Assembly (NCBI GenBank): GCA_947644645.1
Contig: CANSAF010000002.1
Coordinates: forward strand, 79,500 to 143,499
DNA: 64,000 bases
Reading direction: 5' to 3'
Origin: an uncultured Sporosarcina sp.
GTDB taxonomy: Bacteria > Bacillota > Bacilli > Bacillales_A > Planococcaceae
Part shown: positions 1 to 64,000 of the stretch, piece by piece
How positions within the stretch are numbered: position 1 is the first letter of the stretch
Layout: each line of letters begins with the position of its first letter
Notes under the pieces: model-generated
Told to the model about the DNA's origin: nothing
Seen by the model: only the letters and a program-made list of their open reading frames with translations
Databases searched by the model: none
Translations under genes and position numbers: made by a program

Positions 1-1
1 C

Positions 2-259
2 ATTCACGATGTGCGTGACGCAATGAAAGTTGCGAACGATACAATTACAAATCGTGCGGGAACTGCGGGTTCAGGTAAAGACAGTTTCCTTTTAGGTCGT
101 AACTTAAAAGAGATGGACAAGCAAATCGAACGTTTCCAAGAACGTCTTCAAAAAACAGAAGATCGTTTATGGAGACAGTTTACGGCAATGGAACAAGCGA
201 TGAACCGTGCGAATGCGCAAGCGGCTCAGCTTATGAACGGTCTCGGCGGTATGATGTAA
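2..259 (+). CDS. fliD: Flagellar hook-associated protein 2 (filament cap), 3' end only
   Basis: This is the C-terminal part of FliD, the cap protein that sits at the tip of the flagellar filament and folds incoming flagellin. The gene begins outside the window. The visible 86 residues hold a long amphipathic helix with heptad spacing (KEMDKQIERFQERLQKTEDR) and a typical FliD tail ending in a glycine/methionine-rich stretch. The assignment rests on this tail and on fliS and fliT following directly, which is the usual Bacillus order. Confidence 0.88.
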   Translation: MHDVRDAMKVANDTITNRAGTAGSGKDSFLLGRNLKEMDKQIERFQERLQKTEDRLWRQFTAMEQAMNRANAQAAQLMNGLGGMM

Positions 260-299
260 TAGACTCGGAAAGACCATATAGAAAAAAAGGAGAGTTTTA

Positions 300-701
300 A
301 TGGCTATTCATAACCCTTATGCAGCGTATCAGAATAATTCGGTGAACACTTCAACGCCAGGTGAATTAACGTTAATGCTTTATAATGGATGTTTAAAATT
401 CATTGAACAAGCGAAACGTGCAATGGTGGATGAGAAAATTGAAGAAAAAAATACGGCCATTCAAAAAGCACAAGCAATTATTTCGGAATTGATGATTACA
501 TTAGATACATCTGTTCCAGTTGCTGAAAATATGATGGTGCTTTATGATTTTGCCAATAGCCGATTAATCGATGGCAATATTAAAAATGATTCGGCATTAT
601 TGGATGAAGCTGCTGATATTATTCGAGAATTTCGAGATACTTGGAAGCAAGTCATTCAAATTAATCGTCAAAAACAATATGCAAATGTTGATGAAGTATG
701 A
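300..701 (+). CDS. fliS: Flagellin export chaperone FliS
   Basis: FliS binds the C-terminal disordered region of flagellin in the cytoplasm, preventing premature polymerisation before export. The 133-residue product has the family length and the conserved N-terminal segment NPYAAYQNNSVNTSTPGELT followed by a helical bundle. A good ribosome site (AAAGGAGAG) precedes the ATG. The stop codon overlaps the next start by four bases (ATGA), so fliS and fliT are translationally coupled. Confidence 0.95.
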   Translation: MAIHNPYAAYQNNSVNTSTPGELTLMLYNGCLKFIEQAKRAMVDEKIEEKNTAIQKAQAIISELMITLDTSVPVAENMMVLYDFANSRLIDGNIKNDSALLDEAADIIREFRDTWKQVIQINRQKQYANVDEV

Positions 702-1051
702 TTAGGGAAGCATTTGTCAATTGGAAACGCGCAACAGAGAATCTTTTAATGCTAACAAAAGAAAAAGATGAAGAAAAGCGCGATGAAACGATTGAAAAAA
801 TCAACCAATTATTAGATGTTCGCGATCAGCTTCAAGGACAAATTCAAGCGCCTTTTACGGATGAAGAAAAAGTTTTCGGGCAAGAATTAATTACGATGGA
901 AGCAAAGTTGCAACATGAATTGAAAAATTATATGGAAAATATTCGTCAAGAAATTTCTGTATCAAAGTCTAAAGGTTCTCATATGAAAAGTTATGTGAAC
1001 CCTTATCAAAGTCTTGCGCGTGATGGTGCGTATTATGATACGAAGCAATAA
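698..1051 (+). CDS. fliT: FliT-type flagellar chaperone
   Basis: This is a 117-residue, strongly charged, helical protein directly behind fliS, in the position of B. subtilis fliT. FliT chaperones keep FliD or other late axial proteins export-competent. Sequence conservation in this family is low, so the call rests on position, size, helical character and the ATGA coupling to fliS. The C-terminus (SYVNPYQSLARDGAYYDTKQ) carries a short NPYQS segment resembling the N-terminus of FliS. A strong terminator follows, closing the fliDST unit. Confidence 0.75.
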   Translation: MIREAFVNWKRATENLLMLTKEKDEEKRDETIEKINQLLDVRDQLQGQIQAPFTDEEKVFGQELITMEAKLQHELKNYMENIRQEISVSKSKGSHMKSYVNPYQSLARDGAYYDTKQ

Positions 1052-1054
1052 ACG

Positions 1055-1106
1055 GGAAGCTGCTCCAAAAGTCGAAGTTCAGACTTTTGGGGCGCTTCCT
1101 GTTTTT
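1055..1106 (+). terminator. Rho-independent terminator after fliT
   Basis: An 18-19 bp stem with core AAAAGTC / GACTTTT is followed by a T-rich tail. It ends the fliD-fliS-fliT operon and belongs to the GTC-loop-GAC terminator group repeated through the window. Confidence 0.88.
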
Positions 1107-1257
1107 GTGTTGGTTGATTTTACTGGTTGGTTTTTCTCATTGTTGAGATTGCTGTGAATATGATTTTGTATTTTTCTGAATCATTAGAACTATATGAATG
1201 GTCATTCATTAGTGGTAAATTAGAATGTAATTATATGAAAATAGGGAGTGTGTGGAT

Positions 1258-2733
1258 ATGACTGTTGAGCAGATGAAGTGGGAAGATTGGCTTCAGAAAA
1301 ATAAAATTATGATTATTGGTTTTATATTGGCTGCTGGGTTAGGCTTAGTGGCGCAGTTTATTCAAGGGTCTTCAATGAATATTATTTTATCCGTAGCGAT
1401 CCCTTTCGCTTTTGCACTTGGATTTTATGCCTTAAGTCTGAAAGTCACAGCAATCGCTAAAGTTTTACCTTATATTTTATTGGGCTTAAATTTTGCGATT
1501 TCTTTAGGTGTTATGACGCTTTCAGAAGCGAATTTAGGGTCACTTGGTATTATTGTTCTTTTACTCGTACTTGGGTCGATTCATGGTCATATGCTCATTA
1601 TGGGTGTCGGGTTTGCCTTAAGTTTTATTGCGCTTTATTTAAATAATAAATTATTCGTCCAACCAGATTTAGTTGCAGCGAGTGGAACGAATTTGATGAT
1701 TTTACATATTTTAAGTGGAATTGTTTTATTATTATTTGTTCGACAAAATAAGCGATTATTTGTCCGTGTTGCAGAATTAATCGCAACGACAGAGGAAAAA
1801 GCGAAAGAAGAGGAAGCATTGGCACTGCATTTAAATGGAGCTGTGGAGAAGATTACGCGTAATTTAGAAGCGATTCGCACGAGTACGAAGGAGGCGCATG
1901 AAGCGCAGTCAGAAATGCTTTCGGCAGTGAGCGATGTGAGTAGCGGCAGTCAACAGCAAGCGGATCATATTGTTGATATTACAACGAATATCGATGAAAC
2001 AGACTTACTGATGAAAGAAGTGAGTCAAGGAATGGAAGAAGTGATTCAACAAGCGAATGAAGCGGGTGAAATGGCGAATGAAGGGACGTTAAAAGTAACG
2101 GATCTGGAAGAAAGTTTCGCACGGTTTACTGCTTATTTCGAAGAAGTATTGTCGAAGTTTAATTTATTAACAGAAAAAATTAATGAAACGAATAGCTTTA
2201 CGACAGCGATTAAAGAAATTACAGATCAGACAAATTTACTTTCTTTAAATGCATCGATTGAAGCGGCGCGTGCAGGAGAGCAAGGACAAGGTTTTGCGGT
2301 TGTTGCAAATGAGATTAGAAAACTGTCGATGATGACGGCGGAAACATTGGAAAAAATTGAAGGAAATTTAGCGGAAGTCAATGCATCAAACGAAGATATG
2401 GTGGAACAATTAACAGAAGGAGCGACACGAGTTTCGCAACAATCAGCAAGTGTGCAGGAGTCAACAGTTGCTTTTACACAATTATTTACGATGATGGACG
2501 CGTTAAAAGATGAGTTATTTTCTTTTGTGGAGAAATTTAAAGGAGCCAATGAAAATAGTCGAATGATCCAAAACCGGACGACAGACTTTTCAGCAGTTGT
2601 TCAACAAAGTACTGCAACGATTGAAGAATTGCATGCAACTTTAATTGAATTAACGGAAGAACAAGAAAAAATTGCGCATTATATCCACGATACTTATGAA
2701 GAAGCGATTGAGTTGGGGGATGTTCGCGTATAA
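1258..2733 (+). CDS. Methyl-accepting chemotaxis protein without an extracellular sensor domain
   Basis: The protein is a chemoreceptor that should signal to CheA/CheW. About six hydrophobic segments fill residues 15-165 with very short loops, so there is no extracellular ligand domain and no HAMP region is evident. The cytoplasmic half is a long coiled coil with the receptor hairpin tip, recognisable from [20 protein letters not shown] and the following [17 protein letters not shown]. The ATG at 1258 lies nine bases behind AGGGAG; an in-frame GTG at 1252 is only three bases behind it and is less likely. The gene stands alone between the fliT terminator and hpf, where B. subtilis has none. 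It may sense a membrane property or an intracellular signal; that is inference. Confidence 0.9.
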
Positions 2734-2762
2734 AAAAACGGATTTGTGAAAATTGTCGTAAC

Positions 2763-2793
2763 TTAACAAAAACGGTCGAAACTATGTTATACT
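2763..2793 (+). promoter_or_regulatory. Candidate SigA promoter for hpf
   Basis: TTAACA at 2763-2768 lies 19 bases before TATACT at 2788-2793. The -10 element is extended (TGTTATACT), which compensates for the long spacer. Confidence 0.5.
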
Positions 2794-2890
2794 ATAGAAA
2801 ATGATAGATGATACTTCTCTTTCATTTTCTCCTGAAAACGGAGTTGTAAGCGTTCTCTAAAAATGTAGAAAAATCCCGATAAAATTTAGT

Positions 2891-2915
2891 GTTTTAAAAG
2901 GACTTTTTAGGGAAT
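2891..2915 (+). promoter_or_regulatory. Candidate SigB (general stress) promoter for hpf
   Basis: GTTTTA at 2891-2896, a 13-base spacer and GGGAAT at 2910-2915 match the SigB consensus closely. The B. subtilis orthologue yvyD is known to be SigB-controlled, which supports the reading. Confidence 0.7.
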
Positions 2916-2960
2916 ACGTAGAAGTATACTACTGAGAGGTATAACAAAGGAGGAGTTTGT

Positions 2961-3515
2961 ATGCTAAACTTTAACATCCGAGGCGAAAACATAGAGGTGA
3001 CTCCAGCGATTCGCGAGCACGTGGAGAGCAAAGTGAGTAAACTTGAAAGATACTTCACGGACGGTGCGAATGCAACAGCTCATGTAAACTTGAAAGTCTA
3101 TAACGATAAACAAACGAAAGTTGAAATTACGATTCCAATGAAAAATTTAACACTGCGTGCGGAAGAGCGTCATGATGATATGTATGCAGCAGTCGACTTA
3201 ATCGTCGATAAATTAGAACGTCAAATTCGTAAGTATAAAACAAGGGTCAACCGAAAATTCCGCGAACGAGAAGGCGTTGCAGCATTTTTTGCGTCAGTCA
3301 ATAAAGACGAGCCTGCTATTGAGTCGTCAGATGATGAATTCAAAATCGTGCGTACGAAACGTTTTGATTTAAAACCGATGGATCAAGAAGAAGCGATTCT
3401 TCAAATGAATATGTTAGGCCATAACTTCTTCGTCTTCACTGATGCTGAATCAGAAGATACAAATATCGTGTATAAACGAAGAGATGGGAAATATGGTTTA
3501 ATCGAAACTAATTAA
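2961..3515 (+). CDS. hpf: Ribosome hibernation promoting factor, long form
   Basis: Long-form HPF binds the 30S decoding region and dimerises 70S ribosomes into inactive 100S particles in stationary phase or stress. The 184-residue product has the N-terminal sigma-54-modulation/HPF domain (residues 1-100, starting MLNFNIRGENIEVTPAIREH), a variable linker, and the C-terminal dimerisation domain (about residues 125-184, including EEAILQMNMLGHNFFVFTDA). AAGGAGGAG lies at good spacing before the ATG. Its usual partner secA is displaced by about 3 kb because a minus-strand metal operon is inserted between them. Confidence 0.97.
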   Translation: MLNFNIRGENIEVTPAIREHVESKVSKLERYFTDGANATAHVNLKVYNDKQTKVEITIPMKNLTLRAEERHDDMYAAVDLIVDKLERQIRKYKTRVNRKFREREGVAAFFASVNKDEPAIESSDDEFKIVRTKRFDLKPMDQEEAILQMNMLGHNFFVFTDAESEDTNIVYKRRDGKYGLIETN

Positions 3516-3559
3516 AAAGAGGTCGTCCAGTAGCTTGGCTATTGGGCGCCTCTTTTTTT
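3516..3559. terminator. Bidirectional terminator between hpf and the FNR-like regulator gene
   Basis: A stem with arms near GAGGTCGTCCAGTAGC and GCTATTGGGCGCCTC is flanked by an A-run and a T-run, so it can stop transcription from both converging genes. Confidence 0.85.
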
Positions 3560-3567
3560 GTCGGCTT

Positions 3568-4239
3568 TTAGGCAAGAAGTAAAGCATCTAAATCAAGCAC
3601 TTCAATTTTCTTTTGTGTCATTTGATGAATCCAGCCAGCTGTTTCAAATTCTGTTAATTTTCGGCTAATTGTTTCGGGACTTGTGCCTAAATGAGAAGCA
3701 ATGTCTTTACGACTCATCGGTAAATGGATAACGTTATGATTGGCTTCTTCAACCAAATCGGCTAAATACATAGCGATTCTTGTGTCTACAGATTCCATGG
3801 CAATGCTTGCTGCTTGTTTTTCAATTTTGGCAAGTCTCGATGAAAATTCCGTTAATACTTTTAAGGAGATTTGCGGATATTTCATTAAAAATTGTTGAAA
3901 GTCTTGACTATCCATTATACAAAGTTCAGTACTAGCCATCGCTTCTGCGTAGGCATCATGTATGGAAGCGGAAAATAAAGAGAGTTCTCCGGTAAAGTCG
4001 CCAGGTTCAAGAATACGGACGAGCTGTTCTTTCCCAGATTCCGATAATCGATAAATTTTCACGCGCCCTTTATGCACGATATACAAGCCTTCAGAAGATT
4101 CCCCGGCACTATAAATCGTGTTGCCACGCGGATAAGTGGCAGATTTTGTTGTTTTGACAATCTCTTGCATTTCTTCGGCTGTTAAATGATTGAAGATGGG
4201 TACAATAGAAATACAAGTTTTTTGCATTTGTTCGGACAT
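3568..4239 (-). CDS. Crp/Fnr family regulator, FLP-like with two cysteines
   Basis: This 223-residue transcription factor has an N-terminal cyclic-nucleotide-binding beta barrel (about residues 12-125), a dimer helix and a C-terminal winged helix-turn-helix. The recognition helix reads SPETISRKLTEFE; the E..SR pattern is the FNR-type contact set for TTGA half-sites, not the CRP-type RE..R. The 4Fe-4S cysteine cluster of E. coli FNR is absent. Only Cys9 and Cys107 are present, placed like the cysteine pair of lactic acid bacterial FLP proteins, where they form a redox disulfide (family knowledge from memory). It is the last gene of a three-gene operon with a metallochaperone and a P1B ATPase, starting about a dozen bases behind the ATPase stop. 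Auto-control through the box at 6494-6507 is inferred. Confidence 0.85.
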   Translation of the reverse strand: MSEQMQKTCISIVPIFNHLTAEEMQEIVKTTKSATYPRGNTIYSAGESSEGLYIVHKGRVKIYRLSESGKEQLVRILEPGDFTGELSLFSASIHDAYAEAMASTELCIMDSQDFQQFLMKYPQISLKVLTEFSSRLAKIEKQAASIAMESVDTRIAMYLADLVEEANHNVIHLPMSRKDIASHLGTSPETISRKLTEFETAGWIHQMTQKKIEVLDLDALLLA

Positions 4240-4251
4240 TGATCATTCACC

Positions 4252-6135
4252 TCATTCAGTTTGTAAAATTGGCAGTTGTTCTTTTTTCGTCTTATGTTGA
4301 TTATATCGAATGAGTCGAATAGCGTTAAGAATTACGACTAAAATACTTAATTCGTGAATAAGCATTCCTGAAGCTAAAAATACTTTTCCGAGCACAACGC
4401 CGATTAATAGCAACACGACTGTACTTACTGCAAATAAAGTATTTTGCCACATATTGCGGACAGTTGCTTTGGCTAGTGAATAGGCATGTGAAAATTGGTC
4501 GAGTCGGTCAGCCATTAACACTACATCAGCTGTTTCCATTGAAATATCAGTCCCACCTGCACCCATTGCAAGACCGATATCAGCGGCGGCAATGGCTGGT
4601 GCATCGTTAATTCCATCTCCGATCATAGCGACGCGGTGACCCGCTTCTTTTAGTTTTTGAACAAGCGCTACTTTGTCTTCTGGTAATAATTCAGCATGAA
4701 CGGCATCGAGACCAAGTTGTTTTCCGACGATTTCAGCCGTATGTCGGTTATCACCTGTCAGCATAATCATTTGTGTAACGCCGTTTTCACGGAGCTTTTC
4801 TAAGGCATTTTTCGCTTCTGGACGAATTTGATCGGCAATGGAAATAATTCCTGCAACGGTCCCGTTAATTGCCGCGAAAATTGCTGTATTGCCCGCTTTT
4901 TCACGTTGAATTGCGTATGTTTCTACTTCGTTAGTAATCGCAATATTATTTGCAAGCATGAGTTTACGATTGCCCACGACAAGTGTTTGGTCTTCAATGA
5001 TGGCACGAATCCCATTCCCTTCAATGATTTCCGCATTTTTAGGCTCACGAATTAAAGGGATTTGGCGGTGTTCGGCTTCTTTGACAATTGTTTGCCCAAG
5101 ATGATGTTCGGAAATTTTTTCGGCTTCGGCAACGAGTCGAAGCAGTTCATTTTCAGTCCCAATAAATGAATGAATATTTGTGACAGTTGGGCGACCTTTT
5201 GTGAGCGTGCCTGTTTTATCGAAAACAATTGTATCGATTTTACTTAAGTTTTCCATAATTTCTCCACCTTTAATGAGCACACCATTTCGCGCACCATTTC
5301 CAATGCCTGCGACGATTGAAACTGGCGCAGAAATAACGAGTGCACCTGGGCAAGCGACGACAAGGAAAGTAAGCGTCATTTCGATATTTCTTGTGAAAAT
5401 GAAAATGATGATCGATAAAATGACAATTGTTGGCGTATAAACATTGGCAAAGCGATCGAGAAATTTTTGTGTTTTCGATTTTGTTTCTTGTGCTTCTTCC
5501 ACGAGTTCAATAATTTTAGCAAATGTCGTATCATCTCCAACGCGGTCGGCAATCACTTCAATAAAGCCATTTTCTAAAATGGAACTGCTAAATACACGAT
5601 CATCTTTTTTCTTGGAAGCAGGAACTGACTCACCTGTAATGGCAGATTCGTTCAGCATGGCATTTCCTTTAATAATAATCCCGTCGATTGCAACTTTTTC
5701 TCCTGAACGAATGATGACGCGATCTCCTTTTACGACATCGTCGGCATCGATTGTCATCGTGTTTCCGTCGCGTAAAACGGTCGCTTCAATCGGCGCCATA
5801 TCAATTAATGTACGAAGTGACGCACGTGTTTTTTCAAGTGTTCGGACTTCTAAATAAGCACCGAATAAAAATAGAAATGTAACAGCTGCAGATTCGACAT
5901 ATTCACCGATAAATAATGCACCTATGACGGCGATCGTAACGAGTAATTCAATGCTAAAAGCTTTCATCCGTAGTGCTTGGAAAGCTTTTAAAGCAATGGG
6001 AATGCCGGCAATAACAGTCGAAATCAGTAAAATGATTTGCCGCCATTCATAAAAATTCAATAAATGAAGTGCAATTGCAAGCACGAGAAGAATACCTGTC
6101 AATGCTGTAATTTGTGAAGTTCTTTTTGCATTCAT
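4252..6135 (-). CDS. P1B-type heavy-metal-translocating ATPase with variant CPG motif
   Basis: This membrane pump uses ATP to move a transition-metal ion, probably outward. The 627-residue product shows the actuator TGES loop, the phosphorylation site DKTGTLT, the nucleotide-domain loop SEHH (usually SEHP) and the hinge GDGINDAP. The transmembrane metal-site motif is CPG (ACPGALVISAP), where most P1B pumps have CPC, SPC or CPH. The last transmembrane helix carries HELS, reminiscent of the HEG[GS]T of P1B-4 pumps. There is no N-terminal metal-binding domain; the separate upstream HMA protein may serve. ATG 6135 lies eight bases behind GGTGG and is preferred over GTG 6147. Metal identity cannot be told from the sequence. 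Confidence 0.9.
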   Translation of the reverse strand: MNAKRTSQITALTGILLVLAIALHLLNFYEWRQIILLISTVIAGIPIALKAFQALRMKAFSIELLVTIAVIGALFIGEYVESAAVTFLFLFGAYLEVRTLEKTRASLRTLIDMAPIEATVLRDGNTMTIDADDVVKGDRVIIRSGEKVAIDGIIIKGNAMLNESAITGESVPASKKKDDRVFSSSILENGFIEVIADRVGDDTTFAKIIELVEEAQETKSKTQKFLDRFANVYTPTIVILSIIIFIFTRNIEMTLTFLVVACPGALVISAPVSIVAGIGNGARNGVLIKGGEIMENLSKIDTIVFDKTGTLTKGRPTVTNIHSFIGTENELLRLVAEAEKISEHHLGQTIVKEAEHRQIPLIREPKNAEIIEGNGIRAIIEDQTLVVGNRKLMLANNIAITNEVETYAIQREKAGNTAIFAAINGTVAGIISIADQIRPEAKNALEKLRENGVTQMIMLTGDNRHTAEIVGKQLGLDAVHAELLPEDKVALVQKLKEAGHRVAMIGDGINDAPAIAAADIGLAMGAGGTDISMETADVVLMADRLDQFSHAYSLAKATVRNMWQNTLFAVSTVVLLLIGVVLGKVFLASGMLIHELSILVVILNAIRLIRYNQHKTKKEQLPILQTE

Positions 6136-6161
6136 TATCTTAACCACCTTTCATTTTTATG

Positions 6162-6199
6162 GCTATTCAGAAAGCCGACGATTTGACTTTCTGAATAGC
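6162..6199. repeat. Inverted repeat between the HMA protein gene and the ATPase gene
   Basis: GCTATTCAGAAAG at 6162-6174 and CTTTCTGAATAGC at 6187-6199 form a perfect 13-bp stem. No T-run follows in the direction of transcription, so it looks like an RNA-stability or processing hairpin that could set the chaperone-to-pump ratio. Confidence 0.6.
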
Positions 6200-6210
6200 G
6201 CCAGTTGTTT

Positions 6211-6432
6211 TTAAGATACTTTTTGAGATAAGACAGGATAACCAAGTTTCACGAGTGCTTCTTGAATCGCGTCTACTTGAATGAGATTTTCATTAAACTG
6301 AGTACGAACGCGTCCTGAATGGAACATGACTTTCACTTCATCGACTCCGTCCATTTTTGTTAATGTCCCTTCGATTTTCTTCACGCAAGATGGGCAACTA
6401 AATGGTTCAAGTGTAAAAACTGCTTTTTTCAT
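6211..6432 (-). CDS. Heavy-metal-associated (HMA) domain protein, CopZ-like
   Basis: This 73-residue single-domain metallochaperone has a ferredoxin-like HMA fold. The metal-binding motif is CPSC at the end of the first strand (FSCPSCVKKIE). ATG 6432 lies nine bases behind GGAGG; upstream in-frame TTG and GTG codons overlap or crowd the ribosome site. It is first in the operon with the P1B ATPase and the FNR-like regulator, so it probably delivers the same metal ion to the pump. A typical CopZ has MxCxxC; here phenylalanine-serine precedes the first cysteine, so copper should not be assumed. Confidence 0.85.
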   Translation of the reverse strand: MKKAVFTLEPFSCPSCVKKIEGTLTKMDGVDEVKVMFHSGRVRTQFNENLIQVDAIQEALVKLGYPVLSQKVS

Positions 6433-6465
6433 CACTAACAACCTCCAAGTTTTATTTGTATCTTT

Positions 6466-6471
6466 AGTATA
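6466..6471 (-). promoter_or_regulatory. -10 element of the metal operon promoter
   Basis: TATACT on the minus strand; transcription is expected to start near 6459. No good -35 hexamer is present, consistent with a promoter that needs an activator. Confidence 0.6.
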
Positions 6472-6493
6472 GGAGGGATTTGGTATCGTTTCC

Positions 6494-6507
6494 TTGACCT
6501 ATATCAA
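6494..6507. promoter_or_regulatory. FNR/FLP-type operator box
   Basis: TTGACCTATATCAA matches TTGAT-N4-ATCAA with one mismatch. Its centre (6500.5) lies about 41.5 bases upstream of the predicted start of the HMA-ATPase-regulator operon, the classic class II activator position. The recognition helix of the regulator encoded in the same operon fits TTGA half-sites. Confidence 0.7.
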
Positions 6508-6592
6508 GAATGAGCAAAATGTTTTCCATAAACCTAAATAAAATGGCAGAATGAAACAAATCAATGTGAATTTCGTTTATACTGGAGGATGT

Positions 6593-6607
6593 ATGATGAA
6601 TTTCTAG
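6593..6607 (+). other. Four-codon mini-ORF in the secA leader
   Basis: GGAGG at 6584-6588 is followed by ATG ATG AAT TTC TAG. The ribosome site is better than that of secA itself (GAGG, 11 bases from the ATG). It may be a leader cistron that tunes secA translation, or chance. A TATACT element at 6578-6583 just upstream has no good -35 and would start transcription very close to it. Confidence 0.3.
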
Positions 6608-6676
6608 TTGAGACATTTGCGCCATGCATTTTGCAATGTTAAAATGAAGAGTGACTTAAATGAGGATGTGACTTAC

Positions 6677-9184
6677 ATGCTAAACGTATTAAGTAAAATA
6701 TTCGATTCAAATAAAAGGGATTTAAAACGCCTTGAGCGTGTTGCTAATAGTGTAGAAGCACTTGCTGATGAAATGAAGGGTTTATCCGATACAGCATTAA
6801 CCGAGAAAACAGAAGAATTTAAACAACGTTATCAAAACGGTGAAACATTAGAAGACCTTCAAGTAGAGGCATTTGCAGTTGTTCGTGAAGCATCTCAACG
6901 TGTTTTAGGGATGTATCCTTTCCGCGTGCAAATTATCGGTGCAGCAGCTTTACATGAAGGTAATATTGCCGAGATGAAAACGGGTGAAGGAAAGACGTTA
7001 ACATCGACATTAGCGGTTTATTTAAACGCGTTAACGGGTAAAGGTGTTCATGTCATTACGGTGAACGAATACTTAGCGAGCCGTGATGCTGAAGAAATGG
7101 GCGTCTTGTATGAGTTTTTAGGCATGACAGTTGGTTTAAACTTGAACAGCATGTCAAAAGAAGAAAAACGCGAAGCCTATGAGGCAGATGTTACCTACAG
7201 TACAAATAATGAGCTTGGCTTTGATTATTTAAGAGATAATATGGTGCTTTACAGTCATGATAAAGTGCAGCGTCCGCTTCATTTTGCGGTTATTGACGAG
7301 GTTGACTCGATTTTAATTGATGAAGCGAGAACACCACTGATTATTTCTGGACAAGCCGCGAAAGCAGCAAATCTATATAAGTTAGCGAATTCTTTTGTCA
7401 ATACATTGAAAAAAGAAGAAGATTTTTCATATGATGAATCAACAAAAGGTGTTGTGTTAACTGAAAAAGGTGTTGAAAAAGCCGAAAAAGCGTTTAGTAT
7501 TCAAAACTTATTCGACTTAGATCATGTAACACTTTTACACGGCATTAACCAAGCGTTAAAAGCGCAAGTGAGCATGCATATTGACATTGACTATGTTGTA
7601 GAAGAAGGCAATGTTGTCATTGTTGACTCGTTCACTGGTCGTTTAATGAAAGGACGTCGTTATAGCGATGGACTTCACCAAGCGATTGAAGCGAAAGAAG
7701 GATTAGAAGTTCAAAACGAATCGATGACACTTGCAACGATTACGTTCCAAAACTATTTCCGTATGTATGAGAAGTTAGCGGGAATGACGGGAACGGCGAA
7801 AACGGAAGAGGAAGAGTTCCGTAATATTTACAATATGCAGGTCATTGAAATTCCAACGAACCGCCCGATTATTCGTGATGACCGTGCAGATTTAATCTAC
7901 GCGACGATGGATGGGAAATTTAAAGCAGTTGCCGAAGAAATTAAGGAACGCCATGAAAAAGGTCAACCGGTTCTTGTCGGGACAGTTGCCATTGAAACGT
8001 CTGAAATTATTTCAGATTATTTAAAGCGTTTTGGCGTAAAGCATGATGTTTTAAATGCGAAAAACCATGAACGTGAAGCTGAAATTATTTTAAATGCGGG
8101 TCAAAAAGGTGCAGTTACAATCGCAACGAATATGGCTGGTCGTGGTACGGATATTAAACTTGGCGAAGGCGTTATTGAAGCGGGTGGTCTTGCGGTCATT
8201 GGTACGGAAAGACATGAATCACGCCGTATCGATAATCAGTTACGTGGACGTTCGGGTCGTCAAGGGGATGCAGGGATTACGCAGTTTTATTTATCTTTAG
8301 AAGATGATTTAATGCGTCGTTTCGGTTCTGACCAGATGAAATCGATGATGACGAAACTTGGTATGGATGATGAAACGCCAATTCAGTCGAAAATGGTCTC
8401 TCGTTCTGTTGAGTCTGCACAACGTCGTGTAGAAGGAAATAACTTCGATGCGCGTAAACGTTTATTACAATATGATGATGTACTGCGTCAACAGCGTGAA
8501 GTGATTTATAAAGAGCGAAACGAAGTCCTAGATACTGAAAATATTAAAGCGATTGTTGAAAAAATGATTGCTTCGGTTATTGATCGTACAGTTGCGATGC
8601 ATACAGCAGATGAAAAACCAGAAAACTGGAATTTAAAAGGGCTTGAAGACTTTTTAGGTGCTAATTTATTACCAGAAAACCGTTTAACAGTTGCAGATTT
8701 TGAAAATAAATCAGCAGAAGAAATAACGGAAATGATTGAAGAAGCGGTCGCAGCACGTTACGCAGAAAAAGAAGAAGAAATGACAGAAGAGCGAATGAGA
8801 GAATTCGAGAAAGTTATTTTACTTCGTGCAATTGATATGAAATGGACGGATCATATCGATGCAATGGACCAACTTCGTCACGGAATTCATTTACGTGCGT
8901 ATGGACAAACAGATCCGCTACGTGAATACCAGAGCGAAGGCTTTGCAATGTTTGAAACTATGGTGGAAGCCATCGAAAATGATGCAGCACGCTTCGCGAT
9001 GAAAGCAGAAATTCGCGAAAACCTGGAACGTGAAGAAGTTGTCAAAGGACAAGCCGTCAATCCAGATGAAGGCGAGCAAAAGAAGCCGAAGAAACCAGTT
9101 CGTCGTTCAGTCAATATTGGACGAAATGACCCGTGTCCATGTGGCAGTGGGAAGAAGTACAAGCAATGTCACGGCAAAAACTAA
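6677..9184 (+). CDS. secA: Preprotein translocase ATPase SecA
   Basis: SecA is the motor that drives unfolded preproteins through SecYEG. The 835-residue product starts [20 protein letters not shown] as in other Bacillales; longer in-frame readings from 6608 add a segment not expected in the family. Visible landmarks are Walker A (TGEGKT), the Walker B region ([19 protein letters not shown]), helicase motifs including GRGTD and a [11 protein letters not shown] segment, and a C-terminal zinc motif [13 protein letters not shown]. It precedes prfB by 29 bases, as in B. subtilis. Confidence 0.98.
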
Positions 9185-9213
9185 GCCGTGACAGTTGATT
9201 TTGGGAGGAAACA

Positions 9214-10321
9214 ATGATGATGGAATTATCAGATGTAAGAAACGAGCTTGACAGTACAGCTAAGAAATTAGTGGACTTTAGGGGGTCTCTTTGACTTAGA
9301 AAACAAAGAGGCTCGTATTCAAGAATTAGATGAAGTGATGACGGAACCAGGGTTTTGGGATGACCAAGACGCGGCACAAAAAGTCATTAATGAGTCGAAT
9401 GCGTTAAAAGATGTCGTTGGCGATTTTACAGAGCTAAATGATACGCAAGAAAATTTAGAAATGACGCTCGAACTACTTCGTGAAGAAGCAGATGAGGAAT
9501 TACAAGAAGAATTAGCGGCGGAATTAAAAGCATTCAAACAGAAACTAGAAGAATTTGAATTACATTTATTATTAAGCGGCGAATTCGACAAACATAATGC
9601 GGTGCTTGAACTGCATTCTGGTGCGGGTGGAACGGAATCACAAGACTGGGCATCGATGTTACTGCGTATGTACACACGTTGGGCAGAACAACATAAGTTT
9701 TCTGTTGAAACAATCGACTACCAAGCAGGCGATGAAGCAGGCGTTAAATCGGTCACATTGTCGATTAAAGGACATAATGCATTCGGTTATTTACAAGCTG
9801 AAAAAGGCGTTCACCGTCTTGTGCGTATTTCTCCATTCGATTCTTCAGGACGTCGTCACACATCATTCGTATCTTGTGAAGTAATGCCTGAATTTGATGG
9901 AGATATTGACATCGATATTCGAACTGAAGACTTGAAAATTGACACATATCGCTCAAGTGGTGCGGGTGGTCAGCACGTTAACGTAACGGATTCTGCTGTT
10001 CGTATTACACATTTACCGACAAACACGATTGTGACATGTCAAACTGAACGTTCACAAATTAAAAACCGCGAACGTGCGATGAACTTATTGAAATCGAAGC
10101 TTTATCAATTAAAAGTGGAAGAAGAACAAGCACGTTTACTTGAAATTCGTGGTGAGCAAAAAGAAATTGGTTGGGGAAGTCAAATTCGTTCTTACGTTTT
10201 CCATCCTTACTCAATGGTTAAAGACCACCGTACAGACGCGGAAACAGGGAATGTTGGCGCTGTAATGGACGGCGAACTGGATATGTTTATTAACGCGTAT
10301 TTACGTTCGAAAATCGATTAA
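9214..10321 (+). CDS. prfB: Peptide chain release factor 2, with programmed +1 frameshift
   Basis: RF2 releases peptides at UGA and UAA. Translation starts at one of three tandem ATGs (9214, 9217, 9220) behind GGGAGG, reads 26 codons, meets an in-frame TGA at 9292-9294 and must shift +1 to continue through 10321. The shift site is canonical: an internal Shine-Dalgarno AGGGGG at 9280-9285, then CTT TGA C. The full product is about 368 residues and carries the SPF anticodon-like tripeptide ([11 protein letters not shown]) and the catalytic GGQ loop ([13 protein letters not shown]). Low RF2 favours the frameshift, giving autoregulation. Calling the gene only from the downstream frame would lose the N-terminus. 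Confidence 0.97.
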
Positions 10322-10460
10322 GATGTTTGATAAAGAATGATTTCGTCTATATAAAAATTACGGTGTATAATTTTTATGGATGAGGACAAAATAATGAGAA
10401 TCTTTCAAGCATAAATACAAATGGAAATAAAGGCTTTTATGCCCTAAACGCCCCAAAAGT

Positions 10461-10469
10461 TGGTATACT
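10461..10469 (+). promoter_or_regulatory. Extended -10 promoter upstream of cccB
   Basis: TGGTATACT is an extended -10 element about 65 bases before the cccB start. A second weaker TATAAT lies at 10366-10371. Confidence 0.45.
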
Positions 10470-10535
10470 ATTCTTTGGGAAAAATGGTTAAGCTATATTC
10501 CTAAAGTAATTTTTTAAATATAAGGAGGAAATAAC

Positions 10536-10859
10536 ATGAATAAAAAGTTATTAGCAGCAATTTTCGGTTCAGTATTAGTATTAGGAGCTTGTGGTGGCGG
10601 AGGAGACACTGGTTCTAACGACGAAGGTGGATCATCTACAACAGTTGACGCTGAAGCAGTTGTTCAACAAAAATGTATCTCTTGTCACGGAGATAACTTA
10701 GACAACGGAAGCGCACCAGCAATCGATAAAATCGGTGCAACTCACTCTGAAGAAGAAATCCACGACATCATCGTTGATGGACAAGGTTCAATGCCACCTG
10801 GAATCATCAAAGGTGAAGAAGCAGAAGCAGTTGCTGCATGGTTAGCTGACAAGAAATAA
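10536..10859 (+). CDS. cccB: Cytochrome c-551, membrane-anchored lipoprotein
   Basis: This small c-type cytochrome carries electrons on the outer face of the membrane. The 107-residue product has a lipoprotein signal with lipobox LGAC (Cys19), an acidic/glycine/serine linker, one haem-attachment motif CISCH, and a later methionine in GSMPPGI that can be the sixth haem ligand. Size and features fit the CccB group, and the position between prfB and ftsE is as in B. subtilis. The ribosome site AAGGAGG is strong. The sequence is highly acidic. Confidence 0.93.
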
Positions 10860-10873
10860 TTTTTAACAAATGA

Positions 10874-10926
10874 AAAGCTGTCTAGAAAGTCGGTCAAATG
10901 ACTTTCTAGATGGCTTCTTTGTTTTA
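10874..10926 (+). terminator. Terminator after cccB
   Basis: The stem AAAGCTGTCTAGAAAGTC / GACTTTCTAGATGGCTT is followed by a T-rich stretch. It has the GTC-GAC core. Confidence 0.85.
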
Positions 10927-10951
10927 TTAAGGCGTTAAGTTGGGAGCGAGC

Positions 10952-11025
10952 TTGTGAATTCGCGGCCGATTGTTGTAAACTTACATTTCCTAGTTGTGAA
11001 CTCGTCCTGTGTTATTGTAAACTCG
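10952..11025. repeat. Intergenic tandem array with 21-bp period, locus 1 (four units)
   Basis: The 11-base core TTGTRAAYTYR starts at 10952, 10973, 10994 and 11015, exactly 21 bases apart; the other ten bases of each unit differ. It lies between the cccB terminator and ftsE in a 419-bp gap that otherwise holds only the ftsE promoter region. Confidence 0.85.
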
Positions 11026-11219
11026 AAATGATTCTCTGAAGTAGGATGGTTCTCGGAACTAAGCAATGCTCTATGGATGAAAATGTCACCACTGGAAGGC
11101 TTATGATTCTTTTCTTGTAATTGTATATAATGTTGTTAAATGTGAACGAAATATGCCAAATAATACAAAGATATGGCGTTAAATGAAATATAACTGTAAT
11201 AAATTTAGACAAGAAAACA

Positions 11220-11228
11220 TGTTATACT
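11220..11228 (+). promoter_or_regulatory. Extended -10 promoter for ftsEX
   Basis: TGTTATACT, an extended -10 element 50 bases before the ftsE start; no clear -35 hexamer. Confidence 0.5.
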
Positions 11229-11278
11229 CAATATGTTGAATAAATATTGAAGTCAAAATAGATTCAGGTGGTTTTAAA

Positions 11279-11965
11279 TTGATAAAGATGAAAAATGTTT
11301 ATAAAAAATATGCAAATGGTGTCGTTGCGACGAATGGGATTAATATTGAAATTGATCGCGGCGAATTTGTGTATGTAGTGGGTCCGAGTGGCGCAGGTAA
11401 ATCGACATTTATTAAAATGATTTACCGAGAAGAAGTGCCAACCAGTGGAGAAATAATATTTGATAAAATTAATATTGCGCAGTTAAAGCAAAAAGAAGTC
11501 CCGCAATTGCGAAGAAGAATTGGCGTTGTGTTTCAGGACTTTAAACTATTACCAAAATTGACGGTATATGAAAATGTTGCATTTGCATTGGAAGTTATAG
11601 AGGAAACACCTGAAAACATTCGAAAAAAAGTAACGGAAGTATTGGCGCTTGTCGGGCTTACAAAAAAGGCGCGGATGTTCCCGAATGAATTATCGGGTGG
11701 AGAGCAGCAACGTGTGTCGATTGCCCGGTCAATCGTTAATCAGCCGGAAGTTGTCATCGCGGACGAGCCAACCGGAAACTTAGATCCAGAAACATCATGG
11801 GATATTATGGAAGTTTTCGAGAAAATTAATGCACGTGGGACGACAATTATTATGGCAACTCATAATAAAGAAGTTGTCAATACGATTCGCCACCGCGTTG
11901 TTGCCATTGAAGGCGGCATCATCACCCGAGATGAAATCGGAGGTGATTACGGTTATGAACAGTAA
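11279..11965 (+). CDS. ftsE: Cell division ATP-binding protein FtsE
   Basis: FtsE is the ATPase of the FtsEX complex, which drives activation of peptidoglycan hydrolases rather than transport. The 228-residue product has Walker A (GPSGAGKST), a Q-loop (VFQDFKLLP), the ABC signature LSGGEQQR and Walker B with ADEPTGNLD. The TTG at 11279 lies seven bases behind AGGTGG; the ATG at 11288 is too far (16 bases). The 3' end overlaps ftsX by 11 bases. Confidence 0.97.
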   Translation: MIKMKNVYKKYANGVVATNGINIEIDRGEFVYVVGPSGAGKSTFIKMIYREEVPTSGEIIFDKINIAQLKQKEVPQLRRRIGVVFQDFKLLPKLTVYENVAFALEVIEETPENIRKKVTEVLALVGLTKKARMFPNELSGGEQQRVSIARSIVNQPEVVIADEPTGNLDPETSWDIMEVFEKINARGTTIIMATHNKEVVNTIRHRVVAIEGGIITRDEIGGDYGYEQ

Positions 11966-12839
11966 TACGGTGAAAAGGCATTTCAGAGAAAGTTTTAAAA
12001 ATATCGGGCGGAATCGTTGGATGACGTTTGCGTCGATTAGCGCGGTAACCGTGACGTTATTATTAGTTGGCGTTTTTATCGTCATGATGATGAACTTAAA
12101 TAAAATCGCAACGAATTTGGAAGAAGACGTTGAAATTAAAGTGCTTGTTGACCTTGCAGCAAATGACGCAGCAGTTAAAGAGCTCGAAGAAAAATTGAAA
12201 TCAAATCCAAACCTAACCGATGTCCAGTTCTCCTCCAATGAGGAAGAGCTTGAAATTATGATTAAAGGATACGGTGAAGAGTTTGCTTTATATAAACAAG
12301 GGAATCCACTTAGGCATGTGTTTTACGTAAAAGCTGCAACACCGCAAGATACTGCGAAAGTAGCAAAAGAAATAGAAGCTTATGACTCTACTTACGAAGT
12401 AAAATTCGGTGAAGGAAAAATTGAAAAGCTATTTAACGTATTAAATACAGGTCGTAATATTGGCATTGTCTTGATCATTGCTTTATTATTTACAGCGATG
12501 TTCTTAATATCTAACACAATACGTCTAACAATTGTGGCACGAAGACAAGAAATCGAGATTATGAAACTTGTCGGTGCGACGAATAATTTTGTGCGTATTC
12601 CTTTCTTGCTGGAAGGAATTTGGCTGGGAATTTTAGGTGCATTATTGCCGATGATTTTAATTACGATTGCTTATTTCAATCTTTATGATTATATTCAGCC
12701 AAAACTAGAAGGAGAACTTTTCCAACCATTAGATAAAACACCGTTCATTTTTCAGTTGAATGGTCTATTGCTTGCGACTGGAATATTTATTGGTGTCTGG
12801 GGAAGCTTTATGTCAGTGCGTAAATTTTTAAAAGTTTAA
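11955..12839 (+). CDS. ftsX: Cell division protein FtsX
   Basis: FtsX is the membrane half of FtsEX, passing ATP hydrolysis in FtsE to an extracellular hydrolase. The 294-residue product has a cytoplasmic N-terminus, a first membrane helix at about residues 23-45, an extracellular domain (about 46-165) and three further membrane helices. ATG 11955 lies eight bases behind AGGTGA, inside the end of ftsE. The next gene encodes a coiled-coil M23 peptidase that is a natural candidate for the FtsEX-controlled enzyme. Confidence 0.96.
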   Translation: MNSNTVKRHFRESFKNIGRNRWMTFASISAVTVTLLLVGVFIVMMMNLNKIATNLEEDVEIKVLVDLAANDAAVKELEEKLKSNPNLTDVQFSSNEEELEIMIKGYGEEFALYKQGNPLRHVFYVKAATPQDTAKVAKEIEAYDSTYEVKFGEGKIEKLFNVLNTGRNIGIVLIIALLFTAMFLISNTIRLTIVARRQEIEIMKLVGATNNFVRIPFLLEGIWLGILGALLPMILITIAYFNLYDYIQPKLEGELFQPLDKTPFIFQLNGLLLATGIFIGVWGSFMSVRKFLKV

Positions 12840-12866
12840 GAGTTAAATTGAGAGGGGAAAACTACA

Positions 12867-14159
12867 TTGAGAATGCAAAAATGGGTGCTATCGATTTTGG
12901 TAGCAGTTCTTGTGCTGTCTTCAGGAATAGGAAACCCGCAAGTATTTGCGAGTTCACTAAAAGATATGAAGGAAGAAAAAAGTGAACTTGATCAAAAGAA
13001 AAAAGATTTGAATGAAAGTATTCAATCAAAAACAAAAGAGATTACGACAAATAAATCTAAAGTTGAAACGATTCAAGACAAAATTACGAAGTTAAACACT
13101 GAAGTTGAGCAAACGAATGGAAAAATTATTGCTCTACAAGAAGAAATCACAGCGACAATCGCGGAAATCGACGGTTTAAAAGCTGAAATTGATGATTTAG
13201 AGCAAAAGATTCAAGAGCGTGATGAAGTACTTCGTGAACGTGTTCGTGCAATGCAAGCAAATGGTGGAACAGTTAGTTATTTAGATGTACTGCTTGGTGC
13301 AAATAGTTTCTCAGATTTCATTGACCGAATTTCTGCAGTGAACACTTTAGTCGATGCAGACCGTACGATTATGACGGAACAAGCGGAAGACCAAAAGAAA
13401 TTAGAAGAAACGAAAAAGCTTGTTGAACAAAAACTAGCGGAATTAGAAGCAAATAAAGCAGAGTTAGAAGAGTTAAAAGCATCTCTTCAATCTCAAAAAG
13501 CTGAACAAGATCGTTTAGTTGCTGAGTTTCAAAAAGAACTTGAAAAATTAAGTAGTGAGAAAGAAAGTTTAGAAGTCGATTTACATGAAGTGCATGAATT
13601 AAGTGCAGATCTTGAAAAAGAGATTCGTGCTGAAGAAGGACGTTTAGCGGAACTTGCTCGTCAAGCGGAAGCTGCGAAAAAGCAAGCAGAATCTAATTCA
13701 GGTGGTTCATCTTCAGGTCCGGCAGTAGGTGGAGGAAGTGCACCTTCTGTATCAAGTGGAACATGGACACGCCCGACAACAGGTCGAGTGTCGTCTGAAT
13801 TCGGGAACAGAAATATTAGTTTCGCTTCTAGAAATCATAGAGGAATTGACATTGCAAACCCAGTCGGCACACCAGTTGTTGCGGCAGGTGATGGTGTAGT
13901 CGGTCGTGCGGGTACGATGGGTACATACGGAAATGTGATTATGGTTACACATTCTGTCGATGGAAAAATTTACACGACATTGTATGCGCATCTTTCAAGC
14001 ATGCATGTAAGCGTGGGACAAACTGTTTCTAAAGGTCAAACGATTGGTAGAATCGGAATGACAGGTAGAACATCAGGACCACACTTACATTTTGAATTCC
14101 ATCTCGGTGGATGGACTAATACAGGTGGAGTAAATCCAAGAAACTACGTGCCGATTTAA
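12867..14159 (+). CDS. Secreted coiled-coil M23 (LytM) peptidase, likely FtsEX-linked
   Basis: This 430-residue secreted enzyme should cleave peptidoglycan cross-bridges or peptides. It has a signal peptide (residues 1 to about 29), a long coiled coil (about 30-275) like those of PcsB, CwlO and EnvC, a Gly/Ser linker, and a C-terminal LytM domain with intact zinc motifs (HRGIDIA and HLHFE, plus the YAHLS histidine). The TTG at 12867 lies nine bases behind AGGGG. B. subtilis FtsEX acts on CwlO, which has an NlpC/P60 domain instead; here the same type of coiled coil is joined to an M23 domain and the gene sits directly behind ftsX. Confidence 0.92.
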   Translation: MRMQKWVLSILVAVLVLSSGIGNPQVFASSLKDMKEEKSELDQKKKDLNESIQSKTKEITTNKSKVETIQDKITKLNTEVEQTNGKIIALQEEITATIAEIDGLKAEIDDLEQKIQERDEVLRERVRAMQANGGTVSYLDVLLGANSFSDFIDRISAVNTLVDADRTIMTEQAEDQKKLEETKKLVEQKLAELEANKAELEELKASLQSQKAEQDRLVAEFQKELEKLSSEKESLEVDLHEVHELSADLEKEIRAEEGRLAELARQAEAAKKQAESNSGGSSSGPAVGGGSAPSVSSGTWTRPTTGRVSSEFGNRNISFASRNHRGIDIANPVGTPVVAAGDGVVGRAGTMGTYGNVIMVTHSVDGKIYTTLYAHLSSMHVSVGQTVSKGQTIGRIGMTGRTSGPHLHFEFHLGGWTNTGGVNPRNYVPI

Positions 14160-14166
14160 TCGAGCA

Positions 14167-14217
14167 AAAAGAGCGTTCTAGAAGTCTACAATGACTTTTG
14201 GAACGCTCTTTATTTTG
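14167..14217 (+). terminator. Terminator after the M23 peptidase gene
   Basis: The stem AAAGAGCGTTCTAGAAGTC / GACTTTTGGAACGCTCTTT is followed by TATTTT. It has the GTC-GAC core. Confidence 0.88.
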
Positions 14218-14305
14218 GGCGTAGGCTGGAATAAGCTGGATTGCTAGTCAATTGCGAAGCTGTTGATTAGAATATGTGGTAGAGCCTAGTTTGGGAGGGT
14301 GTTTC

Positions 14306-14956
14306 ATGTTTGTCACGAAATATTTTTTAATTGGAAAAGTGTCGATTGCTTCCTCTTGGGTCGCACTCATTTTTTCATTTATACTTGCTTACAGTGTTGT
14401 AAGATGGAAATATGGAAAGTCCTCCGCCGATTTATTAAGTGATGCGATTTTTTATTTTATTATCGTCTGGAAATTATCGGTCGTGTTGACGGATTTTAAA
14501 ACGGTCATTCAATTTCCATTGTCGATCATTTATTTCCATGGGGGCACGACGGGTGTTCTATTAGGAATTATTGCTGCGGCTGTTAAAGTTTTTTGGGAAA
14601 TTAAAAGAAAGCAATTGACGAATCCACAAATGATGGGGTTATTACTCGGTACGGTCTGGATATTATCTATGTATCAAGTTTTCATCGTATTGGTGAATGA
14701 AGGTCCAGTATTAATTCGGTTCATGACAGGCATTGTATTTAGCGTTTTTGGCTTAGTTATTTTATTGTTCATCAAGCAATTTGAAAACTTGCCGTATCAA
14801 CTTATGATGTTAATGGTTGTGCTGCATTTATTTATGAGTGCTTTACAACCAGCAGGCCTTATACAAACGCCGATGTTTGTTGCAATTAGTTTAGGCATTG
14901 TACTGGCAATGCTCGTTTATTTTCAAGAAAAAAATGATGTGGAGGCAATGCATTGA
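14306..14956 (+). CDS. Polytopic membrane protein of unknown function, paired with a thioredoxin
   Basis: This is a 216-residue protein with about six or seven membrane helices. I do not recognise the family firmly. A segment with FHGGTTGVLLG and a preceding helix layout recall prolipoprotein diacylglyceryl transferase (Lgt), but the catalytic residues expected in Lgt are not obvious, so a distant, non-catalytic relative is only a possibility. ATG 14306 lies seven bases behind GGGAGG. The stop overlaps the start of the next gene, a membrane-anchored thioredoxin, by four bases. The two probably act together in extracytoplasmic thiol chemistry. Confidence 0.6.
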   Translation: MFVTKYFLIGKVSIASSWVALIFSFILAYSVVRWKYGKSSADLLSDAIFYFIIVWKLSVVLTDFKTVIQFPLSIIYFHGGTTGVLLGIIAAAVKVFWEIKRKQLTNPQMMGLLLGTVWILSMYQVFIVLVNEGPVLIRFMTGIVFSVFGLVILLFIKQFENLPYQLMMLMVVLHLFMSALQPAGLIQTPMFVAISLGIVLAMLVYFQEKNDVEAMH

Positions 14957-15516
14957 AGAAAATAATTGGTTATGTTGTTGCATTACTAGTAGTTGGCACG
15001 ATGGTTGTTTTAATGTTTAAAATGAATGGATCTAGTGAACAACCAGCGCCCAAGGAAGCAGCAGATGAAACGAATGTGATTGGATTGGATCAAGGAAATA
15101 TTCCACCTGATTTTGAGCTTACGACTTTTGAAGGTGATGTCATTCAGCTTTCTGAGTTAAAAGGGAAAAAAGTGATTTTGAATTTCTGGGCATCTTGGTG
15201 CGGTCCATGTAAAGCAGAAATGCCACATATGCAAAATTATTATGAGAATCATGCGGCAGACGATAATGTAGAAGTCATCGCAGTCAATATGTCGACACAG
15301 GAACGTGGCGGCATGGACGGGGTGCAAGCGTTTATTGAATCATACGGTTTAACTTTCCCAATTCCGTTAGATAAAGAAGGAACAGCTACGCTGGATTATG
15401 AAATTTTCACAATTCCAACGACATTTATGTTAGGAACGGATGGAACCTTGGCGCAAAAAGTGATTGGCCCGATGGACGAAAAAAACATTCGGACGTTAGT
15501 GGATCAGTTAGATTGA
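14953..15516 (+). CDS. Membrane-anchored TlpA/ResA-like thiol-disulfide oxidoreductase
   Basis: This 187-residue protein has one N-terminal membrane anchor (about residues 5-24), a short linker and an extracytoplasmic thioredoxin fold. The active site is WCGPC in the segment NFWASWCGPCKAEMPHM, and a cis-proline region IPTT follows. ResA reduces apocytochrome c cysteines and has CEPC; the CGPC here is more thioredoxin-like, so the substrate is uncertain. The TTG at 14953 lies seven bases behind GGAGG. Confidence 0.9.
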   Translation: MKKIIGYVVALLVVGTMVVLMFKMNGSSEQPAPKEAADETNVIGLDQGNIPPDFELTTFEGDVIQLSELKGKKVILNFWASWCGPCKAEMPHMQNYYENHAADDNVEVIAVNMSTQERGGMDGVQAFIESYGLTFPIPLDKEGTATLDYEIFTIPTTFMLGTDGTLAQKVIGPMDEKNIRTLVDQLD

Positions 15517-15527
15517 TTTGATAGGAG

Positions 15528-15570
15528 TAGGTTGTTTGGAAGGGAGACTTTCTGAACGACCTTTTTTTAA
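15528..15570 (+). terminator. Terminator after the thioredoxin gene
   Basis: An imperfect stem (AGGTTGTTTGGAAG / CTTTCTGAACGACCT) is followed by seven T. Confidence 0.8.
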
Positions 15571-15583
15571 TGGTTCAAGTTTC

Positions 15584-15646
15584 TACTTATGAGAATTAAG
15601 CTGGAACTTCGGGGAATTCATATAAAACTTCGGACAATTCATCTTA
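15584..15646. repeat. Intergenic tandem array with 21-bp period, locus 2 (three units)
   Basis: AACTTCGG starts at 15605 and 15626 and AATTCAT at 15615 and 15636, exactly 21 bases apart. A degenerate unit in phase starts at 15584 (TACTTATGAGAATTAAG). Confidence 0.75.
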
Positions 15647-15719
15647 GTTATCGATAAAACCAATGAAACTTGTTTTAATCCTCACTTGCTGTTCATATAG
15701 TGAACGAGGGAGGGGTAGG

Positions 15720-17162
15720 ATGCGTAAAAGTCGGTTGTTGTTGATGAGTTTAGCTGTTGTTGTTGTGTTGGGTGGCGCTTTTTTTTATATGAATGGGGCG
15801 AAAGGGAGTAAGCAGAAAGCTGAGCCTGTGCCGCCGAATGCTTTTAAGGTGATTGACGAGGCGTATTCGATTATTCAAAAAGAAGGCGTGCATCCGGTTG
15901 ATGGTGAAGGGTTAATTGAAGGAGCGCTGCGTGGGATGGCGGATGTGATTGGGGATCCGTATAGCACATATTTATCGGAAGAAGAAGCGGCGGCGCACCG
16001 GGAGTCGCTTGCGAGTGAACGGATTGGTATTGGAGCTGAGATTACACGGTCTAAAGGGAAGTTTGTGATTGTCGCGCCGTTAAAGTCTTCGCCGGCAGAT
16101 CAGGCGGGATTGCAGCCGTATGATGAAATTATTCGGATTGACGGGGAAAATATTAGCCATTTAACTTTGCAAGAAGTTGTGAAAAAGATTCGCGGAAAGC
16201 AAGGGACTACTTTACAATTAACGATTTATAGACCAGATATGAATAAACATTTAGAAGTGTCAATTGTTCGAGATGCGATTCCTGTTGAGACGGTTGCTTA
16301 CGAAATGTTGAATGCGAAAGAGAAAAAAATCGGTTACATATCGATGTCAACGTTTGGAGAAGAAACTGCGGAGGAATGGAAAGTTGCCACAGATTCTGCC
16401 TTGAACGCTGGATCTGAAGCTTTAATTGTCGATGTGCGTGGTAATCCAGGTGGGTATTTGTATAGTGTTTCGCAAATTGTGAGTAGTCTCGTCCAGGAAG
16501 ATGCTGTGTTTGCGTATATGGAAGATGCGAACGGGGCGCTTACACCATTACTTGCGGAGGATTCTGAAGAACTTGTTTTTCATGAGAAATTGAAAGGGAT
16601 TCCAGTCGTTTTATTGCAAGATAAAGGCAGTGCTTCAGCGAGTGAAGTATTAAGTGGTGCGTTAAAAGATTTGAAGCGTTCGATGATTATGGGGACGGAT
16701 AGTTTTGGAAAAGGAACGGTACAAGACTCATTTGATTTATCGAATGGTGGAGAAATGAAGCTTTCTACGCATAAATGGTTGACGCCGAAAGAGCAGTGGA
16801 TTCATGGGAAAGGGATTGAACCTCATTTAGTGGTAGAGCAAAATCCATTGTTTGGTGAACATATTCGATTGGTTACGGAGAAATATGAAGCGGGCGATTA
16901 TCATGATGATATCGCTTATGCGCAAAGATTGTTGAAAGGTTTAGGCTATAAAATTAAACGAGATGATGGTTATTTTGATGATGCGACGGAAAAAGCGATT
17001 GTGGAGTTCCGCCAAAAATTAAAATTGGAAAACAATGATGTTATGGATCGTGCCTTTTTCATTGCATTAAAAGAAGAAGTAGAAACTTTCCAAATGAAAA
17101 AGAAAAATGATCAGCAACTGCAAATGGCATTGGATTATTTGCTTCATGAATTAAAAGAATAA
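15720..17162 (+). CDS. ctpB: Carboxy-terminal processing protease (S41), CtpB-like
   Basis: CtpB-type proteases are secreted serine proteases; in B. subtilis CtpB acts in the intermembrane space of the sporulating cell on the SigK checkpoint. The 480-residue product has an N-terminal membrane anchor (residues 5-23), a PDZ domain (about 95-170), the S41 catalytic domain and a C-terminal peptidoglycan-binding domain (about 400-450). Catalytic residues are visible: serine in GSASASE, and lysine and glutamine in GKGTVQ. ATG 15720 follows AGGGAGGGG. Position behind ftsEX and before minJ matches B. subtilis. Confidence 0.93.
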   Translation: MRKSRLLLMSLAVVVVLGGAFFYMNGAKGSKQKAEPVPPNAFKVIDEAYSIIQKEGVHPVDGEGLIEGALRGMADVIGDPYSTYLSEEEAAAHRESLASERIGIGAEITRSKGKFVIVAPLKSSPADQAGLQPYDEIIRIDGENISHLTLQEVVKKIRGKQGTTLQLTIYRPDMNKHLEVSIVRDAIPVETVAYEMLNAKEKKIGYISMSTFGEETAEEWKVATDSALNAGSEALIVDVRGNPGGYLYSVSQIVSSLVQEDAVFAYMEDANGALTPLLAEDSEELVFHEKLKGIPVVLLQDKGSASASEVLSGALKDLKRSMIMGTDSFGKGTVQDSFDLSNGGEMKLSTHKWLTPKEQWIHGKGIEPHLVVEQNPLFGEHIRLVTEKYEAGDYHDDIAYAQRLLKGLGYKIKRDDGYFDDATEKAIVEFRQKLKLENNDVMDRAFFIALKEEVETFQMKKKNDQQLQMALDYLLHELKE

Positions 17163-17216
17163 TAAAATGAATCTCCAATCAATAGGTGGCTTATTGCTCG
17201 TGAATGTAGGATAAAA
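17163..17216. repeat. Post-stop repeat element, short degenerate copy
   Basis: This 54-bp copy begins TAAAATGAATCTCCAATCA immediately after the ctpB stop codon and ends GTAGGATAAAA. Ends match copies at 32424-32640 and 37102-37163. Confidence 0.65.
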
Positions 17217-17317
17217 GGTAGAAGATTCAGATAGAGGTGAAATCTACTCAGCAAAGACGTTCATAATTTGATACAATAGAAGAAATCTTTGTTGTTGTAG
17301 AGGACGGTGATATTTGG

Positions 17318-18487
17318 ATGGTGGGGGAAATATTTAGTAATCTATTTTTAGCGATTACATTCTTTTTATTTAATCCACTTTTTTGGATAGCTTTATGTAT
17401 GGCAGTATGTGTCGGGTATTTCCGAGTGAAAAAGGAAAGGAAAAGTTATCGAATTCGCATGTTGCCAGGATTAACGGAGTTAAAAACGATTTTATCGGAG
17501 TCCTGGTTACATGCGCTCATTCTTTCCATTTTAATTTCGGGAATTGGCCTCGTTGTTGATATAGGGTGGTTAGTGTTACTCGCGATTGTTTCGCTAGTTT
17601 TCCTGTTCACCTTCAATTTCAAACTCACTTCGCCAATCTATATGGCGTCGTTGGCGTTTGGAGGGCTGTTTTTAGTTCAGAGGTTCGTCCCTGATTTTAC
17701 TATTTACGGATGGCAAGTGCGTGAAATTGACTTTTTAGGGTCACTCGCAGTAACAGTGGCGATTATTTCCGGATTATTATTAATTGCGGAAGGTCGTTTA
17801 ATTGGTCGATATGGTGCGAAAAATAGTTCAACATATTTAATAGAGACGAAGCGCGGGTTAAAAGCGGGCGTTTTTAAAATGAAGAAATTGTGGATGTTGC
17901 CGATTTTATTTGTCGTGCCGGGAGATATGATTCATGCATATTTACCGTATTGGCCGCAATTTACATTCGATGAACAAGCCTTTACTTTTGTTCCGTTTCC
18001 GTTAATCATTGGCTTTTCTCAAATTGCACGTGCTCAGTTTCCAGAGAAAATATGTCCGAAAATTGGTTATGGAATTGTTTTCACTGGTGTCGTTGTTTGT
18101 GCAGCAGGTGTGGCTGCGTTATGGATGCCGATTTTAAGTATTGCAGCCTTATTAGCGGGGGTACTCGCGCGAATTGCGATTTCGGTTGCGATTTCAATTC
18201 GCGAGCGAAAAGATCATTTTGTGTTAGCACCCCAATCAAAAGGCATTGTTGTGGCAGGTATACTTCCAAACTCACCGGGGGAAAAAATTGGTTTATTACC
18301 GGGTGAATCGATTCGCTCTGTTAATGGGCAAGCTGTTCACAATGAAAAAGAATTATATAGTGCGATTCAAGTAAATGCGGCACATTGCCGTTTACAAATT
18401 ATTGATCGTAACGGGGAAATTCGACTCGTACAACAAGTGGTTTATCGTCATGACCATCATCGACTGGGCATATTGGTCGTGCAGTAA
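17318..18487 (+). CDS. minJ: MinJ-like division-site placement membrane protein with PDZ domain
   Basis: MinJ bridges DivIVA and MinCD in Bacillus, preventing division near poles and recent septa. The 389-residue product has about seven hydrophobic segments over residues 5-290, then a PDZ-like domain (about 300-385, including GIVVAGILPNSPGEKIGLLP). Length, topology and position behind ctpB fit B. subtilis MinJ. The ATG follows GGTGA at seven bases. Confidence 0.88.
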   Translation: MVGEIFSNLFLAITFFLFNPLFWIALCMAVCVGYFRVKKERKSYRIRMLPGLTELKTILSESWLHALILSILISGIGLVVDIGWLVLLAIVSLVFLFTFNFKLTSPIYMASLAFGGLFLVQRFVPDFTIYGWQVREIDFLGSLAVTVAIISGLLLIAEGRLIGRYGAKNSSTYLIETKRGLKAGVFKMKKLWMLPILFVVPGDMIHAYLPYWPQFTFDEQAFTFVPFPLIIGFSQIARAQFPEKICPKIGYGIVFTGVVVCAAGVAALWMPILSIAALLAGVLARIAISVAISIRERKDHFVLAPQSKGIVVAGILPNSPGEKIGLLPGESIRSVNGQAVHNEKELYSAIQVNAAHCRLQIIDRNGEIRLVQQVVYRHDHHRLGILVVQ

Positions 18488-18511
18488 TTCGTTCGATTAG
18501 GAGAATTTTCT

Positions 18512-18775
18512 ATGATAGATTTATTTATTACGAAGTTCATATTGGCGCTATTTGCACCAGCACTACTCGTTGTCTTTTTCACACGTGTGACTTTTCACCA
18601 TATCGTTGGCTTAATTTTAACATTAAGTCTCGTAGCAGCCTCTGTTTATGCAGGCTACACGCATCATTGGGCGCTTTACGTCGTAGATGCATTGTCTTTA
18701 ACAACGGGGTTTTGGTATGCAAAAGGAATGGTAGAAAGAGCAAGGGCAACGGAAAAAGAAGAAGAAGGTTGGTAG
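18512..18775 (+). CDS. csbA: CsbA-like small membrane protein (DUF2198)
   Basis: This 87-residue protein has two or three membrane helices and a charged C-terminal tail. The segment LVVFFTRVTFHHIVGLILTL resembles CsbA of B. subtilis, a SigB-controlled protein of unknown role encoded between minJ and uvrBA. The 3' end is unusual: the last codons form the 5' arm of the terminator. I see no convincing SigB promoter here; it may be read from minJ. Confidence 0.82.
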   Translation: MIDLFITKFILALFAPALLVVFFTRVTFHHIVGLILTLSLVAASVYAGYTHHWALYVVDALSLTTGFWYAKGMVERARATEKEEEGW

Positions 18776-18813
18776 GAAAGTCGAGAACAAGACTTTCTTA
18801 TCAGCTTTTTTTT
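18768..18813 (+). terminator. Terminator overlapping the csbA stop codon
   Basis: The core GAAAGTC / GACTTTC is extended by pairing of GGTTGGTAG (end of csbA) with TTATCAGC, followed by eight T. Confidence 0.82.
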
Positions 18814-18817
18814 GCGT

Positions 18818-18882
18818 GAATTTAGCCATATGTAGCATGAACTCGGGCAGCAGTTATAAGAACTCATCCCCTTCTCCAAAGA
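18818..18882. repeat. Intergenic tandem array with 21-bp period, locus 3 (three units)
   Basis: GAATTT at 18818, GAACTC at 18839 and GAACTC at 18860 are exactly 21 bases apart. It lies between two converging terminators. Confidence 0.7.
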
Positions 18883-18887
18883 CTCTA

Positions 18888-18930
18888 CAAATGCCCGGAA
18901 AGTCATGCACTCAGACTTTCCAGGCAAGCT
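18888..18930 (-). terminator. Terminator after azlD
   Basis: On the minus strand the stem GCCTGGAAAGTC / GACTTTCCGGGC is followed by ATTTGT. It has the GTC-GAC core; the T-run is weak. Confidence 0.7.
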
Positions 18931-18932
18931 CT

Positions 18933-19241
18933 TCAGATAAAAAGACTATAAACTGCTAAAATACCAATTGTTCCAAGGACGACGGTCATGACGCTTCCGC
19001 CTAAAAATGCGATGGCAAAAGATGTAATGAGTCCGATGATGCCGAATAATAGATTGCCTTCTTGTACGAATAAAATTGCCGGGAAAATGAGTGCGCCGAG
19101 TACGGCATAAGGAATATTTCGCAAAACACCGGAGACGATTGGTGGTAACTCTTTACCTTCTAAAAAAACGAGTGGAATCATTCGGGGAATATACGTCGCA
19201 AGTGCCATTCCGAGAAGCATCCACCAATAAGTTGTACCCAT
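18933..19241 (-). CDS. azlD: AzlD-type branched-chain amino acid exporter subunit
   Basis: This 102-residue small membrane protein with three or four helices pairs with AzlC. The pattern YIPRMIPLVFLEGKELPP near the N-terminus is typical of AzlD. Together with AzlC it exports leucine-type or other amino acids or analogues. The start codon shares one base with the azlC stop. Confidence 0.88.
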   Translation of the reverse strand: MGTTYWWMLLGMALATYIPRMIPLVFLEGKELPPIVSGVLRNIPYAVLGALIFPAILFVQEGNLLFGIIGLITSFAIAFLGGSVMTVVLGTIGILAVYSLFI

Positions 19242-19966
19242 TAATTTTCCACTCCTTCAGTCGATTGAATCGTTCGTTTCTGTTCATAATTGACGTAAAC
19301 AATTTCAATTAAAATAGATGCAACAAGCGTTGAGACGAGAATTGCCCAACCTGTTGATAAAATCCCTGTAAAATAAAAAAAGCTTTGAATCGCTGCGGCC
19401 ATTCCTGCAAGGCTGATTACTTTGCGATTGCCTTTCATGGAAGGGACGAGTAAACCGACAAACATTGCGTACAATGCAATGGACATCGCAGCTTGTAAAA
19501 ATAACGGTAAGTTTGCGCCAATAACATGTCCGATTGCTGTGAAAGTCACCCAGCTCGCATAGGCGATAAATGTAACCCCAAAAGCATGTGCAGACGATAT
19601 TTTTTCATTTTTACTCGTCGCAAGGACAGAAAAAGTTTCATCTGTAATTCCAAAAGCATACAGTGCTTTAATGGTTCTTTTTTCGGGCATCATTTTTTCA
19701 TTGAGTGAAGCAGTCATGAGAAAATGTCGGATATTCACGATAAATGTATTGACGACAATCAATACAGGATGCACAGCTGCGCTTATTAAACTCAGTGCGA
19801 TATATTGTGAAGCGCCTGCATAGACGAATAAACTCATTGCAGTTGCCTCGATAATGGAGAGTCCAGCTGTTTTGGCAAGAAGTCCAAATGTTAATGCGAC
19901 AGGAAAATAGCCAATCGCAATACTAAGCCCAGCCTTCAAGCCGTTCGAAAAATCTTTATTTGCCAT
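19241..19966 (-). CDS. azlC: AzlC-type branched-chain amino acid exporter
   Basis: The 241-residue membrane protein has about eight hydrophobic segments and the AzlC N-terminal pattern GYFPVALTFGLLAKTAGLS, with NIRHFLMTASL further on. It forms a two-gene operon with azlD. An AT-rich stretch with minus-strand TATAAT lies upstream (about 20000-20010). Confidence 0.92.
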   Translation of the reverse strand: MANKDFSNGLKAGLSIAIGYFPVALTFGLLAKTAGLSIIEATAMSLFVYAGASQYIALSLISAAVHPVLIVVNTFIVNIRHFLMTASLNEKMMPEKRTIKALYAFGITDETFSVLATSKNEKISSAHAFGVTFIAYASWVTFTAIGHVIGANLPLFLQAAMSIALYAMFVGLLVPSMKGNRKVISLAGMAAAIQSFFYFTGILSTGWAILVSTLVASILIEIVYVNYEQKRTIQSTEGVEN

Positions 19967-20109
19967 ATTGTCACAACTTTCTTATATTATTTTATTCAAT
20001 TATACTATAAAATTCAAAAACTTCATGAATTCTCGATGAAAAACGTGGAAAATCACAAGAATTGGGTATACTTATTGTAGAGACTGGTGTTTTTGGGGAG
20101 GGAAAATCG

Positions 20110-20751
20110 ATGGAAGAATGGCTAAATGTCGACAAAATTATTGAGTTATCCGAACATTATAGAGCACTTGGTCCGTTTATCGGTTTGTTTTTTCCTTTTA
20201 TTGAATCATTTCTACCATTCCTCCCGTTAGTTGTTTTTGTATTTGCGAATGCGGGTGCTTATGGGTTATGGTATGGATTTTTATTGTCCTGGATTGGGAC
20301 ATCACTCGGTTCTTATGCAGTGTTTTTGCTCATTCGAAAGTTTGGACAAGCAAAAATTCTTCGTTCATTAACGAAAAAAAGACGAGTGCAACAATTGATT
20401 CATTGGGTTGAAAAAAATGGTTTCGGTCCATTGTTTTTATTAATTTGCTTTCCGTTTACACCTTCAGCACTTGTGAATTTAGTGGCGGGATTGTCGAATA
20501 TCAAGAAAAAACATTATTTACTGACGTTGCTGGCGGGAAAATTTGTGATGATTTTTACGATTAGTTTTATTGGTTATGATTTAAAAGCATTATTAACGAA
20601 ACCAATTCGAACGACAATCGTAGTATTAATTATCATCTTATTATGGTTTATTGGAAAACGATTGGAATTGCGGTTAACAAAAAAAGTAGAAGCGGAGTTT
20701 AGGGAAGTTGCGCGAGAACGCCAGCAATCTAAAAAAACAGAAACATCATGA
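20110..20751 (+). CDS. TVP38/TMEM64 (SNARE-associated) family membrane protein, YhjE-like
   Basis: This 213-residue protein has about five hydrophobic segments and the family core around FPFIESFLPFLPLVVFVFAN and GFGPLFLLICFPFTPSALVN. Members are related to DedA proteins and may handle lipids; function here is not established. ATG 20110 follows GGGAGGGAA; a longer reading to 20062 lacks support. B. subtilis also has a gene of this family near addB. Confidence 0.82.
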   Translation: MEEWLNVDKIIELSEHYRALGPFIGLFFPFIESFLPFLPLVVFVFANAGAYGLWYGFLLSWIGTSLGSYAVFLLIRKFGQAKILRSLTKKRRVQQLIHWVEKNGFGPLFLLICFPFTPSALVNLVAGLSNIKKKHYLLTLLAGKFVMIFTISFIGYDLKALLTKPIRTTIVVLIIILLWFIGKRLELRLTKKVEAEFREVARERQQSKKTETS

Positions 20752-20775
20752 TTGATAGGTTTGTGCACTTTAGAT

Positions 20776-20784
20776 TGCTATACT
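20776..20784 (+). promoter_or_regulatory. Extended -10 promoter for addBA
   Basis: TGCTATACT lies 27 bases before the addB start. Confidence 0.45.
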
Positions 20785-20810
20785 AAAGAGAGTTTAAGGG
20801 AGGGAATGTA

Positions 20811-23800
20811 TTGACGTTACGTTTTGTCACAGGACGTTCTGGTTCTGGAAAAACACAATTCATTCAAAATGAAATTGTTGAGATGTTGAAACAAGATCCT
20901 TTAGGGACACCAATTATTGCCATTGTTCCAGACCAAATGTCATTTTCGATGGAGCATAGTTTGTCCGTTGACTATGGTTTGGAAGGGATTATTCGCGCGC
21001 AAGTGTTGACGTTTAAACGACTCGCTTGGCGTATTTTACAAGAAACAGGTGGCATTACGAGGAAAGAAGTCGATGGATTTGGTTATCGCATGCTTGTGCG
21101 CAGTGTGCTAGAAGAAAACCAAAGTGATTTTAAAGTGTTTAAGCAAGCGGCGAGTAAAAGAGGGTTTACGGAACAAATTAGTGATTTAATGAAAGAGTTT
21201 AGCCGTTATGCAGTAGATGATACGGCGATGGAGACGATTGTTGAACAATTACAATCATCGAATTCACCGAGAGCTTTGATCGATAAAGCAGATGATTTAA
21301 CTTTATTGTTAACGAAAATTGAAGAGAAATTAGGGACGACTTATGTCGATAGTGAAGGACATTTAGCTTTACTAACGACGCAAATTCAACATGCGGAAAT
21401 GATTAAAGGCGCGCATATTTATATTGATGGTTTTGAAAATTTTACGACGCGTGAATATGACATTATCAAAGAGTTAATGAAATATGGTGCGTATGTAACG
21501 GTTGTGCTTCCGATGGATCAAGGCTCAATGGGGTATGACGCGCATGAACTATTTTCGACACCTGTTCGGACGCATCGAATTTTAAAGGAAATTGCACAAA
21601 TGGAGTCTGTTGAGTTGGAAGGACCGATTCATTTAACGACTAGTAAACGTTTTAAGGTTGATAGTTTAGCGCATTTAGAAGCAGTTTTCGATCAATATCC
21701 AGCGGTGGAAAAAGATGCTGAAGATGCGGTTACATTTATTGAAGCGGCAGATCCGCGTGCTGAAATTCATGCGATTGCGCGCACGATTCGACGGATGACA
21801 ATGGAAGGAAAACGTTACCGAGATATCGCGGTTATGTACCGAGAACCGGAAAAATATGATGCGCTATTTGAAACAATTTTTACGCATTATGATATTCCGG
21901 TATTTATTAGCCGAAAAAAACCGATGTTACATCATCCGTTAATTGAGTTTTCGCGTTCTGTTTTAGAAGCTGTTACGGCGGGCTGGCAGTTTGAAGCTGT
22001 GTTTCGAGCGGTGAAAACGGATTTGTTTTTCCCACATCAAGAAGAAAAAACACTTTGGCGTGAACGAGCAGACCGTTTAGAAAATTATTGTTTAGCGCGC
22101 GGGATTTACAATACGCGTTGGTTTGATGAAAAAAGATGGCGCGTGCAGCGTTATCGGGGACTAGACAATTATAAAACGGTGCAAACCGATGCGGAGTTGG
22201 CACAGGAACAAGAACTTCATTTAATAAGAGATCTCGTTCGAACGCCGCTTCAAGAACTGGCTGAAAGTTTGAAGCAGGCGAAAAATGGACGAGAGATTGC
22301 GACGAGTTTATTTAATTTCATGGAAAAGCTTCATGTTTACGATAAAATCATTGATTTACGCGCAGAAGAAGAGCGTGCGGGTCGTTTATTAAAAGCGACG
22401 GAGCATGAACAAGCATGGAATGAATGGATTCGCGTATTAGACCAATTCGTTTTAATGTTTGGTGAAAAAGAGATGAGTTTAACCGAAGCGGTGAAAATTT
22501 TAGATGAAGGATTCGATTCTTTAGAGTTTACAAGAATTCCACCATCTATCGATCAAGTGACCGTGTCGACAATTGAACTATCAAACTTGATGAATACTGA
22601 TATTGTTTTTGTATTGGGTGTCAGTGAAGGCGTTTTGCCGCAAAGAATTGACAATGAAGGCATTTTATCGGATGCAGACCGAGAATGGTTTACGACAATT
22701 GGATTTGAACTTGCGCCGACTTCAAAAATGAAGCTAATGGATGAATCGTATATGGCTTATCGTGCGTTTACTTCGGCGCGCGAAAAATTATTTATTTCTT
22801 ATCCGATTGCTGATGAAGAAGGAAAAACTTTATTACCTTCGATGTATATCGCAAGAATCAACCAGATTTTAACAAACTGTCAAGTCATTCAAGCAGTATT
22901 AGATCCAGCGGAATTGCCAGAAGTTGGGCATCGTCTTGAATATATTAGTCATCCGCGTGCAACTTTACCATTTGCAGCGATGAAATTGAAAGAAATTGCG
23001 AAAGGTGAGGAAGTTCGACCAGAATGGCAGGCGGCACTTGCTTATTACCAAAACCATCCATTATGGCAATCCATTATGGCGCAAATTAAACGTCCGTCAA
23101 TTGAAGGGAATCGAACGGAACGACTAACTCCAGAATTAACAGCGGGTTTATACGGGGAGTCTTTTGTGACGAGTGTGTCGCGAATTGAATCGTATTATAG
23201 TTGTCCTTTCCAGCATTTTGCGAATTTCGGTTTGAAGTTAGATGAGCGATCGGAATATACGCTAGAAGCACCTGATATTGGGGATTTATTCCACGCGGCT
23301 TTAAAATGGGTGTCTGATGAAGTGAAAAGAATTGGCAAGTCTTGGGATGAATTAACAAAAGAAGAATGTTGGGCAATCGCAAGGCAAGCCGTTGAAGAGT
23401 TAACGCCGTATTTCTTCAATCGAATTTTACTATCGACGAGCCGTTATCGATATATTCAAAGAAAACTTGTGCAAATTATTCAAAGAACGATGCATTCAAT
23501 GAGTACACAAGCGCGTGTTTCATCGTTTAAGCCTGTTGCGATTGAGGCTGGATTTGGGCCAGGAGAAAGTTTGCCGTCTTTAGAAATTCCATTAAAAAAT
23601 GGTAAGCCACTTCAAATTCAAGGGCGGATTGACCGCGTTGACGCGACAGAAATTGATGGGAAAAAATATTTACGCGTTGTAGATTATAAATCTTCTGCGA
23701 GAGATTTACAGTTGGCAGAAGTGTATTATGGCTTATCGCTTCAAATGTTGACGTATTTAGATGTAGCGCTTGAATATTCGGAGGAATTATTAGGGTACGA

Positions 23801-24299
23801 TGCGGATCCTGCAGGAATTTTATATATGCATATTCATAATCCGATGATTCGAACGGGTGAGTCGTTGACACAAGCGTTAATTGAAGATGAAATTATTAAA
23901 TCATATAAAATGCGTGGTTATTTACTAGATCGACCGAATGTTATTGAAGAAATGGACCGAGAAATTGGCAGTTCATCAAAAGTGATTCCAGCGGCATTTA
24001 AAAAGGATGGCTCTTTTACAAAAGCGTCGAAAGTACTCGCAACGGAAGATTTACAAGTGCTTCGTCAATATGTAAAAACGCGTCATCAAAAAGCGGGAAA
24101 TGCCATGTTAGTGGGCGATACACGTGTTTATCCGTATAAATTAAAAGATAAAATGCCTTGCGAATATTGTGCGTATCGCTCGGTTTGTCAGTTCGATCAA
24201 ACAGATCCGAACCAACAGTACAGGCAGTATGAGTCATTGGACGCTGAAACGTCTTTAGAAAAAATGCGCGAGGAGGTAGCGGCAGATGGATATTCCTAA
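20811..24299 (+). CDS. addB: AddAB helicase-nuclease subunit AddB
   Basis: AddB is the structural and Chi-recognising subunit of the AddAB complex, which resects double-strand breaks and loads RecA. The 1162-residue product has a Walker-A-like GRSGSGKT at the N-terminus, a UvrD-like but degenerate helicase core, and a C-terminal RecB-type nuclease with GRIDRVD and VVDYKSS. Four cysteines for the iron-sulfur cluster are visible: one in YYSCPFQHF and three in PCEYCAYRSVC. The TTG at 20811 lies seven bases behind GGGAGG. The gene overlaps addA by 14 bases. Confidence 0.97.
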   Translation: MTLRFVTGRSGSGKTQFIQNEIVEMLKQDPLGTPIIAIVPDQMSFSMEHSLSVDYGLEGIIRAQVLTFKRLAWRILQETGGITRKEVDGFGYRMLVRSVLEENQSDFKVFKQAASKRGFTEQISDLMKEFSRYAVDDTAMETIVEQLQSSNSPRALIDKADDLTLLLTKIEEKLGTTYVDSEGHLALLTTQIQHAEMIKGAHIYIDGFENFTTREYDIIKELMKYGAYVTVVLPMDQGSMGYDAHELFSTPVRTHRILKEIAQMESVELEGPIHLTTSKRFKVDSLAHLEAVFDQYPAVEKDAEDAVTFIEAADPRAEIHAIARTIRRMTMEGKRYRDIAVMYREPEKYDALFETIFTHYDIPVFISRKKPMLHHPLIEFSRSVLEAVTAGWQFEAVFRAVKTDLFFPHQEEKTLWRERADRLENYCLARGIYNTRWFDEKRWRVQRYRGLDNYKTVQTDAELAQEQELHLIRDLVRTPLQELAESLKQAKNGREIATSLFNFMEKLHVYDKIIDLRAEEERAGRLLKATEHEQAWNEWIRVLDQFVLMFGEKEMSLTEAVKILDEGFDSLEFTRIPPSIDQVTVSTIELSNLMNTDIVFVLGVSEGVLPQRIDNEGILSDADREWFTTIGFELAPTSKMKLMDESYMAYRAFTSAREKLFISYPIADEEGKTLLPSMYIARINQILTNCQVIQAVLDPAELPEVGHRLEYISHPRATLPFAAMKLKEIAKGEEVRPEWQAALAYYQNHPLWQSIMAQIKRPSIEGNRTERLTPELTAGLYGESFVTSVSRIESYYSCPFQHFANFGLKLDERSEYTLEAPDIGDLFHAALKWVSDEVKRIGKSWDELTKEECWAIARQAVEELTPYFFNRILLSTSRYRYIQRKLVQIIQRTMHSMSTQARVSSFKPVAIEAGFGPGESLPSLEIPLKNGKPLQIQGRIDRVDATEIDGKKYLRVVDYKSSARDLQLAEVYYGLSLQMLTYLDVALEYSEELLGYDADPAGILYMHIHNPMIRTGESLTQALIEDEIIKSYKMRGYLLDRPNVIEEMDREIGSSSKVIPAAFKKDGSFTKASKVLATEDLQVLRQYVKTRHQKAGNAMLVGDTRVYPYKLKDKMPCEYCAYRSVCQFDQTDPNQQYRQYESLDAETSLEKMREEVAADGYS

Positions 24300-27200
24300 G
24301 AAACCGAGTGATGTGACGTTTACAGATGATCAGTGGAAAGCGATTTGGGCATCGGGGCAAGATATGCTTGTATCCGCCGCAGCTGGTTCTGGGAAAACGA
24401 AAGTGCTCATTACGAGAATGATTGAAAAAGTGTTAGATGAAAAGAATCCGATTGATGTCGATGAATTGCTCGTTGTTACATTTACCAATGCGGCAGCAGC
24501 TGAAATGCGACAACGTATGGGAGAGGCATTAGAGGAAGAAATTACGAAAAATCCAGCGGCAGTTCATTTAAGAAAACAATTAAACTTATTAAATAAAGCA
24601 CAAATTTCTACGCTGCATTCATTTTGTCAAAATGTCGTTCGCCAATATGCTTATTTATTGGAAATTGACCCGGGTTTTAGAGTGGCGGATAGTTCAGAGG
24701 CGGCGCTATTGCGTGATGATGCGCTTGGAACGATTTTAGAGTATGCCTATAGCCTTGACCGACCGGAAGAAACATACCGATTAGCAGATAGTTTTACAAC
24801 AGACCGAGATGATCAATTAATTGAAACGTTAATTAGCCGTTTATATGACTATTCACGTGTTCATCCAAGGCCAGGTGAATGGCTCAATCAAGTGCCTTTG
24901 CAGTATGATTTGACGGGGATTACAACAATTGATGAATTAAGTTTCAGTGAACCTTTAAAAAAGTCGATTCAATATTCATTGGAAGAAGCGGCGGCGCTTA
25001 TTAAAGAAATGCGCCGAATTGCGATGATGCCAGATGGTCCGGAGCCACTGATTCCAACGGCGGAAGCTGATTTACAGTGGATTGAAGAAGCGCTTCGTCG
25101 TGTGACGTCGGAATCATGGGAAGAAACATATGCATTTTTTGACACATTAAAATGGGTGCGTGCAGGTTCGATTAAAAAAGATTCTTGCGATGAATTGCTT
25201 GCAAAACGTGCAAAATCAATTCGTGATGATGTGAAGAAAATTGTGACGAAAGTAAAAGAAGAATATTTTTTACGAAAACCTGAAAAGTTATTGGAAGAAA
25301 TTGCGTTAATGGAGCCTTCCATGCATACATTAGTGGAACTTGTGCATGCATTTGGGAAAGAATATGAACGATTGAAAATTGACCGCGGCATCGTAGATTT
25401 TTCAGATTTAGAACATTATGCTTTACAAATTTTATCAGTAGAAGAAAATGGTGTACTTGTACCATCAGAAATCGCCGTACATTACCAAGAAAAATTTGTT
25501 GAAGTGCTCGTTGACGAGTATCAAGATGTAAACTTTTTACAAGAGTCGATTATTAATCTTGTCAAAAGAGGCAAAGAACATGATGGCAACTTGTTTATGG
25601 TTGGTGATGTGAAGCAAAGTATATATGGTTTTCGACTGGCAGAACCGAATTTGTTTTTACAGAAATATGATCGTTTTACGTCTGATGTCAGCGATGCAGG
25701 CTTAAAAATTGATTTGAATGCAAATTTTAGAAGTCGACAAGAAGTGCTTGATGCGACGAATTTTATTTTCACACAAGTGATGGGGACGCGTGTGGGCGGC
25801 ATTGACTATGATGATGCAGCCGCTTTAAAATACGGTGCGCGTTATATGGAAAAAGAAATGCCCGCAACACTTGCTGTTCTTTATGAGGAAACTGAAGATG
25901 ACAAGAGTCAATTGGAAGAAGAAATGACGGGACAAAGTTTAAAAAGTTCACAAGCAGAAGCGCATTATATGATTCGTGATATTAAACGATTAATGGACAG
26001 TGGGGCGGAAGTGACGGATGCTTTTACGGATAAACGCCGTCCGCTAGAATACCGAGATATCGTTATTTTAATGCGTTCGATGACGTGGTCGAGTGAGATT
26101 GTTGAAGAGTTTAAGCAGCATGGTATTCCTATTTACGCGGAATTGTCAAAAGGATATTTTGAAGCGCTTGAAGTGATGATTATGTTAAACACGCTTCGCG
26201 TAATCGATAATCCGTATCAAGATATTCCACTCGCTTCAGTGCTTCGTTCGCCATTTATCGGCTTAACAGAAAATGAACTCGCAAAAATTCGTTTAAGCGC
26301 GAAAGGTGAATCTTTCTATGAAGCATTAAAACGTTTTGTTGCAACAGGTGGATCAGGCGTTGAGCCGAAAACGCAAGCGAAATTGCAAAAGTTTTTCACG
26401 CAGTTCCATGAATGGCGCGATTTAGCACGCCACGGATCACTTGCCGATTTAATTTGGAAAGTGTATACAGACACGTATTATTATGAAATGGTCGGTGCCA
26501 TGCCGAACGGGAAGCAACGTCAAGCAAATTTACGTGCGCTTCATGACCGGGCGATGGATTATGAAAAAACATCGTTTCGTGGTTTATTCCGCTTTTTACG
26601 ATTTATTGACCGAATGAAAAAGCGCGGGGATGATTTCGGAGAGGCGAAAGCATTGACAGAGCAGGAAGATGTCGTTCGTTTAATGACGATTCACTCTTCA
26701 AAAGGATTGGAATTTCCGTATGTGTTTGTAGCGGGAATGGGACGTCAGTTCAATAAAATGGATTTGAAAGAAGCGTATTTATTTGACCAACATTTCGGTC
26801 TTGCAGTGAAGGCAATTGACCCGGATAACCGGATTACGTATACTTCTTTACCATTTTTGGCGGTGAAAGAAAAGAAAGAGATGGAAATGCGCGCAGAAGA
26901 AATGCGTATTTTATATGTTGCGATGACAAGGGCGAAAGAATCTTTAACATTAATTGCTTCAGTGAAAGATATTGAAAGAGAAATGACGAAATGGCAAGAC
27001 GCGCAGCTTATTGGACCGACGTTAATGTTGCCGGAATATACACGTTCACGCGCCAATTCTTATATGGATTGGATTGGTCCAGCAATTGCAAGACATATTG
27101 CGTATGAGAAATTTGGTTTGATTGATGAAGGGCGTTTTATGACGAGTCCATCGAAATGGGATCTGCAAATTTTACCATTTGAAGCCGTTGAAACAACTGA

Positions 27201-27984
27201 TGGTATAGCGGAAGCACTCGCAGAAATCGAACAGCCACAAGGTCAGTATACAGCAGAAGATGCTACAAAAATTACGAGCCGTTTTGAATGGGAATATCCG
27301 TATTTTGATGCAACATTGCAGCGTTCAAAACAAACCGTAAGTGAATTAAAACGCTTGGCGATGCTAGAACAACAGGAAGAAGAAACGGCGATTATGACTG
27401 AAGCGAGTGCAGAAAGTCAAGTTTATTTACATAGTCGCCCCGCATTTATGCAAGCGAGAACATTAACGCCAGCAGAAATTGGAACGGCGATGCATACGAT
27501 GATGCAGCAAATTCCTTTAAAAATCGAACAAACAGTAGCAGAAGTAGACGCGTTTGTTGATTCATTAATCCAACGTGAATTATTAACGGAAGAAGAAGGA
27601 GCGGCAGTCGATCGTGAGGCAATTGTTCAATTTTTGCAATCACCATTTGCAAAACGACTCGTAAATGCCAATAAAGTTTATCGTGAAATGCCTTTCACAT
27701 ATGCTTATAAAAAAGACGGGGAAGCACAGATTTTACAAGGGATTGCCGATTGTTTGTTTCAAGAAGCAGACGGGTGGGTATTGCTCGATTATAAGACAGA
27801 TCGAATTCAAGGAAAAATTCATCCAGATGCAATCGAAACTGAAATGACGTCGCGTTACGCGATTCAATTAAACTTGTACAAATCAGCAATCGAATCGATT
27901 TTAGGCATTCAAATTAAAGAAATGTACCTCTATTTATTTGATGGAGGCAGTATTTTACCGATACAGGGGGAAATTCATTCGTGA
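24286..27984 (+). CDS. addA: AddAB helicase-nuclease subunit AddA
   Basis: AddA is the active 3'-5' helicase and one nuclease of AddAB. The 1232-residue product carries UvrD-type motifs in order: AAAGSGKT (Walker A), VVTFTNAAAAEMRQR, VDEYQDVN (Walker B), ANFRSRQEV, RLMTIHSSKGLEFP and YVAMTRAKESL. The C-terminal nuclease shows GIADCLF and VLLDYKTD. It starts inside the end of addB behind GAGGTAG. Confidence 0.98.
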   Translation: MDIPKKPSDVTFTDDQWKAIWASGQDMLVSAAAGSGKTKVLITRMIEKVLDEKNPIDVDELLVVTFTNAAAAEMRQRMGEALEEEITKNPAAVHLRKQLNLLNKAQISTLHSFCQNVVRQYAYLLEIDPGFRVADSSEAALLRDDALGTILEYAYSLDRPEETYRLADSFTTDRDDQLIETLISRLYDYSRVHPRPGEWLNQVPLQYDLTGITTIDELSFSEPLKKSIQYSLEEAAALIKEMRRIAMMPDGPEPLIPTAEADLQWIEEALRRVTSESWEETYAFFDTLKWVRAGSIKKDSCDELLAKRAKSIRDDVKKIVTKVKEEYFLRKPEKLLEEIALMEPSMHTLVELVHAFGKEYERLKIDRGIVDFSDLEHYALQILSVEENGVLVPSEIAVHYQEKFVEVLVDEYQDVNFLQESIINLVKRGKEHDGNLFMVGDVKQSIYGFRLAEPNLFLQKYDRFTSDVSDAGLKIDLNANFRSRQEVLDATNFIFTQVMGTRVGGIDYDDAAALKYGARYMEKEMPATLAVLYEETEDDKSQLEEEMTGQSLKSSQAEAHYMIRDIKRLMDSGAEVTDAFTDKRRPLEYRDIVILMRSMTWSSEIVEEFKQHGIPIYAELSKGYFEALEVMIMLNTLRVIDNPYQDIPLASVLRSPFIGLTENELAKIRLSAKGESFYEALKRFVATGGSGVEPKTQAKLQKFFTQFHEWRDLARHGSLADLIWKVYTDTYYYEMVGAMPNGKQRQANLRALHDRAMDYEKTSFRGLFRFLRFIDRMKKRGDDFGEAKALTEQEDVVRLMTIHSSKGLEFPYVFVAGMGRQFNKMDLKEAYLFDQHFGLAVKAIDPDNRITYTSLPFLAVKEKKEMEMRAEEMRILYVAMTRAKESLTLIASVKDIEREMTKWQDAQLIGPTLMLPEYTRSRANSYMDWIGPAIARHIAYEKFGLIDEGRFMTSPSKWDLQILPFEAVETTDGIAEALAEIEQPQGQYTAEDATKITSRFEWEYPYFDATLQRSKQTVSELKRLAMLEQQEEETAIMTEASAESQVYLHSRPAFMQARTLTPAEIGTAMHTMMQQIPLKIEQTVAEVDAFVDSLIQRELLTEEEGAAVDREAIVQFLQSPFAKRLVNANKVYREMPFTYAYKKDGEAQILQGIADCLFQEADGWVLLDYKTDRIQGKIHPDAIETEMTSRYAIQLNLYKSAIESILGIQIKEMYLYLFDGGSILPIQGEIHS

Positions 27985-29147
27985 AGCTTACACCAACTAC
28001 ATTAACAAACAGAATTGAAGCACTCGATTTACTAAGAGGATTTGCTTTACTTGGCATTTTAATTGCCAATATGTTGTTGTTTCATTCACCATCCTTTTAC
28101 ATCGATCCGTACCAGTATTTTACCGAAACTGGGGATCTTGTAGCATTTAAGTGGATTACGATTTTAGTACAAGGAAGTTTTTATCCAATCTTTGCCTTTC
28201 TATTTGGCTACGGACTGAATATGCAATATGAAAAAGCAATTGCACGAAATCAGCCTTTTGCAAAAATGATGTCTAAACGATTGCTTATTTTACTGGCATT
28301 CGGGCTCATTCATGCCTTATTCATTTGGTCAGGTGACGTCTTATTTAGCTATGCAACACTTGGGTTTATCCTATTATTATTCATCCGGATTCCGGCAAAG
28401 TGGCTCACAACAATTGCGGTTATTTTATATACCATTCCGGGAATTTTACTGTATTTACTCATGAAACTCATGTCCAATTTGGAAGATTCATTTTCCGAAG
28501 ACCTAACCAATCAGCCACAAATCGAAAAAGCACTCGAGGTATTCGGGAACGGCTCATTTGCAGAAATATTTTCATTTCGTGCGGTAGAATGGTTGGTTTT
28601 TGGACTTAGTAGCACTTTTCTCGGCCTTTTCATCGTTTTGCCCATTATTTTGTTTGGCGCGGCGATGTCAAAAGTGAAAGTCATTGAGCGAGCGCATGCA
28701 CTTAAAGGGAAGTTAATGATTGTTGGCGTAATTGGGTTGATTATTGGTTTATGGATTAAAGCTTTGCCTTTTATCCAAAGTCCATCTTATGAAAATTTCC
28801 AATTACAAGCGACATTTGGCGGTGTGTTTTTAGCAGTAGGTTATGCATCGATTTTTTTAGTGCTGACGACTTCAGAAAAGTTTCGTTCATTTTTCAGCCC
28901 GCTTGGAAAAGCTGGCAGAATGTCGTTAACGACTTATATTATGCAGTCAGTTATTGCGACACTCATTTTTTATGGTTACGGGTTTGGTTTATACGGACAA
29001 GTGAGTCTATGGACTGGAACTGTAATGGCATTTGGAATTTTTGTTTTACAAGTGATTTTCGCTGAAATTTGGTTAGCGAAATTTAAAATGGGACCAATTG
29101 AAAAATTATGGCGAATTGGAACTTACGGAAGAAAATCGACAAAATAA
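27981..29147 (+). CDS. DUF418 family polytopic membrane protein (YeiB-like)
   Basis: This 388-residue membrane protein has about ten helices. The N-terminal pattern RIEALDLLRGFALLGILIAN and the C-terminal GPIEKLWR are DUF418 hallmarks. The molecular role of the family is unknown. GTG at 27981 overlaps the addA stop by four bases and is preceded by CAGGGGG, so it is translated with addBA although its function seems unrelated. Confidence 0.88.
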   Translation: MKLTPTTLTNRIEALDLLRGFALLGILIANMLLFHSPSFYIDPYQYFTETGDLVAFKWITILVQGSFYPIFAFLFGYGLNMQYEKAIARNQPFAKMMSKRLLILLAFGLIHALFIWSGDVLFSYATLGFILLLFIRIPAKWLTTIAVILYTIPGILLYLLMKLMSNLEDSFSEDLTNQPQIEKALEVFGNGSFAEIFSFRAVEWLVFGLSSTFLGLFIVLPIILFGAAMSKVKVIERAHALKGKLMIVGVIGLIIGLWIKALPFIQSPSYENFQLQATFGGVFLAVGYASIFLVLTTSEKFRSFFSPLGKAGRMSLTTYIMQSVIATLIFYGYGFGLYGQVSLWTGTVMAFGIFVLQVIFAEIWLAKFKMGPIEKLWRIGTYGRKSTK

Positions 29148-29219
29148 AAGGGTTTTCGACTAGGTTTGTCGTAATAGATTAAGAAGGATAATCATAATGA
29201 TGAGGGAGCTGGAAGGAAG

Positions 29220-30122
29220 ATGAAAGTATTATCGTTCAAATATGAGGGGAAAACATTATTTGGTCCGAAAGTAAAAAGAGAAGAAGCAGTGTGGGACATT
29301 TTAGCAATTGCTGCACATTATGAAGAAGCAAGTTTTCCACAAACGATTGTTGAAGGCATCGCTTCAGGGCTAGATTTTGTTGAGAAAATCCGTCAATTGG
29401 TCGATCGAGCTGAACAAGATGCATTAAATGATTTAAAATATTCATTTACAGCAATTGAATGGCTTTCGCCAATTCCACGAACGCCTAAAAATATCATTTG
29501 TGTCGGGAAAAACTACGTAGATCATGCAGCGGAGATGGGGGACGATGCGCCGCCAGAAAAGCTAATGATTTTTACAAAATCACCGACTGCAATTGCGGCA
29601 GATGAAGAAGATTTGCCAATTCATGATGAACTCACAACAAACTTAGATTATGAAGGTGAGTTGGCAGTTGTCATTAGTAAGGAAGGAAGAAATATTCCGA
29701 CTCAGCTTGCATATGATCATATTTTCGGCTATACAATTGCGAACGATATTACAGCGCGCGATATTCAATCGGCTCATAAACAGTTTTTCTTGGGTAAAAG
29801 TTTAGATGGCAGTTGCCCAATGGGTCCTTACGTCGTGACGAAAGATGAAATTCCAAATCCAAATCAGTTATCGATTGTGACAAAAGTAAATGATGAAGTG
29901 AGACAAAGTAGTCAAACAGATAAAATGATTTATAAAGTCGAAGATATTATCGCGGAAGTATCGCGTTTCGTTACATTAGAACCAGGTGATGTCATTTTAA
30001 CAGGAACACCAGCCGGCGTCGGAAAAGGCATGAATCCACCGACATTCTTAAAAGAAGGCGATACGGTGAAAATTTCAGTTGAAGGCATTGGTACACTGTC
30101 AAACCGTTTTGTGAAGAAGTAA
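29220..30122 (+). CDS. yisK: Fumarylacetoacetate hydrolase family protein, YisK-like
   Basis: This is a 300-residue cytoplasmic enzyme of the FAH superfamily with a YisK-type N-terminal domain (1-90). The catalytic core shows CVGKNYVDHAAEMG, the metal-ligand segment DYEGELAVVI, NDITARDIQ, GKSLDGSCPMGP and LTGTPAGVG. B. subtilis YisK decarboxylates oxaloacetate and associates with the Mbl cytoskeleton (recalled, not tested here). yisL follows, as in B. subtilis. Confidence 0.92.
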   Translation: MKVLSFKYEGKTLFGPKVKREEAVWDILAIAAHYEEASFPQTIVEGIASGLDFVEKIRQLVDRAEQDALNDLKYSFTAIEWLSPIPRTPKNIICVGKNYVDHAAEMGDDAPPEKLMIFTKSPTAIAADEEDLPIHDELTTNLDYEGELAVVISKEGRNIPTQLAYDHIFGYTIANDITARDIQSAHKQFFLGKSLDGSCPMGPYVVTKDEIPNPNQLSIVTKVNDEVRQSSQTDKMIYKVEDIIAEVSRFVTLEPGDVILTGTPAGVGKGMNPPTFLKEGDTVKISVEGIGTLSNRFVKK

Positions 30123-30123
30123 G

Positions 30124-30152
30124 ATGGGGCTGTCCAATCGCTTTGGCGATTG
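30124..30152. repeat. Strong stem-loop GTCCAATCGC/GCGATTGGAC
   Basis: A perfect 10-bp stem with loop TTTG follows the yisK stop, with no T-run. A related hairpin is at 53430-53453. GGCTGTCC here could also pair with GGACAGCC near 30255-30263, enclosing the whole spacer. Confidence 0.6.
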
Positions 30153-30221
30153 GACGTCTCAAGCTTGCCTATGCGTTTACTTTGTTCATTACACTGCGGT
30201 TTGGGCTTTCTTTGCGAGTAG

Positions 30222-30275
30222 AAAAGCTGTTTAGAAATTGAATTTCTCACTTTCTGGACAGCCTTCTATTTTCAA
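30222..30275 (+). terminator. Terminator upstream of yisL
   Basis: GCTGTTTAGAAA pairs with TTTCTGGACAGC (two G-U pairs), followed by CTTCTATTTTC. Confidence 0.7.
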
Positions 30276-30324
30276 GGTACAATTATAGAGTATAGAGAAA
30301 GAAAAACTTGATGAGGTGAAAGTT

Positions 30325-30699
30325 TTGGATTTTTTATCTAGCACAACTCACTTACATGTTTTTACATGGGTTGTAGGTGTGATTGCATTTATCGTGGCAG
30401 CTGCCATGCAAAAAGGATCAAAAGGTCGTAAAATTACACATATGGTTGCAAGATTATTTTATGTGCTTATTTTATTATCTGGGATTTTCTTATTTATTGC
30501 GCATTCAAGCATGGACCCAGCTTTATATGGCGTGAAGTTTTTAGCAGGTTTAATCGTCATTGGATTAATGGAAATGGTATTAATTCGTTCTGAAAAAGGA
30601 AAAAATGTAAAACCTTTATGGATTGTATTTTTTATCGTTTTATTAATTACGCTGTATCTTGGTTTCTATTTACCGATGGGCGCAACTTTCTTAAGATAA
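30325..30699 (+). CDS. yisL: YisL-like small membrane protein (UPF0344/DUF1516)
   Basis: This 124-residue protein has four hydrophobic segments and the family start around HLHVFTWVVGVIAFIVA. Function is unknown. TTG 30325 lies five bases behind GAGGTGA; the in-frame GTG at 30316 lies inside that ribosome site and cannot be the start. Confidence 0.85.
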   Translation: MDFLSSTTHLHVFTWVVGVIAFIVAAAMQKGSKGRKITHMVARLFYVLILLSGIFLFIAHSSMDPALYGVKFLAGLIVIGLMEMVLIRSEKGKNVKPLWIVFFIVLLITLYLGFYLPMGATFLR

Positions 30700-30725
30700 G
30701 TTAAAATGATTGGGAGGGATTTCAG

Positions 30726-30821
30726 ATCGGCACAATTTTACTCATAATGTTTATCATTTTATGTATATTGTTTATTTTATCTGTTTATCTCTCCTCTAAA
30801 AAATTAAATCAAGATGATTGA
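30726..30821 (+). CDS. Small single-pass membrane protein, apparent ATC start codon
   Basis: This 31-codon reading frame gives a product of one hydrophobic helix (ILLIMFIILCILFILSVYL) and a charged tail (SSKKLNQDD). GGAGGG ends at 30718, seven bases before an ATC, and no ATG, GTG or TTG exists between the in-frame stop just upstream (TAA near 30702) and the ATC. The only in-frame ATG (30747) lies inside the helix and has no ribosome site. Either ATC initiates or the start was lost by mutation. It follows yisL by 26 bases and ends at a terminator. I do not recognise the family. Confidence 0.55.
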   Translation: MGTILLIMFIILCILFILSVYLSSKKLNQDD

Positions 30822-30822
30822 C

Positions 30823-30868
30823 GGGCTGTCCGAAGTCTATTTTAGACTTTGGTCAGCCTAATTTTTTG
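30823..30868 (+). terminator. Terminator after the yisL unit
   Basis: The stem GGCTGTCCGAAGTC / GACTTTGGTCAGCC is followed by TAATTTTTT. It has the GTC-GAC core and begins at the stop of the small ORF. Confidence 0.88.
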
Positions 30869-30992
30869 AGCAATATTTCACATGTTTGTCTTATTTTATC
30901 ATACGAAATTATTTTTCATGATGAATACATGGCGGCATGAAGAAGCATTTGGTAAAATAATTGAAGATAGCGCTTTAAGGAGGCCTTTTTTT

Positions 30993-32426
30993 GTGAAGAA
31001 ATATAGATGGTTAACAAGTTTGATGGCGGTACTTTTATTATTTTCAACATTCCCACCTACATTAACGTCTGCGAAAGAACATTCACTACAAGATGAAAGT
31101 ATTTATGATTTACTCGTAGATCGTTTTTTTAATGGCAATTTTACGAATGATGAAGGTACAGATGTAAAAGATATGGCAGCATTTAGCGGTGGAGACTTTG
31201 CGGGAATTGCGGAGAAAGTTAGTTATCTCGAAGCATCTGGATTTACGTTAGCTTCAATCGGTCCTGTTTTTGAAACGGCTACATATGATGGAAACGAAGT
31301 ATTGTCTTATGAAACGTTTGAACCACATTTTGGAACGGAAGATGAATTTGTTCAAATGATTAAAACGTTAAATGAGAAAAAGATTGGGACGATTGTTGAT
31401 TTCCCTTTAAATGGCATTAGCGATCAACATGAATGGATTCAAGATGGTTCACTTGCAACAGCTTCAGGAGAAAACGGTGTGATTTCTTGGGATGCAGCTA
31501 ATGAACAAGTTCAAACAACATTGAAACAAGCAATTGTAGAGTTTGCTGGGAAGTATGATTTAGCAGGAATTCGTCTGACACATCTTGGTGATTTTGACGA
31601 AGTATTTTTAAATGAAGTCATTACTGAACTGAAAGCGGCAAATGAAAATTTATATGTATTAACGAATGAAGCATCAAATGCAGAGTTCGACACAGCACCA
31701 AATATGGATAAAATAGAAGCTTTAAGACAATCATTTGTTCAAATCGATCCAGATTCTTCAAGCTTGAGCTTATTTGAAGATCAACAAGAAACGGATTTGA
31801 TTCAATTAGACTCGCTTACAGGACGTCGCTTAACAGATGAAATGGTAGAGCTTCAAATGTTCCCACCGACGCGTTGGAAAATCGCGTCAACTGCACTCTT
31901 TACACTACCAGGTGTGCCTGTCTTACCGTATGAAAGTGAAATTGCAGTAACTGGAAAAGAAGCACCAGAAACGCATCCAATTGTCAATTTTAAAACAGAT
32001 ACAGAGTTATATGATTTTATTTCAGATTTAAATACATTACGCAATAAATCAGAAACACTTCGCAATGGGAATTTTGAAATCTTGCATAATGAAGATGGAT
32101 TTACTGTTTATACAAGAAAATCCGACGAAGAAACTTGGATTATCGCTTTAAATAATACGTCTAAAACGCAAAGTTTAGAAATCGATGAGTCAGTCTTCGG
32201 TGAAGGAAAGAAATTACGTGGTTTATTGCAACAAGAACTTGTTAGACAAGGAAAAGATGGGAAATACCGCGTTGTTTTAGAAAGAGAAATTTCAGAAGTA
32301 TATATTATGGACGAAGATACAGGTTATAACACGCCGTATTTAATCGTGACGATTTTAATTTATACATCATTCTTTGGATTATTATTTATGATGATTCGTA
32401 GAGGGAAAAAGAAAAAAGCAGCATAA
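30993..32426 (+). CDS. Membrane-anchored alpha-amylase-like protein with degenerate active site
   Basis: The 477-residue protein has a signal peptide (1 to about 28), a GH13-like barrel and C-terminal domain, and a C-terminal membrane helix (about 450-468) with a basic tail. The fold is recognisable: DRFFNGNFTND, GGDFAGIAEKVSYLEASGFT, GPVFE. Catalytic regions have decayed: region I reads DFPLNG where DxVxNH is usual, region II reads GIRLT where GxRLD carries the nucleophile, and region IV lacks the NHD signature. It is therefore probably a non-catalytic polysaccharide-binding or scaffold protein at the outer membrane face. GTG 30993 lies nine bases behind AAGGAGG. Confidence 0.85.
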   Translation: MKKYRWLTSLMAVLLLFSTFPPTLTSAKEHSLQDESIYDLLVDRFFNGNFTNDEGTDVKDMAAFSGGDFAGIAEKVSYLEASGFTLASIGPVFETATYDGNEVLSYETFEPHFGTEDEFVQMIKTLNEKKIGTIVDFPLNGISDQHEWIQDGSLATASGENGVISWDAANEQVQTTLKQAIVEFAGKYDLAGIRLTHLGDFDEVFLNEVITELKAANENLYVLTNEASNAEFDTAPNMDKIEALRQSFVQIDPDSSSLSLFEDQQETDLIQLDSLTGRRLTDEMVELQMFPPTRWKIASTALFTLPGVPVLPYESEIAVTGKEAPETHPIVNFKTDTELYDFISDLNTLRNKSETLRNGNFEILHNEDGFTVYTRKSDEETWIIALNNTSKTQSLEIDESVFGEGKKLRGLLQQELVRQGKDGKYRVVLEREISEVYIMDEDTGYNTPYLIVTILIYTSFFGLLFMMIRRGKKKKAA

Positions 32427-32640
32427 AGTGAAACTTCAATCAGTAGGGGGCTTTATCCCTCGCTGATACGAAAGAACATAGGCTAAGTTCGTCACGTCCT
32501 GATGCCTTCGCCTATGTGACCAACATCCTGTTGCCCCGAACCAATCGGGCTTTTACAGGCAGTTGTTCTCCTACATATCTTTACTACATTTGCTTGAATC
32601 TTAAAGTGGGAATCTTACTGCCTGTTAATGCGGGATAAAA
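32424..32640. repeat. Post-stop repeat element, long copy, predicted structured
   Basis: This 217-bp element starts at the stop codon TAA of the amylase-like gene (TAAAGTGAAACTTCAATCAG) and ends GCGGGATAAAA. Internal pairing includes AGGGGGC/CCCT near the 5' end, CATAGGC with GCCTATG, CCCGA with TCGGG, and ACAGGCAG with CTGCCTGT over about 60 bases. Copies at 17163 and 37102 share both ends but lack the middle. Confidence 0.75.
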
Positions 32641-32686
32641 AAGGCTGTTCAGAAAGTAGCGATGCTTTCTGAACGCCTTTTTTAAT
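32640..32686. terminator. Bidirectional terminator between the amylase-like and flavoprotein genes
   Basis: GGCTGTTCAGAAAG / CTTTCTGAACGCC is flanked by A5 and T6 runs. Confidence 0.88.
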
Positions 32687-34019
32687 TTTTCGAACTTGCA
32701 GCCTTATAGCCAATCATATTGACAGGATCTTTCGGTGATGAGTAGGGTGGAGAATAGCTAAGTTCTAATGCCGCTAAATCATCAATTGATAAATTCCCCA
32801 TAATCGCCGTCACGATTACATCCATTCTTTTATCGACGCCTTTATTGCCGACGGCTTGTGCACCAAGAATTTGGCGTGTTTTTCGGTCATAATGAACGCG
32901 CAGTAAAATTTTTCCGCTATCCGGATAATAACCTGCATTCGTGCGTCCTTCGTAAATTGCCGTTTCATAATCGAGCTTTTCCGCTTGAAGTTCTTTTTCA
33001 GAAAGTCCAGTCATACCAGCTGACAAAGAAAAGAGCTTTGTAATTGTTGTGCCTAAAAATGGATTCAATTTAACTGGATGATTCGCAAGATGACTGGCGA
33101 CGATAAAAGCTTGTCGATGCGCATGCCAAGCGAGTTGTACTCTTTTTGGCTTACCCGTCACCCAATCTTTACATTCAGCAATATCGCCAATCGCATAAAT
33201 ATTTGGATCATCTGTTTGAAGATAATCATTGACCGCAACGCCTTTTGTTTCTCCAATTGAAAGCCCTGCTTCGCTTGCTAAAGAAGTGTTTGGGATCGTT
33301 CCAATACTTGCGATTAATAAGTCCGTTTCAAGTGTTTGTCCATTGTTTAAAATGAGTTTATTCCCGTCAATTTGTTGAATTTCAGTTTGTGTATATAATT
33401 GAACCCCATTCTTTTCCATTTCATCGTATAAAACAGTTGAAATTTCCGGATCCATTGCACTCATAACATAATCGCCGCGAATGAGGACTGACGTTTTAAG
33501 CCCGCGAAATATAAAATTTTCCGCAAGCTCAATGCCGATAAAGCCACTGCCAATAATCGTTACAGATTTCGGTTGTTTCGCATCAAGATGCGCCATAATC
33601 TTTTTCATATCGTTATAATTTTTTAATGTGAAAAAAGGAATTGTATCGATTCCTTCATAATTTGGCAGACGGGAAGTTTCGCCTGTGGATAAAATTAGTT
33701 TGTCATACTGTTCAGTGAATTCTAGACCTGTGTTTAAATTACGCACTTGAATCGTTTGGTTCGTTCGATCGATAGAAAGGACTTCATGGCTTGTCAGCAC
33801 GTCAATTCCTTTTCCATCGCTAAAGCGTTCAGGATTAGGTCCAGCTACTTTTCTAGGCTCGTCAATCATCCCGCCAATCACAAATGGTAAGCCACAAGTT
33901 CCGTAGCCAATCTTTTCTTCCATCCCAATTAACATAATTTCTGCATTGGGAACAGTTCGGCGAATTTGAGAAGCGACAGTTGCGCCACCTGCAACAGCGC
34001 CAACGATAATTATTTTCAT
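32682..34019 (-). CDS. CoA-disulfide-reductase-like FAD/NAD(P) oxidoreductase
   Basis: This 445-residue flavoenzyme has an FAD Rossmann motif (IIIVGAVAGGATVAS), a single redox cysteine Cys42 (YGTCGLPF), an NAD(P) motif (TIIGSGFIGIELAEN), the FAD contact YAIGDIAE, and the C-terminal dimer domain ending SYSPPYSSPKDPVNMIGY. This pattern fits CoA-disulfide reductase or NADH oxidase/persulfide reductase relatives; CoADR is favoured because of the overall match to staphylococcal Cdr, but the substrate is not proven. GAGGTGG precedes the ATG. Confidence 0.85.
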   Translation of the reverse strand: MKIIIVGAVAGGATVASQIRRTVPNAEIMLIGMEEKIGYGTCGLPFVIGGMIDEPRKVAGPNPERFSDGKGIDVLTSHEVLSIDRTNQTIQVRNLNTGLEFTEQYDKLILSTGETSRLPNYEGIDTIPFFTLKNYNDMKKIMAHLDAKQPKSVTIIGSGFIGIELAENFIFRGLKTSVLIRGDYVMSAMDPEISTVLYDEMEKNGVQLYTQTEIQQIDGNKLILNNGQTLETDLLIASIGTIPNTSLASEAGLSIGETKGVAVNDYLQTDDPNIYAIGDIAECKDWVTGKPKRVQLAWHAHRQAFIVASHLANHPVKLNPFLGTTITKLFSLSAGMTGLSEKELQAEKLDYETAIYEGRTNAGYYPDSGKILLRVHYDRKTRQILGAQAVGNKGVDKRMDVIVTAIMGNLSIDDLAALELSYSPPYSSPKDPVNMIGYKAASSKN

Positions 34020-34041
34020 AAAAACACCACCTCTATAAAGT

Positions 34042-34089
34042 GAAAAAAGGAAGGTTAAACGAACTTATGATTAGTCGTTTAACCAACCT
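34042..34089 (-). terminator. Terminator after degV
   Basis: On the minus strand GGTTAAACGAC pairs with GTTCGTTTAACC, followed by TTCCTTTTTT. Confidence 0.8.
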
Positions 34090-34108
34090 TTCCCCCGAAA
34101 TTAAATAC

Positions 34109-34969
34109 TTAGTCTTTTTCAGGTAATTGATTTAAAAAGTAAATGGAAAATGTTCCAGGACCCACATGGGCACCAACGACAGAACCAATCATTTGAACGT
34201 CAATGCTTTTTGGATTAAAACGTTCTTCTACTTGTTTTTTTAATTCAAGCGCAATCGCTTCATCATCAGAATGGTTAATGGCAATATGTTGCTCGGAAAT
34301 TTGATCGCCGCGCTCTTCCATTAAATCTAACATTCTTTTAATCACTTTTTTACGTCCACGATGTTTTTCAATCGGCACGAGTTTTCCTTCTTCTACATGT
34401 AAAAGTGGCTTAATATTGAGGAGACCCCCGATAAATGCGCTCGCTTTCGACACACGACCCCCGCGCGCCATATAATCCAAATCTTCAACTGTAAATAAAT
34501 GTTCCATATGCTCTGCGGTAAAGCGTACTTTTCGCTCAATCGTTTCTAAGTCAGCACCTGCTTGACGTAAACGAACGGCTTCTTTTACGACAAGACCGTA
34601 GCCGAGTGAAGCACATTTAGAATCGACAATGATTAAATTGAAATTTGGATGCGTTTCTTTCACTTGATCGCGAATCATCACGGCAGTATTATAAGTCCCG
34701 GATAATTCAGATGAGAACGCGATATAAATACCTTCCTCACCAGATTCGGCAAGTTGCGTCCATTCCTTCATAAAAAACTCTGGGGAAGCTTGGGATGTTT
34801 TCGGTTGTTTCCCGTTACGAATTTCTTGATAAAGCTCTATAGGACTAATATCTACAACGTCTTGGTAAGTTTGTTGATCGATTAATACATTTAATGGAAC
34901 TAACTGGACATCGTTTTCTCCAAAATATGCATGTGGTAAATCACAAGCACTATCTGCGAAAATCTTCAA
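34109..34969 (-). CDS. yitS: DegV family fatty-acid-binding protein (YitS/FakB-like)
   Basis: DegV/FakB proteins hold a fatty acid for phosphorylation by FakA. The 286-residue product starts LKIFADSACDLPHAYF, has TSQASPEFF, SSELSGTYNTA and a C-terminal HVGPGTFSIYF, all family landmarks. TTG 34969 lies eight bases behind AAGGAGG; the longer reading to 35014 lacks a ribosome site. Clustering with yitU, yitV and yitW matches B. subtilis. Confidence 0.9.
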   Translation of the reverse strand: MKIFADSACDLPHAYFGENDVQLVPLNVLIDQQTYQDVVDISPIELYQEIRNGKQPKTSQASPEFFMKEWTQLAESGEEGIYIAFSSELSGTYNTAVMIRDQVKETHPNFNLIIVDSKCASLGYGLVVKEAVRLRQAGADLETIERKVRFTAEHMEHLFTVEDLDYMARGGRVSKASAFIGGLLNIKPLLHVEEGKLVPIEKHRGRKKVIKRMLDLMEERGDQISEQHIAINHSDDEAIALELKKQVEERFNPKSIDVQMIGSVVGAHVGPGTFSIYFLNQLPEKD

Positions 34970-35015
34970 ATTAAATTTCCTCCTTACTTCGTATACATTG
35001 CTGATGAAATGCATA

Positions 35016-35831
35016 CTATATTAATTGTAATCGTTTCGTTAACATATGTGCAATGCCGTCTTCATTATTAGAAAAAACAGTTACATCATCTGCAATGGCT
35101 TTTAATTCGTCAATGCCATTAGACATCGCAATGCCGATGCCTGCATAGTCAATCATTTCTAAGTCATTATTTTCATCACCAAACGCAATAATGCGCTCTT
35201 TTGGAATATCTAGCCATTTTGCGACATGTGCAAGTCCCGCCGCTTTACTTAAACCGCTAGGAAATACTTCAATGACATGTCCCCAAGGAGAATTCCAAAC
35301 ACGGTTTCCAACAACTTCTGCATGAATGTGTTTTAAATGATTTTGAATCTCTTCAACATTTGATTCATCTGCTTGAATTAATAAAGAAGTAGGATCATCT
35401 TTTAAATATTGTTGAATATCTCCAGTCGTCACAGTCGGTTTACCCATTTTGAAATTATCGAGGACAAGTTCGTCATGATAATGGACATACACATCGTCTT
35501 TTACTTCAGCAACCATATTATTCCAAGGGAACTGTTGCATCGAGTCCATCACTTCTTTCACTGTCGATAAAGAAAGTGTTTTATGAATCGTTTCCATCGA
35601 CTTATCGAGTGGATGGTGAACAAAGGCCCCATTAAAATTCACAATAGGCGTCGTTAAATCAAGTTGTTTATAATATAATTCTGTAGCACGGTAAGGTCTC
35701 CCTGTAGCAAACATCACAGCATGCCCTGCCATTTTAGCTTTTTGGATTGCTTCAGCCGTTTTATCGGTAATAAATTTATCATCTGTCAATAAAGTTCCGT
35801 CTAAATCGAGAACGATTAAATGTTGTTTCAA
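35016..35831 (-). CDS. yitU: Cof-type HAD hydrolase (YitU-like)
   Basis: This 271-residue sugar- or nucleotide-phosphatase-type HAD enzyme has motif I DLDGTLL, motif II ATGRP, a lysine in the cap junction (GLSKAAGL) and motif IV GDENNDLEM. Cof-type proteins hydrolyse small phosphorylated metabolites such as FMN precursors; the substrate is unknown here. A minus-strand promoter lies at 35854-35882. Confidence 0.92.
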   Translation of the reverse strand: MKQHLIVLDLDGTLLTDDKFITDKTAEAIQKAKMAGHAVMFATGRPYRATELYYKQLDLTTPIVNFNGAFVHHPLDKSMETIHKTLSLSTVKEVMDSMQQFPWNNMVAEVKDDVYVHYHDELVLDNFKMGKPTVTTGDIQQYLKDDPTSLLIQADESNVEEIQNHLKHIHAEVVGNRVWNSPWGHVIEVFPSGLSKAAGLAHVAKWLDIPKERIIAFGDENNDLEMIDYAGIGIAMSNGIDELKAIADDVTVFSNNEDGIAHMLTKRLQLI

Positions 35832-35853
35832 ATGAAAGTCCCCCTTTCACAAC

Positions 35854-35882
35854 AGTTTACCGTTAAAAGAATAGACAGTCAA
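35854..35882 (-). promoter_or_regulatory. SigA promoter for yitU-yitS
   Basis: On the minus strand TTGACT, a 17-base spacer and TAAACT. Confidence 0.65.
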
Positions 35883-35973
35883 AAAAGTTAGTCCATTATT
35901 TCGGAATGGTAGAATTTTGTTTTTTTAGAAAAACTTTGTTAAGCTTACAGAAAAAGAAGAAGGTTGTGTCGAC

Positions 35974-36744
35974 ATGATTGTTAGAGAAGAAAAATGGCAA
36001 AACATCCCCCTTTTACATATTGTTGAAGATGAATTTGAAACAAAAGAAATTCCAACTGTAATTTTTTTCCACGGTTTTACCAGTGCCAAAGAACATAATT
36101 TACATTATGCCTATAATTTAGCTAAAAAAGGTATCCGTGTTTTATTGCCAGACTCGCATTTACATGGCAGCCGCGGAGAAAACTTAGACGAAGTAGAATT
36201 GGCACTTCGTTTTTGGGAAATCGTCATTACAAATATTGAAGAACTTAAAGTCCTTCGTGAAACGCTTTTGGAAAAGGGACTCATCTCGACCGAAAAAATT
36301 GGCGTAGGCGGTACGTCGATGGGCGGCATTACAACACTTGGGGCACTGAAAATATACGACTGGATTTCGGCATCTACAGTGATGATGGGTGCGCCTGGTT
36401 TCGTCGAACTAGCAAAAGCTCAAGTGAAACAATTCGAGAAAAAAGGCTTTAAAATTCCAATTTCTAAAGAAGAACGCGCGAAGCTTTTCGAACATTTAGC
36501 GATATTCGACTTAACGAAAGCGCCAGAAGCTTTAAAAGGAAGACCGGTTTATTTCTGGCATGGAAAAAATGACCCAGTCGTTCCGTATCGTCCAACTTAT
36601 CAATTTTATGAACAAACAAAAGAATTATATGAAGAAAACCCGATGAATTTTGTTTTTGATGTGGATGAAACAGCAAGTCATTCCGTTACGCGTGCGGGCA
36701 TGTTGGCAGCAGTCAATTGGATGTCAACTCATTTGAATGAATAA
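35974..36744 (+). CDS. yitV: Alpha/beta hydrolase, YitV-like esterase
   Basis: The 256-residue hydrolase has an oxyanion segment FFHGFTSAKEHNL, the nucleophile elbow GGTSMGG, an acid in YFWHGKNDPVVP and a late histidine in ASHSVTR, so the triad is complete. Substrate unknown. It is divergent from yitU and followed by yitW, as in B. subtilis. Confidence 0.9.
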   Translation: MIVREEKWQNIPLLHIVEDEFETKEIPTVIFFHGFTSAKEHNLHYAYNLAKKGIRVLLPDSHLHGSRGENLDEVELALRFWEIVITNIEELKVLRETLLEKGLISTEKIGVGGTSMGGITTLGALKIYDWISASTVMMGAPGFVELAKAQVKQFEKKGFKIPISKEERAKLFEHLAIFDLTKAPEALKGRPVYFWHGKNDPVVPYRPTYQFYEQTKELYEENPMNFVFDVDETASHSVTRAGMLAAVNWMSTHLNE

Positions 36745-36795
36745 GAAAATCCTGTTATGATGGGAATTAAGAAGAGAACGGAAAGGAAGATGAAG

Positions 36796-37104
36796 ATGAG
36801 CGAAGCAATGAAAGAAAGTATGATGGGCGCAATTGAAAACGTAATTGACCCAGAACTTGGGATTGATATTGTGAACTTAGGACTTGTTTATGATGTTGAG
36901 CTTGATGACGAAGGAAAAGCAATCGTTACAATGACTTTAACGTCAATGGGTTGTCCAATGGGCCCACAAATTGTTGGTGGCGTTGAACAAGAACTACGTG
37001 AACTACCTGAAGTCAAAGATGTCGAAGTAAATATCGTCTGGAGTCCGCCTTGGTCAAAAGACAATATGTCACGCTATGCAAAAATGGCATTAGGCGTTAG
37101 ATAA
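36796..37104 (+). CDS. yitW: MIP18/DUF59 family iron-sulfur assembly protein (YitW/SufT-like)
   Basis: This 102-residue protein starts MSEAMKESMMGAIENVIDPE and has the family core DPELGIDIVNLGLVYDV and TLTSMGCPMGPQI with the conserved cysteine. DUF59 proteins help mature iron-sulfur proteins. ATG 36796 lies eight bases behind AAAGGA. Its stop codon is the first triplet of a repeat element. Confidence 0.92.
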   Translation: MSEAMKESMMGAIENVIDPELGIDIVNLGLVYDVELDDEGKAIVTMTLTSMGCPMGPQIVGGVEQELRELPEVKDVEVNIVWSPPWSKDNMSRYAKMALGVR

Positions 37105-37163
37105 AATGAAACTTCAATCAGTGGGGGGCTTCATCCTCCACTGATTGTTAATATGGAATAAAA
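37102..37163. repeat. Post-stop repeat element, short copy
   Basis: This 62-bp copy starts at the yitW stop (TAAAATGAAACTTCAATCAG), forms the hairpin AATCAGTGGGGGG / CCTCCACTGATT, and ends ATGGAATAAAA. Confidence 0.72.
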
Positions 37164-37171
37164 TAATGAAC

Positions 37172-37216
37172 GAAACTGTACAACGCATATTTTTCCGTTG
37201 TGCAGTTTTTTTATTT
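37172..37216 (+). terminator. Terminator after yitW
   Basis: ACTGTACAACG pairs with CGTTGTGCAGT, then seven T. Confidence 0.8.
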
Positions 37217-37221
37217 TGGGA

Positions 37222-37263
37222 AATAAAAAAGAAAGGTGTTCTTAGCAAATAAGAATCCTTTCT
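37222..37263 (-). terminator. Terminator after the DUF2929 gene
   Basis: On the minus strand GAAAGGATTCTTA pairs with AAGAACACCTTTC, then TTTTTTATT. Confidence 0.82.
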
Positions 37264-37276
37264 CTTTATAAAAATA

Positions 37277-37459
37277 TTAGTGATCAGCGACTTCTTCGTT
37301 AGGAATTGCTTCACCTAAAGCGATAACAAGAACAGCTGTGACAAGAGCAATGACAACACCCGCTTGTAAGTCGAATGGAACGTTCGCGATTGAACCAACT
37401 ACATAATTTAGTAATGTGATTAAACCGAATGACCAAATGAATGCCATAATAAATTTCAA
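37277..37459 (-). CDS. DUF2929-type small membrane protein
   Basis: This 60-residue protein has two helices (about 3-22 and 30-49) separated by a short loop, with an acidic tail. The pattern FIMAFIWSFGLITLLNYVVGS resembles DUF2929 proteins encoded near fabH in Bacillales. AGAGGTG precedes the ATG. Function unknown. Confidence 0.72.
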   Translation of the reverse strand: MKFIMAFIWSFGLITLLNYVVGSIANVPFDLQAGVVIALVTAVLVIALGEAIPNEEVADH

Positions 37460-37572
37460 CGATTTTCACCTCTATATAACTATTTCTTTTACGATTGTAT
37501 CATAGCATGTACAATTCTGAAACATTTAATTCAACAAAGAAAAAATGGATTTGACTAAATCGTGTCCGTTAG

Positions 37573-37601
37573 TTGTAAAACACTTTCAAATCTTTTATAC
37601 T
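37573..37601 (+). promoter_or_regulatory. SigA promoter for fabH-fabF
   Basis: TTGTAA at 37573-37578, 17 bases, TATACT at 37596-37601. Confidence 0.8.
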
Positions 37602-37617
37602 TAATACCAGGTACTAA
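37601..37617. promoter_or_regulatory. FapR operator
   Basis: TTAATACCAGGTACTAA is a close match to the 17-bp FapR palindrome (read on the minus strand TTAGTACCTGGTATTAA). It overlaps the -10 end and start site of the fabH promoter, so FapR bound there would block it; malonyl-CoA should relieve repression. Confidence 0.9.
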
Positions 37618-37647
37618 TAATAGATGACAATGAACGGGGGAAATTGA

Positions 37648-38580
37648 ATGAGCGCTGGTTTAATAGGCGTCGGGAAATTTGTGCCGCCATATAAGCTGAC
37701 TAACGAAGAGCTAGAAAACCGTATGGATACTTCTGATGAATGGATTCGTACGATGACAGGAATTGAAGAAAGACGCATTGCAGATGATGAAACGGATACG
37801 TCTGCTATGGCGTATTTTGCTGCGAAAGACGCGATTGAAGATGCTGGATTACAACCGGAAGACATCGATTTAATCTTAGTGGCAACGGTCACACCAGATC
37901 GACCCTTCCCAGCTGTTTCAACGATGATTCAACATAAATTAGGCGCAACAAATGCTGCTGCTATGGATATTTCGGCTGCATGTTCAGGATTTATGTATGG
38001 CATTATTACGGCCAAGCAATTTATCGAGACAAATGCATACAAACATGTATTGGTCGTAGGTGTTGAAAAACTTTCTAAAATTATGGATTGGGAAGACCGT
38101 AATACAGCTGTTCTTTTCGGTGATGGGGCAGGTGCGGCAGTAGTCGGGCAAGTAAGCGAAGGCCGCGGTATTTTATCTTTTGAACTAGGCGCAGATGGAT
38201 CAGGTGGAAAGCATTTATACCAAGATGAATATATTCAAATGAATGGACGCGAAGTCTTTAAGTTTGCCGTTCGTCAAATGGGGCAATCCGCGGTAAATGT
38301 TATTGAAAAAGCAGGCTTAACGAAAGATGAAGTCGATTATTTAATTCCACATCAAGCGAATATTCGTATAATGGAAGCATCTCGTGAAAGACTAGAATTA
38401 CCAATTGAAAAAATGTCCAAAACGATTCATAAATACGGCAATACATCGGCTGCATCTATTCCGATTTCACTTATTGATGACTTAGCGGATGGTAAAATTA
38501 AAGATGATGATGTTATTGTATTTGTTGGATTTGGTGGCGGTTTAACTTGGGGCGCAGTTTGCCTTCGTTGGGGAAAATAA
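37648..38580 (+). CDS. fabH: 3-oxoacyl-ACP synthase III
   Basis: FabH condenses acyl-CoA primers with malonyl-ACP to start fatty acid synthesis; in Bacillales it chooses branched primers. The 310-residue product has the catalytic cysteine in AACSGFMYG, histidine in PHQANIRI and asparagine in GNTSAASIP. It is first in a FapR-controlled operon with fabF. Confidence 0.97.
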
Positions 38581-38623
38581 AACAATTATCAAAATGACTT
38601 GATCAATGAAAGGAAGTATAGAC

Positions 38624-39862
38624 ATGAGTGCAAGACGTGTAGTTGTAACTGGAATTGGTGCTGTTTCTCCGGTAGGAAATAGTGCAGAAGAATCTTGGGA
38701 AGCAGTGATTAATGGGAAGTCAGGAATTGGTGCATTAACAAGATTAGACGCAGAACAATTTCCGGTAAAAGTTGCTGCAGAAGTGAAAGACTTTGACATT
38801 GAACAATATATTGATCGTAAAGAAGCGCGTAAAATGGACCGCTTTACGCATTATGCGTTAGCAGCGTCGATTATGGCGATGAAAGATGCAAATTTAGAAA
38901 CATTAGATGAAGAAACAGCACTTAGAACGGGTGTCTGGATTGGTTCGGGAATTGGCGGCATGGAAACACATGAACAACAATTTGAACTGTTTCAAAAAAG
39001 GGGCTATCGCCGTGTCAGCCCATTCTTTGTGCCGATGATGATTCCGGATATGGCTTCTGGTCAAGTTTCGATTCATTTTGGTGCAAAAGGCATTAACTCT
39101 TGTTCGGTAACGGCATGTGCATCTGGCACAAACTCTATCGGGGATGCATTTGAAGTCATTCGCCGCGGAGATGCAGATGTGATGATTTCTGGCGGTGCAG
39201 AAGCGCCGATTACAACGATGGCTGTCGCAGGTTTCTGTGCGAATAAAGCATTATCGATGAATCCAGATCCAGCGACTGCATCACGTCCATTCGATGCAAA
39301 TCGTGACGGTTTTATCATCGGTGAAGGTGCTGGAATTGTTATTCTTGAAGAATATGAGCATGCGGTAAAACGCGGTGCGAAAATTTATGCAGAAGTCGTT
39401 GGCTATGGTTCAACGGGCGATGCGCATCATATTACAGCGCCAGCTCCAGAAGGTGAAGGAGCAGCAAGAGCAATGCAACAAGCGCTCGAACAAAGCGGTG
39501 CGGATTTAACAGAAGTTGGTTATATTAACGCACACGGAACAAGTACACCATATAATGATGAATTTGAAACGATGGCTGCCAAAACAGTATTCGGCGATCA
39601 CGCGAAAAACTTAATGATCAGTTCAACGAAGTCAATGACAGGTCATTTATTAGGCGCAGCGGGCGGATTAGAAGCAATCTTTACAGTAAAAGCATTACAA
39701 GAAGGCATTGTACCGCCAACAATGAACTACGAAACACCAGATGAGAAATGTGATTTAGACTACGTGCCAAATGAAGCGCGTAAAGCAGATGTTAAATATG
39801 CAATGAGCAACTCACTTGGTTTCGGTGGTCATAACGCGTCATTAATGTTTAAGAAAATTTAA
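38624..39862 (+). CDS. fabF: 3-oxoacyl-ACP synthase II
   Basis: FabF elongates acyl-ACP with malonyl-ACP. The 412-residue product has catalytic cysteine in TACASGTNS and histidines in [11 protein letters not shown] and [15 protein letters not shown] 38624 follows AAAGGAAG at seven bases. It is cotranscribed with fabH. Confidence 0.97.
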
Positions 39863-39865
39863 GGG

Positions 39866-39921
39866 AGGCTGACAAGAAAGTCATAGAGCGTGACTTTCTT
39901 GTCGCCTCGTTTTTTTTTCGT
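39866..39921 (+). terminator. Terminator after fabF
   Basis: GGCTGACAAGAAAGTC pairs with GACTTTCTTGTCGCC, then CGT9. It has the GTC-GAC core. Confidence 0.9.
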
Positions 39922-39942
39922 TTTTGTGAAAGGGGAGAGGTG

Positions 39943-39998
39943 ATTCTCTAAAGTTCGGAGGTAATTCTCCTAAGTTCAGGTGTTATTCGCCTAAGTCA
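39943..39998. repeat. Intergenic tandem array with 21-bp period, locus 4 (three units)
   Basis: ATTCTCTAAAGTTC at 39943, ATTCTCCTAAGTTC at 39964 and ATTCGCCTAAGTC at 39985 are exactly 21 bases apart. On the other strand the units read GAACTTNGGNGAAT, related to locus 2. Confidence 0.78.
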
Positions 39999-40088
39999 AA
40001 AAGATTCTCCTTCTAAAAAAACACCCCCTCTTCAAAGACTAAATCACCTGCAATGGCGCATATAGTCTATGAAAAGGGGGATGTTTTT

Positions 40089-41525
<1,437 letters not shown>

Positions 41526-41575
41526 CGTCAAAGCTTTTTATATAAGGAAATTTCGAATTTATTTTAATTAGTTGT

Positions 41576-41604
41576 ATTATAATTCTAATTCTATTTTTAT
41601 GCAA
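41576..41604 (-). promoter_or_regulatory. SigA promoter of the trpS leader
   Basis: On the minus strand TTGCAT, 17 bases, TATAAT; start near 41569. Confidence 0.8.
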
Positions 41605-42038
41605 CTAATAATCTTTTGATGTTCAAGAAAAAAGGTTTCGTTTTCATTTTATTAGGGGACAATAAGAAACAAGGAAAAGATTTATTTTCAATCTTTTTTG
41701 AAACCTTTTTCGATTTCAAACGTACTATTAGTGAAAGCAAAAATCATTTTCAATACAATGTGACTAAATGAGAATATGCAAAAATAGTAAAACAGATGTT
41801 TATAAAAAAAGCTCGGCGGGTATAACAGTTGAAGAATCGATTTATAACAGAAAAAACGCCATAAAATCAATTATATTGCTAAAATGTGACGTTGTATGAT
41901 TATTTTCAAATTAATTTTAAAAAGCTGTTTTAATCATTAAGGAAATTGTGTATAATAGAACTAAGGAACTTTAGTTTACAATTAATCTAATTTAATGATA
42001 AATAAAGAACGAACCGATTCGAAAGGAAGTGTCAGTGT
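41605..42038. other. AT-rich spacer between trpS and spx
   Basis: No gene is supported in these 434 bases. The only element I can name is a candidate spx promoter: TTTTAA at 41928-41933, 17 bases, TATAAT at 41951-41956. In B. subtilis spx has several stress promoters, so more may be hidden here. Confidence 0.55.
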
Positions 42039-42437
42039 ATGATGGTAACATTATTTACGTCACCGAGCTGTACGTCATGTAGGAAGGCAAAAGCATGGCT
42101 GGAGGAACATGATATTCCGTATACAGAGCGAAATATTTTTTCCGAACCTTTGAACATCGATGAAATAAAAGAAATACTACGTATGACTGAGGACGGGACT
42201 GATGAAATTATTTCAACTCGTTCAAAGATTTACCAAAAATTAAATGTAGATGTTGAAAGTTTACCGCTTCAACGCCTTTATGAATTAATACAGGAACATC
42301 CAGGGCTCTTAAGAAGACCAATCATTCTTGATGAAAAGAGACTGCAAGTAGGGTATAATGAAGATGAAATTAGACGGTTCCTCCCACGAAAAGTAAGGGC
42401 ATATCAATTGCTTGAAGCAAGGCGCATGGTTAACTAA
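42039..42437 (+). CDS. spx: Redox-sensitive RNA polymerase-binding regulator Spx
   Basis: Spx binds the alpha subunit C-terminal domain of RNA polymerase and activates thiol-stress genes. The 132-residue ArsC-fold product is almost identical in pattern to B. subtilis Spx: the redox switch CTSC near the N-terminus, [18 protein letters not shown] and [10 protein letters not shown]. SpxH, encoded about 5 kb downstream, is the ClpXP adaptor that keeps Spx low. ATG 42039 follows AAAGGAAG. Confidence 0.97.
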
Positions 42438-42448
42438 GTAAATGAATT

Positions 42449-42507
42449 TAAAAGCTGATAGGGAGGAGATTGTAAATTCCGAATACCTATCGGCTTTTCT
42501 CTTTCCC
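42449..42507 (+). terminator. Terminator after spx
   Basis: AAAAGCTGATAGG pairs with CCTATCGGCTTTT across a loop of about 23 bases; a T-rich tail follows. Confidence 0.75.
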
Positions 42508-42671
42508 TTGCATTCGTGCAGAATGTTTTCTACAATGACTTAAATGAGATTTGGCATAGAAACCCTTACAAAAGTCGAGGAGTCATCATATAGTAAGTAA
42601 GAGGCGTTGTAGGTGAAGGACATTCAAATCGTCGGAATTTAAATATTGGATACAGGGAGGGAGAGATTAGA

Positions 42672-43328
42672 ATGGAAATAGAACGTATTAATGACGATAC
42701 TGTAAAGTTTTTTCTGTCATATGTTGATATAGAAGAGCGTGGATTTACACGTGAAGAAATTTGGAATAACCGTGAAAGAAGCGAAGAACTTTTTTGGGAA
42801 ATGATGGACGAAATTAATGAACAATCAGATTTTGCCGTAGAAGGTCCGCTTTGGATTCAAGTGCATTCGAAAAATGATGGCATTGAAGTAACCGTCACAA
42901 AAGCGGTTGCAGATAATGACGAACTACTCAATTCTCCAATGTATAATGAAGGGCTGAATAATGTATTTAAAGAGCAATCGGACGGTACATTTGAAAGTAT
43001 AGAGGATCTTTTAAGAAATAGTTTAGAAACAGATGGCGAATGGGCTGAAAACACATTTATTTTCAATGAATTTGAAGACGTCATTCAAATTGCTAGCCGC
43101 ATGCATCAGTTTCAAGCGAAAACAGCCTTATATGTGCATGAGGACGACTATTATTTACATGTCGAATACGATTTAGATTTGATGACGAATGAAGATAAAA
43201 CGAATATGTTTAGCGTCTTATCTGAATTTGCGCGTCCAGCTAGTATGACAATCCATAGACTTCAAGAATATGGAAAAGTCATCTTTGACAAAGATGTATT
43301 TACACAAATAGAAAAATACTTTAATTGA
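42672..43328 (+). CDS. mecA: Adaptor protein MecA
   Basis: MecA delivers ComK and other substrates to ClpCP. The 218-residue product has the N-terminal substrate-binding domain (MEIERINDDTVKFFLSYVDI, then GFTREEIWNNRERSEELFWE), an acidic linker and the C-terminal ClpC-binding domain. It follows spx as in B. subtilis. Confidence 0.95.
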   Translation: MEIERINDDTVKFFLSYVDIEERGFTREEIWNNRERSEELFWEMMDEINEQSDFAVEGPLWIQVHSKNDGIEVTVTKAVADNDELLNSPMYNEGLNNVFKEQSDGTFESIEDLLRNSLETDGEWAENTFIFNEFEDVIQIASRMHQFQAKTALYVHEDDYYLHVEYDLDLMTNEDKTNMFSVLSEFARPASMTIHRLQEYGKVIFDKDVFTQIEKYFN

Positions 43329-43429
43329 TAGATTGATTTGAAACGTTTTAGAGAGTGTTATATTCTAAAGCGTTTTTTTATTTGTATTCTAGTTGGAATT
43401 TTCTTATAATTGAAGCGGAGGTGGTCGAA

Positions 43430-44575
43430 ATTTTAATTGCTAAAACAAATGAAGGTAATTATGTTCAGCTCATCGGACGCATATCGAAAGAAGATTTAAA
43501 AAGTATGCGTAAATCATTAACGTTTTATTGTCCACAATGTCAGGAACAGGTTTTATTGAAAGTTGGAGAGTTTAAAATTCCCCATTTTGCTCATGTCCGA
43601 CATTCAACTTGCCAGTCTTTCTTTTCGGAAGGTGAATCTGCCGTTCATTTAGCGGGTAAGCAGCAATTGTACACATTTTTTCAGCGGCATCATTTGACTG
43701 TACAATTAGAACCTTTTCTAGAAAAGCTATCTCAACGTCCAGATTTACTTATTGAAACACCTACCGAGCAAATTCCAGTAGAATTTCAATGTAGTTCTAT
43801 CTCGACTTCCGAAATTGCGCGAAGAACAGCAGGTTATGAAAAGTTTTCACTAAAACCCATTTGGATTTTACAGACGCCTAAACAGCTCCAACAATTTCCC
43901 CAAGGCGCGATGATTTACTCCCTCTCTCGTTTTGAAGAAAGTTTTTTGATCCATTCTACGATGGGACAAACTTTACTTTTTACATATGATGCTTATTCGA
44001 GAAAATTCCACTACGTTAGTTTTCTGATGCATATAGAAGGTCGGAAATTTATCGGGAATCATCGTACACTTTCCTTAGAAAATCAGTCTTTCCCTTTTCT
44101 GCTTCCTAAAAAATTAACAAAAGATGAGCTTCAACATTATTATGCACTGTATGCTTCTTCACGCCTGAAATTTTTACGAAATCGAATTCTGTATAATCGA
44201 AAGGGGATTAACGATTCTTTTTTACGAAATTGCTATCAGTTACGCATCGTTCCAAGTGAATTGCCTTTATGGATTGGCGCACCCATTACATTTGGCATGA
44301 TTTTTAAGGAGCATAATTGTGAATGGCAACTTGCGCTATTAAATTTTATTCATAAAAATAAATTGAAAATCGATGAAGTTACTGCGCAAGATCTTTATGA
44401 ATTCGCCTATGAATACGGAAATTTGGATCGTCTTGCGATATTGGCTTTTGAAAAGTATATAAAACTACTAATCCGATTGGGAATTACTTCTGTTTATGAT
44501 AAATTATCAGAAGAAGAATTTCGAGAAAAATTATTGGATTACTTGCAAAGTGAAGTGAAAATTGAGAAAATATGA
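43430..44575 (+). CDS. coiA: Competence protein CoiA-like nuclease, apparent ATT start codon
   Basis: CoiA is a competence-linked protein with a restriction-endonuclease-like core. The 381-residue product has a zinc-like segment (FYCPQCQ ... HFAHVRHSTC) and the nuclease core RPDLLIE ... IPVEFQCS. GGAGGTG at 43417-43423 is six bases before ATT 43430, and the ATT sits where family members have their first methionine (pattern M-L-x-A-x-T-x-x-G). The in-frame GTG 43421 lies inside the ribosome site; the next upstream candidate (43355) has no ribosome site. ATT initiation is the simplest reading. Confidence 0.8.
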   Translation: MLIAKTNEGNYVQLIGRISKEDLKSMRKSLTFYCPQCQEQVLLKVGEFKIPHFAHVRHSTCQSFFSEGESAVHLAGKQQLYTFFQRHHLTVQLEPFLEKLSQRPDLLIETPTEQIPVEFQCSSISTSEIARRTAGYEKFSLKPIWILQTPKQLQQFPQGAMIYSLSRFEESFLIHSTMGQTLLFTYDAYSRKFHYVSFLMHIEGRKFIGNHRTLSLENQSFPFLLPKKLTKDELQHYYALYASSRLKFLRNRILYNRKGINDSFLRNCYQLRIVPSELPLWIGAPITFGMIFKEHNCEWQLALLNFIHKNKLKIDEVTAQDLYEFAYEYGNLDRLAILAFEKYIKLLIRLGITSVYDKLSEEEFREKLLDYLQSEVKIEKI

Positions 44576-44617
44576 GTGGTTCGCAACTCGAAGTAGTTGA
44601 AGTTGAGGAGGATGGAA

Positions 44618-46429
44618 ATGTCTAAAAATAAATTATTAACACGTGATGAAGTGAAGGTTGAAGAAACATGGCGTCTTGAAGATATTTTTCCAACAGATGC
44701 AGAGTGGGAAAAAGAGTATGAGTCAGTAGCGGAGTACGCTAAGCGCGGTGCTACTTATGAAGGGACATTAAAAAACGGTTCGGCTGCATTGCTAGAAGCG
44801 TTAACGTACCGGGATGCTTTACTACAAAGACTGCGTCGATTAGGTGTTTATTCGCATTTGAAATCTGACCAAGATACGACAAACAGCTTTTATCAAGCGA
44901 TGGATGGCAGAATGAAAACCTTATTTGTCAACGTATCGACGACATTGTCTTTCTTTTTACCAGAATTATTATCAATTGAAGAAGCAACTTTAAATGAATG
45001 GATAGAAAATCACGAAGGCTTGAAATTGTATGCGCATGAATTGGAAGAGTTAAATGCGATGCGTCCACATGTATTGCCAGCGGAACAAGAAGCACTACTC
45101 GCACAATTATCGGAAGTAACGGATAATCCTTCAACGACATTTAGCATGTTAAATAATGCAGATTTAACATTCCCGAAAGTGAAAGATGAAGACGGGGAAG
45201 AAGTTGAGTTATCGCATGGTCGTTATATCGGATTTTTAGAAAGCGATCAACGTTCTGTTCGTGAAGAAGCGTTTAAAGCGATGTATTCGAAGTACGGCGA
45301 GTTTAAAAATACATTTGCATCGACTTTATCTGGAAATGTCAAAGGCAATAATGTTAACGCCAAAATTCGTAATCATGCATCAGCACGTGCGGCAGCGATG
45401 TCAAATAATCATATTCCTGAACAAGTGTATGAAAACCTAGTGTCAACGATTAATAAAAACGTGCACTTACTTCAACGTTATGTAGCACTTCGCAAAAAAG
45501 TTTTTGAATTAGACGACTTGCATATGTGGGATATGTATGCGCCGCTCGTTCAAGATGCAAATATGAAATACACATACGAAGAAGCCGCACAAACGATGCT
45601 AGAAAGCTTCCATCCACTTGGCGATGAATATGTATCAATCGTAAAGGAAGGTCTCGACAATCGTTGGGTAGACGTACGTGAAAATGTTGGTAAACGCTCA
45701 GGCGCTTATTCATCAGGGACTTATGGAACGAATCCATATATTTTAATGAATTGGCATGACAATGCGAGCAATTTATTTACGCTTGCGCATGAGTTCGGGC
45801 ATAGTGTCCATAGTTATTATTCGCGTAAATATCAGCCATTCGTCTATAGTGGCTATTCTATTTTTGTAGCGGAAGTTGCATCTACTGTGAATGAAGCAAT
45901 TTTAAATGATCATTTATTGAAAACAATTGATGATGAACAACAACGCATTTACTTGTTGAACTATTGGTTAGATGGGTTCCGCGGTACGGTCTTCCGTCAA
46001 ACAATGTTCGCGGAATTCGAGCATTTAATCCATCAACTAGATCAAGAAGGCGTGGCGCTCACAGCTGAGAAATTAACGGAAGAGTATTACGCGCTGAATA
46101 AGAAGTACTTTGGTGAAGATATGGTCATCGATGATGAAATCGGATTAGAATGGGCGAGAATTCCACATTTCTATTATAATTATTATGTTTATCAATATGC
46201 GACAGGTTATAGTGCCGCTGTTGCATTAAGTAACCAAATTTTATCTGAAGGTGAACCAGCAGTTGAACGCTATATTAACCATTTCTTGAAAGCAGGTTCT
46301 TCAGATTATCCGATTGAAGTGCTGAAAAAAGCAGGTGTCGATATGACAACGTCACAACCAATCGAAGAAGCATGCCGCGTCTTCGAGGAGAAATTAAATG
46401 AGTTAGAAGCTCTTTTATTAAAAAAGTAA
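44618..46429 (+). CDS. pepF: Oligoendopeptidase F (M3 family)
   Basis: PepF is a cytoplasmic zinc metallopeptidase degrading oligopeptides. The 603-residue product has the active-site HEFGH (LAHEFGHSVHS) and typical M3B segments such as YSSGTYGTNPYILMN. ATG 44618 lies six bases behind GAGGAGG. It follows coiA, as in B. subtilis. Confidence 0.97.
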   Translation: MSKNKLLTRDEVKVEETWRLEDIFPTDAEWEKEYESVAEYAKRGATYEGTLKNGSAALLEALTYRDALLQRLRRLGVYSHLKSDQDTTNSFYQAMDGRMKTLFVNVSTTLSFFLPELLSIEEATLNEWIENHEGLKLYAHELEELNAMRPHVLPAEQEALLAQLSEVTDNPSTTFSMLNNADLTFPKVKDEDGEEVELSHGRYIGFLESDQRSVREEAFKAMYSKYGEFKNTFASTLSGNVKGNNVNAKIRNHASARAAAMSNNHIPEQVYENLVSTINKNVHLLQRYVALRKKVFELDDLHMWDMYAPLVQDANMKYTYEEAAQTMLESFHPLGDEYVSIVKEGLDNRWVDVRENVGKRSGAYSSGTYGTNPYILMNWHDNASNLFTLAHEFGHSVHSYYSRKYQPFVYSGYSIFVAEVASTVNEAILNDHLLKTIDDEQQRIYLLNYWLDGFRGTVFRQTMFAEFEHLIHQLDQEGVALTAEKLTEEYYALNKKYFGEDMVIDDEIGLEWARIPHFYYNYYVYQYATGYSAAVALSNQILSEGEPAVERYINHFLKAGSSDYPIEVLKKAGVDMTTSQPIEEACRVFEEKLNELEALLLKK

Positions 46430-46438
46430 TTATATGAA

Positions 46439-46488
46439 GAAACCCTTTATACTTATATTGAAATATATAGGTGTAAAGGGTTTTATTT
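46439..46488 (+). terminator. Terminator after pepF
   Basis: AAACCCTTTATACTTATAT pairs with ATATAGGTGTAAAGGGTTT, then TATTTAT. Confidence 0.85.
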
Positions 46489-46538
46489 ATGGGTAATAAT
46501 TATATTTATATAGAAAAAAATAGGAAGAATTCCAACCA

Positions 46539-46601
46539 ATTGTGACAATCATGTTAAATTCATTGTGAAAAGTTGCCCTATCTATTATTTCGTGATAAAG
46601 T
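46539..46601 (+). promoter_or_regulatory. roxS promoter with tandem ATTGTGA sites
   Basis: ATTGTGA at 46539-46545 and 46562-46568 (23 bases apart) resemble ResD sites. TTGCCC at 46573-46578, 17 bases, and TAAAGT at 46596-46601 form a plausible promoter starting near 46608. Confidence 0.55.
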
Positions 46602-46607
46602 AAGGAT

Positions 46608-46722
46608 GTGAAATAAATCACATACCAAACATACACCCCTTTTGTTTGAACGTGAACATTTCTCCCATTCCCTTTGAATAAGAGCATCCGAATCCCCCCC
46701 AGGATCCGGATGCTCTTTTCTA
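46608..46722 (+). ncRNA. roxS: RoxS/RsaE regulatory small RNA
   Basis: The spacer between pepF and spxH is where Staphylococcus carries RsaE (B. subtilis RoxS). The sequence shows the 5' segment GTGAAATAAATCACAT with CAAACATAC, the C-rich seed CACCCCTTTTGTTTGAA, then TTTCTCCCATTCCCTTTG, and a perfect 11-bp terminator stem (AAGAGCATCCG at 46680-46690 with CGGATGCTCTT at 46707-46717). RoxS represses central-metabolism and oxidoreduction mRNAs by pairing its C-rich loops with ribosome sites and is controlled by ResD and Rex. The palindrome TGTGA-N6-TCACA at 46607-46622 may be both a Rex-like site at the start and the RNA's 5' hairpin. Confidence 0.9.
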
Positions 46723-46753
46723 ATTTATTGAGATAAGAAATCTTGAATTCAAG

Positions 46754-46826
46754 GCACTGAAAAGTAGAGGTCAAGCACTGAAAAATCATCTCGGGGCACT
46801 GAAAATCTGCCCCAATGCACTGAAAA
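46754..46826. repeat. Intergenic tandem array with 21-bp period, locus 5 (four units)
   Basis: GCACTGAAAA starts at 46754, 46775, 46796 and 46817, exactly 21 bases apart, with 11 unrelated bases between copies. It lies between the roxS and spxH terminators. Confidence 0.9.
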
Positions 46827-46854
46827 CAGTAACGATATTTCCAGTAAGCATAAA

Positions 46855-46903
46855 AAAGAACGCCTTAAAAGTCATTTAGACTTTCAAGGGCGTTCTTTTT
46901 TGG
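46855..46903 (-). terminator. Terminator overlapping the 3' end of spxH
   Basis: On the minus strand AAAGAACGCCCTTGAAAGTC pairs with GACTTTTAAGGCGTTCTTT, then T-run. The 5' arm encodes the last residues of SpxH, and the loop holds its stop codon. Confidence 0.9.
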
Positions 46904-47685
46904 CGCCATAATGTCGTATCTTGAATGGATAGACGTTCAACATGTTGTTGGAGTAGGCGTTTTTTTAGTTCGCGTTCCGCCGCTTTTTCAGGCATTCTAT
47001 AAATATCAGCGATTTCTTTCGTTGCTAATGTATCAAATCGTTTAAATAAATCTTCGAGTGGAGGGGGTGGATCTGGATAAATAGGTTGCCCAATAAGTTC
47101 TTCGATAATTTGTTTGTAAATATCATAAGAATATAATCCGCTAACTTTTAACCCCTCATCTTCAATATTTTCATTAAAGAAAACAAAAGTTGGTGCATAG
47201 TCGACTTCCATCTCTTTTGCCATATATAAATCTACTTGGAGTGCACGATGAACGTTCTTTGATGCGAAATCTCTCATAAACTCATCAACATCTAATTGAA
47301 TTACTTTGGCAATTTCAACGAGAACAGAAAAGGCATTGACATTTTTCTCTTTTAAATTCGCATACTCAAATAATTTTGAAGTGAATTTTAAACCAGCTCG
47401 TTTCCCTTGAAATTCTGCTGCTTTAATTGCAATAGATGGAAACGCTGAATGTGCTTTCTCTTCGCATTCTCCGTGATTTTCTAGCGTACAATTCAATGAT
47501 GGTAAAGAAGTTCTTAAGACAACGCGTAAAGTGAAATAACGCTCATAATCTATTTGTAGTCTCCGAAGAATTGGCTGAAGATGCCAGCATTCATGACAAG
47601 ATGGGTCGATGAAAACATATAATTCCAACGGTCTCGATTCAAAATAAAGATTCGTCGGATTTTCTGCTAAAGGACGTATTGTCAC
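46876..47685 (-). CDS. spxH: ClpXP adaptor for Spx (YjbH/SpxH), DsbA-like fold
   Basis: SpxH binds Spx and feeds it to ClpXP; stress inactivates or aggregates it. The 269-residue product has a thioredoxin/DsbA-like start with CHEC (VFIDPSCHECWHLQPILRRL), FFNENIEDEGLKVSGLYSYD and a helical C-terminus. GTG 47685 shares a base with the yjbI stop and follows AAGGAGG at good spacing. Confidence 0.93.
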   Translation of the reverse strand: MTIRPLAENPTNLYFESRPLELYVFIDPSCHECWHLQPILRRLQIDYERYFTLRVVLRTSLPSLNCTLENHGECEEKAHSAFPSIAIKAAEFQGKRAGLKFTSKLFEYANLKEKNVNAFSVLVEIAKVIQLDVDEFMRDFASKNVHRALQVDLYMAKEMEVDYAPTFVFFNENIEDEGLKVSGLYSYDIYKQIIEELIGQPIYPDPPPPLEDLFKRFDTLATKEIADIYRMPEKAAERELKKRLLQQHVERLSIQDTTLWRQKRTPLKV

Positions 47686-48074
47686 TAGTCATCCTCCTTA
47701 TTAACCATATGCATTGCAGTCATTTCGAGACGTTTATAATAAATTTCTCGCAATTTACCGTCTAATCCTGCATCATCCATCGCTTCATACATACAAGTTA
47801 ACCAAGCTTTTGCACGCGTTGGTGTAATTGGGAAAGGCATATGTCGCGCTCTCATCATTGGGTGGCCATGCTCTTCACTAAATAAATTCGGTCCACCTAA
47901 AAATTGTGTTTGAAATTGTTTTTGCTTACGGGCAGTTTCTGTCAGGTCATCAGGGAAAATCGGATATAAGTCTGGGTGTACAGCCACTTTAGAATAAAAT
48001 ATATCGATGAGTTGCGATAGTTTTTCCGCGCCGATTTCCTCATATGGAATCAAAGGTTTTTTTGTCATATTCAC
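47685..48074 (-). CDS. yjbI: Truncated haemoglobin, group II (YjbI)
   Basis: The 129-residue haem protein has the proximal histidine in RARHMPFPIT and the group II pattern YEEIGAEKLSQLIDIFYSKV with DLYPIFPDDL. YjbI-type globins bind oxygen or NO and in B. subtilis lie in an operon with yjbH. Cotranscription with spxH is clear from the one-base overlap. Confidence 0.95.
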   Translation of the reverse strand: MNMTKKPLIPYEEIGAEKLSQLIDIFYSKVAVHPDLYPIFPDDLTETARKQKQFQTQFLGGPNLFSEEHGHPMMRARHMPFPITPTRAKAWLTCMYEAMDDAGLDGKLREIYYKRLEMTAMHMVNKEDD

Positions 48075-48101
48075 TGTCTCCTTTGTGCTGACTGTAAAAC
48101 T

Positions 48102-48130
48102 ATTCTACCAACGCCCACATATTATCTCAA
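48102..48130 (-). promoter_or_regulatory. SigA promoter for yjbI-spxH
   Basis: On the minus strand TTGAGA, 17 bases, TAGAAT. Confidence 0.7.
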
Positions 48131-48147
48131 ATAAAGTGCATTGCCCG

Positions 48148-48195
48148 AGACTTAGAGAGAGTGCCAAAGAGTCATAACATCAACTTTCTGGCTGT
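48148..48195 (-). terminator. Possible terminator after yjbJ
   Basis: On the minus strand GCCAGAAAGT pairs with ACTCTTTGGC; the tail is CT-rich rather than a T-run, so efficiency is doubtful. Confidence 0.4.
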
Positions 48196-48224
48196 TTCTC
48201 CCTGTGAATTTAGCTTCAATTCAA

Positions 48225-48872
48225 TTACCCTTGGAAAGTATTTAAAACTTTTTTCACATAATTTTGTGTTTCTTTGAAGGGAGGAATCCCGCCATGTTTT
48301 TTAACGTTTCCGGGTCCCGCATTATATGCCGCAAGTGCTAGCTTTATGTCGCCGCCAAATTGATCAAGCATTTGTTTTAAATAGCGTGTCCCACCTGTAA
48401 TATTTTGTTCTGGGTCAAAACTATTTTTTACGCCTAAAAACTTCGCCGTTCCAGGCATTAATTGCATTAAACCTTGCGCACCAGCGCGGCTAACCGTCCC
48501 CGCATTAAAATTCGATTCATGTTTAATAACTGAAGAGATGAGGCGCTCTGGTACATTGAACTGTGCCGCAGCTTTTTTTATCAAATCGCTATAATCGCTA
48601 TTATGTTGCGCTTTTGTCGTTTGTCCACTGTTGCTCGCTTGTTCGATTTGCTGTTGCAGTTTGAGCAAAGTTGTAGGCATAAACACATCATTTTTACCTT
48701 GATACATAAGCGGATTATTCGTCAGATTGGGTGAAGAAGATTGTGACAACACCTCGCCAAGCATTGTTGAAAATAAATTGGATGATTCTTGATGATTAGC
48801 AGAAGATTGGACGGAACCAAAAGACTGTAGCGCGTTAATATCCATCAAAATTCGGAATGATTGCATATCCAA
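48225..48872 (-). CDS. cwlQ: Lytic transglycosylase (YjbJ/CwlQ-like)
   Basis: The 215-residue protein has a C-terminal SLT domain: catalytic glutamate in VIKHESNFN, then SRAGAQGLMQLMPGTAK and LALAAYNAGPGNV. It cleaves glycan strands of peptidoglycan. The N-terminal 100 residues are low in predicted order and no signal peptide is visible, so export may be non-classical. TTG 48872 follows AAAGGAG at nine bases. Confidence 0.92.
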   Translation of the reverse strand: MDMQSFRILMDINALQSFGSVQSSANHQESSNLFSTMLGEVLSQSSSPNLTNNPLMYQGKNDVFMPTTLLKLQQQIEQASNSGQTTKAQHNSDYSDLIKKAAAQFNVPERLISSVIKHESNFNAGTVSRAGAQGLMQLMPGTAKFLGVKNSFDPEQNITGGTRYLKQMLDQFGGDIKLALAAYNAGPGNVKKHGGIPPFKETQNYVKKVLNTFQG

Positions 48873-49098
48873 TTTTCATCGCTCCTTTCATTCATTACTA
48901 TAATTAATTCGATCTTTTATCGTATATATTGATTATATCAACTTTAGATGAAAAACGCATTATTCTAACTGCAACGAACTATGCCTTGTGGTAAACTAAA
49001 CGTAGTGGCGTCAAAGAAAAAATGAAAAGATACTTCAGTTTAAAATGACGTTTGAAGCATTATGAAAAGGTGAACAGTAAGAAGAAGGAGGGATTCGT

Positions 49099-49773
49099 AT
49101 GTCCCAGTGGAGTCAGTTTCTCGAACCTTATAAACAAGCAGTTGATGAATTAAAAATTAAGTTAAAAGGTATTCGGTCGCAATATCATCTGGAGGATATA
49201 CATACCCCTGTTGAATTTGTAACAGGGCGTGTCAAACCGCTCGCTAGTATTTATGATAAAACATTAGAAAAAAACATTGCTTTTATTCCATCGAAAGAAT
49301 TAGCAACTGCATTACCAGACATTGCGGGTTTGCGAATTATGTGCCAATTTGTCGATGATATAAGTGCGGTCGTTGAAATATTACGTAAAAGAAATGATAT
49401 TGAAATTATAGAAGAGCGAGATTATATTTCGAATCGAAAAGCAAGTGGATACCGTTCATACCATATGATTATAAAATATCCCGTTCAAACGATTCATGGG
49501 GAAGTCGCCATTCTAGCCGAAATACAAATTCGTACATTGGCGATGAATTTCTGGGCTTCGATTGAGCATTCTTTGAATTATAAATACGAAAGTGCATTAC
49601 CAGAGGAAATTAATAATCGACTTGAACGTGCCGCTGAAGCAGCATTTCGACTTGATGAAGAAATGTCATTAATTCGCGATGAAATTCAAGATGCACAGAA
49701 ATACTTCAGTGACTATAAACAAAGAGCAACAAAGAAACGAGATAAGCCGAATCAGAAAGGAGAAAAAATCTAA
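49099..49773 (+). CDS. relQ: Small alarmone synthetase RelQ/SasB (YjbM)
   Basis: This single-domain (p)ppGpp synthetase has 224 residues and no hydrolase domain. The RelA/SpoT synthetase motifs are visible: [34 protein letters not shown] and [20 protein letters not shown]. It overlaps nadK by one base (TAATG), as in B. subtilis. Confidence 0.95.
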
Positions 49774-50573
49774 TGAAATATGCGATTCAATCTAGAAATG
49801 ATACCTTATCCAATCAATTGATGGATGAAGCAATCGATTATTTAAATGGCTTCGATTTTGTTTACGATGCGGAAGAACCGGATATTGTATTATCAATCGG
49901 TGGAGATGGTACATTATTACATGCTTTCCATAAATACAGTTATCGATTGAAAGAAACTGCATTTGTCGGCATTCATACGGGACATCTTGGATTTTATGCA
50001 GATTGGAAGCCAGAGGAGATCGAGAAATTAGTGATTTCACTCGCAAGAAAAGAATACGACGTGATTGAATATCCTTTGCTTGATGTTACGATTAATTATC
50101 GTGAAGACAAAGAACGTACGCAATATTTGGCGTTGAATGAGTCATCTGTCAAGTCTCCCGAAGTAACACTGGTTATGGATGTGGAATTAAATGGAAAACA
50201 TTTTGAGCGTTTCCGCGGAGACGGCTTATGTATGTCTACGCCATCAGGTTCAACAGCTTATAATAAAGCGTTAGGCGGGGCAATTGTTCATCCGTCGCTT
50301 CCTGCAATCCAATTAACAGAAATGGCATCGATTAATAACCGAGTGTTTAGAACGGTAGGTTCGCCGTTAATTTTACCTGCACATCATAATTGTGTGTTAA
50401 GACCTGTGCAAGCGCCAGATTTCATGGTGACGATCGACCATTTACAACTTTTACATAAAGATGTAAAGTCCATCGAATATCAAGTGTCGAAAGAAAAAGT
50501 ACGTTTTGCGCGTTTCCGTCCATTCCCATTTTGGCGCCGCGTTCGAGATTCTTTTATTGACAATAATGGATAA
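49773..50573 (+). CDS. nadK: NAD kinase
   Basis: NadK phosphorylates NAD to NADP. The 266-residue product has [29 protein letters not shown] and [20 protein letters not shown]. It lies between relQ and a pseudouridine synthase gene in one operon. Confidence 0.97.
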
Positions 50574-51477
50574 TCAAATGACGAATCGATTTCAATTAGA
50601 TTTTTTGGTAACGGAAGAAGAAGTGTTTCGAGAATTTTTAGCTGGAAAAGGGATTTCAAAACGAACATTGACCGCGATTAAATACGAGGGAGGACAGCTC
50701 CTTGTAAATGACATTGAACGAGATGTACGTTATATGTTAACATCGGGGGACCGTGTACGTGTTGTTTTTCCACCAGAAGTAGTCAGTGATGGGCTGATCG
50801 CGGAAAATGGTGAACTCGATATTCTTTATGAAGATGAGGCGATTTTACTCATTCAAAAGCCAGCCGGTAAAAGCACAATCCCCTCGTTCTCACATCGTAC
50901 GGGAACGATTGCCAATGACGTACTTGGGAAGTTTACGCGTGAAGCGGTGGCTTCCACAGTACATGTCGTGACTCGTTTAGATTTTGATACTTCGGGACTT
51001 TTATGTATCGCAAAAAATCGACATATCCACCATTTGCTAAGCAAACAAATTGCGGAATCGACATTTCACCGACAGTATGAAGCAGTCGTTGAAGGTTATG
51101 TTAAGGAAGATGCATTTTTAATAGACGCATGCATTGGACGGAAAGAAGACAGTATTATTGAGCGGATTGTTCGTCCGGACGGGCAAGAAGCAAGAACGGA
51201 TGTGCGTGTTCTGGGGCGTTTTGAAAGAGAAGGAAAACATTTTACGCATGTGGCGCTCACTTTATTGACAGGAAGAACGCATCAAATACGCGTACATATG
51301 AGTTGGTTGGGACATCCACTTGTAGGAGATGACCTCTACGGAGGAAGTAGAGATTTGATAAATCGACAAGCTTTGCATTGTAAGGCATTATCTTTTGACC
51401 ATCCAATTACAGGTGAACAGCATTCATTTAAAAGCGATTTAGCTGCAGATATGCAGGCAATATTTCCTGGGAAATAA
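50566..51477 (+). CDS. yjbO: RluD-family 23S rRNA pseudouridine synthase (YjbO-like)
   Basis: The 303-residue enzyme has an S4-like N-terminal domain ([20 protein letters not shown]) and the catalytic aspartate in [13 protein letters not shown], with [19 protein letters not shown] further on. ATG 50566 overlaps the nadK end by eight bases; coupling replaces a clear ribosome site. Its target uridines are not certain. Confidence 0.93.
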
Positions 51478-51504
51478 CATAAGAATTAACATTTCCCGGG
51501 AAAT
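51462..51504. promoter_or_regulatory. Pair of 14-bp palindromes upstream of mgtE
   Basis: ATTTCCTGGGAAAT (51462-51475) and ATTTCCCGGGAAAT (51491-51504) can pair with each other as a 14-bp stem or each bind a dimeric protein. The second ends about 15 bases before the mgtE ribosome site. No Mg M-box riboswitch fits into the 57-base gap. Confidence 0.5.
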
Positions 51505-51534
51505 AAAGAATTGATTTGAAAGGAAGGTGCGACT

Positions 51535-52905
51535 TTGGTAGAAAAAAGTAAAATAACAGAAGAAGTTTATGATGAAGAAACATTGATTGACGCATTAAAG
51601 AATAGTGATATGGCTGTTTTTAGAGAAGGCTTTTTCCAATTACATCCATATGATCGAGCGACATTGTATAAAAAAGTCGAACCTGAAGAGCGAAAGAAAA
51701 TTTATTATTATTTATCACCGAAAGAACTCGCTGAGATTTTTGAGCTAAGTGAAATTGATGATAAAGAATATAAATTGTATTTAAATGAAATGGATGCGAC
51801 TTATGCGGCGAATATGATTGCAAATATGTTCGCGGATAATGCGGTTGACGTGTTAAATGAATTAGATAAAGCGCAAGTTGTTAGTTATTTAACGATTATG
51901 GATCAAGATTCAGCATCTGAAATCAAAGCATTACTACATTACGAAGAATATACAGCCGGTTCTATTATGACGACGGAATATGTTGTTATTCCGCAAGATT
52001 CTACAGTTCGTTCAGCAATGACGATTTTAAGGAATGCCGCGCCTGAAGCGGAAACCATTTATTATGTTTTCGTTGTTGATGATGATGAACGTTTAACTGG
52101 AGTTGTTTCATTACGTGATTTAATCATTGCTCATGAAGATACATTGATCCATACAATTATGAATGACAGAGTCGTGAGCGTACTTGTAAGCGAAGACCAA
52201 GAAGAAGTCGCAAGAATGATTAAAGACTATAACTTTTTAGCTGTTCCAGTTGTGGATTTTCAACAACATTTATTAGGAATTATTACAGTCGATGATATTA
52301 TTGACGTATTAGACGAAGAAGCTTCGGATGACTACTCTAAATTAGCTGCGGTTTCCGATATGACAACATTCGATAAAAATTCGTTTGCGGCGGCGAAAAA
52401 ACGTTTGCCTTGGCTCCTGATTTTACTCGTATTAGGAATGCTTACTGCCAATTTAATCGGGGCATTTGAAGAAACAATTGCACAAGTTGCTTTACTTGCT
52501 GCATTTATTCCGCTTATTGCGGGAACTGCTGGAAATAGTGGAACGCAAGCACTTGCTGTAGCGGTTCGTGGGATTGCGACAAAAGATATTGAAGAAGAAA
52601 GTAAATTGAAGCTTGTTTTAAGAGAAGCAGGAACAGGTTTAATGACGGGCACAATTTGTGCGATTTTTGTTGTCGGTTTAATCTATGTATGGAAACAAGA
52701 ATTTTTACTCGGTTTACTCGTTGGAGCAGCGATTTTAGTATCGATTTTTGTTGCGACAATTTCTGGAACGTTAATTCCATTATTTATGCATAAAATTAAT
52801 ATTGACCCTGCAGTCGCATCTGGTCCTTTTATTACAACATTAAATGATTTAATTAGTACATTAATTTATCTAGGATTAGCAACGACGTTTATTAGTGGGT
52901 TATAG
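51535..52905 (+). CDS. mgtE: Magnesium transporter MgtE
   Basis: MgtE is a dimeric Mg2+ channel gated by cytoplasmic Mg2+. The 456-residue product has the N-terminal helical domain (1-135), a CBS pair (about 140-265, AGSIMTTEYVVIPQDSTV and DRVVSVLVSEDQEEVARM), a plug helix and five membrane helices with the pore signature AGTAGNSGTQALAVAVRG. TTG 51535 lies five bases behind AAGGTG. Confidence 0.96.
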   Translation: MVEKSKITEEVYDEETLIDALKNSDMAVFREGFFQLHPYDRATLYKKVEPEERKKIYYYLSPKELAEIFELSEIDDKEYKLYLNEMDATYAANMIANMFADNAVDVLNELDKAQVVSYLTIMDQDSASEIKALLHYEEYTAGSIMTTEYVVIPQDSTVRSAMTILRNAAPEAETIYYVFVVDDDERLTGVVSLRDLIIAHEDTLIHTIMNDRVVSVLVSEDQEEVARMIKDYNFLAVPVVDFQQHLLGIITVDDIIDVLDEEASDDYSKLAAVSDMTTFDKNSFAAAKKRLPWLLILLVLGMLTANLIGAFEETIAQVALLAAFIPLIAGTAGNSGTQALAVAVRGIATKDIEEESKLKLVLREAGTGLMTGTICAIFVVGLIYVWKQEFLLGLLVGAAILVSIFVATISGTLIPLFMHKINIDPAVASGPFITTLNDLISTLIYLGLATTFISGL

Positions 52906-52960
52906 CGCGTGAACAACTTGGTATAAGCATGCATACATTATGAAAAAGGAAGTGTATGTA

Positions 52961-53323
52961 ATGACGAGACCTGTGCCGTTAATGTTTATTAAAAGTCCCC
53001 AAGCCTCAGTTCGACTACCTGATCAACAAGAACATAAAGAAAATTCACCTGAAGAAGCGGTAGGAAAAGTTGAGGAAAAAGATGAACAAGACATCCATTC
53101 AATTGTGAAAGGGCAATTGGCGAAAATTCAAAGTCCTTTTGGGCGTCATTTGTATCAGCCATTGCGTTTTAAATTGGGGAATGAGAAGGAAGTTGTTGGC
53201 GCGCTAAAAGAAATACAAGACGATGCATTAATTATTTTAGAGGAACAGTCGAGTGAAGAATTGTCCATTGCCATCCGTGATATTCAGGATATTTTATGGC
53301 GCGGGCAATCGCTTGAGACATAA
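52961..53323 (+). CDS. CotO-like spore coat morphogenetic protein
   Basis: The 120-residue protein starts MTRPVPLMFIKSPQ, has an acidic/glutamine-rich middle, and a C-terminal domain (FGRHLYQPLRFKLGNEKEVVGAL) reminiscent of CotO. Position next to a CotZ-type coat gene supports this. ATG 52961 lies about ten bases behind AAAGGA. The family is weakly conserved, so the symbol is left open. Confidence 0.65.
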   Translation: MTRPVPLMFIKSPQASVRLPDQQEHKENSPEEAVGKVEEKDEQDIHSIVKGQLAKIQSPFGRHLYQPLRFKLGNEKEVVGALKEIQDDALIILEEQSSEELSIAIRDIQDILWRGQSLET

Positions 53324-53329
53324 TCAATA

Positions 53330-53376
53330 AAAGGCGTTTAAAAAGTCCGAAATGGATTTTTTAAACGCTTTTTATT
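53330..53376 (+). terminator. Terminator after the CotO-like gene
   Basis: AAAGGCGTTTAAAAAGTC pairs with GATTTTTTAAACGCTTT, then TTATTT. Confidence 0.85.
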
Positions 53377-53427
53377 TGATTTAAAATCAGTTTTTAACCA
53401 ATTGAAGGAAATATAAACAAAGGGTAA

Positions 53428-53455
53428 GACTGTCCAATAACGCTACGATTGGACA
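53428..53455. repeat. Stem-loop related to the 30124 hairpin
   Basis: CTGTCCAATAACGCTACGATTGGACA forms an imperfect stem (GTCCAAT / ATTGGAC). It lies in a 277-bp gap whose other contents are two terminators. Confidence 0.45.
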
Positions 53456-53521
53456 CTTCTCGTTTTCTCTACTGATGCGAAATTCGAAAAGACTAAAAAC
53501 ACATGAATTCCGCGCATATAA

Positions 53522-53574
53522 AAAAAGGGACGTACTAAAAGTCATGAACATTGACTTTTAGCACAGTCCCTATC
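53522..53574 (-). terminator. Terminator after cotZ
   Basis: On the minus strand GGGACTGTGCTAAAAGTC pairs with GACTTTTAGTACGTCCC, then seven T. It has the GTC-GAC core. Confidence 0.9.
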
Positions 53575-53600
53575 CTAAGGCATTGCAGGAAGTATGGTGC

Positions 53601-54122
53601 TTAGCAAATATCAAGGAAAACATCATCCACACATTGAACACCACAGAAGCAGCTTAAGTCTACAGTAATACAGCTTTCTGTTGCTCTGTAACGACGTGTC
53701 GCACAAATTTTCTTCAAATCAATCGTTGTATGTGAGCAATCGATTAAGTCAACTTCTTCATTTTTACGGTTTCTTGGTTCTAGTACGCGTAAAGTCGCAC
53801 AGCAATTATCAAAGATTTCTTCTACTCGGAAGAAAACTGAGTAGCAATCTGTGTCATGACGGTCTCTGTCTCGATAAAAAGCTTTAAATGGATCGCCGTT
53901 TTTTGTTAATAGCATAAATACACGCGTATCAATTGGGTGTCTACGACCAGGACTTACAATACCGCCAAGTGGTTCCATGAAACAGCTCGTTGTGCAAGTA
54001 CCGCAATCGTCTTGAGAACCGATATCTTGAATTTCTTTGATTGCACGAACGACTTCACAAACACAGCCTTTTCCTTGATGACCTTGTTGGTTGCACCCTT
54101 TATCACACTTTCCACATCCCAT
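53601..54122 (-). CDS. cotZ: CotY/CotZ/ExsY-family spore coat protein
   Basis: The 173-residue protein has 18 or so cysteines, as expected for coat or exosporium crust proteins that assemble by disulfide and ordered arrays. It starts MGCGKCDKGCNQQGHQGKGC and has the family core FMEPLGGIVSPGRRHPIDTR and VFFRVEEIFDNCCATLRVLE. GGGAGGTGG precedes the ATG. A SigK-like -10 lies upstream. Confidence 0.93.
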   Translation of the reverse strand: MGCGKCDKGCNQQGHQGKGCVCEVVRAIKEIQDIGSQDDCGTCTTSCFMEPLGGIVSPGRRHPIDTRVFMLLTKNGDPFKAFYRDRDRHDTDCYSVFFRVEEIFDNCCATLRVLEPRNRKNEEVDLIDCSHTTIDLKKICATRRYRATESCITVDLSCFCGVQCVDDVFLDIC

Positions 54123-54151
54123 TTATTCCACCTCCCTCCGTCAATTCTCTA

Positions 54152-54160
54152 TAACTTATG
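54152..54160 (-). promoter_or_regulatory. SigK-type -10 element of cotZ
   Basis: On the minus strand CATAAGTTA matches CATAnnnTA exactly, about 30 bases before the start codon; the -35 is not clear. Confidence 0.6.
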
Positions 54161-54199
54161 TCGATGCGCACTGGTGAACAGGGCGGATTGCACAGTTTT

Positions 54200-54228
54200 G
54201 CATAAAAAAGAATAAATTCCGCATACTT
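54200..54228 (+). promoter_or_regulatory. SigG-type promoter of the lipoprotein-spoVA operon
   Basis: GCATA at 54200-54204, 17 bases, CATACTT at 54222-54228; one mismatch to CATnnTA. Forespore SigG control is expected for spoVA genes. Confidence 0.65.
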
Positions 54229-54293
54229 TTATAAACTGTATTTTCAATTGATATCAATTTAATTTATTTGAAAATAAAAGAAAGGGGCATTTT

Positions 54294-54692
54294 ATGCGAA
54301 AAATAATGTTTTTATTATTGATAAGCGTTGTGCTTTCGGGATGTGCGCGTCTCGGAGAAGGCATTCATATTTACAATGATTCGAATGCTGATAGCGCGCC
54401 CGCTGAAAATGTTTTTAAGGAAGATGATCGTTTAGTAAGCATGACAGTCATTCTTCATGACCAACAATTCGTTTCAGGTGTGACCGTTAAAACTTTTTCA
54501 CGTTTTCATAAGAAGAAAATCGAGAAGGAATTAAAAGAGAAATTGGAAAAAGCATATCCAGATTTTGACGTGACTGTCTCGGCAGATAATAAAATTGTGC
54601 ATAAGACAACGGAAATTATACAGAATAAGGACAAGGCACAATTAGAAGAACAACTAGAAAAAATTATTTCTCTTTTAAAGGAGGAAACGTAA
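54294..54692 (+). CDS. Sporulation-type lipoprotein (YhcN/YlaJ-like)
   Basis: The 132-residue lipoprotein has lipobox LSGC (Cys17) and a small domain ending in a helix-strand pattern (FSRFHKKKIEKELKEKLEKA, then DFDVTVSADNKI) like spore YhcN/YlaJ proteins. It starts the spoVA operon and overlaps spoVAC by one base. Such lipoproteins occur in mobile-type spoVA operons linked to slow germination and heat resistance; whether this operon belongs to that type is inference. Confidence 0.78.
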   Translation: MRKIMFLLLISVVLSGCARLGEGIHIYNDSNADSAPAENVFKEDDRLVSMTVILHDQQFVSGVTVKTFSRFHKKKIEKELKEKLEKAYPDFDVTVSADNKIVHKTTEIIQNKDKAQLEEQLEKIISLLKEET

Positions 54693-55147
54693 TGGATGAG
54701 AAGAAATTTGCGAAGATTGAACAACAATTATCACCGAAAACGCCACTTGGACTTAATATAGTGAAAGCATTTTTAACGGGCGGCACAATTTGTTTAATCG
54801 GGCAATTTATCGCGATGTTTTATATGACTTTTTTCGACTTTACAGAGCGTACGGCAAGCAATCCGACAGTCGCGACGATGGTTTTTTTAGCGATGGTATT
54901 GACGGGGCTTGGTCAATATAAAAAGATTGCACAATTTGGCGGAGCAGGTGCTGCGGTGCCCATTACTGGTTTTAGTAATGCGGTAGTTTCAGCTTCAATT
55001 GAACATAAAAGTGAAGGGTATGTACTCGGGGTTGGCGGAAATATGTTTAAACTCGCAGGTTCTGTTATTTTATTCGGAGTTGTATCGGCATTTACCGTCG
55101 CATTGATTAAAACGATTCTCGTGAAGTTTGGAGTTGTTTCATGGTGA
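54692..55147 (+). CDS. spoVAC: Stage V sporulation protein SpoVAC
   Basis: SpoVAC is part of the inner-membrane channel for dipicolinic acid uptake and release in spores and can behave as a mechanosensitive channel. The 151-residue product has about four helices and the landmark segments LTGGTICLIGQF and FGGAGAAVPITGFSNAVVSA. Confidence 0.96.
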   Translation: MDEKKFAKIEQQLSPKTPLGLNIVKAFLTGGTICLIGQFIAMFYMTFFDFTERTASNPTVATMVFLAMVLTGLGQYKKIAQFGGAGAAVPITGFSNAVVSASIEHKSEGYVLGVGGNMFKLAGSVILFGVVSAFTVALIKTILVKFGVVSW

Positions 55148-56142
55148 GCAAAGGTCTTTTAACTTTCCCTTCAAATCCTTCAATCGCTGCAACAGGTGTG
55201 ACAGCTGGTCCATTAGAAAAGAAAAGTCCATTTTCTAGTCAATTCGATAAAATTTATACAGATGAACGAATGCATTTAAAAACGAATGAACAAGGACATG
55301 CCAAAATGATTGAAGATGCGAGCATGATTGCGTTAAGTAAAATTGATGCGGTCCCGAGTAAAGCAGACTTTTTTTTCGCAGGTGATTTGGTCAATCAAAT
55401 GACGCCTTCCAATTTCTCAGCAAGTACATTGCAAATACCTTATATCGGGATGTTTTCAGCTTGTGCGACTTCTATATCTTCTTTATTAATGGCGGCGTTA
55501 GTAACGGATGCAAATTTATCGGAAATTACGTTAGCGGGTGCAGGGAGTCAACATAATGCGATTGAACGCCAATTTCGATATCCAGTTGAATATGGTTCAC
55601 AAAAGCCTGAGTCATCGCAGTGGACAGTGACGGCAGCAGGCATTGCGGTGGTCACACCAAATCGCAAGAAAACGCCAGTCATTACAAAAGGGACGATGGG
55701 CCGTGTGATTGATTTGGGCATGACAGATCCTTTAAATATGGGTGCTGCGATGGCGCCTGCTGCGATGGATACGTTAGAACGTCATTTAAAAGGGCATCAG
55801 GCTAGTGAAGCAGATTATGATTTAATTATGACTGGGGATTTAGGGAAGACAGGTTTTACAATTTTTAAAGAACTTGCGACACGAAAAGAAATTGTCGTAT
55901 CTGAAAAGTTTCAAGATGCTGGTGAAGCGTTTTACGGTGGGGATCCAAAATTTTTCTCTGGTGCAAGTGGTGCTGGTTGTTCCTCCGCTATATATTTTTC
56001 AGAAGTTTATGGAAAGATGATGACAGGTGACTATCAAAAAGTATTATTGATTGCGACGGGTTCTTTATTATCGCCGTTATCTTATCAACAAGGAGAAACC
56101 ATTCCTTGTATTGCCCATGCAGTCGAATTAATGATGAAATGA
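55141..56142 (+). CDS. spoVAD: Stage V sporulation protein SpoVAD
   Basis: SpoVAD binds dipicolinic acid; it has a thiolase-like fold without thiolase activity. The 333-residue product has TEGVTAGPLEKKSP-like start (VTAGPLEKKSPF), FFFAGDLVNQMTPSNF, MFSACATS and GASGAGCSSAIYFSE. It overlaps spoVAC by seven bases. Confidence 0.96.
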   Translation: MVSKGLLTFPSNPSIAATGVTAGPLEKKSPFSSQFDKIYTDERMHLKTNEQGHAKMIEDASMIALSKIDAVPSKADFFFAGDLVNQMTPSNFSASTLQIPYIGMFSACATSISSLLMAALVTDANLSEITLAGAGSQHNAIERQFRYPVEYGSQKPESSQWTVTAAGIAVVTPNRKKTPVITKGTMGRVIDLGMTDPLNMGAAMAPAAMDTLERHLKGHQASEADYDLIMTGDLGKTGFTIFKELATRKEIVVSEKFQDAGEAFYGGDPKFFSGASGAGCSSAIYFSEVYGKMMTGDYQKVLLIATGSLLSPLSYQQGETIPCIAHAVELMMK

Positions 56143-56514
56143 GTGAATAATCTTATGTCTTTATTCATAACCGCGTTTGTTGTAGGAGGATTAATTTCTG
56201 TTGTTGGTCAATTATTATTTGATGTAGCAAAATTAACCCCTGCACATACACTTTGTTTGTTGGTTGTTATTGGTTCTGTGCTTGATGGAATTGGCTGGTA
56301 TGAGCCGTTAATTGATTTTGCAGGTGCTGGTGCAACGATTCCCATTACCTCATTTGGTAATTCGTTGACGCACGGCGCAATGGCAGAGGCAGAAAAACAC
56401 GGATTTGTCGGTGTGTTAACCGGTATGTTTGAAGTAACAAGTTCTGGCATTAGTGCAGCGATTTTATTTGGTTTTATTGCGTCATTACTATTCAAAGCGA
56501 AAGGTAAAAATTAA
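56143..56514 (+). CDS. spoVAE: Stage V sporulation protein SpoVAE (AEb type)
   Basis: This 123-residue membrane subunit of the DPA channel is related to SpoVAC, with [23 protein letters not shown] 56143 abuts the SpoVAD stop. SpoVAA, AB and AF are not in this cluster, so this is a reduced C-D-E operon. Confidence 0.93.
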
Positions 56515-56575
56515 GTTCATCTATGGAATGAATTTAAAAAAATGTGCAAACGCCCGATTCCCTTTTTTCTTTCTG

Positions 56576-56584
56576 CATATGGTA
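56576..56584 (+). promoter_or_regulatory. SigK-type -10 element of the yjcZ-spoVIF unit
   Basis: CATATGGTA matches CATAnnnTA exactly; B. subtilis spoVIF is a mother-cell SigK gene. Confidence 0.5.
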
Positions 56585-56608
56585 TGTAGAAGGGAAGGAG
56601 GGGTTTTT

Positions 56609-56773
56609 ATGTTTGGATGCAATCCTTACGGAGGTGGATACGGACCGAGTGTCTGCGGCGGCGGATACGGTTACGGCCGCGAACGTAGAAGATATAATTA
56701 CGGCGGTTCGACTTTTGTCTTAATCGTTGTATTGTTTATCTTATTAATCATTGTCGGCTCTAGCTTTGTATAA
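56609..56773 (+). CDS. YjcZ-family small sporulation protein
   Basis: The 54-residue protein has a Gly/Tyr-rich N-terminal half ([20 protein letters not shown]) and one C-terminal membrane helix ([15 protein letters not shown]), the pattern of YjcZ/SscA small coat-associated proteins. ATG 56609 follows AAGGAGGGG. It lies before spoVIF. Confidence 0.88.
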
Positions 56774-56788
56774 GAAAGGAGAAAGTCT

Positions 56789-57034
56789 ATGAATGATTCA
56801 TTTTTCAAGAAAATTGAATCGAAAACTGGTGTACCGATGGAAGAAGTGTTTGCACTTGCAAATGCAATCCAATATGCCGACTTTAAGGACGAACGACAAG
56901 TACGGAAAATCATTCGAAATGTAGGACGATTGGCAAATAAAAATGTCTCTCCACAAATGGAAGATGAACTTGTCAGGTCCATCGTTAACGGTGGGAAGTC
57001 TTTTAATTTGTCGGATATTGAAAATATGCTTTAA
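56789..57034 (+). CDS. spoVIF: Stage VI sporulation protein F
   Basis: SpoVIF (YjcC) is needed for late coat assembly and stability of the coat regulator GerR in B. subtilis. The 81-residue product matches the family pattern FFKKIESKTGVPMEEVFALA and VRKIIRNVGRLANKNVS. AGAAAGGAG precedes the ATG. Confidence 0.92.
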   Translation: MNDSFFKKIESKTGVPMEEVFALANAIQYADFKDERQVRKIIRNVGRLANKNVSPQMEDELVRSIVNGGKSFNLSDIENML

Positions 57035-57047
57035 CATAATCTAGTAG

Positions 57048-57090
57048 AGTTGTTCAGAAGGTTTTTATAAACTTTCTGAACAACTTTTTT
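57048..57090 (+). terminator. Terminator after spoVIF
   Basis: AGTTGTTCAGAAGG pairs with CTTTCTGAACAACT, then T6. Confidence 0.88.
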
Positions 57091-57229
57091 ACAATCCCTA
57101 TGATTATGCGATTAAAAACTAAAGGTTCAGTCTATTCCGTCGATATAAAGAGTAAGATGGTTTATCATTTGGCAAAATCGGTTATATAAAGTTTAATCGA
57201 AAATATAATGAATGTGAGGAGGTACGCTA

Positions 57230-57547
57230 ATGGGCTATATTTTACCAGTCAATTCCTATCGATCGCAGCAATACGCCAATCGACTCATGGATGAACCGCA
57301 TTTTGCGAAAGTTTCTCGTTTACAACGTGTCAATCAAGTGGCGAGTTTTTCAGAGAAATTTGAGGAAGTCGCGCCTAGAGATGAGATGAATCAGTATAAA
57401 AAGAATGAAAAGATGGAGGAGTCTCGATTAGCCCCTGCCCAATCACAACACGAAGTCATTGGATATGTTCAGCCAAATCCAGCCAATTTATCTCCAGCGA
57501 TTGCAAGAGTTGTTGAAAAAGGGCAAGCGATTAATGCGTATGTTTGA
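57230..57547 (+). CDS. Conserved hypothetical protein, 105 residues
   Basis: This soluble, charged, low-complexity protein starts MGYILPVNSYRSQQYANRL and ends in a short hydrophobic segment (NLSPAIARVVEKGQAINAYV). I do not recognise a family with a known role. GAGGAGGTAC precedes the ATG. It stands alone between two terminators next to spore genes and yjcFGH. Confidence 0.75.
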   Translation: MGYILPVNSYRSQQYANRLMDEPHFAKVSRLQRVNQVASFSEKFEEVAPRDEMNQYKKNEKMEESRLAPAQSQHEVIGYVQPNPANLSPAIARVVEKGQAINAYV

Positions 57548-57553
57548 TGAAGT

Positions 57554-57600
57554 AAAAAAGTGCCTGCAGGTAGAATCGCTGCAAGGCACTTTTTTATTTT
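57554..57600. terminator. Bidirectional terminator between the 105-residue protein gene and yjcF
   Basis: AAAAGTGCCTGCAG pairs with CTGCAAGGCACTTTT, with A-run and T-run on the two sides; it overlaps the yjcF stop. Confidence 0.85.
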
Positions 57601-58028
57601 GTTAATTTTTTTTCCATTGCACGATGTGGGATATCCGCATCCATAAATTCCGGAGAAGTAATGACATAACCAATACTCTCATAAAATGGAATTGCATGCG
57701 ATTGTGCATTGAGTACAATTTTTTCGAATCCTTGTTCAGAGCCATGATCTTCTAACGCTTTCATAATGAGTTTCCCGAGATGTAATCCTCTATAAGTTGG
57801 AAGGATACAAACTCGTTCAACTTTTCCAACGCCAGGACTTGTTTCTCGAATTCGACCCGCGCCAATTGGGGTGTTTTTTTCATAAACAACGAAATGGCTT
57901 GCCGTTTCATCGAACTCATCAATTTCAAGGCTTAATGGAACTCTTTGTTCATCGACAAAAACTTTTCTTCTGACAAAAAATGCATCCTGTAATTCTTGGT
58001 CAGCTGAAACAATTGTTACATGAAACAA
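57594..58028 (-). CDS. yjcF: GNAT acetyltransferase (YjcF-like)
   Basis: The 144-residue acetyltransferase has the acetyl-CoA loop region RVCILPTYRGLHLGKLIMK and the GNAT end LNAQSHAIPFYESIGYV. Substrate unknown. TTG 58028 starts three bases behind the yjcG stop. Confidence 0.9.
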   Translation of the reverse strand: MFHVTIVSADQELQDAFFVRRKVFVDEQRVPLSLEIDEFDETASHFVVYEKNTPIGAGRIRETSPGVGKVERVCILPTYRGLHLGKLIMKALEDHGSEQGFEKIVLNAQSHAIPFYESIGYVITSPEFMDADIPHRAMEKKLTK

Positions 58029-58031
58029 TGC

Positions 58032-58547
58032 TTAGCGATTTCCTTCTAAACGGAATGTTTCGTAAACTGTCCATGAGCCATTTTCAAGTTGGTAAAGTAA
58101 GTGGATGCGATCAATTGTTTCTGAATGATCAACGCCAACCATTTTCAATTGACCGATAATATCATCATGTTCACCTGAAGAAAGTTTTTGTGCGATTGTA
58201 ATATGTGGCACGAATGCATATTCTGGCTCGTCACCAAAGAAATCATAGTTTAAGTCTTTATGCAAATCTAATAGATGATCATTTAATTCTGCTTTAAAAT
58301 AAATGGCATTGGTAATCGGTGCAAAAGTGCTCACTTTCGTTACTTTTAATTCGAAAGGACCGTGTTTTTCAGTTACTTCTTTAATTGCTTTTGCGACATC
58401 TTCTATTTCTTGATCATTCGCATCGAAAACACCTTTAATTGTCATATGTGGTGTAATTTGCGCATAATGTGGGTCATATCGCTTTCGATAACCATTTGCT
58501 AAATCTTGAAGATCTTTTGAAGGGAATGCTACAATACCGTATTTCAT
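58032..58547 (-). CDS. yjcG: 2H-family phosphoesterase (YjcG-like)
   Basis: The 171-residue protein has both histidine motifs of the 2H/2'-5' RNA ligase-like family: HMTIKG near residue 34 and HITIAQ near 115. Substrate unknown. GGAGGTTTTTCTTATG is a strong start. Order yjcH-yjcG-yjcF matches B. subtilis. Confidence 0.92.
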   Translation of the reverse strand: MKYGIVAFPSKDLQDLANGYRKRYDPHYAQITPHMTIKGVFDANDQEIEDVAKAIKEVTEKHGPFELKVTKVSTFAPITNAIYFKAELNDHLLDLHKDLNYDFFGDEPEYAFVPHITIAQKLSSGEHDDIIGQLKMVGVDHSETIDRIHLLYQLENGSWTVYETFRLEGNR

Positions 58548-58626
58548 AAGAAAAACCTCCTCGTAAAATTGTAACGCTTATCAACAGTATAACAGAATTA
58601 AATGTTTTCTGTCATTAAACAATCAT

Positions 58627-59349
58627 TCAATGCTCAAAAGTCTGTCTAATTGCACGAGGCATATCTTTTTGCCAAAACTTCCAAGTATGATTGCCTTCGA
58701 ATTCTTCATAGAAGTAATCAAAGCCTTTTCTTTCAATGACTTCCTTTAAAGCACGATTCGGTTGTAAGAAATCTTGCACACCATCTACTTGAGTTTGGAC
58801 TTCAGTTTCCCCTGTACCGATTACATGGTAAATCGAAAAATTGGAGGGATCTTGTACGGCTTCGATTTTATCTAATACAAACTGATCAACGTATGGGGAA
58901 TGTAAAATAACTTTCCCAAAAATATTCGGATATTTTGCAGCGGTTACAAGTGAAATCGTTGCGGCCAATGAATCGCCAGATAAAGCTCTTCCTGCACCCA
59001 CTTGATAAGTCGGATAATTTTCATCAATATATGGGACAAGCTCATGCGCCAAAAAGCGCGTGTATGCTTCGCGTTTATCGCCTTCTGGATGATACATACG
59101 CCGGCGTTCGCTTACACTTTTATAAGGAATCCCAACAAAAATAACATCTTCAATTTCTTCTTGGTCGAGCAGTTCGTCAATGACTCGCCCTACTCGCCCG
59201 TATTGGATATAATCTTTTCCATCGGAGCCGAATAATACTGCATATTTATAGAGCGGCGTGTAGTTATATGGCAAATGAATTAAAATTTGCATTTCTTCAC
59301 CAAGTGCTTCACTATAAAAGTTTATTTCTTCAATTTTTCCTTGCTTCAT
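58627..59349 (-). CDS. yjcH: Esterase-D-like alpha/beta hydrolase (YjcH-like)
   Basis: The 240-residue protein belongs to the putative esterase family: nucleophile in ALSGDSLAATIS, and a late histidine in EGNHTWKFWQ. ATG 59349 lies eight bases behind GGAGG; the upstream reading to 59379 lacks a ribosome site. Members include enterochelin-esterase-like enzymes; substrate unknown. Confidence 0.88.
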   Translation of the reverse strand: MKQGKIEEINFYSEALGEEMQILIHLPYNYTPLYKYAVLFGSDGKDYIQYGRVGRVIDELLDQEEIEDVIFVGIPYKSVSERRRMYHPEGDKREAYTRFLAHELVPYIDENYPTYQVGAGRALSGDSLAATISLVTAAKYPNIFGKVILHSPYVDQFVLDKIEAVQDPSNFSIYHVIGTGETEVQTQVDGVQDFLQPNRALKEVIERKGFDYFYEEFEGNHTWKFWQKDMPRAIRQTFEH

Positions 59350-59384
59350 AAAGCGAAACCTCCTAATATGTAACTTCAATAAAA

Positions 59385-59414
59385 TTGTAACATATCTGAG
59401 AATATAGGTATAAT
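59385..59414 (+). promoter_or_regulatory. SigA promoter for the pgpA-like gene
   Basis: TTGTAA, 18 bases, TATAAT. Confidence 0.65.
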
Positions 59415-59455
59415 AGAGAAGACAGCGTAGAAATTCAAATAAGGGGATGTTTTAA

Positions 59456-59989
59456 ATGATGAATAAAAAAAATGTCGTACATTCTAGTGTTGTTGAAGCG
59501 GCGACAGTCGAAGCATTAGAACGTAGAGGTGTAAAATTAGAGGCGATTGCGGAAATCGTTTACGAAATGCAAGTGCCTTATAATACAGACTTAACAATGG
59601 AAAGTTGTTTAGATTCAGTTAAAAATGTATTAAAAAAACGTGAATTACAACATGCCATTTTAGTCGGCATTGAACTTGATGAATTATGCGAACAAGGAAA
59701 ATTATCTGAACCGCTACAGGAAATTGTAGAATCAGATGAGGGACTATTTGGTGTAGATGAAACGATAGCACTTGGCGCTGTTTTCACATACGGTTCCATC
59801 GCGGTTACAACTTTCGGTCATTTGGATAAAAATAAAATTGGCATTATTAATGAACTTGATACGAAAAAAGGCAAAGGCGTGAATACATTTTTAGACGATT
59901 TAGTCGCAAGTATTGCCGCATCTGCAGCTTCCAGAATTGCGCATCGATCGCGTGATGAAGAAGAAGCGATTGAATCACTTGAAGACTAA
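59456..59989 (+). CDS. yutG: PgpA-family protein (YutG-like)
   Basis: The 177-residue soluble protein has the phosphatidylglycerophosphatase A core DELCEQGKLSEPLQEIVESD with DEGLFGVDETIALGAVFTYG and an N-terminal helical extension as in Bacillus YutG. It lacks the membrane helices of E. coli PgpA. Dephosphorylation of phosphatidylglycerophosphate is likely but unproven. Confidence 0.85.
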   Translation: MMNKKNVVHSSVVEAATVEALERRGVKLEAIAEIVYEMQVPYNTDLTMESCLDSVKNVLKKRELQHAILVGIELDELCEQGKLSEPLQEIVESDEGLFGVDETIALGAVFTYGSIAVTTFGHLDKNKIGIINELDTKKGKGVNTFLDDLVASIAASAASRIAHRSRDEEEAIESLED

Positions 59990-60020
59990 TGGATCATTCT
60001 GTGTCTGAAATAAAGATTAA

Positions 60021-60075
60021 TAAGAAGGCTGCTTGGAAAGTTTATTAAATAACTTTTTGAGTAGTCTTCTTTGTA
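60021..60075 (+). terminator. Terminator after yutG
   Basis: GAAGGCTGCTTGGAAAGTT pairs with AACTTTTTGAGTAGTCTTC, then TTTGT. Confidence 0.8.
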
Positions 60076-60083
60076 TATGGATA

Positions 60084-60112
60084 TTGACAATTGAATGCGT
60101 TTTCATCATAAT
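60084..60112 (+). promoter_or_regulatory. SigA promoter of the TAXI transporter operon
   Basis: TTGACA (perfect -35), 17 bases, CATAAT. Confidence 0.85.
60092..60105. promoter_or_regulatory. CcpA (cre) site inside the TAXI promoter
   Basis: TGAATGCGTTTTCA matches TGWAARCGNTTNCA at 13 of 14 positions and lies between -35 and -10, so CcpA binding should repress in the presence of preferred sugars. Confidence 0.75.
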
Positions 60113-60164
60113 GAAGGAAGTGAACTGAGAAAGTTCAGAAATTTCAAAAGGGGAGGAATAGGCT

Positions 60165-61190
60165 ATGAAAAACAGAAAATTGTATTTACTAGCGATTATT
60201 TCTATGATTGCAATGCTTGTTTTAGCAGCTTGTGGTACTAGCGATTCTGGTGATTCCGGAAGTTCAGGAAGCTCGGGGGACTCTGGTAGTTCAAGTGATG
60301 GGGGAGAAGAAGGAACAAGCGATAAAGGCGATTACAAGAACTTAAGTATTTTAACGGGTGGGGCGCAAGGAACTTACTACCCACTTGGTGGATCATTTGC
60401 TGATTTTATTTCGAAAGAAACGGGCATTAAAACAGATGCGGAAGTTTCTCAAGCATCTGCATCCAATATGATTGACTTAAAAGAAGGCGTAGCAGAAATT
60501 GCTTTCGTTCAAACGGATATTGCTTACTATGCAACAAAAGGTGAGTTAATGTTTGAAGATGAAGTTGTAGATGAAATTGCTGCAATCGGAAATCTTTATC
60601 CAGAAACGGTGCAACTTGTTACACTTGAAAAAAATGGCATCGAGTCTTATGAAGATTTAAAAGGTAAAAAAGTTTCAATCGGTGCAATTGGTTCAGGAAC
60701 AGCGGCAAATGCTGAGCAATTATTGGAAATTCATGGGTTAACATTAGATGATATCGATGTGCAAAATTTAGATTTCGGTGAGTCTCAAGAAAGTATTCAA
60801 TCTGGACAAATTGACGCGGCATTCGTTACAGCAGGTACGCCAACGGGTGCGGTTGAAGGGTTAAATGCAGTTGCAAAAGTATCCATTGTGCCAATTGAAG
60901 ATGACAAAGCAGAAGCGTTAATTGAAAAATATCCATATTATGCGAAAGAAGTAATTCCATCGGGCACATATGGTTCAACTGAAGATGTAAATGCTGTTTC
61001 AGTTGGTGCGATGCTTGTTGTAAAAGATGAGCTTCCAGAAGACTTAGTCTATGAAATTACGAAAGCAATCTATGAAAATGCGCCTTCATTGACGCATGAT
61101 AAAGGAAAGTATATTAAGAAAGAAACTGGATTAGATGGGGTAGGTATTAAAATTCACCCAGGCGCGCAAAAGTATTTTGATGAAAATTAA
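60165..61190 (+). CDS. TAXI family TRAP transporter solute-binding lipoprotein
   Basis: The 341-residue lipoprotein has lipobox LAAC (Cys23), a Ser/Gly/Asp linker, and the TAXI pattern LTGGAQGTYYPLGGSFADFI with VGAIGSGTAANAEQ-like core (SIGAIGSGTAANAEQLLE). It captures a small organic acid or glutamate-type solute for the fused permease encoded downstream. The actual ligand is unknown. Confidence 0.93.
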   Translation: MKNRKLYLLAIISMIAMLVLAACGTSDSGDSGSSGSSGDSGSSSDGGEEGTSDKGDYKNLSILTGGAQGTYYPLGGSFADFISKETGIKTDAEVSQASASNMIDLKEGVAEIAFVQTDIAYYATKGELMFEDEVVDEIAAIGNLYPETVQLVTLEKNGIESYEDLKGKKVSIGAIGSGTAANAEQLLEIHGLTLDDIDVQNLDFGESQESIQSGQIDAAFVTAGTPTGAVEGLNAVAKVSIVPIEDDKAEALIEKYPYYAKEVIPSGTYGSTEDVNAVSVGAMLVVKDELPEDLVYEITKAIYENAPSLTHDKGKYIKKETGLDGVGIKIHPGAQKYFDEN

Positions 61191-61198
61191 ATGACAGA

Positions 61199-61250
61199 AA
61201 GAATGAGGCGTTGAGGCAAGGACTTCAGACGCCTCATTCTTTAAATTTTC
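61199..61250 (+). terminator. Terminator behind the solute-binding protein gene
   Basis: AGAATGAGGCGT pairs with ACGCCTCATTCT, then TTAAATTTTCTTTTT. It probably acts partially, giving excess binding protein over permease. Confidence 0.8.
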
Positions 61251-61313
61251 TTTTTAGGCTGCTGTTATCATTTGGAAAGCGTAATAAACCGATTGTTTCG
61301 GAAAGGAAATTGT

Positions 61314-61841
61314 ATGAAGTATGTTAAAGTCTCACTGGGCATATTATTGTTAATTGGAGCGTTCGTTTGTTTCTTATTTATACCGATAAAAGATGTGTTG
61401 TTATTTACCGAAACAAGATCAGAAAATGGAGAAATGTATTATGTCAAAATGGATCAGGAAAGAAATTTTGAAATCCGATATGTCCATTCCATTCATTTAA
61501 CGGATGTGATTGAGTTTTACGAGGCAACAGATGACAGACTGATTCGAATGCTGTCGATGTCGTATGAAAATCTCTCGATTGGTTTACCTGGTGAAGCGGG
61601 AGAAGGAGAAACTTTGGAATTGAAAGATGGCGTATATACGCTTACATATAAGGACCGGGTGATTGATGCGTTTAGGCTCCATATTGGAAGAGTAGATGCA
61701 GATTTAGCTTTACGTTACAAAGGGGTAGAAATAGACTTGAAAAAACATTTGGAAAAGGGAAAGTCTTACGAGTTTAAAGTCGATAAACTCTCTTTTTACC
61801 AACTGATGAAAGGAGAAGAATTAAGTGGCGAAAGATCATAA
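61314..61841 (+). CDS. DUF1850 domain protein
   Basis: The 175-residue protein has an N-terminal membrane anchor (about 5-24) and an extracellular beta-rich domain with the DUF1850 pattern FEIRYVHSIHLTDVIEFYE. It is typical of TAXI transporter operons; role unknown. ATG 61314 follows AAAGGAAA. It overlaps the permease by 17 bases. Confidence 0.9.
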   Translation: MKYVKVSLGILLLIGAFVCFLFIPIKDVLLFTETRSENGEMYYVKMDQERNFEIRYVHSIHLTDVIEFYEATDDRLIRMLSMSYENLSIGLPGEAGEGETLELKDGVYTLTYKDRVIDAFRLHIGRVDADLALRYKGVEIDLKKHLEKGKSYEFKVDKLSFYQLMKGEELSGERS

Positions 61842-63849
61842 AAAGCAAGATGAAGTGGAAGCAGTAGAGATGGAAACGTTGACTGAAGAAGAACAAGATG
61901 AAATATTACGGAAGTATGACCCCGAATCCAATACAAGAGATTTAGGATCGATATTTAGAAAAATCGTCTTTTTTGGCTTGTTGGCATTTTCATTATTCCA
62001 GTTATACACAGCAATTTTTGGGCAATATACAGCTTATATTCAACGTTCGATTCACTTAGGATTTGCTTTATCATTAATTTTTATTTTATTTCCAGCTAGA
62101 AAACGTTTGAAGAAAGAAAAGAGAGGAAAAGTTCCTTTTTATGATTTAATCTTGGCAAGTTTATCGGTTGTTGTCGGTTTATATTGGCCGTTAAATATTG
62201 AAAAGATTACCGGGCAAGTGGGCCGACTAACGGATATGGATTTAATTGTTGGGATTATTGCGATTATATTGACGCTTGAAGCGGCGAGGCGAGCGGTTGG
62301 CGTGCCGATTACAATTATTTCAAGTTTATTTTTAGTTTATGCATTTTTTGGTTCTTATTTCCCAGGATTTTTAAATCATCGTGGGCAAGATGTAAAAAGT
62401 ATTGTCCGTACGATGTTTTATACGACAGACGGTATTTTAGGAACACCGATTAGTGTATCCGCAACATTTATTTTTGTGTTTTTATTGTTCGGAGCCTTTT
62501 TAGTAAAAACAGGGGTCGGAAATTATTTCAATGAGTTGGCAGTTGTTTTAGCGGGGCGCTTAGTCGGGGGACCTGCAAAAGTTGCGATTTTCTCAAGTGC
62601 TCTACAAGGAACGATTTCAGGAAGTTCCGTTGCCAACGTTGTAGGATCTGGTTCTTACACGATTCCAATGATGAAAAAGCTTGGTTATCGAAAAGAGTTT
62701 GCGGGAGGCGTAGAAGCTGCTGCTTCAACAGGTGGACAGTTGATGCCACCAATTATGGGTGCTGCGGCATTTTTAATGGTTGAGTTTATTGGCGGCATTA
62801 CGTATTGGGAAATTGCGAAAGCAGCGACGATTCCAGCGTTACTATACTTTGCGGGAATTTGGATTATGACGCATTTTGAAGCAAAACGTGTCGGTTTAAA
62901 AGGAATGAAGGAAGATCAAATTCCAAATCGTAAAGAAACCTTAAAGAAAATTTATTTACTATTACCAATTTTAGGGATTATCTTCTTTTTATTAATTGGA
63001 ATTCCAACAATGCAAGCTGCGCTATATGGGATTGTTTTAACGATTGTTGTGAGCGCGTTTAATAAAGAAACGAGAATTGGTTTTAAAGATATGATTGACG
63101 CACTTGTAGATGGTGCGCGAACTGCTTTAGCGGTAGCGGCAGCAACAGCATGTGCGGGAATTATCGTTGGGGTTGTTTTAAAAACGGGGCTTGGTTTAGG
63201 GCTTGCAAATGGTTTAATTTCTGCGGCAGGCGGAAATGTGTTTTTAACACTCGTCTTTACAATGATTGCATCACTTGTTTTAGGGATGGGTTCACCAACA
63301 ACAGCAAACTACGTCATTACATCGACAATTGCAGCACCAGCAATTATCGCTTTATTAATGATGGGTGCTGAACCAGGGGCAGTTGTGCCGATTGTTGTTG
63401 CTTTATCAGCTCATTTATTTGTATTTTTCTTTGGGATTGTGGCAGATATTACACCGCCAGTTGCTTTGGCAGCATTTGCAGCGTCTGGAATTTCAGGAGG
63501 CGATCCAATTAAAACAGGGGTCACTTCAGCGAAACTAGCGATAGCGGCATTTATCATTCCGTATATGTTCGTATTCAATCCAGCTTTATTAATGATTGAT
63601 TCATCATTGATTGAAATTGTCTGGGTGACTATTACGGCGTTGGTCGGTATGCTTGCGATTGGTGCTGGGATGATTGGTTATTGGTACCGGCAATGCAATT
63701 GGATTGAAAGGATTTTCATCGTTGCGATTGGGTTATTATTAATTTTCCCAGAACCAATTACAGATGTAGTTGGTTTAGCTTTATTCCTCGGAATGTTTGC
63801 GATTCAGTATAAGACGAGGGATAAAGAGGATGATGTGGTTGTGGCTTAA
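61825..63849 (+). CDS. TRAP transporter fused permease (TAXI type, DctQM fusion)
   Basis: The 674-residue permease joins the small four-helix and large twelve-helix TRAP subunits. Landmarks are FSSALQGTISGSSVANVVGS, AAASTGGQLMPPIMGAAAFL and LGMGSPTTANYVITS. Uptake is driven by an ion gradient. GTG 61825 follows AAAGGAG at nine bases. Confidence 0.95.
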   Translation: MAKDHKKQDEVEAVEMETLTEEEQDEILRKYDPESNTRDLGSIFRKIVFFGLLAFSLFQLYTAIFGQYTAYIQRSIHLGFALSLIFILFPARKRLKKEKRGKVPFYDLILASLSVVVGLYWPLNIEKITGQVGRLTDMDLIVGIIAIILTLEAARRAVGVPITIISSLFLVYAFFGSYFPGFLNHRGQDVKSIVRTMFYTTDGILGTPISVSATFIFVFLLFGAFLVKTGVGNYFNELAVVLAGRLVGGPAKVAIFSSALQGTISGSSVANVVGSGSYTIPMMKKLGYRKEFAGGVEAAASTGGQLMPPIMGAAAFLMVEFIGGITYWEIAKAATIPALLYFAGIWIMTHFEAKRVGLKGMKEDQIPNRKETLKKIYLLLPILGIIFFLLIGIPTMQAALYGIVLTIVVSAFNKETRIGFKDMIDALVDGARTALAVAAATACAGIIVGVVLKTGLGLGLANGLISAAGGNVFLTLVFTMIASLVLGMGSPTTANYVITSTIAAPAIIALLMMGAEPGAVVPIVVALSAHLFVFFFGIVADITPPVALAAFAASGISGGDPIKTGVTSAKLAIAAFIIPYMFVFNPALLMIDSSLIEIVWVTITALVGMLAIGAGMIGYWYRQCNWIERIFIVAIGLLLIFPEPITDVVGLALFLGMFAIQYKTRDKEDDVVVA

Positions 63850-63856
63850 GAAAGTT

Positions 63857-63906
63857 AAAAAGCGTTGAAGTAGTCAAACAAGACTAATTCAACGCTTTTT
63901 TATTTC
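63857..63906 (+). terminator. Terminator after the TRAP operon
   Basis: AAAAGCGTTGAAGTAGTC pairs with GACTAATTCAACGCTTTT, then TTATTT. It has the GTC-GAC core. Confidence 0.9.
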
Positions 63907-63914
63907 AGGAAAAT

Positions 63915-63948
63915 AAAAAAACATTTTCTTAAAAGAAAATGTTTTTAA
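63915..63948 (-). terminator. Terminator of the tRNA transcript
   Basis: On the minus strand AAAACATTTTCTT pairs with AAGAAAATGTTTT, then T-run. Confidence 0.8.
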
Positions 63949-63951
63949 GTA

Positions 63952-64000
63952 TGGTCTCGGAGGGGCTCGAACCCCCGACTTCCACCTTGTCGAGGTGGCG
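63952..64000 (-). tRNA. tRNA, 3' part, probably Val(GAC)
   Basis: On the minus strand the sequence shows an anticodon stem CCACC / GGTGG with loop TCGACAA, variable loop AAGTC, T-arm with loop TTCGAGC, acceptor strand CGAGACC and discriminator A; no CCA is encoded. Counting back from the T-arm gives anticodon GAC. Base 33 reads C where U is almost universal. The 5' half lies outside the window, so the identity is provisional. Confidence 0.75.

Follow-up and report, generated by a model that had tools for sequence, protein, structure and literature searches.

Intergenic repeat arrays with a unit of about two helical turns behind terminators in a Sporosarcina genome and its relatives

Why should short intergenic repeats that differ in sequence from one locus to the next keep nearly the same unit length? 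The question is raised by the window, a stretch of 64 kb from an uncultured Sporosarcina species, in which an earlier note had described five unrelated arrays, each with unit starts exactly 21 bases apart and each next to a terminator. All five were found where it had placed them, and the genes flanking them were of housekeeping types. Array 1 (10952..11025, plus strand) consists of four TTGTRAAYTYR units of the AACTC family with a period of 21, starting at 10952, 10973, 10994, and 11015, and its TGTRAACTC type recurs at L152:6891. It follows the intrinsic terminator hairpin (10875..10916, plus strand) of a gene at 10536-10859, identified as cytochrome c-like by a protein family check. Array 2 (15584..15646, plus strand, period 21) has the core AACTTCGGNNAATTCAT in two good units at 15605 and 15626 and a degenerate one at 15584, lies behind an intrinsic terminator at 15529..15562 (plus strand), and has relatives at L167:8440 and L155:3436. 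Array 3 (18818..18882, plus strand, period 21), situated between convergent genes, includes exact GAACTC copies at 18839 and 18860 and a decayed GAATTT at 18818; taken singly, it is approximately at chance level (lag score 9.6). Array 4 (39943..39998, minus strand) sits behind the terminator of a ketoacyl-synthase (fabF-like) gene and has three units starting at 39943, 39964, and 39985, which read ATTCTCCTAAGTTC on the plus strand and GAACTTAGGAGAAT on the minus strand. Array 5 (46754..46826, plus strand) is composed of four exact GCACTGAAAA units with a period of 21, starting at 46754, 46775, 46796, and 46817, and is flanked by the convergent pepF-like (44597-46429) and yjbH-like (46876-47685, Thioredoxin_5 family) genes and their terminators. 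Arrays 1, 4, and 5 were clear-cut.

A hairpin with a T-run precedes each of the five arrays, in agreement with the claim that all adjoin terminators; those before arrays 1 and 2 were listed by a terminator scan of 10800-19000, while those at arrays 3, 4, and 5 were read by eye. The hairpin of array 3 is absent from the scan list, and its T-run begins several bases past the stem. To call the arrays unrelated was too strong: arrays 2 and 4 appear to belong to a single family present on both strands (AACTTCGGGGAATTC and GAACTTAGGAGAAT) and AACTC is common to arrays 1 and 3, so that the window holds approximately three families rather than five.

Period 21 was also enriched across the genome. In a sample of 863.5 kb including the window (approximately a quarter of the genome, with 440 intergenic regions), the ungapped self-similarity of the intergenic regions was scored at each lag. 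Lag 21 gave 30 segments in 24 of the 440 regions, as opposed to 1.88 on average and at most six in 100 first-order Markov shuffles, a comparison that the earlier note had proposed and that came out in its favor. The other lags from 15 to 30 yielded a mean of 2.3 and a maximum of six segments, and the signal at lag 42 was a harmonic of lag 21. The coding control displayed a three-base rhythm, with 143 runs at lag 21 versus 88-121 at other multiples of three. Genes were called by a simple open-frame script that may swallow stop-free 21-bp arrays (as at L348), terminators were called by a simple rule, and one genome per species was sampled.

Individual cores were then counted as pairs throughout the genome. 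All 13 pairs of GCACTGAAAA, on seven contigs, were spaced at 21 (17-25 allowed; none in the reversed control). For CYTAARKT, the family of array 4, 27 of 32 pairs were at 21, four at 19, and one at 26 (16-26 allowed; five in the reversed control), and for GAACTC seven of ten were at 21, two at 19, and one at 23 (19-23 allowed; none in the reversed control). The claim of a step of exactly 21 therefore holds as the most frequent value, while steps of 19 and 23 in this genome and a period of 20 in some families of the sister species depart from it.

Intergenic regions of the sister species contained arrays that shared the 20-21 bp geometry but were built on other cores, as a look at these spacers suggested by the earlier note revealed. 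In 400 kb of G181, segments of period 20 or 21 were found in 25 of 210 intergenic regions, with at least six cores (CGCTCRT, GCATAAA, CACAACGTAA, TTTACCACCGA, GAACTC, and TTCAATAGATA), and a few of the weaker segments appeared to be coding. Array segments were fewer in G161, occurring in seven of 203 regions. Among 20 stretches from other Planococcaceae genera, of which one was only 1.3 kb long and seven had been placed around known matches, lag-21 arrays were accepted in eight, namely five of the seven placed stretches and three of the remaining 13; A+T-rich matches in L347 and L361 were set aside, as was a weak segment in L358. A further placed stretch, L348, included a long array (6898-7761) that the script called as an open frame. 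Of six named Bacillales loci, lag-21 segments were present in L149 (a record of S. luteola MER 9, in which 2,001 bases match G175, a member of the window's genus, with 100% identity, in keeping with the genus Sporosarcina) and L135 (a record of Neobacillus mesonae, with two lag-21 arrays of the core TATCTGCGAG), and none were found in L102, L050, L066, or L046. A GAACTC scan of the genome collection says little on distribution, as many of the matches listed were outside the called spacers or resembled simple repeats.

The stop-free array of L348 gives some color to an origin in coding repeats or their remnants, for which 21 bp would correspond to seven codons. However, period-20 families and 19-bp steps would break the frame, the variation within five arrays follows no three-base pattern, and the arrays lie past terminators. 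A coding origin, which the earlier note had itself raised as a challenge, is therefore extremely improbable.

A comparison of cores with the bases between them demonstrated what is kept within an array. Cores measured 6-16 bp with 4-15 bp between them, and the distances from core to core were 19, 20, or 21 bp, then sums thereof, with few others. Among adjacent CTTTRGRCG pairs under 30 bp, 125 of 126 were at 21; extending the limit to 70 bp (140 pairs) added 13 at 41-42 and one at 32. The six-base motif [AG]AACTC, which also matches by chance, was more scattered, with 8 of 34 adjacent pairs at 21. The CTTTRGRCG spacers included 91 distinct sequences with a mean identity of 46%, and the means for the AACTC and CTGAAAA spacers of the genome under study were 35% and 41%, while the spacers of other families were less diverged (54-63% identity). 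In the AACTC, CTGAAA, and GCATAA families, most spacer positions carried 0-0.5 bit in an information profile where the seed bases equal 2 bits by construction. The core was thus retained and the remainder variable, as had been claimed for the window arrays. Neutral divergence of this depth would be expected to have left more changes in spacer length.

The variant core CTTTAGGCG offered an example of spread. In G183 it formed 43 pairs, distributed over six places; G085 had one pair, and the six other relatives searched had none. Since CTTTRGRCG pairs of every kind numbered 304 in G183, CTTTAGGCG is a minority form there (43 of 304), and it is read as having spread inside one species with the rest not displaced.

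The earlier note had also proposed that the cores face one side of the helix. A unit of 20-21 bp does approximate two turns, but strict phasing is weakened by the period-20 families and the tolerated 19-bp steps. Spacings of one or three turns (10-11 and 31-32) are rare, and the constraint therefore resembles the footprint of a repeating unit more than helical phase alone. Curvature by phased A-tracts was rejected, as many cores, examined by eye, have no A-tract.

The arrays occupied a characteristic place relative to genes. Measured from 3' gene ends, the median distance to the array start was 66 bp in the genome under study, 53.5 bp in G181, and 54 bp in G161; measured from 5' gene ends, the corresponding values were 120.5, 130, and 99 bp. 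The 3' medians fall approximately where a terminator ends, with terminators detected by a crude rule, and several convergent arrays, inspected by eye, fill the whole distance between the two terminators. In G181, divergent regions made up none of the 25 array regions versus 45 of all 210, and convergent regions 8 of 25 versus 25 of 210. Similarly, divergent regions accounted for 2 of 22 array regions versus 84 of 440 in the own genome, and for 1 of 7 versus 53 of 203 in G161.

This position directly behind terminators might suggest RNA elements, in which motifs of the read-through transcript would bind a small RNA or an RNA-binding protein, or aid Rho-dependent termination. The strand relative to genes was nevertheless mixed, both in the array list of the own genome and for CTTTRGRCG, with ten convergent, seven tandem antisense, three tandem sense, two divergent, and three edge cases. 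Predicted fold energies were ordinary, with z between -1.6 and +1.2 for the 12 strands of the window arrays and one more array, and RNA binding does not obviously account for a step of 21 bases. An action at the RNA level is thus unlikely, and the mixed strand and ordinary folds favor an element that acts at the DNA level.

Orientation was uniform within contigs of G178, where, among the pairs listed (100 of 118), all 75 on contig 1 were on the minus strand and all 25 on contig 2 on the plus strand. Replication polarity was considered as a cause and set aside: the rows listed for G122, between 0.1 and 2.3 Mb, were all on the plus strand (82 forward and 5 reverse in total), and in the genome under study the AACTT family was mixed inside one contig. 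The G-C skew, computed on three 2.5-kb pieces of contig 2 of G178, displayed no clear direction. Hopping of arrays between neighboring spacers was likewise rejected for the apparent cases at 67-70 and 309-311 kb in G178, which turned out to be arrays split by transposase genes, with the domains of two proteins checked; a further pair lies at 378-379 kb.

The fixed core, the fixed unit length, the diverged spacers, and the indifference to transcription direction suggest rows of binding sites. Tentatively, and with a likelihood somewhat short of even, the arrays are interpreted as putative binding-site rows for one or more fast-evolving, sequence-specific DNA-binding proteins with a footprint of approximately two turns, located behind intrinsic terminators. 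Such proteins would assemble side by side, each covering 19-21 bp, and the rows of sites, placed immediately after intrinsic terminators and frequently where two genes converge, would gain or lose whole units through slippage or unequal exchange. Selection would hold the core of 6-16 bp and the unit length while the bases between drift, and the recognized core would shift between species, with several families coexisting per genome. The likeliest role would be local and architectural: proteins coating the DNA between transcripts could form a boundary or roadblock that stops polymerase escaping from leaky terminators, and a coated stretch in that position would leave genes unblocked. The geometry, the constancy of core and unit length beside variable spacers, the position behind terminators, the recurrence of a core at many loci of one species, and the differing arrays in a conserved slot were observed; we infer the existence of the protein, its cooperative packing, and the boundary function. 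This interpretation is consistent with the lag-21 excess, the pair spacings found when gaps were loosely bounded, the diverged CTTTRGRCG spacers of fixed length, the low information between cores, the few one- and three-turn spacings, the position behind 3' ends, the absence of divergent array regions in G181, the mixed strand, the ordinary RNA folds, and the spread of CTTTAGGCG in G183. Against it, the coexistence of several cores in a genome calls for as many proteins or for a single, highly flexible one, CTTTAGGCG remained a minority even in G183, and the uniform orientation per contig in G178 is not predicted.

Turnover of arrays was observed when the same slot was compared between sisters. 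In a search of 41 genomes, 30 loci were taken for each of the yjbH-like and fabF-like genes, and an array was counted within 700 bp downstream if it had a period of 20 or 21, or the harmonic of 40 or 42, and a score of at least 14, a scale on which array 5 of the window scores 13.9. An array was present downstream of the yjbH-like gene in 14 of 29 sister loci, where YCATGACAGTT, GCCATGA, CGCTCRT, GCTTTRGRCGC, or ACTGTCCGATA replaced GCACTGAAAA, and downstream of the fabF-like gene in 5 of 29 sisters; some sister species had none at either slot. In the slot between the pepF-like and yjbH-like genes, the distance from the first T-run to the right-hand terminator, recognized by pattern in 17 of 30 loci (with far-off and probably wrong matches in L236 and L248), was 17-28 bp in L232, L233, L235, and L247. 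It reached about 580 and 870 bp in L253 and L246, respectively, most of it array, and 128-503 bp in the array-free L251, L254, and L255, which held a different dispersed repeat. The long arrays of L246, L250, and L253 contained near-identical units, short arrays elsewhere were decayed, and higher-order repeats of two units were observed at lag 40 or 42.

The strongest rival of the binding-site interpretation is that the arrays are selfish or neutral minisatellites, a bacterial counterpart to satellite DNA, born by slippage and tolerated between terminators and promoters, which would pass from slot to slot through recombination or some unknown copying process and whose core would serve the amplification or copying machinery rather than the host. 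Near-identical long arrays beside decayed short ones, the presence or absence of arrays and the differing cores at one slot, the filling of that slot by a different dispersed repeat, the insertion sequences inside the G178 arrays, and the two-unit repeats would all be expected of such elements. Neutral decay, however, should blur core and spacer equally and alter length, while cores and length are kept, and a common unit of 20-21 bp in families unlike in sequence needs an extra cause; a minisatellite nature is accordingly judged quite possible, if doubtful. Some of the same observations count against binding sites, as the near-identical units of L246 and L250 reveal an amplification that needs no function, and single arrays appear dispensable, given that insertion sequences interrupt those of G178 and that some sisters carry none at either slot. 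The earlier note had offered sites for an architectural protein and a spreading tandem repeat as explanations, and the evidence is compatible with either.

The geometry of the proposed binding-site rows has a parallel in plasmid iterons and partition-site arrays, in which direct repeats follow one another at about two turns of the helix and one protein unit binds each repeat, the units packing along the DNA. The arrays are likewise direct repeats with a unit of about two turns, and these systems might serve as a model for the mechanism. This resemblance also raises the prospect that the arrays are decoys or relics of plasmid or phage iterons, that is, chromosomal replication or partition sites titrating or recording invaders. 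Iterons belong to plasmids and phages, with rep or par neighbors, whereas the arrays are chromosomal and spread over many loci with many cores, and those of the window are flanked by genes of housekeeping types. Two long arrays had no BLAST match among 72,556 plasmid and 50,697 phage records with the low-complexity filter on, and pattern scans of viral contigs returned no matches for three cores and three raw matches for TGACAGTT. Dimers of CCTAAAGTT occurred in 82 viral stretches, and 74 of 86 pairs among the stretches listed (80 of 82) were spaced at 21; these were taken for coding, since 21 was the sole multiple of three allowed and L463, when inspected, was coding. An origin as iteron decoys or relics is thus very unlikely.

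A wider claim, plausible but rather unlikely, is that the arrays form a satellite-like class in Planococcaceae and, among Bacillaceae, at least in Neobacillus mesonae, with a conserved unit length and a species-specific sequence, serving as platforms for rapidly co-evolving DNA-binding proteins. In this class, cores would be common to many loci, the arrays would fill inter-terminator slots, and the proteins would cover or delimit the DNA between transcripts. If a protein reads the arrays, it would be either a bacterial chromosome protein that evolves fast or a new safeguard for ending transcription; if none does, the arrays would provide a bacterial model of satellite DNA, and the small size of the genome would make its rules of spread testable. 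So many intergenic array families with a constant geometry amid sequence turnover are unexpected in compact bacterial genomes, and stop-free arrays risk being mistaken for genes.

Among known systems, CRISPR repeats and spacers each span some 20-50 bp, which differs from cores of 6-16 bp with 4-15 bp between them. A search of the open-access literature, with most subscription journals outside its reach, found no description of a class of two-turn arrays. Repetitive extragenic palindromes and palindromic units are described as palindromes of 20-40 bp folding as hairpins (PMC3733652), and the 12 strands folded here had ordinary energies. The TAACTGA heptamer repeats of Beggiatoaceae are abundant intergenic direct repeats for which a binding role has been proposed, yet they comprise a single heptamer lying mostly a few bases upstream of starts, while the arrays have units of 20-21 bp behind 3' ends (PMC4679880). 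Minisatellites and small dispersed repeats, the latter described as about 20 bp long, tandem, and possibly mobile (PMC2884548), resemble the arrays in their tandem units of approximately 20 bp, intergenic location, and copy number varying between species. Minisatellite units are given there as 90% alike over their whole length (PMC2884548), whereas in the arrays the core alone is alike and many families have one unit length; whole-unit likeness was seen by eye in L246 and L250 and was absent from the window arrays and from the CTTTRGRCG spacers.

The nearest described kind that was found is the STAR elements of staphylococci. These are intergenic direct repeats of a conserved core with variable spacers at species-specific places, they expand and contract, and their function is unknown (PMC3532100), all of which recalls the arrays, which are likewise intergenic, occupy different loci in each species, and have locus-specific spacers. 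The STAR motif, T(G/A/T)TGTTG(G/T)GGCCC(C/A), is described there as a GC-rich 14-bp sequence whose copies are separated by some 40-44 bp (PMC3532100), while adjacent cores in the arrays are 19-21 bp apart, and it had no match in the 863.5 kb of the own genome. STAR elements thus represent one motif, whereas the arrays include many unrelated cores in units of 20-21 bp behind terminators. A spacing that is kept while the repeated core changes from species to species points to an undescribed class of chromosomal repeats.

Among the matches listed for G178, a relative's genome with arrays of a CTTTRGRCG core (100 of 118 pairs; 75 on contig 1 and 25 on contig 2), the pairs were 100% on the minus strand in contig 1 and 100% on the plus strand in contig 2. 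No pair was present among these listed matches from 672 kb to the end of contig 1, or from the start of contig 2 to 617 kb. Arrays of contig 1 were split by transposase genes at approximately 66-70 kb (stretches L394, L397, and L407), and likewise at approximately 308-311 kb (L411 and L414). These transposases were of the integrase-core and Mutator types, and the spacers were similar on either side of the genes.

At the sister loci around the yjbH-like gene, the downstream spacer contained an array in L249, L253, and L256, and was occupied by a different dispersed repeat, CGCTTTCCGCGGGCG-like, in L251, L254, and L255. In the Neobacillus mesonae record L135, spacer repeats of period 51 (1-544, ~5940-6130, and ~7250-7450) adjoined the 21-bp arrays. 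The 21-bp array at 6898-7761 of L348, from another Planococcaceae genus, reads as an open frame of 287 codons with further open frames overlapping, and such arrays may appear as hypothetical proteins in automatic annotation.

Two RNA elements within the window matched Rfam families. A Bacillaceae-1 small RNA (RF01690, 51.5 bits), of a family without a function known to us, was found at 32467-32534 on the plus strand, and a T-box leader (RF00230, 126 bits) was found at 41324-41540 on the minus strand, upstream of the minus-strand gene at 40252-41385.
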